Shown piece after piece: positions 1-42,276 of a stretch of DNA of 42,276 bases. The notes under the pieces were generated by a model. It worked only from the letters and a program-made list of their open reading frames with translations. It did no database searches and had not been told where the DNA came from. The first letter of the stretch is position 1; each line of letters opens with the position of its first letter. The position numbers and the translations under genes were made by a program. Source of the DNA: Multifurca ochricompacta (taxonomy: Eukaryota; Basidiomycota; Agaricomycetes; Russulales; Russulaceae). The DNA is taken from the NCBI GenBank assembly GCA_022496185.1, contig WTXG01000295.1, forward strand, positions 1-42,276, written 5' to 3'.

Positions 1-66
1 CCTTGATCCAAGATGACGATGGTATGCCAATCTAGCTGGCTCTGCTAGGACTTAGAGAGGGGGTAA
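1..66 (+). pseudogene. 3' tail of gypsy-A copy A1: end of pol plus polypurine tract
   Basis: Positions 3-35 encode the last residues of the gypsy-A polyprotein, ending DDDGMPI and a TAG stop. The same ending is found at 42108-42140 in copy A2, so this reading frame is the true C-terminus of the family. The purine run AGAGAGGGGGTAA before position 67 is the plus-strand primer (polypurine tract), directly followed by the LTR. The rest of this element lies left of the window. Confidence 0.85.
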
Positions 67-661
67 TGTTACGAACCCCGCTGCGTCGTCTTGTTTCCTT
101 TTCCTCTTCACATGACTCGTTGTTTGGTTGTGTTTACCCTTTGTTGACTGTGTTATGACTGGCATTGCACTTGTTTGTTTCTTATCTATGACTCAACTTC
201 TTACTTATCTGTGACTCATACCTTACATCAGAACTCTTACATATTTTCCCACCAGAATCATGACTATACCAGATCTGTCTACGTATATTCTCATCTGGCC
301 CACTTGACCCTGTTCCCCATTTGGATACATTACAACTTTGTTGATACATCGAGTATATTACTCCAATTCAGACTCCGATTTCTATTACATATATAAGGCC
401 TGCCTAGATAGCCTGTATGCCTTAGACTCGACTTCTTAATCGACTTGGTGCATTACCTTCTGGGTGATCTCTAAGACCCGACTCCTGAATTGTCTCAGTG
501 CTTCTGGCACTCTTCTGCTCACCAGTACTAAGGGATTAGCTCCTTGGTATTGACTCCTCACCCGATCTCCATGTACTTGAAAGACAGTGCACACTTGACT
601 TCGTAAGTTTCGCTATGCAACTTATCACACGTCGTGACAAATGCCCACACCAGGCGTTACA
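67..661 (+). mobile_element. 3' LTR of gypsy-A copy A1
   Basis: The LTR is 595 bp, TGTTAC...GTTACA. It is homologous to LTRs at 15046-15642 and 35241-35836 and to the start at 42171. A TATA box (TATATAAG, 390-397) precedes AGACTCGACTT (424-434), which is complementary, apart from CpG decay, to the primer site found after gypsy-A 5' LTRs. That marks 424 as the probable RNA 5' end. The flank CCCAA (662-666) would be the target duplication, but its partner is outside the window. Short ORFs here are not genes. Confidence 0.93.
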
Positions 662-1254
662 CCCAAGTAGCTTCTGATGCCAATTATCCTTCTCTTAGTG
701 AGAAGTATAATAAGTTGGAGTGGTTATATGGCTCTGTAGGTAGCATGGCCACATACAATTTGTGGCTTGCCCTGGTGTCCTTCCGTCTTGATGAAGGACA
801 GTCATTTAGAACCCAATTACAAAAGGTTCTAGATGCCAGGAGTACCCTTAGGGAGAACGGGATGGAGGTCAATGACCTCCAGATGAGCTTCATTCTATTG
901 AAAGCTCTCCCTGACTCCTACAGTGCCATTGCCGGCTCCATACTGGCCTCTGGAGATCCAGAGCGTCTTTCTCCTCAGGACCTTGTGCAGAGGTTCCTAA
1001 ATGAGGAGAGTCGCCTGGCAGGTCCCTCGGGAAGTGGTAGTGCAGTCCTGTCTAAGGCTGCACCTGTCAAATCAAAACAAAAAACAAATTTATCACCACT
1101 TCCCGCTGCTGCCCCTGGTTCACAAGGGGTGGTCTGCTTCTATTGTCAAAAGCCTGGACACAAGTCCAACGCTTGCACAAAGAAGAAGAAGGACCTGGAG
1201 AATGCCAAAAAGGGCAAGGCAGGAACAAGAAGAGGGCTGAGGCCCAACATGTAA
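662..1254 (+). pseudogene. gag: Copia-1 gag fragment with CCHC zinc knuckle
   Basis: This is the C-terminal two thirds of a copia gag (UBN2/Retrotran_gag type), matching the minus-strand gag at 6106-7051 (shared NGME, LQMSFILL, DLVQRFLNEES). The zinc knuckle CFYCQKPGHKSNAC fits CX2CX4HX4C at about 1136-1177 and would bind the RNA genome. The start is missing because gypsy-A1 inserted here; the apparent ATG at 634 lies in that LTR and is not a gag start. The frame ends at 1252-1254, while protease and integrase continue in another frame from about 1215. The minus-strand copy reads through in one frame, so this is a single-base indel and not programmed frameshifting. Confidence 0.88.
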
Positions 1255-2875
1255 ACACTATAGCCACCATAGTCAATGGTAGTGGCAAAATAGAGGAGGT
1301 GCATGAAGCACCTCAAATTCACCTTTATGTTCACACCTATAATCTGGATATCAATTCAGATTATTGGATGCTTGATAGTGGAGCAACAGCCCATTTCAGT
1401 CTAAACCTTGAAGACTTTGATACATATAAAGTTGACACAACCCATGAAGTATCACTGGGTGACAACTCTATAGTCAAAACAAGTGGAGTTGGCACTGTGG
1501 TCATCAGGACTGATCAAGGTTTTGACTTGGAATTGAGCAATGTGCTCCACATGCCTGGAGGACATAAAATACTCTCCGCCAGTGCCCTAGTAGAAAAAGG
1601 GGCAACTGTGTTCTTTGATAATAAGAAGGCAACAATTAAATATGGTGATAATATTATAGCGGAAGCATGGAAGTTTGGCAAATTGTATTGGGTACTAGGC
1701 AAACACATCCTAAGTAGTATCCATGCATCTGCATCTGCCTCACTAGAAATCTGGCATCAAAGAATGGGTCATATGTCTAAAGAAGCCCTAAAAAGATATG
1801 CTCCTGAGGCGGTTAAAGGCCTCAGAATTAATAATAGCCAAGTGGAAGACAAGCCATGTTATGGCTGTGAAATGGGAAAGTCCCATCATCTTCCATTTCC
1901 CCCATCTTCAAAGCGCACATCAGCCCCCCTTGAGATCCTTCATAGTGATCTTGTAGGTCCCTTGCAGTGCAGTTCAATACAAGGGAATCTATACTTTGCC
2001 ACCTTCTTGGACGACTTTAGCAAATACACTTTAATTGTTCCAATGAAGTCTAAAGATCTGTTCACACCAGTTTTTAATAAACTGAAGACACTGCTAGAAA
2101 ACAAATTTAATCATAAAATCAAGTGTCTTCATACAGATCATGGTGGTGAGTATGTGAATAAGGCGCTGAAGGCAACGCTTGAAGATTATGGCATAGAGCA
2201 TAAACTTACAATGCCGTATAGTCCACAACAGAATGGAAGGGCTGAGAGGTTCAACAGAACCATTATGGAAAAAGGCACTAGCATGCTGCACGATGCTGGC
2301 CTGTCTCTTGGCTTCTGGGAGTGTGCTGTCGAGACAGCATGTCATATATATAACAGAACTCCCATCCATTCTAATAAGTGGAAAACTCCGCTTGAGCTTC
2401 TGGTTGGGAACAAACCAGATGTCTCATATTTTAAGGTCTTTGGTTGCAAAGCCTATTATCATGTTCCAGAGGGCAAGTGGCGTAAGTTAGATCCCAAAGC
2501 CAGGGAAGCTGTCTTTGTCGGGTATGAGCCCACTTCTAAGGGCTATACACTTTGGGATAGTTGTACCTGGTCTCTCATCTCTTCAAGAGATGTTACATTT
2601 GATGAGAGATCCTTCCCATCCCGCTCTGTGAAGGACAGCAGAGCAGATAAACCTGTAGAGAAACCTAGTGAAGGTGGCTCATTTACTTTACCTGGTGGCT
2701 CAGTCCAGCCACCACCAGCAACTGCTACATACGTTCCTGAGGCTCCTCAAGATGAGGAAGACCTGGAAGAGGAACAGGAGGACATCGTACCTCCTCAATT
2801 ACCACCTCAGCCTACCACACCCACACATAATGTAGACACCACACACCCTCAGACTATATATCAGACTCCTCCATC
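1218..2875 (+). pseudogene. pol: Copia-1 protease and integrase
   Basis: The open frame encodes an aspartic protease (YWMLDSGATAHF, about 1360), then the GAG-pre-integrase HHCC zinc domain (WHQRMGHMSKEA ... CYGCEMGKSHHLPF, 1752-1910). The integrase core follows with catalytic D in LEILHSDLVG, D in LHTDHGGEY and E in GRAERFNRT. The copia C-terminal VFGCKAY and FVGYEP motifs end before 2640, and a Pro/Glu-rich linker reaches the solo LTR at 2881. The active-site residues are intact, but the frame is cut off from gag by an indel near 1210 and from RT by the solo LTR. Confidence 0.92.
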
Positions 2876-2880
2876 GCAAG

Positions 2881-3471
2881 TGTTACGACCCCTGCCTAGC
2901 AACCCGATTTTCTTCACTCTCCCAATAACGACCCTTCTCTTCCACCGACTCTCCACTTCTTGATTACGTCCCTTCCTGGGACCCATCACATGCCCTGCTC
3001 CCTTCCCCATGACTGCCTTTGACCTTGTTGATAGTACTGTACTTGTGTTTGGCCTCCTTATCTCTTATCTCTTATCTCTTATCGCTACGACCGGACACTT
3101 ACTTAATTCCCTATCAGAAGCCAGGCTTTACGCCCTTCGCTTTCGTATATTTGGGCCCACATGACTCTGTCTTATCTTATCTCTAGACGCTCACCCAATT
3201 ATGTATATAAGTCCACTGTAGCTACCTTGTAGACCTCAGACTCGACTTATTGAATACATCGGTGCTTGTCTTCTGGACTTCCCTTTGAACACTCTGACTC
3301 GACCATCTCAAGTACTTCTGGTACTTTCCGTTCAACATCGTCTTAGAGTACAGCCTCTTTGACTTTGACTCTTCCCGCATAGACTCCAAGAGACCCCATT
3401 GGTCTCTTATCTGATATACGAACGAACGCTGTCACACAAGTCGTGTGGAACGTCCTGCACCGGACGTAACA
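2881..3471 (+). mobile_element. Solo gypsy-type LTR inside copia-1 (TSD GCAAG)
   Basis: This 591-bp sequence runs TGTTACGACC...CGGACGTAACA and is flanked by perfect 5-bp duplications GCAAG (2876-2880, 3472-3476). With no internal domain it is a solo LTR left by LTR-LTR recombination. It contains TATATAAG and, downstream, AGACTCGACTT, the self-priming sequence of gypsy-A, so it belongs to a related family. A short (TCTTA)n run lies at about 3058-3082. Removing the LTR and one TSD joins the copia frame on both sides. Confidence 0.93.
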
Positions 3472-4390
3472 GCAAGTCATGGAACCTTCTTCCCCTCCCA
3501 AAAGAACCCATGCAATCAGAAAGTCAGAAAGGATTGCAGGCAGACTTCCTCAACCTAATTTTCACAGGACAAGTCCACACTCTGAACGACAAGATAGGGC
3601 CATCCAAGACGATTTAGACTTGGATACTGCATGCCCCAATCGGAACCATCATCTGAATCCTTGCTTCTACAACAAGGATAATGCAGAGTTTGTGCAGGGT
3701 TCTTCCAGACTTGGTCAGATGGATCTACTCAATGCTGCAGGATTGCCTTATAGGGATCCTCTTACCTTTAAAGAAGCAATGGAGTCTGAAAATGCCAGTG
3801 ATTGGCTTGAGGCATGTCAATATGAAATTGATGCCTTAGAAAAACTTAAAGTGTGGCACCTTGAAGACCTTCCTGAAGGTAGAAAGGCTGTAAAGTCTAA
3901 GTGGGTTTTTAAATTAAAAGCAGATGGATGCTTTCATGCTAGGCTTGTAGCAAAAGGGTTCACCCAAATAGAGGGGGTGGACTTCGATGAAACCTTCTCC
4001 CCAGTCACCAGATTTGAGTCTCTTAGACTGTTATTAGCGTTGGCCATGCTTGAGGATTGGGAAATCCACCAAATGGATGTCAAATCAGCATTCCTACATG
4101 GCAATCTGGATGAGGAGATTTATATGGAGCAACCTGTCGGTTTCGTCATTGCTGGACAAGAGTCCAAAGTTTGTAGGCTACAGAAGGCTCTGTATGGCCT
4201 CAAACAGGCTTCCCGAGCATGGAACCTGCAATTCCATGCAGTTCTCAATGAACTGAGCTTCACTCAGACGTACTCTGATGCAGGAGTATATGTGTATCAT
4301 CACCAAGAGGGGATGGTTCACTTTTTGTCATTTTATATGTTGATGACATCACTATACTTAGGTCCTCCACTAAGAAGATTCAATGGCTGA
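3472..4390 (+). pseudogene. pol: Copia-1 reverse transcriptase, N-terminal part
   Basis: The copia RVT_2 domain starts at KEAMESENASDWLEA and includes KSKWVFKLK, RLVAKGFTQ, FSPVTRFESLRLLLALA, QMDVKSAFLHG (first catalytic D), EIYMEQP and ALYGLKQASRAWN. The active-site YVDD is still encoded at about 4336-4347 (tatgttgatgac) but in the neighbouring frame, after an indel near 4320 that shifts the reading to MLMTS. At the arginine of QASRAWN this copy keeps CGA, while copia-D has TGA there. Confidence 0.9.
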
Positions 4391-5296
4391 AGGACTCTCT
4401 ATCTAGCTGATATGAGATGACCGATCTTGGCAAATCCAGTCCTACCTTGGAGTTAACATCACCAGGGATTGTCCTAACAAGACACTGGATATCAACCAGA
4501 CAGCCTATGTATCCTCAATAGTTGAGAGGTTTGGAATGGGGGATTCCAACCCAGTATATACTCCTCTACCCTCTGGCATGGATGTTCATTTGGTCAAGTT
4601 TGAAGACCAGGCATCTACCTCTGATATTAAGAGGTATCAGCAGTTAATGGGGTCTCTGCTTTGGGTGCAGATTGGAAGCAGACCTGACATTAGTTTTGCT
4701 GTTGCATGCCTTAGCCAATTTGCTTCCAACCCTTCCCAGCAGCACATCGACTAGCAAAGTATGTCTTAGCCTATCTAAATGCTACAAAAGACTACAAGTT
4801 GCACTATTCTGGAGGGAATGGTGAAGTAGGCCTTCATGGCTTTGCGGACTCCTCATGGGGAGATCAAGAGGACCACCACTCCACCTCAGGCTACGTCTTT
4901 TTCCTTGCTAATGGAGCCATTAGCTGGTGTTCCAGGAAGCAGAAGACAGTAGCACAGTCCACCACAGAAGCTGAGTATATGAGCCTTGCTGAGGCTTCAA
5001 ATCAGGCAGTGTGGTATAGGACGTTCATGCAGGAATTGGGATATGAAGTCAGTTCACCCATACAACTGCATTGTGACAACAAGGGTGCAGTAGATCTTGC
5101 ATTAAACCCTGTCACAGGAAGGCGATCAAAGCACATACCAATAAAGTACCATGCCATTAGGGAGTATGTAGAATCACACCAGATTGACTTGGTGCGAACT
5201 CCCACTGGAGAGATGCTAGCAGATGGCCTTACAAAGTCTCTGCCTAGATCATCTTCTGATCTCATGGTAACTGGATTTGGACTAGTGCTGGAATGA
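4391..5296 (+). pseudogene. pol: Copia-1 RT C-terminus and RNase H
   Basis: The region is split over two frames. 4536-4754 encodes the RT thumb region (YQQLMGSLLWVQIGSRPDI) and 4799-5296 the RNase H domain. RNase H has D in GFADSSWG, E in STTEAEYMSLAEA and D in LHCDNKGA, and ends with the family signature ADGLTK. A TGA just before YEM (about 4410) is shared with copia-D. A further frame break lies near 4750. The last stop at 5294-5296 matches the minus-strand copy in position, so it is the natural polyprotein end. Confidence 0.9.
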
Positions 5297-5596
5297 AGGA
5301 GCTGGAATCTGGAGACTTTGTACACCAGTCTCACTTTCCCACCATGCAACATGAGCACGTTCTCGACCTCAAGAGTGATGCAAGTGGTGTGAGCATGCCA
5401 GAAGTAGGCATTCAAATATGTCAAGCAGTTCAGCTTGCATAAGCGAATCTACAACTTGTACGCAAAACTCACAACCCGCACTTGAGAGTTAGAGAAGTTG
5501 GATCTCTGGCTGGTGACATGTTCATTCAATTATGAACAGCAGTGTGCTCATTTAACTCATTTCCACCCAATGATTGATGCCTTCACCATGGAGGGA
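5297..5596 (+). other. Copia-1 3' UTR and polypurine tract
   Basis: This 300-bp non-coding stretch lies between the polyprotein stop and the 3' LTR. It is homologous to the 3' UTR of copia-D (reverse complement at 24456-24564 and 32703-32890). CATGGAGGGA at 5587-5596 is the polypurine tract; copia-D has the same sequence (reverse strand, 24456-24465). Confidence 0.85.
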
Positions 5597-5782
5597 TGTT
5601 GACACAGGACATTTCTGGAGATGCTTCAGGCATCTAAGGTTCGCTTCAGCTGTAGATTAGATTAGATTAGATTTCGGAGTATCGGACTTTTTATGTTATC
5701 TTTATTACATTTCTTTCTCACCTTACTCAGCTGATTAGTGATGGACTTAGTAATGCGCAGTAGGCATGTGATATCTCTATGG

Positions 5783-5879
5783 CCAATGGCCTTTATCCCT
5801 CTCTGTTTATTGTCCGGCACTTGTGGACTTATTCCCAGTGCGCACAGACCATTTCCCCTGGCCCCCATGGGTATATAAG
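5783..5879 (+). promoter_or_regulatory. Copia LTR core promoter (CCAAT and TATA)
   Basis: CCAAT at 5783-5787 and TATATAAG at 5872-5879 are conserved in the other copia LTRs of the window. The TATA-to-start spacing (33 nt to 5905) is normal for RNA polymerase II. Position 5905 is also where homology to the downstream spliced copy begins, which independently supports it as the RNA 5' end. Confidence 0.75.
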
Positions 5880-5904
5880 GGTGTCTGTTTCATCTCTTTC
5901 ACTT

Positions 5905-6055
5905 CAGAGTTTCTTCAACCTCTGAAGTGTAAGTTCTACTATACTTTCTACTTTACCTTTGACTAACCGTCTCTTGTAGATACTTGTCTTTTCTAGGTCA
6001 GTAGAATAGTAATACAGAGTTTCTTCAACCTCTGAAGTATACTTGTCTTTTCTAG
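5905..6055 (+). other. LTR intron and its precisely spliced copy (L1)
   Basis: Exon 1 is 5905-5928 (24 nt, starting CAGAGTTTCTTC). The intron-like segment 5929-5979 (51 nt) begins GTAAGT, has CTAAC at 5963-5967 and ends TTGTAG. Exon 2 is 5980-5996 (ATACTTGTCTTTTCTAG). After GTCAGTAGAATAGTAATA comes 6015-6055, a 41-nt perfect copy of exon 1 joined directly to exon 2. The GT/AG junction is unambiguous. A second GT...AG segment, 5997-6055, would join exon 2 to the U5 sequence CCTAAC. Confidence 0.9.
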
Positions 6056-6105
6056 CCTAACATGCTAACCACAGTCAGTATAACCAGCAGCATGATTGTT
6101 TGACA

Positions 6106-7051
6106 CCTCCTGTATTCTGCCACTACCATTAACTACAGTAGCTACTTGTGTGGAGTTATTTTGTACACTGGGGCCTTGCCCCTTCCTCTTGTTGCCTTTT
6201 TTGCCTCCATCAGCATTGGCTCTGTCCTGTTTCCTTTGCTGACATTCATTGGCCTTGTGGCCTGGCTTCTGGCAATAGAAGCAGGTGACATCATTGGACG
6301 ATGATGCAACTGCAGGTTGTGGCATGAATTTTACTTGTTTTTGTTTTTTGTTGACATGGGCTGCCTTGTTAAGGGCAGCCCCAACACCACTTCCTGTGGG
6401 GCCGGCTAGTTGGCTTTCCTCATTTAGGAACCTTTGTACAAGGTCCCGAGGGGAAAGGCAGTCAGGAGGACCTGATGCCAGGATTGAGCCAGCAATGGCA
6501 TTGTAGGATGGAGGTAGGGATTGGAGCAAAATAAAGCTCATCTGGAGATCAGAGATCTCCATCCCATTTTCCTTGAGGGTACTCCTCACATCCAACACAC
6601 GCTGCAACTGGGGCCTGAATTGTTTCCCTTCCAAGTGGAAGGAGGACACAGAGCACCACAGATTGTAGGTGGCCATGCGACCTACTGAGCTGTAGAGCAC
6701 TTCCAAATGCTCATACTTGGCATTGACAGAGGGGTAAGCTCTGTCAGAGGCAATCTGGGAGTATGTTTCCAGTGATGTGACCATCACCAGAACTCCCATA
6801 AGGACTTCCTCCACTCTGTTCCACTCCTGGTACATCAGCTCCAACCATGCTGCAAAGCACTTAGCATACTTGTTGTCCTTTTCTCCATCCTCTGACTTGG
6901 GGGGATTGACAAATTCAGGGGCATCATGTGTGATGTGCCTCTTCATGCCATTGATCCTCAGCAGGGCTGTGAATGACACAGACCACTGCTGCCAGTTGGA
7001 GCCATCCAGCTTATTGAACTTGAAAGTTGGGGGGAAGATGATGGAAGACAT
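6106..7051 (-). pseudogene. gag: Minus-strand copia gag, cut by copia-1
   Basis: The frame opens at ATG 7051-7049 (MSSIIFPPTFKFNKLDGSNW) and runs 315 codons without a stop to the insertion point of copia-1. The upstream in-frame ATG at 7147 extends into the leader and is less likely. The N-terminal LDGSNWQQW is typical of copia gag; the knuckle CFYCQKPGHKANEC fits CX2CX4HX4C. The stop beyond 6106 lies in the copia-1 LTR and is artificial. Protease and pol of this element must lie left of the window. It has the same domain plan as copia-1 but is diverged. Confidence 0.9.
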
Positions 7052-8477
7052 TGAGATGATTTGAAAAAAAGTTGATCCTGGTTCCAAGGAGCAGTTAGAA
7101 CCAGTTGTCCAGGTCTCATTTAAGAGGGCCCATCCATTCTGTGGCACTATGCTTCAGAACTTAAAAAAGTCCTGCCTCTGATGTGTGACTTCTAAGTAGT
7201 ATAGTAGGCTGTCTAGTGCCATCTACAACAAGTCCTAAGCCCACATCAGGGGGACATTGTGTAACCAGATGGGGAGTCATGTCATGGAGGAGCCAACTGC
7301 AAGTTCCACTAGAGACAAAGTGTCACAGTTAGGTGCGGAACTGTGTCAGGGTCGGACGGGAGCAAGTCTTCCAAGTCAAGGCAAGATTCAAGGTTACAAT
7401 ATAGCTCTGGTCAAGCCCACAATGAAGTCGAAGGGCATGCGCGAGAGTTGAGGTCAATGGCAGAGACGCTCAGTCCTGCAACAAGTTCAAGGGATTGAAG
7501 GCTCTCCAAGTCACATCTTGGAGAGTTCAAGTAGGGGGTCCTAACTGAGAGGTTTCGATGGAGTCTAAAACACCTTAGATTGAGCACAAGAGAACAGACT
7601 TAAGTCTGTCTCTTCAATCTAGTTGTCTTTAAATACATGTAGAACTAGCTATGTCATAGTATATAGAAGCATCTAGTTCTATGATATAATATCTAGTGGT
7701 TGTGCAGTAGATCAAGCTAGAACTATGGAGAATAAGGAGGGGTTAGGCCCTCAGTAAGCAAACACCGGTGAAACATGATGTCAAGTCATTAGTAACATTG
7801 CAGGGAGAATTCTGTCACACAAAGGGTATAGAGCCCTTCCTCTAGTGCTGGTGGTGGAGTCCATGATTAAGCCCTAGATGATTGGGGCCATGACTATAGT
7901 AGACTATCAGGTTTCCTCTGGTTGGGGCAAACCCCCAACTAAGGCAGCGGGTACTTCTGCCCAGAGACAAAACCTTCTAGCTACTGTGTATCTACTATAG
8001 TAGTTCAAGCCTACTTGTATCAAGCCCAAGCATCATGGGAGTGACTACCCATGCCTTGTTCTAGACCCTAAACTCTACCTGCAGGTCACTGAACCTGGCT
8101 TATGGATTGAGCCAAGCATTGACTGAACCTATAGCCCCAAGCCTTCTGGGCAAGTGGCCTACTAAGACTATCTATGGGACAAAAACCCAGCTACAACTAA
8201 GAATACTATTTACTTAGAGCACACACAAGGAACTCAAGGTGTTTCACCCACTTAGGGTCCCTCATCACCTCTTGCAAGAATCCCCTGAGGGACTAGCCAG
8301 ACAGATCAAGGTGGGCACATAAAGTGCACCACCTTGTGGACAGTTAAGGGCAAGAGACAGAAGAAATTGAAGCTCACTGTGATGGTGATTGGGAAAGAAG
8401 AAGTCTTGAAGCAGTGAGCTTGAAGAAAGGTTGGACTGATCAAAAAAGAGGGAGACAGATCAGTAAAGTGGGCTCAG
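7052..8477 (-). other. 5' leader of the minus-strand copia
   Basis: Apart from the solo LTR at 7321-7819, this stretch shows no convincing ORF or repeat. It lies between gag and the primer site at 10781-10793, interrupted again by the solo LTR at 8478-10777. Net leader length is about 0.9 kb, longer than the 0.4 kb of copia-2. I found no further element with target duplications in 7825-8472. Confidence 0.6.
7321..7819 (-). mobile_element. Solo LTR related to gypsy-C, reverse (TSD CAAAG)
   Basis: The LTR is 499 bp, TGTCACAGTTAGG...ATTCTGTCACA on the plus strand, flanked by perfect CAAAG (7316-7320, 7820-7824). Orientation is minus: read in reverse it has the TATTTAAA box and ACAGACTTAAGTCTGT palindrome typical of gypsy-C-type LTRs. 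A closely similar copy interrupts gypsy-C pol at 27866-28362. No internal domain remains. Confidence 0.93.
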
Positions 8478-9194
8478 TGTGACAATTATTTCACATTTTT
8501 ACCTTGTCTCAGTTCTTCTATGCTGAATCCCTTACATTTCCGCAGCTTCAACAGCTTCATTGAATGGTCAAAGTCCTTATGACCACCTGTACAATATAGA
8601 GGGCACAACCCCTCTTAGTCCACACAAACTCCAAGCTTCATTTAACTAGACTGTTCTTTACTGATACAACTATGACATAGCTATGACCTAGCCATGATAT
8701 CATCTGTAGAAGCCTAGGACAGTCTTTAGTAGTTTACTGAGCCTCCAACCTGTATTTAAAGACCACTAGTTTCAGAGACAGACCTTAAGTCTGTTCTCTT
8801 GTACCCAATACAGGTGTTACAGACTCACCAAAAGTCCCATTCCTCTTGAGCCCCTAAGCCGCACCTTAGGAGTCTTGTCACAGCCAGGTGCAGTGCTGTG
8901 TCAAGGATTGAGGTCTTCAAGACTTATCTTGTCAAAGATCAAGTCGTTCAGGTTAAGTTGAGTCGGAGTCAAGCTATGCCAATCAGCAGGCACACGTGCG
9001 AAGCGAAGTCGAGCAGTGACACTAAGTCCTGCCACAAGTTCCTGGGGTCGAAGTCCTGTTGAACACAGAAGATGTTTGGTGATGCTTCAGGCATCAGGTG
9101 ATTAGATTAGCTACTTTGTAGATTAGATTAGATACCGGAGTCTCGGACTTTTTACATTATCATTATTACTTTCTTTCTCACATTCCGCAGTAGC

Positions 9195-9799
9195 TGTTAC
9201 GACCTACCCAGCATACCCGACAGACGGCAAGACGTGGGAGACACACAAGCAGTGACAGCAGCCGCGCGGGGTCCGCAAGGACATCGCCGGCTTAGTCATG
9301 ATGTCCCACGCCGAAGTCCAGAAGACAGGATACGGCATGAGGTACAGAAGCAGATCACATGACAGTAAGGTTTGATGCCTCATGTACAGAAGGACCCTGA
9401 ACCTTAGTTGACGTGGGAAGACGGTGGCACTGGTTCTGATGGAAGGTTCCATAGTCACACGTCCAGAACCACAAGCGTCTAGATAAGCATGATAAGAACG
9501 GATGACTAAGCTAGTACCAGCATGTATATATACCCTAGCTAGTCTCGCTCAGATGGTTCCCCATCTTGAGCTCCTGTGACAATCAGTAGCCTTGTGGACC
9601 TTTAACTTCCTTCCTTGCGTCTCACCACCCGAACTCGTCCCTTTGGTACTCGTCCTCTGTGACTTGTACACTGAGCCTGTGACTCTGGTAGACCCTGCGT
9701 CGGACTTATTGTCTTCCGCATCGACCCAAGATCGTCCTGACCTTGTCTCTGTGACCTAGCCGCCCGCACTCGACCGCGTACGCCCCTCTGAGCGTAACA
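9195..9799 (+). mobile_element. Nested solo gypsy-type LTR, level 4 (TSD GTAGC)
   Basis: This 605-bp LTR, TGTTACGACCTACCC...TGAGCGTAACA, is flanked by GTAGC (9190-9194, 9800-9804). It lies in U3 of the copia LTR L2 and is the youngest layer of this stack. It contains a TATATATA stretch (about 9526). The TGTTAC/GTAACA ends place it among gypsy-type LTRs, distinct from gypsy-A and -B. Confidence 0.92.
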
Positions 9800-9966
9800 G
9801 TAGCTGACTGATGCACCATGTAACATGTGATTTCTGTAATGGCCAATGGCCTTTCTCCCTCATGTTTATTGTTTGGACCTTGTCTGGCACTTGTGGACTT
9901 ATTCCCAGTGCACAGACCATCCCTTGGATAAGTATATAAGGGTGTCTGTTTCGTCTCCTACACTTC

Positions 9967-10113
9967 AGAGTTTCTTCTACCTCTGAAGTGTAAGTCGTCC
10001 TCTCTACTATCATCACTACCTTAGACTGACTCTGTATATAGAACTTATCTTTCTAGGTGTGTAGTATAGTATAATAGAGTTTCTTCTACCTCTGAAGTAA
10101 CTTATCTTTCTAG
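9967..10113 (+). other. LTR intron and spliced copy (L2)
   Basis: Exon 1 9967-9989, intron 9990-10041 (GTAAGT...CTGAC...TATATAG), exon 2 10042-10056 (AACTTATCTTTCTAG). The joined copy 10076-10113 is a perfect 38-nt match. Exon 2 differs from L1 in both units alike. Confidence 0.9.
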
Positions 10114-10780
10114 CCTAACCCGCTAACCTACCACAGTCAGTATGCTGCGCACATGCCTGTTTCACAAGTCCCTCTAAGGCGCAAGCTTAGAAGGTTCAAG
10201 TGGGGAGTTCCTTAGTTCAATGAAGTGAGTCCTAATAGACCTGTATTGCTACAGAAGAACAGACTTAAGGTCTTGTTCAGTTGTTACTAGGGTTTATATA
10301 CACATGCTATGTTATGATGGTAGCTACTGGAACATGTGCTAGGTAATCTAATGGTTGTACAGTAGAATACCCCAGAGAGATAAAGAAAGGAGAGGGGTTG
10401 CACCCTCTGATACTGATCTGTAAGCAACTAAGTGGGCTCAGTAAGCAAATCAGTCAGCAGATGAGTAAGTAAGTCCTTCATAAGCAAGTCATGTGGTGGT
10501 TAATGCATGGTGTGAAATGTTAAGGTAAAAAAAAGAAAAGCAAAGATATTGTCCACATGTCTCTCCACCCTGGTGCCTATGACAAGGATCGTCACAAGTC
10601 TTCACCCCAACTATCTTGTGACAGGACTGAGTGTCCCTGTTCGATTTCGCATTGCGTGCATGCCTGCTGCAACTTGTAGGGCTTGAACACCTAGGTGATA
10701 ACCTTGAGATCTTGATACTTGTCTTGCTATCCTTGACGCAAATTGACCTAGTACACAGCTAGCACCTGGCTGTGACACTC

Positions 10781-10793
10781 AGGGCCCATAACC
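10781..10793 (-). promoter_or_regulatory. Primer binding site of the minus-strand copia
   Basis: Read on the minus strand, GGTTATGGGCCCT directly follows the LTR end. It is complementary, allowing one G-U pair, to the anticodon arm of initiator tRNA-Met (GGGCUCAUAACC), as known for half-tRNA priming of Drosophila copia and Ty5. Copia-2 has the same site at 12178-12189. Confidence 0.8.
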
Positions 10794-11305
10794 TGTCGAA
10801 CAGGCATGATGTGCAGCATACTGACTGTTGGTTAGCATGTAAGGCTAGAAGACAAGTTAGACTTCAGAGATGAAGAAAACTCTATTACTATACTACTGAC
10901 CTAGAAGACAAGTTAGCTACAGAGAGTGGTTAGTCAAAGGTATAAGTAGGAAGTAATGTAGAAGACACTTACACTTCAGAGATGAAGAAAACTCTGAAGT
11001 GTAGAGGACAAAACAGACACCCTTATATACTCAGAGGGATGGTCTGTGCACACTGGGAATAAGTCCACAAGTGCTGGACAAAGTCCAAACAATAAACATG
11101 AGGGACAAAGGCCATTGGCCAGTATGGAATCACATGCTTGTACATCATTAGTAAGGTACATCAGTCAGCTACTGCAGAATGTGAGAAACAAAGTAATAAT
11201 GATATTGTAAAAAGTCCAAAACTCCGATATCTAATCTAATCCACAAAGTAACTGATCTAATCACCTGATGCCTGAAGCATCACTGAACACATCCTGTGTT
11301 CAACA
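10794..11305 (-). mobile_element. 5' LTR of the minus-strand copia (LTR L3)
   Basis: The 512-bp copia LTR in reverse runs TGTCGAACAGG...GTGTTCAACA on the plus strand. It abuts its primer site on the left and a gypsy-A-type LTR fragment on the right, into which it inserted (flank TATGT). It is the 5' LTR because the leader and gag lie to the left. It holds the R-region intron and spliced copy at 10845-10994. Confidence 0.93.
10845..10994 (-). other. LTR intron and spliced copy (L3)
   Basis: On the minus strand: exon 1 10994-10973, intron 10972-10917 (GTAAGT...CTAAC...CTGTAG, 56 nt), exon 2 10916-10901 (CTAACTTGTCTTCTAG). The joined copy 10882-10845 is a perfect 38-nt match, including variants not found in L1 or L2. 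Confidence 0.9.
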
Positions 11306-11632
11306 TATGTAATAGAGATTGGAGTCTGAATTGGAGTATCGTACTAGGTGTATCAACAAAGTTGCAATCTAGTCAAATGGGGAAATGGAGTCAGGGTGGG
11401 CCAGGTGCGAATATACATAGACAAATCTGGTATAGTTGTGATTCTGGTGAGAAAATATGTAAGAGTTTGTATGTAAAGTATGAGTCACTGATAAGAAAGA
11501 AGTTGAGTCATAGATAAGGAACAAACAAGTGCAGCACCTGTCATAACACAGTCAACAAGGAACAAGCAAGGCCAAACAACACGTCACATGAAGGAAAAAT
11601 GAAAGAAAGACGATGCAACAGGGTTTGTAACA
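11306..11632 (-). mobile_element. Partial gypsy-A-type LTR, reverse
   Basis: The reverse complement matches the first ~327 bp of the gypsy-A LTR, from TGTTACAAACCC (ending at 11632) to the sequence just before its TATA box. There the minus-strand copia inserted; the remainder must lie left of the window. It is more diverged than copies A1-A3. Confidence 0.85.
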
Positions 11633-11795
11633 CTTACCAGTTGCCAGTTGCACACTATTACAGAATTTTGAAAGACCAATGAAAACTGGTTTACACCAGT
11701 TGCAACCAGTCTTTTACATAATACAAAGACCATTGATTTCTTAGGTATTATGTCAGCTCCTGAAACCTGAAAATAATGGCTGCATCATGGATTGA
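11633..11795. other. 163-bp spacer between two old LTR pieces
   Basis: I see no ORF or recognised element here. It contains several copies of ACCAGTTGC or close forms. It may be host DNA or the remains of an older element, and is the only unassigned sequence in the window. Confidence 0.4.
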
Positions 11796-11883
11796 TGTTA
11801 CAAACCCTGTTGCATCATCTTTTTCCTTTTCTTTGGCATGTGATTCATTGCTTGGCTCTGTTTGACCTTTGTTGACTGTGTTA
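11796..11883 (+). mobile_element. Partial gypsy-A-type LTR, forward
   Basis: The first 88 bp of a gypsy-A-like LTR (TGTTACAAACCCTG...GACTGTGTTA), interrupted by copia-2. The preceding bases are ATTGA. It faces away from the reverse fragment at 11306-11632. Confidence 0.82.
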
Positions 11884-12177
11884 TGTTGAGATGGACCCAA
11901 AGCCACCAGATCAACCTGAGTGGCATTACCACCATGCACACTTGTGGCATGCTTTGACTGATTGATAAAGGACAATCCACAAATGCTCTTTATTCTCTCT
12001 TGTGACTGTAGGACAATGGACTTAGATAGTATTGTTCTACAAACTAGGATTACACTCTCTTTTAGTATTTAAGGACATCCCTTCATGTAGTTGTCACTTC
12101 AGTTTTAACCAACTAAACTGAATTATTGCTACTAAACTAGGTAGCACTTATCTAACTCGCTGCTGCTCAAATTGACA
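11884..12177 (+). mobile_element. 5' LTR of copia-2
   Basis: This 294-bp LTR, TGTTGAGATGG...CAAATTGACA, is followed at once by the tRNA-iMet-type primer site. It has TATTTAAG (about 12067) and an 8-bp hairpin TTCAGTTT/AAACTGAA at the expected start. It lacks the duplicated intron/spliced unit of the longer copia LTRs, so copia-2 is a separate family. No second LTR is in the window; the element continues to 15045. Confidence 0.85.
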
Positions 12178-12567
12178 GGTTATGGGCCCTGGCCGTATCT
12201 AATCTAATCCAGAAGAAGATCCACCCAAGATTACACAAGCTCCCTTCCCCTCTACACACACTGTTTTTCTCTCACTCAAAAGGCAAGCCTCTGTTCCATG
12301 TCTATCACGATCTCATCTCCCCAGTCCCTGGAACTGGTGGACTGATGTAGACTGGGCCCCTAATCAGGGCTTCCCACGAGCCATGTGATGGAGCATGGCA
12401 ACACTGAAGCATGTGTGAGTACTCTCTCAGGCCCTTTTGATGGACTGAGAGGCTGGATCCTTAGTGGATTCAGGGTGCACAGTTGATACATCAGAGATTG
12501 ATCGGATCTTCACTATCTGGGTCTAACTGCTCCACTCACCCAGATTGGCAAATTACAAAGCAGCACT
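12178..12567 (+). promoter_or_regulatory. Copia-2 primer binding site and leader
   Basis: GGTTATGGGCCC at 12178-12189 is the half-tRNA-iMet-type primer site. The following ~380 bp before gag show no coding signal. Confidence 0.78.
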
Positions 12568-13311
12568 ATGGCCCCCTCTTTTTCCTTTCCCCCTTCTGCT
12601 GCAATTGAGGTCCTTGACAGATCTAACTGGTCCACTTGGTCATCATGCATGATGGCCCTGTTCCGAATGAATGGCGTCCGAGATCATCTAACTGAAGACA
12701 AGCCCAGCACACCCTCAGCCGACTGGAACACCTTAGAAGGTGTTCTCCAAGGCATCCTTGAACTTTACACCCAGAAGGATGTCTGGCAGACCGTCTTGGA
12801 TGACAAACTATATGCCACCTGCAAGGACAAGTGGGACCAGCTGAAGAAAGTATATGGAGGCATTGGATCTATGTCCACGTTCAATACATGGGTCGTGCTC
12901 ACTAGCACTGCACTCGACAACTTGTCTCCAATGCTTCCTCAGTTGCAGAAGTTAAATGATGCATGTGTTACTCTCAAAAATAATGAGATGGAGATTTCAG
13001 ATCTCCAATTTTGCTTCATCCTCATCAAGGTGCTGCCAGACTCATACTTGGTGGTGGTGTCTACCATCTTAGCTACTGGAGCACTGGCAGACCTTTCCCC
13101 ACTAACCATACAAGAGCGTATCATAAATGAGGAAGGTTGATGGTCCAGTTCCTCCACTGCACTCAACAAGTCCGTGCCCATCAAAAAACCTGATAACAAA
13201 GACAAGAAGGCTACAAAATGCTTCTACTGTCAGAAAAAGGGGCATTGGATTTCCAAGTGCAGGAAGAAGAAGAAGGATGAGGAGGACAAAAAGGCAGCAG
13301 AGTCGGGGTAA
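12568..13311 (+). pseudogene. gag: Copia-2 gag
   Basis: ATG at 12568 opens MAPSFSFPPSAAIEVLDRSNW, with the LDxSNW motif of copia gag. The domain continues to IQERIINEEG. A TGA at 13138-13140 interrupts it and the same frame continues to the zinc knuckle CFYCQKKGHWISKC (about 13219-13260). A TAA follows at 13309-13311. The polyprotein continues in this same frame, so these are nonsense mutations and not frame changes. Confidence 0.9.
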
Positions 13312-15045
13312 AACAAGGCAGTTAACACACATCTAGCCACAACATTGGCATCTATTGTAGAAGTTACCAATGACACTAATGATATCTGTGTTTCCTTGTA
13401 TGCTGCTGCCCAATCTCACTGGATGATGGACTCTGGCACAACACATCACATAACCCCACACTGATCTGACTTCACAGAGTATGCACCCATGAATGGGACT
13501 GTCTGCCTAGGCAACAACTCCAACGTCAAACAAATCAGTGTCAGGAAGGTGGTCTTCAAAACCACTCTTGGGAGTTGAGATTCTGAGGTTACCCTGAATA
13601 ACATTCTTCACACTCCAGATGTTCAGACATGCTTCATCTCTACACGTGCTCTTGCACAAAGGGGTGCTCAGATCTCATTCACTGATAAGTTTTTTACTAT
13701 TACGGTACAAACCCGGAAAATTGTGCAAGGGTACCTGGAGGACAACCTCTATTGGCTGGATGCCTCTATCTCTGCCCTTCATGCGCACATGCACACGCAC
13801 ACATCTCATCCTATTGACCTTTGGCATTGCCATATGGGGCACATGTCTTACAATGCCCTCAAACGGTATCATTCTTCTGTAAAAGGAATCTCGCTTGATG
13901 CTTCAATCATCTCCAACCAGTCACCATGTCCTGGGTGTGAATTTGGGAAACAGTCACAACTACCCTTTTTGGTCTCTCACAAGCACTTGGATCAGTGTCT
14001 ACAAATTGTTCACAGTGATCTAGCCAGCCTGATGCAGAAACAGTCTCTCCAAGGCACACTTTACATCGCAACATTTGTTGATGACTATTCCAGACATGGG
14101 GTAGTGTACTTTCTCTGAAGCAAAGATCAGCTTGCCGCTGCATTCAAAAAGTTCCTCTCCTGGGCTGAGACCCAGATGACTGAGAAACTGCTTGCACTGC
14201 ATTCTGACCACAGGGGGGAGTTCTTATCAGGTGCTGTGAGAACTGTACTGGACCAAAAGGGGATCAAACATAAGCTGACGATGCCAGGTTTGCCGCAACA
14301 AAACGGCATAGCTGAGCGATGGAATCGAACCATCATGGACAAAGCACAGGTGATGCTACATGGTGCCAGCTTGTCCCTCGGCTTCTGGGAGCTGGCAGTG
14401 GATACTGCCATTCACACTTACAATAGGACTGCCAGCAGAATGATAGGTTGGCACATGCTGCATGAGCTCTGGAGTGGTGGTCATGCTCCAGATGTCTCAT
14501 ATTTCTGAGTCTTTGGCTGTAAGGCATATGTACACATGCCTGAGAACAAGCATAAGAAACTCGATCCATGATCAGTCGAGATGATGCTTGTAGGGTATGA
14601 GCCAGGTTCTAAGGGTTACTGGTTCTGGAATCGACATACCCAATCAATAGCTCTGTCACATGATGTAGCATTCAATGAGAGTTCCCTTCCTTTTTGGGAG
14701 AGCAGCCAGCCATCTGCCTCACCCGCACAACCCCCAGTCCTTGAAGGACCACTGGCCGTCACTGTCCCCATGTCCTCTGCTATCCCAGCAATCGCTTCCG
14801 GAGTGGCTGCTCTGCCAAGGACGCCATCTCCACCAGCTACCCCACAACACATTTCAGGTCCTGAACCCGAAGTCTTAGATGCTCCCCCCACTTATGCACC
14901 CACTTCCTGTATCCTCCAGTCCTGACATTGCGCAGACTCCACCTTGGAGGATCTCCTGCAGCTGCGGCCAAACCCTCGGCAAAACCCTCATTACTACAAT
15001 GAGGACAATGCTGCACTTGATGCAAATGGGAGACTGGGTCACACA
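13312..15045 (+). pseudogene. pol: Copia-2 protease and integrase, cut by gypsy-A3
   Basis: One frame (that of gag) encodes the protease (HWMMDSGTTHHI, about 13420), the HHCC domain (WHCHMGHMSYNA ... CPGCEFGKQSQLPF) and the integrase core with D in VHSDLAS, D in LHSDHRGEF and E in IAERWNRT. VFGCKAY and LVGYEPGSKG follow, then the linker up to NEDNAALDANG where gypsy-A3 inserted. Internal stops are TGA at 13462, 13576, 14116, 14506, 14569 and 14923. There is no frameshift. RT and RNase H must lie right of the window. Confidence 0.9.
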
Positions 15046-15642
15046 TGTTACAAACCCTGCTATGTCATCTTGTTTCCTTTTCCTCTTCATGTGACATGTT
15101 ATTTGGCCTTGTTTGACCTTTGTTGACTGCATTGTGACTGGCTTTATGCCTGTTTGTTCCTTATCTATGACTCAACTTCTTGCTTATCTGTGACTCATAC
15201 TTTACATATGGACTCTTACATATTTTCCCACCAGAATCACAACTATACCAGATCTGTCTATGTATATTCTCACCTGGCCCACCCCTACTCCATTTCCCCA
15301 TTTAGCTAGATTATGACTTCGTTGATACACTGAGTACGTTACTCCAATTCAGACTCCGACCTCTATTACGTATATAAGGCCTGCCTAGATAGCCTGTATG
15401 CCTTAGACTCAACTTCTTAATCGACTTGGTGCATTACCTTCTGGGTGATCTCTAAGACCCAACTCTTGAATTGTCTCAGTGCTTCTGGCACTTCTCCACT
15501 CACCAGTACTAAGGGATTAGCTCCTTGGTATTGACTCCTCCTCTGACCTCTGTGTACTTGAAAGACAGTGCACACTTGACTTCATAGTTTTGCTACATGA
15601 CATTATCACATGTCGTGATGAATGCCCGCACCAGGTGTTACA
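15046..15642 (+). mobile_element. 5' LTR of gypsy-A3
   Basis: The LTR is 597 bp, TGTTACAAACCC...AGGTGTTACA, with TATATAAG at 15371-15378 and the predicted RNA start AGACTCAACTT at 15405-15415. Compared with A2, GACGAACGCC has become GATGAATGCC, typical CpG decay. Confidence 0.94.
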
Positions 15643-15644
15643 TT

Positions 15645-15655
15645 AAGTCAAGTCT
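15645..15655 (+). promoter_or_regulatory. Self-primer binding site of gypsy-A3
   Basis: AAGTCAAGTCT lies 2 nt after the LTR. It is complementary to the predicted RNA 5' end AGACTCGACTT (intact in LTR 424-434) except at one decayed CpG. This fits Tf1-type self-priming and no tRNA is needed. Confidence 0.65.
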
Positions 15656-16517
15656 CCCCCACCATGGCTTCATCTAGTTGAAGCCAGACCTTGCACGATG
15701 AAGAACTTATCAACTGCCGAGATGAGGATAATCTTTCACAACAAGTCCTTGGCTCTGCCATCTGGAAAGACTTCACAACTGAGTTTGGATACTACGTCTA
15801 TCACAACGACCAGTACCAGCCAGTTGAATATGACGAACAGAAACGGGTTTGGTACTGTATCCATTACTCTAGAAGCCATCGTTCCTGGGTCACCACAGGA
15901 CCTGCCCCACCAGAGTACGGCTTAGGACCTTGGAGAGAGAATCCTCCAGCCATTGTCACCAATTCAGAACCCAAAGAATATATTGAAGAAAGCAGCAAAG
16001 ACACACAGGTCATAGCCACTAGTTTTATGGCTCAGACAGTTGCACCTGAGAGCACTATGTTCAGAACATCTGCTTTAGTCTGTCCACAGACTACACGACA
16101 AACCTCAGACACCCCGACTATCACTTACCCAACCATGTTGACCATCACTGCACAATTGCCAGACCCTGCTCCAGTTGTCCCTGCTCTGAACCTCCCTCCC
16201 CCATCAGGATGCCTTATGGGAGTCCTGCTGACTACATTCACCAGCGACCAATCTCAGAGCAAGAAGTTCATGCTCAAGTTCAAGACATTCAAAAATTTCA
16301 ATCATGACGTCCCACAAATTGTGAACCCCTTCCAACGAACCAACCTTTTCCTCTCACTCATCAGAGGAGACTCTGTTGATGACTGGACAATGGAGCAGAT
16401 AGAATGGCTGAATGATAGGATCACAGCTGGAACCAGGACCACAGACAAGGATCTGTGGGATATAGTGGCACAAAGATTTAAGGACACCTTCACAGACAGG
16501 CAAGCCAAGCAGAAGGC

Positions 16518-17025
16518 TGTCAAACAATCATGCTGCTGGTTATACTGACTGTGGTTAGTAGCGGTGAAGCTAGAAAGACAAGTATACTTCAGAGGTTGAA
16601 GAAACTCTTTATTAACTATACTACTGACCTAGAAAGACAAGTATCTACAAGAGACGTTAGTCAAAGGAAAGTAGAAAGTATAGTAAGACTTACACTTCAG
16701 AGGTTGAAGAAACTCTGAAGTGGAAGAGATGAAACAGACACCCTTATATACCCATGGGGGCCAGGGGAAAAGGTCTGTGTGCACTGGGAATAAGTCCACA
16801 AGTGCTGGACAATAAACAGAGAGGGATAAAGGCCATTGGCCAAAGAGATATCACATGCTTACTGCGCATTACTAAGTCCATCACTAATCAGCTGAGTAAG
16901 GTGAGAAAGAAATGTAATAAAGATAACATAAAAAGTCCGATACTCCGAAATCTAATCTAATCTAATCTACAGCTGAAGCGAACCTTAGATGCCTGAAGCA
17001 TCTCCAGACACGTCCTGTGTCAACA
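16518..17025 (-). mobile_element. Solo copia LTR in gypsy-A3 gag (LTR L4, TSD AAGGC)
   Basis: The 508-bp copia LTR is in reverse, TGTCAAACAATC...GTGTCAACA on the plus strand, flanked by perfect AAGGC (16513-16517, 17026-17030). Removing it with one TSD restores the gag sequence of copy A2. It is the same subfamily as the copia-1 LTR. Confidence 0.96.
16570..16716 (-). other. LTR intron and spliced copy (L4)
   Basis: On the minus strand: exon 1 16716-16694, intron 16693-16645 (GTAAGT...CTAAC...TTGTAG, 49 nt), exon 2 16644-16629 (ATACTTGTCTTTCTAG). The joined copy 16608-16570 is a perfect 39-nt match. Exon 2 has one T fewer than L1, in both units. Confidence 0.9.
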
Positions 17026-17696
17026 AAGGCTGCCAGAGAATTAAAAACACTGAAAATGGAGAGGGGGGATTTGGATGGATATGTAGCCAAATTCTGCAAT
17101 CTGGCTAAAAGAGCAGGGTATGATGTGAATGAAGAGGCAACACTCGACCTCTTCTCCCAGGGATTGCCCAACCCCCTGGTGAAAAACATTATTCAATTCC
17201 ATCACCCCAAGTCATGGAGCCAGTGGATGAACGCTGCCAGGAGACAGCAGCAGGACTACCTAGACTTTCAGACATGCTTTGGTGTGGATACCAAGAAGGG
17301 TAAAACCCATGACCAATGGAAGGCAGCATTTGGAGTAAAACCTACGCCCTCACATGATCCAAACACCATGGACATGTCAGCAGATCATACTAAGGCTTGT
17401 GCAGCACTCACCAATGATGAGAAGAAGTCTCTCATGAAAGAAGGGCACTGCTTTCACTGCTGAGCTCAAGGACATATGTCACAGTTCTGCCCAAAGAAAA
17501 CAGTCTGGGCTGCTGAAGCAACTGTAGCAACCACCACTACAACACCACCTGTACAAAATCTGCCTACCCCAGTCAAAGAAAACCCAATGACCACCTTGAA
17601 AATGAAGGAACAAAAGGTGGAAGCCATTTGGGAACATATGATGATTGAAGACGAGGCAGTCCATGCCCTGTTAGTTGATAAGGCCTTCGGCCACAA

Positions 17697-17855
17697 GGAT
17701 TTTTGATCAGCTCGACCCCATTGGCCTGGGCAAGAGCACTTCATGTAACTTCTGTGTACACTAGTCATTTCAAATCTCTAAAAATACCAGTACACTTTGA
17801 AACCAAACAAAAGACAGCCGACAGACAGATATTAATTGACTCTAGAGCAACAGAC
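17697..17855 (+). pseudogene. pol: Gypsy-A3 frameshift site and protease start
   Basis: The heptamer GGATTTT (17697-17703) sits in the gag frame directly before the TGA, as in A2. The -1 frame then encodes the pol N-terminus up to the protease active site, here IDSRATD instead of the family IDSGATD, so a catalytic-loop glycine is lost. A reverse copia LTR starts at 17856. Confidence 0.8.
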
Positions 17856-18195
17856 TGTTGAACAGGCATGAGGTGCAGCATACTGACTGTGAAGCATTAG
17901 CAGTTTAGGCTAGAAACAAGTTATACTTCAGAGGTGAAGAAAACTCTGTTACACTATACTACACACCTAGAAACAAGTTATCTACAAGAGACAGTTAGTT
18001 AGAGGTAAAGTAGTAAGTAGAGAGACTGGGACTTACACTTCAGAGGTGAAGAAAACTCTGAAGTGTAAGAGACGAAACAGACACCCTTATATACTCTTCA
18101 AGGGATGGTCTGTGCACTGGGAATAAGTCCTCAAGTGCCAGACAAAGTCCAAACAATAAACATGAGGGAGAAAGGCCATTGGCCATTACAGAAAT
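17856..18195 (-). mobile_element. Partial copia LTR, reverse (LTR L5)
   Basis: TGTTGAACAGGCATG...at 17856 is the 3' end of a reverse copia LTR. It continues past the TATA box and CCAAT region to 18195, where copia-D inserted (flank GAAAT). The other part would lie right of the window. Whether it is solo or part of an element cannot be seen. Confidence 0.88.
17910..18060 (-). other. LTR intron and spliced copy (L5)
   Basis: On the minus strand: exon 1 18060-18037, intron 18036-17982 (GTAAGT...CTAAC...TTGTAG, 55 nt), exon 2 17981-17967 (ATAACTTGTTTCTAG). The joined copy 17948-17910 is a perfect 39-nt match, again with its own private variants. Confidence 0.9.
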
Positions 18196-18248
18196 TGTGA
18201 AACAGGCATGTGCGCAGCATACTGACTGTGGTAGGTTAGCGGGTTAGG

Positions 18249-18402
18249 CTAGACAAAGACAAGTTAACTCAGAGGTAGAAGAAACTCTATATTACTATAC
18301 TACTGACCTAGACAAAGACAAGTTACTACAAGGAGCGTTAGTCTCAAGGTATGATAGTAAGTAAGAGAAGGGACTTACACTTCAGAGGTAGAAGAAACTC
18401 TG
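18249..18402 (-). other. LTR intron and spliced copy (L6)
   Basis: On the minus strand: exon 1 18402-18379, intron 18378-18326 (GTAAGT...CTAAC...TTGTAG, 53 nt), exon 2 18325-18308 (TAACTTGTCTTTGTCTAG). The joined copy 18288-18249 matches except for one missing A and one C-to-T at the edge. It is the only imperfect pair of the six. Confidence 0.87.
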
Positions 18403-18411
18403 AAGTGTAAG

Positions 18412-18739
18412 TGTTACAATACCTAATACGATACCTTTCCCCGTACTATACAGACAGAAACATACGATACTGCAACGTACGACTTTTTCTCCTCCTTTAC
18501 TCTTACTAGCCTCAAACCTTAGCAGCACCCTTAACATAAAAACGTCATCCTCTTCCACTCCTATTTAAGTTACCATACGCTCAAGCTATATTCCTTAGTC
18601 TTGAGCTTTTGTGATCTACGTAGCTCTGTGACCCGGAATATCACCCTCTCTCCTCTTTACTTGAGCTGCGCGCTGAGTAACTGCCTTGCCTCCCGAACTA
18701 TTGGACTTTGGACCAGCGAACTGAGCTTCAAACGTAACA
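18412..18739 (+). mobile_element. 5' LTR of gypsy-B
   Basis: TGTTACAATACC...AACGTAACA. TATTTAAG at 18562-18569 is followed 35 nt on by AGTCTTGAGCTT (18597-18608), the predicted RNA 5' end. GCTCAAG/CTTGAGC (about 18589-18606) can form a hairpin there. Confidence 0.95.
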
Positions 18740-18740
18740 T

Positions 18741-18752
18741 AAGCTCAAGACT
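18741..18752 (+). promoter_or_regulatory. Self-primer binding site of gypsy-B
   Basis: AAGCTCAAGACT, one base after the LTR, is a perfect 12-nt complement of AGTCTTGAGCTT at 18597-18608, the predicted 5' end of the RNA. This is the arrangement of Tf1, whose RNA 5' end is cut and used as primer. Confidence 0.8.
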
Positions 18753-18779
18753 AAACCAGAAAATCTTTGAACAGAAACT

Positions 18780-20210
18780 ATGTCTGCACCCATGAACCCT
18801 GCTCCCGTTGCTCCCATACATACGACCCTCCCATTCCCACTGAACCCCAGACTGACCGATGACATCCCTCTACTGGAACGACTGAACACTCACTGGATTA
18901 ATGTTTCCTCCTCGACTGCTAATGTCCCCTGGACTGGCTACTTCGCCGCGGCAGGACAAAAGCTTATCCCCATTGAACGATACAATGGGCTCTGGTTTGA
19001 GCTCGCCTTCTTCGCCTCTGTCAATTCGTATCAAGCCATCCGTTTGGCCCGAGCATCTTTCAACCTTCCTCGCATCCCCGAAGTACCTGTTAACATACAA
19101 TTACTCATTGATTCCTCATTGGATGGTGGTGACACACAGACAACAATGACTACTCCAGTCCCAAGTCCAGGACAAAACAACAAACGCCTAGAAGGAACAG
19201 TAGCATTCCGTTTCAGAGGCGACAGAACCCAATCAGAACACTTTTTATCCGTCTTTCACCAATATATGAGTATAAACGATCAAGCTGAAATCGCATGCAA
19301 CCCAATGAAGAAATCACACTTCTTTATACAACAGATGGAAGGACCACTAGTACAAACCTTTCAACTTGGCATGATCAACGACCTCCGAGCAATCGAAGCT
19401 GGAACAATGAAAATTACACAGCCAACACCCTGGGAATATACTGAAGAACGATTTAAAGCATCATATTTTGACTTTGGCATCAAAGAACGAGCTTACGATG
19501 AGCTAAGAAAACTACAAATGACTGGTGGACGAATTGACGAATATTTAACAAACTTTGCATCTCTAGTCACTCGTTCCGATGTCCACCCAAATGATGCCAG
19601 TACTCTACGCCTTTTTGCGTCTGGACTTCAAGGAGATTTAGCAAAGAACTGTGTCCTTCGTCATCGACCAACAACCTTACAGGAATGGGGACATGCAGCA
19701 CAACAGGAAAATACAGCTTATCTTACCATCAAAACAATTGAACAAGATCAACGTGATCGCGGAACTCGATCCTCCACCCCTCTTGCGCCTAGACCAACAA
19801 TGACTTCCAATACCCCATTTTGGCGCCGCCCTGCAAATCAACGACCAAATCAAATACAACCCCCACGAGACCCGAATGCGATGGACATTGACGTTATTCG
19901 ACGTGCCATCACAGATGAAGACAAGGAGCGATGCAAGCGCGAAGGTCTTTGCTTCTTTTGCATGAAAAAGGGGCATCTTTCATGTGACTGCCCCCACAAG
20001 AAGCCTCGTATTGCCACTGCAACAGTCGATACCCTGACCACTCCTGCAACATCCACAACAAACTCCATGACACCAGCTCCCACACTACAAACCGCATCAA
20101 AAAAATCTAATGCTGAACGAATTGCGGCCCTCCTCAAACAGATGACTCCAGAAGAAGAAGAGGAGGTTCAAGTGTTACTAGATAAAGAGTCGGGTTTTCT
20201 GCCAGCCTGA
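18780..20210 (+). CDS. gag: Gypsy-B Gag (capsid-nucleocapsid)
   Basis: This is an intact 476-residue Gag starting at the first ATG after the leader (MSAPMNPAPV). The N-terminal ~120 residues include LPFPLNPRLTDDIPLLERL, similar to the LPTRLTDNI start of gypsy-C Gag. The capsid spans roughly residues 140-320 (Retrotrans_gag; GDRTQSEHFLSVF ... LASLV...LRLFASGLQGDL). The zinc knuckle CFFCMKKGHLSCDC (about residues 395-408) fits CX2CX4HX4C and binds the element RNA. The C-terminal tail is acidic (EEEEEVQVLLDKES). The stop lies in the stem of a hairpin after a slippery heptamer, so some ribosomes should continue into pol. Confidence 0.95.
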   Translation: MSAPMNPAPVAPIHTTLPFPLNPRLTDDIPLLERLNTHWINVSSSTANVPWTGYFAAAGQKLIPIERYNGLWFELAFFASVNSYQAIRLARASFNLPRIPEVPVNIQLLIDSSLDGGDTQTTMTTPVPSPGQNNKRLEGTVAFRFRGDRTQSEHFLSVFHQYMSINDQAEIACNPMKKSHFFIQQMEGPLVQTFQLGMINDLRAIEAGTMKITQPTPWEYTEERFKASYFDFGIKERAYDELRKLQMTGGRIDEYLTNFASLVTRSDVHPNDASTLRLFASGLQGDLAKNCVLRHRPTTLQEWGHAAQQENTAYLTIKTIEQDQRDRGTRSSTPLAPRPTMTSNTPFWRRPANQRPNQIQPPRDPNAMDIDVIRRAITDEDKERCKREGLCFFCMKKGHLSCDCPHKKPRIATATVDTLTTPATSTTNSMTPAPTLQTASKKSNAERIAALLKQMTPEEEEEVQVLLDKESGFLPA

Positions 20211-20232
20211 AGGGACGTCCCGCCCTTAAGGC
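20186..20232 (+). promoter_or_regulatory. -1 ribosomal frameshift signal, gypsy-B gag/pol
   Basis: Gag and pol overlap at 20186-20210, pol being in the -1 frame. The heptamer GGGTTTT (20192-20198) lies in gag phase G_GGT_TTT, the canonical X_XXY_YYZ slip pattern. After a 6-nt spacer, GCCTGAAGGG (20205-20214) pairs with CCCTTAAGGC (20223-20232), nine of ten pairs, around an 8-nt loop. The gag TGA is inside the 5' arm. Confidence 0.82.
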
Positions 20233-23200
20233 CATTGTAGATCGGTTTGTACCTAAAGCTCTCAGAATACAAACATCATTTTCTACCATTGGGACTGTGT
20301 CTGCACTCGTTGACAGCGGTGCAACCGAAAATTTCATCCATCAAAAGTTTATCTCGCAACACCACCTCCATACTAACCCGCTCCCTACTCCAAAAACGAT
20401 CTCAAATGTTGATGGTTCTCCGAATGCTGCTGGTTCCATCTCTTGTTTCCTTCCCTGTACAGTCCACACCGGCTCCAAAACCTGTTCATTCAACTTCTTT
20501 GTTACGGACCTTGGCAGCGAAGACATCATCTTAGGCTACCCTTGGCTTGCTCACACCTCACCAACTATCACCTGGCCAACCGCATCCATCCAGGAGCACG
20601 TCTGTATCCTTCCGCAGGGGCAAAATCCAGCTCCTTCACCCCCAATACCCTATCACATTAACTCTACCTCTTTAGGATTACTACCTGGCGAAGAACTCAT
20701 CATGCGTCTATCACCCACCACTGAACTAGCCATACAACAGCAACCTCCTTCAGATGTCACGATCCCAGAACAGTATCAACACTTCACCAAGGTCTTCTCC
20801 GAGGATGCTGCACTACGCTTCCCAGATGCGCGACAATGGGATCACGCCATTGATCTAAAACCTGATGCTCCTGCAACACTTGACTGTAAGATTTATCCAC
20901 TTAATCCAGCTGAACAAACTGCATTAGAAGAATTCCTACATGAACATTTATCAAAAGGCTACATCCGTGAATCCAAATCCCAATACGCATCTCCTTTCTT
21001 CTTTGTAAAGAAGAAAGATGGCAGCAAATTACGACCAGTACAAGACTATCGAAAGCTAAATGAACATACCCTCCGAAATACGTACCCTCTCCCTCTCATT
21101 GATGAACTAATTGCCAAGGTACGACATGCAACGCTATTTACCAAGTTTGATGTTCGATGGGGCTATAACAATGTACGTATCAAAGAGGGTGACCAGTGGA
21201 AGGCTGCTTTCAAAACAAACAAAGGACTTTTCGAACCTCTAGTCATGTATTTTGGACTAACTAATTCCCCGGCGACATTCCAAACCATGATGAATGCACT
21301 CTTTCGAAAGGAACTGGATGAAGGCTGGCTGGTAATTTACATGGACGACATCCTAATAGCAACCACCAACGACCCCACCTTCCACCAACAATGCATCACA
21401 CGCGTCCTCCAAATTTTACTCGACAACGATCTATTCCTAAAACCATCAAAATGCACTTTTCACACAAATAAAATAGACTACCTTGGCGTCATTCTCGAAC
21501 ACGGTACTGTATCCATGGACCCTACAAAAGTTAATGGTCTTCTAGAATGGCCAACCCCCACATCCGTAAAACAAGTCCGCAGCTACCTCGGCTTTGGCAA
21601 TTACTACCGTTGTTTTATTAAGGGATATTCTCAACTTGCGCGGCCACTGATTGATCTCACTAAACTAGCCACACCATGGACCTGGTCAGAAAAAGAAGAG
21701 AAAGCATTCAATACACTTAAGAAAATGTTCAGTTCCGCCCCTGTATTACGACAACCGCATATACAAGAACCATTTTTTGTTACAACCGACGCCTCTGGCT
21801 ATGCAATCGGCGCAGAGTTGGCACAGCAAGACGCTTCGGGACGACTTCATCCGGTAGCGTTCCTCTCAAAATCACTAGACCAAACGCAACGCAACTGGGA
21901 TATATACGACCGAGAGCTCTATGCTATCTGGTTCCCCCTTCAAGAGTGGAGACAATACCTCATGGGATCACCTCATCCTGTTACAGTCTTTTCAGATCAT
22001 CATAATCTACAGTATTTTTGCAAACCCCAAAAACTCAACAGGCGACAAGCACGTTGGCATTTAGACCTAATGGAGTATGACTTTGTCATTAAACCTATAC
22101 AGGGAAAACATAATATTATCGCTGATCTCCTCTCTCGACGACCTGATTATGACAATGGCCTCACAGATAATGAACACACAGTACTCCTCCCAAACGAAAA
22201 TTGGTCTCTCAAAGTCATTCAACTCGCCGAAGATCATGATACTTATCGAGAAATTGCCAAACAGTTCCATGACCACCCACTGGCCGGACACCCTGGTCGC
22301 CGCAATACCTGGGACCTTGTCTCCGAGATTTATAACGGTCCAAATTTACGTGAGTTCATCACTAACTATGTCAAAGGATGCCATGCGTGCCAAGCAACCA
22401 AACCACGCATGAAAACACCGGTTCCACTCTCCCCTTTCGATACCCCCGCAACCGAAGGCCCTTTTCAATTTATCTCCCTCGATCTCATCACGGACCTCCC
22501 TTTGTCACAAGGTTACAACGCTATTCTCACTATTGTTGACCAGGGATGCTCAAAAATGGCCAAGTTTATTCCCTGTTCTACTTCTATTACTGGTATTGAT
22601 GTTGCATCTCTCTATTTCACGCACCTCTTTCCCCTATTTGGTGTTCCAAAACGCGTGATTTCTGATCGTGACCCCCACTTCACATCAAGTTTCGTCAGAA
22701 AATTGTGCAAGACTCTCTCCATCTCTCAAAACATTAGTACCGCATTCCACCCCCAAACGGATGGCCAAACAGAACGCATGAACCGGTGGGTTGAACAATA
22801 CCTTCATCACTGGACCTTTGGAAACCCCCACACTTGGGCTCCTCTCCTCCCTATGGCCGAATTTGTCCATAACCGATGGCGTCATGATAAAACTAAGCTT
22901 AGCCCCCATGAATTACTCCTTGGCTTCCGTCCTAGTCCCCCAAACTCCAAAATTACCACCCCAATCCCCACCTTATCAGATCGCCTCGCTTCTATTCTCT
23001 CTGCCCGTCGTCTCGCATCCAAAGTTCTGGAACAACTGACACCTCTAACACCATCTTTCTCCCTCCATGATCAGGTCTGGCTTGAAGGTAAGCATATCTC
23101 CTCCCTCTTCCCATCCCAAAAGCTCGCCCCCCGCCGCCATGGACCCTTCACGATCACCCGCGTTATATCTCCCGTTGCCTTCGAACTTGCCCTCCCTCCT

Positions 23201-23782
23201 TCCCTAAAGATTCACAATGTTTTCCATGCCTCCCTTCTCTCCCCATACATCACCACCTCTGCATATGGCCCATCCCCGCCTCGACCCCCTCCTGTCCTGG
23301 TTCATGGCACCGAGGAAGTTGAAATCGACCGTGTCATTGGCCACCGCCGCTCAGGCCGCCTAGGCCGCCTCCAGTTTCTCCTTTGCTGGAAGGGGTTCCC
23401 ATCCTCTGACAATGAATGGGTCGATTATCGTCATATTCATGCCGATGACCTCATTCATGACTACCTTTCCACCCTTCCCCCTTCCCTTGCTGCTGCCCTT
23501 CCTGTTCGTAGTCTCACAAACCTTACAATGGGAGGTAATTCACCTTCAAAACCCTCACCCCACCTTTTTATTCGCATACCCCCGAGAAAGCCTATAAAGT
23601 CCACACCCCCACCAATATCCGCATCCGATGAAAAATGCATTCGCCATATCGCCCCACTCCCAACCCAGACCTTTGCCACATACAACTCCATTGAAATGGC
23701 TCAAAAAACCCTCCTTACACAATGCTGCCTAAACAAAGCAGCCGCTGCCTATCATCTCACCCCTGTTTTAATTGCACAGTAA
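20186..23782 (+). CDS. pol: Gypsy-B Pol: protease, RT, RNase H, integrase, chromodomain
   Basis: This open frame has no ATG near its start and is expected as a Gag-Pol fusion by -1 frameshift. Order: aspartic protease (ALVDSGATENF, about 20310); RT with FDVRWGYNN (about 21150) and YMDDI (about 21339); RNase H with TTDASG, YDRELYAI and FSDHHNL; integrase HHCC (HPLAGHPG ... CHACQATK); integrase core with D in SLDLITDLP, D in ISDRDPHF and E in GQTERMNRW; then a chromodomain (EIDRVIGHRRS ... LLCWKGFPSSDNEW, about 23310-23460) for chromatin targeting. About 100 residues follow, Pro/Ser-rich at first. No stop or frameshift was found. GTG at 20297 is not a eukaryotic start. Confidence 0.96.
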   Translation, partial: RVGFSASLKGRPALKAIVDRFVPKALRIQTSFSTIGTVSALVDSGATENFIHQKFISQHHLHTNPLPTPKTISNVDGSPNAAGSISCFLPCTVHTGSKTCSFNFFVTDLGSEDIILGYPWLAHTSPTITWPTASIQEHVCILPQGQNPAPSPPIPYHINSTSLGLLPGEELIMRLSPTTELAIQQQPPSDVTIPEQYQHFTKVFSEDAALRFPDARQWDHAIDLKPDAPATLDCKIYPLNPAEQTALEEFLHEHLSKGYIRESKSQYASPFFFVKKKDGSKLRPVQDYRKLNEHTLRNTYPLPLIDELIAKVRHATLFTKFDVRWGYNNVRIKEGDQWKAAFKTNKGLFEPLVMYFGLTNSPATFQTMMNALFRKELDEGWLVIYMDDILIATTNDPTFHQQCITRVLQILLDNDLFLKPSKCTFHTNKIDYLGVILEHGTVSMDPTKVNGLLEWPTPTSVKQVRSYLGFGNYYRCFIKGYSQLARPLIDLTKLATPWTWSEKEEKAFNTLKKMFSSAPVLRQPHIQEPFFVTTDASGYAIGAELAQQDASGRLHPVAFLSKSLDQTQRNWDIYDRELYAIWFPLQEWRQYLMGSPHPVTVFSDHHNLQYFCKPQKLNRRQARWHLDLMEYDFVIKPIQGKHNIIADLLSRRPDYDNGLTDNEHTVLLPNENWSLKVIQLAEDHDTYREIAKQFHDHPLAGHPGRRNTWDLVSEIYNGPNLREFITNYVKGCHACQATKPRMKTPVPLSPFDTPATEGPFQFISLDLITDLPLSQGYNAILTIVDQGCSKMAKFIPCSTSITGIDVASLYFTHLFPLFGVPKRVISDRDPHFTSSFVRKLCKTLSISQNISTAFHPQTDGQTERMNRWVEQYLHHWTFGNPHTWAPLLPMAEFVHNRWRHDKTKLSPHELLLGFRPSPPNSKITTPIPTLSDRLASILSARRLASKVLEQLTPLTPSFSLHDQVWLEGKHISSLFPSQKLAPRRHGPFTITRVISPVAFELALPPSLKIHNVFHASLLSPYITTSAYGPSPPRPPPVLVHGTEEVEIDRVIGHRRSGRLGRLQFLLCWKGFPSSDNEWVDYRHIHADDLIHDYLSTLPPSLAAALPVRSLTNLTMGGNSPSKPSPHLFIRIPPRKPIKSTPPPISASDEKCIRHIAPLPTQTFATYNSIEMAQKTLLTQCCLNKAAAAYHLTPVLIAQ

Positions 23783-23833
23783 CTAAGAACACCTAGAGTT
23801 CGTCAAGGGACTTCGAACCTTAGCGAGAGGTAA
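23783..23833 (+). other. Gypsy-B 3' UTR and polypurine tract
   Basis: A short 51-bp tail ends in the purine-rich AGCGAGAGGTAA directly before the LTR. The ending GGTAA is shared with gypsy-A. Confidence 0.75.
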
Positions 23834-24161
23834 TGTTACAATACCTAATACGATACCTTTCCCCGTACTATACAGACAGAAACGTACGATACTGCAACGT
23901 ACGACTTTTTCTCCTCCTTTACTCTTACTAGCCTCAAACCTTAGCAGCACCCTTAACATAATAACGTCATCCTCTTCCACTCCTATTTAAGTTACCATAC
24001 GCTCAAGCTATATTCCTTAGTCTTGAGCTTTTGTGATCTACGTAGCTCTGTGACCCGGAATATCACCCTCTCTCCTCTTTACTTGAGCTGCACGCTGAGT
24101 AACTGCCTTGCCTCCCGAACTATTGGACTTTGGACCAGCGAACTGAGCTTCGAACGTAACA
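23834..24161 (+). mobile_element. 3' LTR of gypsy-B
   Basis: 328 bp, four differences from the 5' LTR. Ends CGAACGTAACA and is followed by the duplication GTAAG. Confidence 0.96.
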
Positions 24162-24455
24162 GTAAGAGACGAAACAGACACCCTTATATACAATCCAAGG
24201 GATGGTCTGTGCACTGGGAATAAGTCCACAAGTGCCAGACAAGGTCCAAACAATAAACATGAGGGAGAAAGGCCATTGGCCATTACAGAAATCACATGTT
24301 ACATGGTGCATCAGTCAGCTACTGCGGAATGTGAGAAAGAAAGTAATAATGATAATGTAAAAAGTCCGAGACTCCGGTATCTAATCTAATCTACAAAGTA
24401 GCTAATCTAATCACCTGATGCCTGAAGCATCACCGAACATCTTCTGTGTTCAACA

Positions 24456-24564
24456 TCCCTCCATGCTGAAGGCATCTGGTCATGGATGGGAAATGAGTTG
24501 GATGAGCACACTGCCATCACAATTAAATGAGCATATCACCAGCCAGAGATCCAACTTCTCTAAC
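24456..24564 (-). other. Copia-D 3' UTR, distal piece
   Basis: The reverse complement matches the copia-1 3' UTR around 5485-5596, ending in the polypurine tract CATGGAGGGA (24465-24456). Gypsy-C splits the UTR at CTAAC (24560-24564); it resumes at 32698. Confidence 0.9.
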
Positions 24565-25230
24565 TGTGACAGTTTGTGCAGATTTGTGACATCATTCATG
24601 ACGATAATGTAATGTTTCCTTCTCTGTCGCACGCAAGTGCGCGTTTTCGATTTGTGTGACTGTTCATAACAACTTGTGACACGGGTGTGATGAGTACATT
24701 GCACGCACTCTGATCTCTATTCCCTGTTCCTTCATTTTATTTTCCTTGCTGAGGGTGCAACCCCTCCTTTAGTTCTCATCCTATTCTATCTCACTCCAGG
24801 GCATAACCCCTGGAGTCCATGACTACCAGGGATACTTATTAGAACCTTCTATTTAGCTTAGATCTTCTGATGTGCCCTCTTTGATGTGCCTTCTCAAAAG
24901 CTGTATTTAAACTACTTAGATTGTAGAGACAGACCTTAAGTCTGTTCTCTTGTATCTAATACAGGTATCTTTGACTTCACAGAAACTTGCTTGAACTCCC
25001 CAAGTTGCAGCTTGAGGAGCCTTCTCCCCCAGTAGCTCTAGTAGGGCTGATTACCACTACTCTCGACCTCATTTCCTGCACGCACCTCTCCTACAGCATC
25101 GTGGGCACTTGAAACTTGAACCTGGAATAGGTCTTCTGTATTGGACCTTGAATCTTGGACGTGCCCTGCATCTTGAGGGCTTTTGAGTCTTGAAAACGTG
25201 ACCTGACACAGCAAGTACCTGGCTGTGACA
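24565..25230 (+). mobile_element. 5' LTR of gypsy-C
   Basis: TGTGACAGTTTG...CTGGCTGTGACA, 666 bp. TATTTAAA at 24904-24911 precedes TAAGTCTGTTCT (24937-24948), the predicted RNA 5' end, which is half of the hairpin ACAGAC-CTTAA-GTCTGT. Confidence 0.95.
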
Positions 25231-25232
25231 CT

Positions 25233-25244
25233 AGAACAGACTTA
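25233..25244 (+). promoter_or_regulatory. Self-primer binding site of gypsy-C
   Basis: AGAACAGACTTA, 2 nt after the LTR, is a perfect 12-nt complement of TAAGTCTGTTCT at 24937-24948, 33 nt downstream of the TATA start. Tf1-type self-priming is expected. Confidence 0.8.
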
Positions 25245-25322
25245 CAATCTTAGGAACAGAAGAACTTACCTGAAATCGCAAGGCGACGACGACGCGTCCC
25301 CTTGCCCGACTCCCGATCAGAA

Positions 25323-26987
25323 ATGTCTTACTCTGCGCGAGAACCTGAGACGCCTTCGGACGACGAATCCCTTGAGTACCAGTCGCCTGACCAAAACCTA
25401 GAAGAACAATCAGTAAATCAGAACCCAGAAGAAGCCCTCTTGGCAAGCGATTTGCCAACTGAAAGTGTCACACACGACGCCGAACTAATAGACCCCGGAT
25501 TCCTGCTTGAGTCCCAACTGGAAGCGTGACTGGAGGAAAGCTCAGTGACTTCCGTTGACATGCACCTTACAACCGTGGTGACCTCATTCCCATTCACCCT
25601 TCCTACACGATTAACTGATAACATTGACCCAGAACTAAAGGGGAACGCGCACTGGTTAGAACTCAGAGAAGAGAACGTACCCTTTAGAGGATACTGGGTC
25701 CCCTATCGCCATACACATCTTGCTGTCGACCTCTACCAAGGAACCTGGTACCACATCCGCCCCAACAACCTAGGACAGATTGAGGCTATTAGAATCGCCC
25801 CCAACGAGACCGAACTTAACGCACCTAATACAACCAGCACACCCCTAACTGAGCAAATCCTTCAGCCCCTGTTTGAAGCGTTACCCCCAGTCACTAATCC
25901 TATGCCAATGACGACCCTCCCCGAACCACAACCTAGGCAAAGACAGCACTCAGTCAGCCCAGACGACTCAGACAAGAGACCTACCGAAATACTCATCCCA
26001 ACCAAAGAAAACACGACTGGAGGTTGAGTCGAAGGGGTACCACCCCCGTTCTTCAATGGAAACCGGGCAACGGCTGAGGATTGGTGGACCCAGGTAGAAC
26101 TTCACATCTTTCTGAATAACCATGCCACTATCATAAAGGACGAGATATCGCGAATATCGTATGTGTTGGCCCTAATCAGAGGACCAAAGGTTAGCCGATG
26201 GGTAACGGAGCAAACCAGGTGGCTAGCCAATGTCTCCCACTCCAAAATTCAAGAGCTGCACCCATGGGAGAAATTCCGACTAATGTTTGCAGCGGCCTTT
26301 GCCAATGTAGCCGTGGGACAGAAGGCACTGCAGGAGCTAGCCAACCTTAGGATGACAAATGGGAACATTGACGATTACATCGCCGATTTCCGAAGCCTCA
26401 CGGCTCGGGCAGAGCTGTACCTGGACGACCCAGCCATGCATCAGAACTTCCAAAAGGGGTTACCACGGAAGCTTGTACAAACTATGATTACCCAGGACAG
26501 CCCCCAAACGTTTGATGAGACAGCAAACTCGGTGAGGAAACATCATGCAAATTGGATCTTTATGCAGTGCATGTTTGGAGATAAAATGCCAAGCGGCAAC
26601 AGGAGCAACAACAGAGGAAACAAATTCATGCTTCCTCGTAGATGCGACCCAAATGCGATGGATGTCGACGTCATCAAAAAGGCAGTTACCATGGAGGAGA
26701 AAGAACAGTATAAGAAAGAGGGATGCTGCTTTGAGTGCAGATGCCGAGGGCATCTGATCCGAGATTGCCCCACCAAAGGACCTCGGCCCAGCACCAGCGC
26801 CCCGACCTGGGCCGCCACGATCACCGAAGTATCACAGATGACTGCGGTGGTACCCACTGGATCAGCTGCCTCGAAACCAGCTGTGAACATCGTGGAACTC
26901 GCGGCATCTCTGAAAACCATAACCGACGACCAACGCCTTGAGTTGCAGAATCACTTTAAAGATGACGAGGATTTTTATATCGCTTGA
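25323..26987 (+). pseudogene. gag: Gypsy-C gag with two TGA stops
   Basis: The frame starts at ATG 25323 (MSYSAREPETPSDD) and continues 555 codons to TGA 26985-26987, broken only by TGA at 25527-25529 and 26025-26027. The region from LPTRLTDNIDPELKGNAHWLEL resembles gypsy-B Gag. The capsid lies at about 26040-26570 (WWTQVELHIF ... LRMTNGNIDDYIADFRSL). The knuckle CFECRCRGHLIRDC fits CX2CX4HX4C. The C-terminal acidic DDEDFYIA spans the slippery heptamer. Both internal stops are single-base changes from arginine CGA, inferred from the pattern in the element. Confidence 0.92.
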
Positions 26988-27009
26988 ATGATGTGGCCTT
27001 CATTCGAGC
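26966..27009 (+). promoter_or_regulatory. -1 ribosomal frameshift signal, gypsy-C gag/pol
   Basis: The gag/pol overlap is 26966-26987. GGATTTT (26969-26975) is in gag phase G_GAT_TTT, the heptamer known from dianthoviruses. A 6-nt spacer is followed by GCTTGAATGA (26982-26991) pairing over all ten positions (one G-U) with TCATTCGAGC (27000-27009), loop 8 nt. The gag TGA is in the 5' arm, as in gypsy-B. Confidence 0.82.
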
Positions 27010-27865
27010 ATTAGTTTCACACCATGTATTCATTTCACCAATCCGAGCAATGAAAATATTCATCCCTTTATATGGTGTGAAAGAAATGGCCAACATAGAA
27101 GCACTTGTGGATAGTGGTGCAACAGAAAACTTCATCAATTATAGAACAGTTATCAAGTATCAACTCCTGACCAAACAACTCGCGATCCCTAAGAAGTTAC
27201 GAAACGCGGACGGAACACCCAACACTACACGAAATATTGATCAATATGTCGAGCTGGATGTAATCACAGACGGTAAACCCAGGCGGCATTGATTCTACAT
27301 TGCATCAATTGGGACAGACCAAATGATCTTGGGATATCCATGGTTCACCGCTAGTAATCCGCTTATAGACTGGACACAAGGATGTCTCCTACAATCCATC
27401 CAACTTAATATACCCAGGGAACACATTAAACGACTCAATATCACACAAGAACTGGCAATTAAGGCGAAAGACAATCTGGAGTGCCCCTGGGATCAGATAG
27501 TACCCCAGGAATACCACCGACATCGGAAAGTGTTCAGCGATCAAGAAGCTCAGCGGTTCCCAGAGGCCAGACCTTGGGATCATCGGATTGAACTAAAGCC
27601 AGAGGCTCTGGCAATGTTGGACTGCAAGATCTATCCCTTAGGACCCAGAGAGCAAGACACACTAAATAAATTCCTGGAAGAACACCTACAGAAGGGGTAC
27701 ATCCAAGAGTCCAAGTCCCCATATGCGTCACCATTCTTCTTTATTAAGAAAAAGGATGGGAAGCTCAGACCGGTTCAAGACTATCGCAAACTTAACGAGT
27801 GGACGATCCAAAATACCTATCCACTGCCACTGATCCCCAAGCTCATCGATCGAGTCTGCGGCAGC
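26966..27865 (+). pseudogene. pol: Gypsy-C pol part 1: protease and RT start
   Basis: In the -1 frame relative to gag: protease (EALVDSGATENFI, about 27100), a TGA at 27290-27292, MILGYPWF, then the RT N-terminus (GYIQESKSPYASPFFFIKKKDGKLRPVQDYRKLNEW split over several motifs) up to PLIPKLIDRVC, where the solo LTR landed. The frame resumes at 28368; the 502 inserted bases account for the apparent frame change. Confidence 0.9.
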
Positions 27866-28362
27866 TGTCACAGTTAGGTGCGGAACTGTGTTGGGGTCGG
27901 ATGGGAGCAAGACAAGTCAAGATTCAAGGTCACAGCAAGAGCAAATTCGGTTCAAGCCCACTATGAAGTCAAAGGGCACATGCGTGAGAATCGAAGTCGA
28001 CGGCAGAGATGCTCAGTCCTGCAATGAGTTCAAGATGATGAAGGCTCTCCAAGTCACATCTTGGAGAGTTCAAGTGGGGGCTCTAACTGAGAGGATTCAA
28101 GGATTCTGAAGCACCTCTGATTGAATACAAGAGAACAGACTTAGTCTGTCTCTCTACTCTAGTAGGTCTTTAAATACATGTAGTTCTAGCTATGTCATAG
28201 TAAATAGAAGGTTCTAGTTCTATGATATAATATCTAAATGGTTGTGCAGTAGAACGAGCTAGAACTAAGGAGAATTAGGAGGGGTTAGGCCCTCAGTAAG
28301 CAAAACACCAGTGAAACACAATATCGAGTCATTAGTAACGTCGCAGGGAGAATTCTGTCACA
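27866..28362 (-). mobile_element. Solo LTR inside gypsy-C pol (TSD GCAGC)
   Basis: A 497-bp reverse LTR, TGTCACAGTTAGG...ATTCTGTCACA on the plus strand, with perfect GCAGC (27861-27865, 28363-28367). Very close to the solo LTR at 7321-7819. It disrupts the RT between motifs. Confidence 0.95.
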
Positions 28363-28367
28363 GCAGC

Positions 28368-30779
28368 ACCCTGTTTACAAAGATGGATATCTGCTGGGGG
28401 TACAACAACATCCGCATAGTTCCAGAAGACTGATGGAAAGCAGCCTTTAAGACAAACCGCGGTCTATATGAACCAAACATCATGTTCTTCGGTTTGACAA
28501 ATTCCCCTGCAACCTTCCAGACAATGATGAATGCTGAATTCCGCAAAGAACTTAACGAACGCGATGACTCCGGGAAGGCCTGGTTCACCATATACATGGA
28601 CGACATTCTAATCCACATGGACCATGACATTCGCAATCACCAATCTAAAGTACATCGCATCTTAGATAAGCTGAATAACTTAGATCTTTATCTAAAACCG
28701 GAGAAGTGCGCCTTTGAACAAACACGCATAGAATATCTTGGACTGATTCTGGAGGCAAACCAAGTGCATATGGACCCAGTGAAAGTGGAAGGTGTGGCCA
28801 CCTGGAGAACGCCGACTACAGTCAAAGAAATCCGATCGTTTTTGGGTTTTTGCCAATTCTACTGTTGGTTCATCCAGGGATTTAGTAAGATCGCGGCCCC
28901 ACTAAACACCCTCACAAGCGCAAAGAACCCCTGGAAGTGGACGGCTACAGAGCAAAATGCATTTGATACCCTCAAACAGCGAGTTACCTCTCAACCAGTG
29001 TTAGCGCAACCCGACTTCGATAAACCCTTCATCGTAGATGCGGACGCTTCCAGATATGCTCTAGGCGCCACCCTTAGCCAGAAGGATCACGATGACCGAC
29101 TTCACCCTATCGCCTATCTGTCCAAAACCTTAGATGCAACGCAGCACAACTGGGACATCTATGATCGTGAACTATTTGCTATCATTATTGCATTTAGATC
29201 ATGGCGTCAGTATCTTCTCGGTGCTAAACACAAAGTCCAAGTTCGCACCGATCACAATAACCTACAGTATTTCAAGGCACCCCAAAAACTCAATCAAAGA
29301 CAGGCCAGATGGCTCCAAGAAATTGCAGACTTCGATTTCACTCTTGAGCATGTCCCAGGAAAGCTGCATACGGTCGCTGATATGCTCTTGTGACGACCAG
29401 ATGCAGATCGCGGATTAGAAGACAACGATGAGGTCACTGTTTTACTGGCAGAATTATTCATCAGGACATTGCAACCAGTGAAACGTCCATTCCCTCAGAC
29501 TCTTCCTGAACGATGCAAGATCCTTCAACAATACCATGATCATATCCTGGCAGGACACCCAGGTATCGATAAAACCACGCGTGGAGTACAATGTGAGTAC
29601 GAAGGCAGCGATCTCAAAGAATTCATACGCGATTATGTCAAGGGATGTGCCAAATGTCAGGAAAATAAGCCAAAGCTTACAAAGAAGGTGCCAACCTTCC
29701 CACTTGACATACCAGCGACGTCCAGCCCATTTCAATATATAGCTATGGATCTAATTACGGATCTCCCATCAACGGGGAAATATGACGCAGTACTCACGAT
29801 TGTAGATCAAGGATGCTCCAAAGCCGCTCGGTTTATACCCTGCACCAAAGCGATTACTGGAGAGGGTATAGCTACCCTCTACTATCGCCACCTCTTTCCA
29901 TTCTTTGGCATCCCATGACAGATAATCTTGGATCACGATCCGCGTTTCACGTCGCACTTCTCACGCACGCTTGCAAAGACTCTCAAGATCCAACAAAACT
30001 TATCTACTGCATTCCACCCACAAACTGATGGCTCCAGTGAACGTATGAATCTTTGGCTGGAACAATACCTACAACTCTGGATAAGCGATGATCAGTATAG
30101 ATGGCCAGAGTATCTACCATTGGCTGAGTATGTACACAACTCGTGGCCACATGACAAAACAAAACTCTCCCCACACACGCTACTCCATGGAATGCAATTC
30201 GACTGGAAAGGCGAGATCTTCGATACAGACGTGCCACAAGTGAATGAACGACTACAGAACCTCAGGGATGCAAGATCCAGAGCGGAAACAGTGTTCCGGA
30301 CATCAACGAATCAACCGACCTGTGTGCAATTCGACGTAGGCTCGAAGGTCTGGCTAGAGGGAAAAAACCTCAAGACACATTTCCCCTCATCAAAATTAGC
30401 CCCTCGTCAATACAGCCCATTCACAATCTTGGCCTCCATTTCCCCTGTGGCTTATTGATTAGCTCTGCCAGCCCACATGAGGATTCATGATGTATTTCAC
30501 ATCAATCTCTTATTGCCTTACCAAGAAACTGATGCTCATGGTCCGAATTACACGAGACCCCCTCCTGAACTTATTAATCAGGAAGAGGAATATGAAATCG
30601 ATGCGATCCTCAATCACCAGACTTATGGCTGATCAAGAAAGCTTCAATACCTGGTCAGCTGGAAAGGCTACCCAGCCAGCAACAATGCGTGGGTTGATGA
30701 GGCCGACTGCAATGTGCCAGACCTTCTCAAGTCCTATTACACCTCACTAGCAAGGCACCAGGGTCGGCACCAACCTTAA
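28368..30779 (+). pseudogene. pol: Gypsy-C pol part 2: RT, RNase H, integrase, chromodomain
   Basis: One frame holds RT (MDICWGYNNIRI, YMDDILIH at about 28594), RNase H (VDADASRYALG, YDRELFAI, RTDHNNLQ), integrase HHCC (HILAGHPGIDK ... CAKCQENK), core (D in MDLITDLP, D in LDHDPRF, E in SSERMNLW) and a chromodomain (YEIDAILNHQTYG ... LVSWKGYPASNNAW). TGA stops lie at 28431, 29391, 29916, 30456 and 30630, with no indel. At 29391 both CpGs of an expected TCG-CGA appear lost (TTG-TGA). The natural end is TAA 30777-30779, right after the chromodomain. Confidence 0.92.
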
Positions 30780-30864
30780 GAGGGGGAAATTTTTGCCTGA
30801 ATTTTGCTGATCTGAACCATAGCCTGCTACCTTTCCCACTAATTCCCATCCTGGCCCGCATTAG

Positions 30865-30959
30865 GTGAACAACTTGTCTCTTTCAGACAAGAAAGTTGAC
30901 CAAGATGACCCCCAGAATGAGCATGAAGACCCCTAACCAAAGCCCTCTTTTTCTTGCAG
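30865..30959 (+). other. Candidate intron before gypsy-C ORF3
   Basis: CTAAC at 30933-30937, a pyrimidine run and TTGCAG ending at 30959 make a strong fungal 3' splice site. The nearest plausible donor is AG/GTGAAC at 30865, giving 95 nt. The donor is only fair, and the upstream exon is untranslated by this choice. It could produce a separate ORF3 mRNA. Confidence 0.35.
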
Positions 30960-32031
30960 ATATGTCACTTATTAAACCAACCATAGATGCCATCAACGAT
31001 GCTGCTAATTTGGGAGCTCTCAAATACCCACATAATGCACCAACACTTCCCCCAACTCCGACCTCATCCACACCCGTCATGCATTTCTCGTTTACCATGG
31101 AGGATGACCCTGTTCAGAACATAGCCCCTGCTGTTACACTAACCACCCACAATCAAGATCTCAATCTCAATACTCATGAGTGCACACTGACCACGCTTCA
31201 GGAGGCCCAAGAGAATCTGGTGGCTGAAGTTCATGCTGAGGAAGGCGAACACTTAGATGACGATGAACCAGAGATCCTAGAGCTAGACCAACTACCGCAG
31301 GATGAGGCTATAGACTTCGACAGAACCGCGGCAGACCACCCTGGAGCCCCATTCGAACTTAATCGCCAGAGCTCTCCCTTCTTTTTCAATCAACAAATTT
31401 CTGATCATCTTGGATGTATGCACGAAGCCCGTTACATCACTTATCAGTATCGACACGCCGACCCCTGAATCGCTTGCACCATGGGAGCACATGAACCCAT
31501 TTTCTATTTTCCATTACATACTCGTCACTATCCTTGATACAGGCGCAGCGCTAACCCAGTCCTCAACACCCTACAATGACGCCTCTTTGAAGCCGACCAA
31601 GGCTTCGCTCCCCTGGTCAATTTTGCACTGGATGACCTTTGCGATCCTGGGGCCTGGGCAGAAGTCTCGTGTTACCGGTATGCCACACAACAACTCGACA
31701 TGATCCATGGAGAACTGGCGCATTGGCGGCAACAGGTGGAACAGGTCAACTGTGACATTCGAAACGCGGTTCATGCGCTGTCCTGTGGCAACGTGTACCA
31801 TCGCCTCTTTCCCTATCTCACCTATGCTTATGCTTGGGACCACCCTATGAGCCCAGAGGAAGCAATCCAATATGCACCTGACCCAGATCTTTGACTAGTA
31901 CTCCAAGTGGGTGGTATCGGCAGTTCCAGATGCCCTCAACGAAGCTGCGGCCTGCGCGTTCTCCCTCGCATCCTCGATCTTACGCAGGATGACTCAGCTT
32001 GAGGCCAAGCTGGACGCTACAGAAGGGGTGA
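30896..32031 (+). pseudogene. Gypsy-C extra 3' ORF (ORF3), unknown function
   Basis: Between the pol stop and the 3' LTR an open frame (30896-31468, continuing to 31894 past TGA stops) encodes a protein with an acidic stretch (EEGEHLDDDEPEILELD), SPFFFNQQ, ARYITYQYRHADP and a helical segment (DMIHGELAHWRQQVEQVN, then GNVYHRLFPYL). The final part up to 32037 reads in another frame (SILRRMTQLEAKLDATEG). ATG at 30962 is a likely start; it follows a good 3' splice site by 2 nt. I do not recognise the family. Position corresponds to the env slot, but I see no signal peptide or membrane segment. It resembles the gypsy-A extension at 41150-41700. Confidence 0.6.
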
Positions 32032-32697
32032 TGTGACGGTTTGTGCAGATTTGTGACATCATTCGTGACGATAATGTAACGTTTCCTTCTCTGTCGCATG
32101 TGAGCGCGCGTTTTCGATTTGTGTGACCATTCATAACAACTTGTGACACGGGTGTGATGAGTACGTCGCATGCGCTCTGATCTCTATTCCCTGTTCCTTC
32201 ATTTTATTTTCCTTGCTGAGGGCGCAACCCCTCCTTTAGTTCTCATCCTATTCTATCTCACTCCAGGGCATAACCCCTGGAGTCCATGACTACCAGGGAT
32301 ACTTATTAGAACCTTCTATTTAGCTTAGATCTTCTGATGTGCCCTCTTTGATGTGCCTTCTCAAAAGCTGTATTTAAACTACTTAGATTGTAGAGACAGA
32401 CCTTAAGTCTGTTCTCTTGTATCTAATACAGGTATCTTTGACTTCACAGAAACTTGCTTGAACTCCCCAAGTTGCAGCTTGAGGAGCCTTCTCCCCCAGT
32501 AGCTCTAGTAGGGCTGATTGCCACTACTCTCGACCTCGTTTCCTGCATGCGCCTCTCCTACAGCATCATGGGCACTTGAAACTTGAACCTGGAATAGGTC
32601 TTCTGTATTGGACCTTGAATCTTGGACGCGCCCTGCATCTTGAGGGCTTTTGAGTCTTGAAAACGCAACCTGACGCAGCAAGTACCTGGCTGTGACA
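32032..32697 (+). mobile_element. 3' LTR of gypsy-C
   Basis: 666 bp, same length as the 5' LTR, about 96.5% identical by eye. The polypurine tract AGAAGGGGTGA lies at 32021-32031. Confidence 0.95.
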
Positions 32698-32702
32698 CTA
32701 AC

Positions 32703-32890
32703 TCTCAAGTGTGGTTTGTGAGTTTTGTGTATGAGTTGTAGATTCGCTTATGCAAACTGAATGCTTGACATATTTGAATATCTACTTCCTGCATGCACAC
32801 CACTTGTGTCACTCTCAAGGTCAAGAATATACTCATATGGCATGGTGGGAAAGTGAAACTGGTATTCAAAGTCTCCAGATTCCAGCTCTA
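32703..32890 (-). other. Copia-D 3' UTR, proximal piece
   Basis: The reverse complement matches copia-1 at about 5297-5480. It joins the piece at 24456-24564 once gypsy-C and one CTAAC are removed. Confidence 0.9.
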
Positions 32891-33976
32891 TCATTCCAGC
32901 ATAAGTCCAAGTCCATTTACCATGGTTTCAAACGATGCTCTTGGTAGAGACTTAGTGAAGCCATCTGCCAGCATCTCACCTGTGGGGGTTTGCACTAACT
33001 CAATTATGTGTGATTCAATGTACCCCCTAATGGCATGGTACTTGATCAGTATATGCTTTGACCGCCTTCCTGTGACTGGGTTTAATGCCAGATTGACAGC
33101 ACCCTTATTGTCACAGTGGAGTAGAATAGGGGAGGATACCTCGTACCCTAACTCTCCCATAAAAGTCCTATACCACGCTGCCTGATTGGAAGCCTCAGAG
33201 AGGCTCATATACTTGGCTTCAGTGGTGGACTGTGCTACTGTTTTCTGCTTTCTGGAACACCAGGATATGGCACCATTTGCTAAGAAAAACACGTAGCCTG
33301 AGGTTGAGTGGCAGTCCTCTTGATCTCCCCATGAGGAATCTGCAAAGCCATGAAGGCCACTCTCCCCATTCCCTCCAGAATACCGCAACTTGCAGTCTTT
33401 TGTACTATTTAAGTATTTTAGGACATATTTTGCAAGTCACATATGATCTTGAGAGGGGTTGGAAGCATATTGGCTAAGGCGTGCCACAGCAAAACTGATA
33501 TCGGGTCTGCTTCCAATCTGCACCCATAGCAGAGACCCCATCAACTGTTGGTACTTCTTTATTTCAGAAGTAGATGCCTGGCCATCAAACTTGACCAGAT
33601 GTACATCAGCGCCAGAGGGGAGAGGAGTATATACTCGGTTGGAATCCCTCATCCCAAACTTCTCAATGATAGATAAAACGTAGGCTGCTTGGTCAATATC
33701 CAGTGTCTTGTTAGGACGATCCCTGGTGATGTTAACTCCAAGGTACGACTGGATTTCTCCCAAGTCAGTCATCTCATATCAATTAGATAGAGCTGACTTC
33801 AGCCATGTTATCTTATCATTTGAAGATCCGAGTATAGTGATGTCATCTACATATAGAATGACATAAAGTGAATCATCCTCCTTCTTATAATGAAACACAT
33901 ATACTCCTGCATCAGAGTATGTCTGAGTGAAGCCCAGTTCATTAAGAACTGTATGGAATTGAAGATTCCATGCTCA
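32891..33976 (-). pseudogene. pol: Copia-D RT C-terminus and RNase H
   Basis: On the minus strand one frame contains RT with YVDDI (about 33850), YQQLMGSLLWVQIG and RNase H (GFADSSWG, STTEAKYMSLSEA, LHCDNKGA, ending ADGFTK and a stop at 32891). TEAK replaces TEAE of copia-1, so the catalytic glutamate is lost. TGA stops at 33976-33974, 33781-33779 and 33439-33437 interrupt it. At the first and third sites copia-1 still has CGA (ASRAWN; HIDxLAKYV region), direct evidence for C-to-T at CpG. No frameshift was found. Confidence 0.9.
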
Positions 33977-35240
33977 GGAGGCTTGTTTGAGGCCATATAA
34001 TGCTTTTTGTAGCCTACAAACTTTGGACTCTTGACCAGCAACGACAAAACCAACTGGTTGCTCCATATAAATTTCCTCATCCAGATCGCCATGTAGGAAT
34101 GCCAATTTGACATCCATCTGGTGGATTTCCCAATCCTCTAGCATAGCTAGCACTAGTAATAATCTAAGTGATTCAAATCTGGCGACTGGGGAAAATGTTT
34201 TGTCGAAGTCCACTCCTTCTACTTGGGTGAACCCTTTTGCCACGAGCCTAGCATGAAACCGTCCATCTGGTTTCAGCTTAAAAACCCATTTTGATTTGAC
34301 AGCCTTCCTTCCTTTTGGAAGATCTTCAAGGTGCCACACATTAAGTTTATCTAAGGCATCAATTTCATATTTACATGCCTCAAGCCATTCATTGGCATTG
34401 TCAGACTGCATTGCCTCCTGAAAAGTCAGGGGATCTCTATAAGAGATTCCTGCAGCATTTAGCAACTCCATATGCCCAAGTCTGGAAGAACCCTGCACAA
34501 ACTCAGCATTATCCTCATTATAAAATCGAGGATTTAAGCGGTGTGAACATCTGGGACGGGCAGTATCAAGATCTAGATCTTCCTGCACAGCCCTGTCATG
34601 CTGTTGAGATTGTGGACTTTCCCTAGTAAATACTGGTTGGGGAAGTCTGCCAACATTCTTTTTAGGTTGTCTTTTGGCACGAGTTCTCTGGGGGAGTTCA
34701 GATGGTTCCATAATTTGAGATGGAGGTGTCTGATAGATAGTTTGATCATGTGTGTCAAATTCATTTTCAGGTGTGGTAGGCTCAGGATTTACTTGAGGAG
34801 GTTCCACTACCTCCTGTTCCTCAACCTCAGCTTCCTTGTCTTCAGGAACCTGAGGAACTGTGGTTATTGCTGGTTGAGGCTGGACAGGCCTCTCAGTTTC
34901 TAAGATAAAAGGCGTAACTTTTTCCTTTTGCTTTCCCTTGCTGTCCTTGGCAAGGTTGGATGGGAAGGATCCTTCATCAAATGTCACATCTCTTGACAAT
35001 ACAAAGGATCAAGTATGCATATCCCAAAGGAGGTATCCTTTAGAGTGGGGTGCATACCCAACAAAGACTGTTTCCCTGGCTTTGTGATCCAGTTTACGTC
35101 TTTTGTCCTCTGGGACAGTATAATAGGCTAAGCAGCCAAATATCTTAAAGTATGAGACATCTGGAATGTCCCCATCCAGAAGCTCAAGTGGTGTCCTCCA
35201 CTTATTAGAGTGGATAGGCGTTCTATTGTATATGTGACAG
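33977..35240 (-). pseudogene. pol: Copia-D integrase end and RT N-terminal part
   Basis: From 35240 leftward on the minus strand: integrase C-terminus (CHIYNRTPIHSNKW, VSYFKIFGC, FVGYAPHSKGY), a TGA at 35011-35009, a Pro/Glu-rich linker, then RT (LTFQEAMQSDNANEWLEA, KSKWVFKLK, RLVAKGFTQ, QMDVKLAFLHG, ALYGLKQAS). Gypsy-A2 inserted at 35240/35241 within the integrase codons for CHIYNRT. Catalytic integrase residues lie in the missing part. Confidence 0.9.
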
Positions 35241-35836
35241 TGTTACAAACCCCACTGATCGTCTTGTTTTCTTTTCTCTATCATGTGACTCGCTGTTGGG
35301 ACATGTTGATCCCCTTTGTTGACTATGTTGTGACCGGCTTTGCCTTTGTTTGTCCCTTATCTCTGACTCATGCTGTGCTTATCGATGACTCGTACTTTAC
35401 GTCAGGATGCTTATGTATTTTCCCACCAGAATCACGACTATACCAGATTCGTCTATGTATATTCTCACCTGGCCCACCCGACTCCGTTCCCCCTTTTGGA
35501 TAGATTACAACTTCGTTGATACATCAAGTACGATACTCCGATTCAGACTCCGATCTCTATCATGTATATAAAGGCCTGCCTAGATAGCCTGTATGCCTTA
35601 GACTCAACTTCTTAATCGACTTGGTGCATTACCTTCTGGGTGATTCCTAAGACCCGACTCTTGAATCGTCTCAGTGCTTCTGGCACTCTTCTGCTCACCG
35701 ATACTAAGGGATTAGCTCCTTGGTACCGACTTCTCACCCGAACTCCGTGCACTTGAAAGACAGTGTACACCTGACTTCGTAGTTTTGCTACGCGACTTAT
35801 CACATGTTGTGACGAACGCCCACACCAGGCGTTACA
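35241..35836 (+). mobile_element. 5' LTR of gypsy-A2
   Basis: 596 bp, TGTTACAAACCCC...AGGCGTTACA. TATATAAA at 35565-35572, predicted RNA start AGACTCAACTT at 35600-35610. Over the 106 bp of 3' LTR seen there are a few differences, two being CpG-type. Confidence 0.95.
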
Positions 35837-35838
35837 TT

Positions 35839-35849
35839 AAGTCAAGTCT
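35839..35849 (+). promoter_or_regulatory. Self-primer binding site of gypsy-A2
   Basis: AAGTCAAGTCT, 2 nt after the LTR. Complementary to AGACTCGACTT (the intact form at 424-434) except at the decayed CpG, so self-priming with 11 nt is inferred. Confidence 0.65.
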
Positions 35850-35858
35850 CTCCCCACC

Positions 35859-37388
35859 GTGGCTTCATCCAGCCACAGTCAGACCTTGCACAACGAAGAA
35901 CTCATCGACCGCCGAGACGAGGATAATCTTTCACAACAAGTCCTTGGCTCTGCCGTCTGGAAAGATTTTGAAACCGAGTTTGGATACTACGTCTATCACG
36001 ACGATCAGTACCAGCCAGTTGAATACGACGAACAGAAGAGGGTCTGGTACCGTATCCGTTACTCTAGAAGCCATTGTTCCTGGGTTACCACAGGACCTGC
36101 CCCACCAGAATACGGCCTAGGACCTTGGAGAGAAAATCCTCCAGCCATCGTCACAGATTCAGAACCAGAAGAATACATCGAAGAAAGCAGCGAAGACGCA
36201 TGAGTCATAGCCACTAGTTTTACGGCTCAGACAGTTGCACCAGAGAGTACTACGTTCAGAACATCTGCTTTAGTCTCTCCCCAGATTACACGACAAACCT
36301 CAGACACCCCGACCATCACGTATCCCACAATGTCGACCATCGCTGCACAGTTACCCGACCCTGCTCCAGTTGCCCCTGCTCCGAACCTCCCTCCCCCATC
36401 AGGATGCCCCACGGGAGTCCTGCCGACCACGTTCACCAGTGACCGATCACAGAGCAAAAAGTTCATGCTCGAATTCAAGACGTTCAAAAACTTCAATCAT
36501 GATGTCCCGCAAATTGTGAACCCTTTCCAACAAACCAACCTCTTCCTCTCGCTTATCAGAGGGGATTCCGTCGATGATTGGACAATGGAGCAGATCAAAT
36601 GGCTGAACGACAGAGTTACAGCCGGGATCAGAACCACAGACGAGGATCTGTGGGATGTAGTGGCGCAAAGATTTAAAGACGCCTTCATGGATGGGCAGGC
36701 CAAACAGAAGGCTGCCAGAGAATTGAAGTCCCTCAAAATGGAGAGAGGGGACTTAGATGGCTATGTAGCCAGATTTCGCAACCTGGCCAAGAGAGCAGGG
36801 TACGATGTGAACGAGGAGGCTACGCTTGACCTCTTCTCCCAGGGGCTGCCCAACCCCCTGGTGAAAAACATCATCCAATTCCATCACCCTGAATCATGGA
36901 GCCAGTGGACAAGTGCTGCCAGAACTCAGCAGCAGGATTATCTCGACTTCCAAACACGATTTGGAGTAGACACGAAGAAGGGTAAAACCCGTGACCAGTG
37001 GAAGGTGGCATTTGGGGTAAAACCTGTTCACCCTAGAGACCCCAATGCCATGGACACATCGGCAGATCGCACTAAAGCCCGTGCAGCTCTTACCGACGAC
37101 GAAAAGAAAAACCTTATGAAGGAAGGGCGTTGCTTCCATTGCCGGGCACAAGGGCATATGTCGCGATTCTGCCCAAAGAAAACAGTTCATGCCACTGAAG
37201 CAACAGTAGCCACTGCTATCGTGACACCGCCAGTACAGAACCTACCTACCCCAATAAAAGAAAACCCGGCGACCGCCCCGAAAACTAAAGAACAGAAGGT
37301 GGCAGCTATCTGGGAGCACATGATGAACAAGGATGAGGCAGTACGCGCCTTGATTGTTGACAAGGCCTTTGGCCAGAAGGATTTTTGA
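35859..37388 (+). pseudogene. gag: Gypsy-A2 gag
   Basis: The 510-codon frame begins at GTG 35859 where copy A3 has ATG, so the start codon is lost. One TGA lies at 36201-36203. The N-terminal domain (VLGSAVWKDFETEFGYYVYH, then GPAPPEYGLGPWRENPP) is unlike other Gags here. The capsid follows (DSVDDWTMEQIKWLNDRV ... MERGDLDGYVARFRNL ... LFSQGLPNPLVKNI), then the knuckle CFHCRAQGHMSRFC (CX2CX4HX4C, about 37133-37174). The end AFGQKDF overlaps the slippery heptamer. Confidence 0.92.
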
Positions 37389-37419
37389 TCAGCTCGACCC
37401 CATCGGCCTGGGCAAGAGC
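37379..37419 (+). promoter_or_regulatory. -1 ribosomal frameshift signal, gypsy-A2 gag/pol
   Basis: GGATTTT (37379-37385) is in phase G_GAT_TTT and directly followed by the gag TGA. Six nt later a 28-nt block (37392-37419) can fold with GCTC/GAGC and CCCA/TGGG stems, a 3x3 internal loop and a 6-nt loop. Weaker than in gypsy-B and -C but of the same footprint. Conserved in copy A3. Confidence 0.7.
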
Positions 37420-39628
37420 ACTCCATGTAACTTCTGTGTACACTAGTCATTTCAAATCATTGAAAATACCAGTACATTTTGAAACCAAACAGAAGATGGC
37501 CAACAGACGAATATTGATCGACTCTGGAGCTACAGACAACTTCATTAGCCAATGACTCCAGAGGACGCTAGGATTGGGGACACAATTACTCCCCCAAGAA
37601 AAAAACATTTGGAACATAGATGGGACAGCTAACAAAGCTGGGAAAATCACACATTGCTGTGATTTAGAAGTACAGGTCGGGGAATGGACGAAGCAGCTCC
37701 GCTTCCTCATCACGGATCTAGGGGAGGAAGACATGGTTCTAGGGTACCCATGGCTGGCAGCATTCGAACCCAGGATCAACTGGGCAGAGGCCACCATGGA
37801 TAAGGATTTTTACCCGGTTATCATTACGTCTTTAGGATACAACTATGCTGCACGACACCCTCTTACCCATGCCATTGTCATGGGATCGGCCGTCACCTGG
37901 AGTGATGTGGAGCCTGTGGATCAGGTGTACTGTTATGTTATGAAAGCATCGGAATTGGCCCAGGCAGAGGCACAGAAGAACCCAGAAAAGACCTTTGAAG
38001 AAGCAGTCCCCGCAGAATATCATCGACACTGGAAGGTTTTCTCAGAGGAAGAATCGCAACGCTTCCCTCCTTCTCAACCTTGGGATCATGCTATTGACTT
38101 CGTCCCGGATGCCCCGCGATCAGTAGACTGTAAAATTTACCCCCTATCACAGCCAGAGAAGGAAGTGCTTTCTACCTTCCTAGAGGAGCACCTGGCAAAA
38201 GGATATATACGACCTTCCAACTTGCCTTATGCATCACCCTTCTTTTTCATCAAAAAGAAGGACGGGAAACTACGACCGGTACAGGATTATAGACGGATTA
38301 ACGAACTTATGGTGAAAAACAACTACCCACTCCCTCTAATCTCGGAAATTATCGACAAAATGCGTGATAAAGCCCTGTTTTCAAAAATGGACGTTCGTTG
38401 GGGATACAACAACATTCGTGTCCGAGAAGGCGACCAGCCCAAAGCCGCCTTCAAAACTAATCAAGGACTCTTCGAACCCAATGTTATGTTCTTTGGCTTG
38501 ACGAACTCACCGGCAACCTTCCAGGCCATGATGAATCACATTTTCCGGGACCTGATCCTTACAGAAGAGGTCGTGGTGTATATGGATGATATCCTGGTAG
38601 CCACGAAAGATGACATTCACCACCACCGAACCAGAGTTCACGAGGTACTAGAAATCCTGGCGACACATGACCTTTATCTGAAACCCGCCAAATGTTCCTT
38701 CGAACAGAAGACTGTTGAATATCTGGGTGTTATCCTGGAAGGGGGGCAAGTACGCATGGATCCCGTAAAAGTGCAAGGCATTCAAGAATGGACCGCCCCT
38801 CAGTGTACCAAAGATGTCAGGTCATTCATTGGATTCTGTAATTTCTACCGACGCTTCGTCAAGGGATTCTCCGCCATCGCCCGACCGCTTAATGATTTGT
38901 TGAAAAAAGACGTGCCCTGGCACTGGGACGAACCACAGCAGAAAGCATTCGATCAAATTAAAGCAATCATCAGCTCCGAACCAGTTCTTATTCAACCCAA
39001 TTTGGCCAACCCCTTTGAACTGGAGGTTGATGCTTCCATGTATGCCAACGGTGCAGTACTATCACAAAGAAATACTGAAGGAATTCTTCATCCCGTCGCA
39101 TTCTACTTGGAAACGTTCTCACCAGCAGAAAGAAATTATGACATTTGGGACAGGGAATTATTGGCTATCGTTAAAGCGTTACAACATTGGTGACCATACT
39201 TGGCTGGATCTCCGCACAAAACCATCATTTATACAGACCACTCCAATCTTTTGTACTGGAGAGAACCGCACAAAATCAGCCGACGAATAGCACGAGAAGT
39301 CTTGGAGCTCGAAGAGTACAACTTCACGCTCAAGCATTTACCTGGAGCTCGTAATGCACGAGCTGATGCCCTGTCCAGACCAACCGGACGAGATGAAGGG
39401 GAAAACGACAATGATAATATCGTCGTTCTACCAGAAGATGTCTTCGCAAAAGCTGCTGTTGTTAGCCTCCACGACATGGATCTATGGGCCCAAGTGACGC
39501 AGAACATGAACCAGGAACTGTGCAAATCCTGGGCAGAACCGCATAACATAAAAATGAAAGACGGCCTCTGGTGGAAGGATGGCGATCGATTGGTTGTCAC
39601 CGGTGGCGACAACATTAAGAGGGGGTGA
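37382..39628 (+). pseudogene. pol: Gypsy-A2 pol part 1: protease, RT, RNase H
   Basis: The frame is -1 to gag. Protease RRILIDSGATDNFI (about 37510) is followed by TGA 37553-37555. RT has MDVRWGYNNIRV (about 38387) and YMDDILVA (about 38580). RNase H has VDASMYANG, WDRELLAI, TGA 39191-39193 (in HW-stop-PYLAG), then YTDHSNL. The segment ends in NIKRG at a G-run of five (39617-39621) where one base is missing, shifting the frame before the integrase zinc finger. The two internal stops fit arginine CGA in related elements. Confidence 0.92.
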
Positions 39629-40860
39629 TTCATTTTCACCATGACCTCCCCTCTGCAGGACACCCCGGCATCACAAATACCTACACCCTTGCCAAACGAG
39701 ATTACTGGTGGCCAAACATGAAAAAGGATGTTGAAGCATATGTCAAAGGATGTGCAGAATGCCAGGCAAATAAAGTAAACACTCACCCAAGACCGCCAGC
39801 ACTTTCACCCATCACGCCAATTGCAACAGCTCCCTTCCAGACCATCGCCATGGATTTCATCGTTAAACTCCCTCAGTCACAAGGATACGACTCGATACTC
39901 ACCATCACGGACCATGACTACTCAAAGGCCGCCCTCTTCATCCCCTGTAACGAGACAATATCAGCAGAAGGCATTGCGAAACTCTACCTGAACCATGTCT
40001 ACCGGCATTATGGACTGCCGCAGAAGATCATTTCTGATTGAGACCCACGATTCGCCTCCATGTTCGCCCAAGCACTCTGTAAACGCCTCGACATTCAGCA
40101 GAACATATCCACCGCATATCACCCCCAGACGGATGGACAGTCGGAACGAACAAATCAATGGCTGGAACAATATCTTTGATTTTGGTGTAACGAATGACAG
40201 AACGACTGGGCAGAGTGGCTGGCGACAGCTGAGTTCGCGCACAATAGCTGGCCAAATGGAACGACAAAGACCACTCCTTTCTCTCTTATTATGGGATGGG
40301 ACCCTCGTACTACATGGACAGACAAACCCACAAATGTACCATCTGTGACACAGCGTATCGACCAATGGGAGGAAATACGAGAATCGGCCAGTAGAAACCT
40401 TCAGAAGGCGCAAAGGACCCTGGCCAAGAAGCCCACTAGGTTTACGCCCTACCAGGTCGGAGATCAAGTCTGGTTAGAAGGGCGCAATATCCATACATCA
40501 CACCCAACGGCAAAATTAGCTCCCAGACGCCATGGCCCCTTTGTAATCGAACAGAAGCTCTCGGACGTCACGTACAAGCTCACATTACCCGCCACCTGGA
40601 AGATACACCCCATCTTCCATGCGAACCTTCTGACGCCGTACAAAGAGACCGCCATTCATGGACAGAACTTTCCCAGGCCTCCCCCTGACCTCGTTGATGG
40701 AGAACCGGAATGGGAAGTGGAACGTATTGCCGACGCCAAATGGAAGGGTCGAGGACGTAATCGAAGACTCCATTACTTGATCAAATGGAAGGGATTCCCA
40801 GACGCCGACAACTCGTGGGAGCCTGCTGCGGATGTCTTTGCGCCCAAGCTCATCAAAGAC
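39625..40860 (+). pseudogene. pol: Gypsy-A2 pol part 2: integrase and chromodomain
   Basis: The HHCC finger (HDLPSAGHPGITNTY ... CAECQANK, about 39640-39770) precedes the integrase core with D in AMDFIVKLP, D in SD-stop-DPRF (TGA 40039-40041 replaces the arginine of SDRDP) and E in GQSERTNQW. Another TGA is at 40177-40179. The GPY/F-like region (APRRHGPFVIEQ) and a chromodomain follow (EWEVERIADAKW ... YLIKWKGFPDADNSWEP, about 40705-40860), defining a chromovirus. Confidence 0.93.
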
Positions 40861-42140
40861 TTCTATAGATGCCACCCAGAGGCAGATAAAGAGCCAGAGA
40901 AAATACGAGTTGCTGAACAACCCTCTTCCCCACAACTGACCAGGAATCTACCCATGTCATCGTCTAAGATCCACGCCTCTGCCGCCATCGATGCGTTTCC
41001 CTTACTTACTCCTGTGCATCCTCCTTCTCGCCCACTTTCTCCCATTGACTACGATGCGACCGCCCAAGTGGCCAAAGGGGACAGAATCATTGACATCGAC
41101 GAAGATTTTAATCTGCCCGAACACCCCCATCCCAACGATTTGATCAATGTAGACTTCGGTGACGAATCCCCCGAGTTCCCCTTCTTCCCCAATGACACCA
41201 ACTCACAGTTCTACTTCCCACTAATGATCCCATCCTCCAAGAATGACGGCACTACGGAAGTGGCCAAGTACATCTACTACACCAATGAAGGTATGGACGT
41301 AGCTGGGTGCTTAGAGAAAGGAGGGCCTGTCTATGGAGCCCCAGTCTACCTCGAGGAGAAAAATGTCGGGCGACTCCACTATGTCCTTGGGCCCGAGCAC
41401 TTGCAACACCTCTCGGCCCACGACCCACGCGCCTTTGCGATTAATGAAGTCCTTCGGGACCTGCAGATGCTGCGACTGACCGCCGAGATCACACGACTCC
41501 GCAAGTTCCAAGCACTTCAGGACAATTTAGAGATGCAACACCACAACTATGAACGACAAATGGTAAAGATTAACTGGGGGGTTTTTGACATAGAGCACCA
41601 CCTGGCGAGCATCAGGATGAGGTTGGAACAAGGGGAGGTATACCAGATTATTTCCGAACGGTATGCCGACATTTTTGCGCGACCACTCCCTCGTCGCCGC
41701 CTTGACCTGGCACCCTGGCTTAACCCTCACTGTTTCGAAATGCCACGCCTCCACGAAAACCCGATGGCAAGCTTTGCTGGTGCTGCAACAGCAAGTATCA
41801 CCTCAGCTGGTGCTGCCCTAAGGCTGCGAAACGATTGCCGACACTGCCAAGCACTTCGCACTGGAGTCGCCAATGTCTATTCAGACGACTTACGCAGGCC
41901 CCCACCGTCCAGAACCCCTCAGGATGGTGTGGCAAGTGTCTCTCCACAATGCCGGACATCGAGAAATCGACTGTCATGTTTACGACGGCTGCTTTCGCTG
42001 TGGGAGACAAGGGCCCTACGGTTTTCTACGAACCATGTTTGCCCCGCAAACGAAGAAAAGAGAACTATGATGCTGATCACTACGCTGTAGCCGACGACTA
42101 TCTCTCCCTGGTCCAGGATGACGATGGTATGCCGATCTAG
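40861..42140 (+). pseudogene. Gypsy-A2 C-terminal extension with CCHC knuckle
   Basis: Pol stays open for about 290 codons after the chromodomain: a Ser/Pro linker, an acidic part (DRIIDIDEDFNLPEH), FPFFPND, AKYIYYTNEG, and a helical coiled-coil-like stretch (LQMLRLTAEITRLRKFQALQ) ending GEVYQIISERY. After about 41724 the good frame is the next one: it encodes CWCCNSKYHLSWCC (41775-41816), a CX2CX4HX4C knuckle. Further CGKC and CFRC pairs are scattered over frames, so several indels lie here. The final frame ends DDDGMPI-stop at 42140, as in copy A1. Gypsy-B lacks this extension. Function unknown; RNA binding is possible. Confidence 0.7.
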
Positions 42141-42170
42141 CTGGCTCTGCTAGGACTAGAGAGGGGGTAA
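42141..42170 (+). other. Gypsy-A2 polypurine tract region
   Basis: ACTAGAGAGGGGGTAA ends at 42170, directly before the 3' LTR; same as in copy A1 at about 50-66. Confidence 0.85.
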
Positions 42171-42276
42171 TGTTACAAACCCCACTGATCGTCTTGTTTT
42201 CTTTCTCTATCATGTGACTTGCTGTTGGGACGTGTTGATCCCCTTTGTTGACTATGTTGTGACCCTGGCTTTGCCT
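42171..42276 (+). mobile_element. 3' LTR of gypsy-A2, cut by the window end
   Basis: The first 106 bp of the LTR, TGTTACAAACCCC..., matching the 5' LTR at 35241 onward. The right target duplication is not visible. Confidence 0.93.

Follow-up and report, generated by a model that had tools for sequence, protein, structure and literature searches.

A leader carried twice, with and without an intron-like stretch, in the LTRs of a Ty1/copia-type retrotransposon of Multifurca ochricompacta

The DNA analysed is from Multifurca ochricompacta (Russulaceae; assembly GCA_022496185.1), and the window, as the whole stretch is called here, comprises positions 1 to 42,276 of contig WTXG01000295.1. On its plus strand, a copia-type element (634-5296) lies upstream of the first of six long terminal repeats (LTRs). 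It possesses a PF14223 gag domain (634-1254), an integrase (rve, 1143-2963) that is encoded upstream of the reverse transcriptase (RVT_2, 3479-4390, E 2.5e-58), and a further frame at 4799-5296. Frames homologous to this element were also found beside such LTRs at other loci (ten loci searched). Many relatives are listed for the reverse transcriptase piece, which is uninformative about the LTRs. No Rfam family was detected on the window, and a search of IMG/VR gave 0 matches.

The LTRs of this family are organized in the order U3-E1-intron-E2-s-E1'-E2'-U5, in which E1-intron-E2 forms unit 1 and E1'-E2' forms unit 2. E1 comprises 23 nt (AGAG...GAAGT), E2 14-18 nt and unit 2 about 40 nt. LTR 1 (TG...CA; 5597-6105, plus strand) contains both units and is immediately preceded by the purine tract GGAGGGA, which is also found before other 3' LTRs. 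Its TATA box TATATAAG (5872-5879) precedes the start of E1 by 34 nt, and the left arm of a predicted hairpin (5896-5905) is located in U3 just 5' of the presumed RNA start, where it would pair with the end of E1 and the splice donor. E1 (5906-5928) is followed by the 51-nt intron 1 (5929-5979; GTAAGT...CTAAC...TAG) and by the 17-nt E2 (5980-5996), the terminal TAG of which adjoins GTCAGT. The spacer s (5997-6015) has a donor-like start (GTNNGT), ends in a variable junction and separates unit 1 from unit 2 (E1' 6016-6038, E2' 6039-6055), which is identical to E1 plus E2 of unit 1. The 50-nt U5 (6056-6105) completes the LTR. The stretch s-E1'-E2' (5997-6055) may represent a second intron, and its excision would join E2 to U5. 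The spacer terminates in an AT-rich stretch.

LTR 2 (9057-10166, plus strand) is a solo LTR that is split by an insertion and flanked by the 5-bp target duplication AGTCC (9052-9056 and 10167-10171); its unit 1 (9967-10056, intron 9990-10041) is matched exactly by unit 2 (10076-10113). The remaining four are located on the minus strand. LTR 3 (10794-11305) is a 5' LTR with the PBS-like stretch GGTTATGGGCCCTG at 10780-10793, and its unit 1 (10995-10901, intron 10917-10972) is exactly repeated in unit 2 (10883-10845). The same is true for LTR 4 (16518-17025; unit 1 16716-16629, intron 16645-16693, unit 2 16608-16570), a solo LTR with the target duplication AAGGC (16513-16517 and 17026-17030), and for LTR 5 (17856-18190; unit 1 18059-17967, intron 17982-18036, unit 2 17947-17910), which is truncated at its U3 end so that position 18190 is approximate. 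LTR 6 (18196-18411, ends approximate) is a fragment that lacks U3 upstream of the hairpin arm; its unit 1 (18401-18308, intron 18326-18378) differs from unit 2 (18288-18249) by a single exon change, an A deleted in E1' (GAAGT to GAGT).

The E2 sequences of the six LTRs are ATACTTGTCTTTTCTAG, AACTTATCTTTCTAG, CTAACTTGTCTTCTAG, ATACTTGTCTTTCTAG, ATAACTTGTTTCTAG and TAACTTGTCTTTGTCTAG, no two of which are alike. A first-pass annotation of the window had described six spliced copies with six differing E2 sequences, and these are indeed present, with unit-2 starts at 6016, 10883 and 17947 where 6015, 10882 and 17948 had been given. Its count of five exact pairs holds as well, whereas the two changes it assigned to the sixth pair are reduced to the one deleted A; the other change it reported probably lies at the junction, in the nucleotide immediately 5' of AGAG, which varies in this family. 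The introns of LTRs 1-6 measure 51, 52, 56, 49, 55 and 53 nt and all read GTAAGT...CTRAC...TAG, which agrees with the earlier description of 49-56 nt introns that keep GTAAGT, CTAAC or CTGAC, and TAG.

This arrangement is not confined to the window. Pattern counts gave 1,494 intron units linked to U3 and 1,396 s-E1' units in the genome, and the donor GTAAGT directly follows E1' in only 1 of these 1,396. The leader is carried twice, with and without the intron-like stretch, in about 1,400 LTRs of one retrotransposon, which confirms the double structure genome-wide. The pattern of exon-1 end plus donor gave 1,460 matches on the two strands and the reversed control pattern none; part of the 1,460 are a palindrome read antisense, for example at window position 18398. 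For the statistics on identity and spacing, 103 LTRs with 55 unit-1 haplotypes were sampled from the whole genome, and the hairpin, branch-point and junction-tail counts refer to 95 LTRs, among which there are 52 unit-1 haplotypes.

The family resembles the Ty1/copia elements (Pseudoviridae) in its copia-type gag, the integrase before the reverse transcriptase, the RVT_2 domain, the TG...CA ends, the 5-bp duplications and the PBS-like stretch, but differs from them in that an intron is present within the LTR, where the leader is also found a second time without it. The PBS-like GGTTATGGGCCC was found in 43 of 128 loci and lies at the LTR end in aligned 5' LTRs; we take it to resemble the half-tRNA site of Drosophila copia. 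The use of half-tRNAs as primers is described for LTR elements (PMC5371799). No match was obtained with two patterns designed to find an initiator tRNA gene as candidate primer.

Intron 1 carries motifs of a spliceosomal intron, namely a donor, a branch-point-like sequence and an acceptor. It ends in TAG in 100 of 102 LTRs and starts with GTAAGT in 102 of 102, although the latter number is favoured by the sampling, as entry of most LTRs required an exact 15-base exon end plus donor. In 95/95 LTRs, a branch-point-like CTRAY precedes the end of the intron by 11-17 nt, and s starts with GTNNGT in 101 of 102. The distance from TATATAAG to the AGAG start of the leader (E1, the sequence that is repeated as unit 2) is 34 nt in 100 of 103 LTRs, and it is plausible that the RNA starts there.

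Divergence within pairs and between LTRs was compared and a tree of the units was built on the sample, as the first-pass annotation had suggested. E1'E2' equals the E1E2 of its own LTR in 94 of 103 LTRs, while shuffling unit 2 between LTRs 10,000 times gave 3.2 such matches on average and never more than 12. Within LTRs, the units differ by 10 substitutions in 4,008 sites (0.25%), compared with 4.4% between LTRs. When each of 52 unit-1 haplotypes was represented by one LTR, a tree that placed all unit-2 copies in a single clade was rejected (p-AU 0.006); the own unit 1 was among the nearest unit 1 sequences for 48 of 52 unit-2 copies and was strictly the nearest of all sequences for 45. Six unit-2 haplotypes among the 103 LTRs do not occur as unit 1, and each is found in one LTR or, in one case, in both LTRs of one element. 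Both LTRs of this element, C12, which has the matching target duplication CCCTT, would be expected to share the variant if a single round of copying had produced it. This haplotype equals the E1E2 of four intron-less LTRs, and its source may have been the RNA of another element. The data thereby support, from DNA, the earlier proposal of an ongoing renewal by splicing and reverse transcription, and spliced RNA is the likely source from which the uninterrupted unit is made anew whenever an element is copied.

We think it probable that unit 2 is a DNA copy of the doubly spliced 5' end of the element's own RNA, which would be produced anew in every cycle when the first strand transfer takes place. 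Transcription would start at AGAG, the observed 34 nt past TATATAAG, and the 5' end of the RNA would be spliced twice, with removal of intron 1 and of intron 2 (s-E1'-E2'), to give E1^E2^U5, as the joins existing in the DNA suggest. The minus strong-stop cDNA of this spliced leader would then anneal to the pre-spliced E1'-E2' near the 3' end of the RNA and could be extended through s, E2, intron 1, E1 and U3. In each round, unit 1 would thus serve as the source of a new unit 2, while the unspliced 3' end would provide the template for unit 1 with its intron. An LTR lacking unit 2 would offer the spliced cDNA no landing place but E1, at the cost of the intron, and 37 LTRs have such an appearance.

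All 37 intron-less LTRs of the genome read U3-E1-E2-U5. A strict pattern for the half-spliced join E1-E2-s had 0 matches in the genome, and the join occurs in none of the 37, so that a leader with intron 1 alone spliced out was rejected. As no s is found after a spliced E1-E2, we infer that both the 53-nt intron and the second intron of about 58 nt, which extends from GTNNGT to the final TAG of E2, must be removed. Adjacent PBS-like stretches were found for ten intron-less LTRs, two of which have an intron-less partner on the same strand (about 6 kb away for C246 and about 13 kb for C46); no partner was found at three guessed sites for such LTRs. A third of these ten LTRs (L089) appears to be paired, as 5' LTR, with a 3' LTR that retains the intron. 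A deletion in DNA between E1 and E1' could also be the origin of intron-less LTRs, and because it yields the same letters, these LTRs are not taken as proof of reverse transcription. In six loci, intron 1 is present and R is shortened, with E2 joined to U5 in two of them (L067 and the C601 locus). One LTR (L126) contains E1-intron-E2-s twice before E1'E2', which is the expected product of an unspliced strong-stop DNA that lands on E1'.

It is the different treatment of the two RNA ends that is the least certain step of the mechanism. The presumed start site and the splice donor both fall within a palindrome. Its left arm lies upstream of the start, so the predicted hairpin would be confined to the 3' copy, where it would mask the donor; the 5' end could then be spliced and the 3' end would not. 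In 94 of 95 LTRs, 13-14 of the 14 pairs can form, and the local energy is predicted to be -18.0 kcal/mol with the upstream arm versus -3.7 kcal/mol without it. Folding in full context made the donor of the 3' copy less open in only 75 of 91 cases, with modest means (0.30 and 0.17; 0.26 with the arm shuffled). No covariation or compensatory change was found in the hairpin, and an A.C pair at position 9 is uncompensated in 3 of 95 LTRs. The complete model of a self-renewing 'splice-and-land' LTR, in which the start-straddling hairpin would block the 3' donor, one RNA would combine a spliced 5' R with an unspliced 3' R, and the pre-spliced landing copy would be overwritten every cycle, is offered tentatively and is, on balance, somewhat less likely than not.

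The two LTRs of individual elements were compared in ten pairs. The 5-bp flanks match in eight of ten element pairs; the other two (C19 30726/36817 and C19 45746/52056) may each join two insertions, and the LTRs of the latter share a unit-2 change like the C12 pair. In three of the ten pairs, all with matching target duplications, an E2 indel is present in both units of one LTR and absent from the partner LTR. In one element (C7), 300 compared U3 bases are identical between the LTRs and the differences are confined to R-U5. Such concordant differences are not predicted by the simplest form of the renewal model and count against it. As one round of reverse transcription should equalize both LTRs, the three discordant pairs call for a further event, either subsequent conversion from another copy or an assembly error that depends on context. 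A mixing of U3 and U5 classes, a sign of transfer between elements, was seen in 1 of 95 LTRs with the crude classes used.

As alternative to annealing, the spliced strong-stop DNA could be joined end to end to an RNA that ends with s, so that unit 2 would be appended anew in each round. Of the LTR parts compared, the s|E1' junction varies most, with 0.213 differences per site among 276 close pairs from different insertions, which are not independent, and it is nearly matched by intron 1 (0.171), followed by U5 (0.114), E1E2 (0.085), the start of s (0.074) and U3 (0.036). It varies in letter and length, with 22 different tails in 95 LTRs and T (73), C (15), A (4) or G (3) before AGAG, and this variation and the AT-rich end of s would fit such a joining. 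The homology of R is the normal guide of the first transfer (PMC5371799), and E1'E2' supplies about 40 nt of perfect homology, which makes an unaided join unnecessary. Both copies in L126 have the same s junction, and we consider end-to-end transfer unlikely. Variable as it is between insertions, the junction does not differ between the two LTRs in 9 of 10 element pairs and in 8/8 of those with matching target duplications, which counts in favour of the renewal model.

A single old duplication of the spliced leader, kept alike by gene conversion or by selection for a matching R, would explain the data without renewal from RNA. The two repeats are short and close together, their identity would be useful to strand transfer anyway, and the three discordant element pairs look like conversion of whole LTRs. 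Conversion would, however, have to hit E1 (23 nt) and E2 (14-18 nt) yet skip the intron, and as the donor follows E1' in only that one place of 1,396, it was rejected as the main cause. The restriction of the unit-2-only haplotypes to single LTRs or one element and a junction that varies more than unit 2 also speak against the duplication, which we regard as improbable. A start of transcription at E1', with unit 2 as the real R, unit 1 as a mere feature of U3 and no splicing, would give an ordinary R-U5 in E1'E2'U5; but units inherited separately should diverge, and their covariation (94/103 LTRs and the tree of 52 haplotypes), the TATA box 34 nt before E1 and the otherwise unexplained GTAAGT...CTRAY...TAG led us to reject this very improbable possibility. 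An artefact of assembly or repeat collapse is hardly credible, as the same anatomy recurs in about 1,400 places, 95 LTRs comprise 52 unit-1 haplotypes, and 5-bp target duplications flank two solo LTRs of the window and eight of ten element pairs, even though homopolymer lengths that differ between the LTRs of one element (C3 90647/96645) suggest some base-level error.

The proposed renewal from spliced RNA can be compared with several known systems. In retroviruses with R-region splice donors or R hairpins (foamy virus, HTLV, the HIV-1 poly(A) hairpin), one sequence is present at both RNA ends and treated differently. In the present family, both acceptor and donor are within the LTR, unlike in these retroviruses, and as the predicted hairpin extends to both sides of the start site, only the 3' end could form it. 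The introns of Ogre, EVADE and Cer1 are located outside the LTRs in the internal region and serve for subgenomic RNAs or for a protein made from spliced RNA. These are intron-bearing or spliced LTR retrotransposons in which spliced and unspliced RNA have different uses (PMC12786077). The likeness lies in splicing within a retrotransposon transcript, here deduced from DNA. In contrast to them, intron 1 lies in the leader within the LTR, between the TATA box and U5 and not in the internal region, and the spliced 5' end itself would template the strong-stop DNA. In retroviruses and Ty elements, the minus strong-stop jump is guided by the terminal repeat R at both RNA ends (PMC5371799). Here, by contrast, the spliced 5' R and the 3' R, which would consist of the unspliced unit and the pre-spliced copy, would not be collinear, and E1'E2' would restore the match. 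Among the matches listed from the open-access (PMC) literature, none describes an intron within an LTR. The single phrase match, judged by its title, presumably concerns the bacterial ltrB intron.

A retroelement whose life cycle includes spliced RNA should not keep its introns, and the loss of introns is classically taken as a sign of retrotransposition. The family described here appears to retain an intron in the very segment used for strand transfer, with the spliced version stored beside the unspliced one and renewed in each cycle, and this renewal would explain how the intron survives reverse transcription. If this is true, the approximately 1,400 LTRs of the genome are a natural record of splicing and first strand transfer, in which the DNA would show where the RNA starts, how it is spliced, what is added at the junction and which errors occur in single rounds. 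The hairpin is a candidate RNA switch that would tell the 5' from the 3' copy within one transcript, which is a general problem of LTR elements. Should the complete 'splice-and-land' model be correct, spliceosomal introns could pass through reverse transcription indefinitely, and a 40-nt DNA segment would always be rebuilt from RNA and never from its own predecessor.

All six LTRs of the family in the window were re-read and, as described before, each carries an intron-bearing first unit (E1-intron 1-E2; unit 1) and an intron-less second unit (E1'-E2'; unit 2), separated by a spacer s and flanked by U3 and U5. E1 reads AGAG...GAAGT, intron 1 reads GTAAGT...CTRAC...TAG, E2 comprises 15-18 nt with TAG at its end, and s, of about 17-20 nt, starts with GTCAGT or GTGTGT. 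The exact identity of E1'E2' and E1E2 that had been claimed for five LTRs holds in these five; in the sixth, said to contain two changes, E1' is one A short. U3 is truncated in LTRs 5 and 6. The six LTRs are those of a Ty1/copia-type element, since LTR 1 is preceded by frames for gag, integrase and RVT_2, and homologous frames adjoin LTRs of the same type at other loci. Target duplications of 5 bp (AGTCC and AAGGC) flank two of the window's LTRs, both solo. An unrelated sequence of about 600 bases (window 9185-9790, starting near GTTACGACC) interrupts LTR 2 and is probably another LTR-type insertion. Two related stretches at window 62-640 and 15039-15650, both starting with TGTTACRAACCC and close to copia-type frames, look like LTRs of a different family, and Ty3/gypsy-type frames with chromodomains are found at window 18780-23782 and 37574-42090; the window is therefore a nest of several retrotransposon families.

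The matching of the two units extends to a larger sample, fetched mainly around the first-listed copies on contigs C1-C22. From 113 fuzzy donor matches, 102 LTRs could be parsed; among the other 11, six are broken up by an intervening sequence, two correspond to unit 2 itself, a further one is antisense, another is broken within unit 2, and one (locus L067) has no unit 2. Both exons are identical between the units in 93 of the 102 parsed LTRs, and in the remaining nine one, two or three changes separate the units. Once later loci are included, 94 of 103 LTRs, representing 55 unit-1 haplotypes, form exact pairs; in 10,000 shuffles the number of exact pairs averaged 3.2 and never exceeded 12. 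Of 4,008 aligned sites, 10 differ between the units of one LTR, with three gaps in addition; in 2,688 pairs sampled between LTRs the difference is 4.4%, with many gaps. For tree building, one LTR per haplotype was taken (52 haplotypes from 95 placed LTRs). A unit 2 has its own unit 1 as a nearest unit 1 in 48 of the 52, and as strictly the nearest of all sequences in 45. The grouping of unit-2 copies as one clade, which the first-pass annotation had named as contradicting its reading, was rejected (p-AU 0.006) for this sample of 52 haplotypes, and the reading itself, that unit 2 is renewed from spliced RNA, survives on this sample.

Which splice products are copied can be judged from the joins present in the genome. 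The join E1-E2-s, expected if intron 1 alone is removed, was looked for in the genome with a strict pattern and not found, and all 37 LTRs with E1 joined directly to E2 behind U3 have the structure U3-E1-E2-U5, with 24 different E1E2 haplotypes. For both reasons the copied leader appears to be E1^E2^U5. A second intron would then span from s, which starts with GTNNGT in 101 of the 102 parsed LTRs, to the TAG ending E2'. A deletion between E1 and E1' can also produce intron-less LTRs. One of them, L089, apparently forms the 5' end of an element that retains the intron in its 3' LTR (in L026). Four others (L110, L111, L119 and L121, on C257, C294, C498 and C523) have a common downstream flank and are therefore probably one insertion copied by locus duplication. 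In rare LTRs (L067, G000:C14:35490-36190, and G000:C601:39162) intron 1 is kept and E2 is joined directly to U5, without unit 2. In the LTR at G000:C526:12498-12599 (+), the intron 1 end is replaced by an exon-1 end (CTAATGTCTCTGAAGT before TTAACTTG), possibly by template switching or recombination.

Genome-wide, the exon end with its donor (CTCTGAAGTGTAAGT) has 1,460 matches in 53.8 Mb and its reversed control none; U3-preceded unit 1 has 1,494 matches and s followed by E1' has 1,396, all copy counts being lower bounds because the patterns are exact. The donor GTAAGT follows s-E1' in only one of these 1,396. With the exact pattern, the only second unit followed by a donor was found in L126 (G000:C37:44860-45500, -), where E1-intron-E2-s occurs twice in tandem, both copies with the same s junction, followed by E1'E2'. 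Such an arrangement would be expected if an unspliced leader had landed on E1'.

Judged by its spacing, the AGAG that opens E1, and with which unit 2 also begins, would be a natural place for the RNA to start: counted from the first T of TATATAAG, the AGAG of E1 follows at 34 nt in 100 of the 103 LTRs and at 33 nt in two, and the box is absent in one. Across 276 close LTR pairs from different insertions (an overlapping, non-independent set), differences per site reach 0.213 in the last bases of s, compared with 0.171 in the intron, 0.114 in U5, 0.085 in E1E2, 0.074 in the 12 bases that begin s and 0.036 in U3. The base preceding AGAG differs in 101 of these pairs; of the 18 pairs whose U3 differs by no more than 2%, it does so in 7. 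Within insertions, the s|E1' junction is equal in nine of ten element pairs (5' and 3' LTRs taken as ends of one element), including all eight with matching 5-bp flanks. A seam that varies between but not within insertions agrees with a joint that is formed anew in every round, although intron 1 is nearly as variable.

U3 just upstream of the start is complementary to the E1 end and the first five intron bases, with 14 of 14 pairs in 49 of 95 LTRs, 13 in 45 and 12 in one. As all but four bases of the left arm would be missing from an RNA that starts at AGAG, the full stem is possible only in the 3' copy, and the hairpin is a predicted switch between the two ends. Local folding gave -18.0 kcal/mol with the left arm and -3.7 without it (means of 95 LTRs). 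In longer-context folding the unpaired fraction of the donor region was 0.30 for the 5' copy and 0.17 for the 3' copy, and shuffling the arm gave 0.26; in 75 of 91 cases the 3' copy had the less open donor. The LTRs compared contain no compensatory changes, so that conserved complementarity is the evidence for the stem.

Counting against renewal in each round, three of the ten element pairs have LTRs that differ by an E2 indel common to both units of one LTR (C3 20576/14613, C3 90647/96645 and C7 26456/20458; L017-L020, L034 and L035), since a single round should yield two equal LTRs; all three are full elements, and their target duplications match. Most differences in C3 90647/96645 resemble homopolymer length errors. 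Those in C7 26456/20458 lie in R-U5, while no difference occurs in the 300 U3 bases compared, a pattern suggestive of a later conversion event with another copy as the source. Error, conversion or a further step may account for the three, none with certainty. A change in unit 2 only is common to both LTRs in two pairs, one on C12 with a target duplication and C19 45746/52056 without; four intron-less LTRs have the C12 haplotype as their E1E2, so the change in C12 may have another origin than an error of that round. In C19 45746/52056 and C19 30726/36817 (L075-L078) the paired LTRs, nearly identical, lie about 6 kb from each other; a PBS-like stretch is present and matching target duplications are absent, and both pairs are perhaps products of recombination between insertions. 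Two patterns searched for a primer tRNA gave no match.

The introns of Ogre, EVADE and Cer1 are located outside the LTR. Ogre and EVADE are intron-bearing and Cer1 is a spliced LTR element (PMC12786077). Splicing within and from LTR elements has been reported, but the available portion of that report describes no duplication like that of the two units (PMC4558846). An intron inside an LTR was not found in the open-access PMC literature, among the matches listed. The standard first strand transfer is guided by R (PMC5371799). In the cycle that we propose, spliced strong-stop cDNA (E1-E2-U5) would anneal along about 40 nt to E1'-E2' close to the RNA 3' end and, once landed, would be extended through s, E2, the intron, E1 and U3. 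In the new LTR, unit 1 would derive from the 3' end of the parent RNA, and unit 2 from its spliced 5' end. Each round would rewrite unit 2 and retain the intron, and the repeat would not grow, because intron 2 would remove the old unit 2 from the leader.
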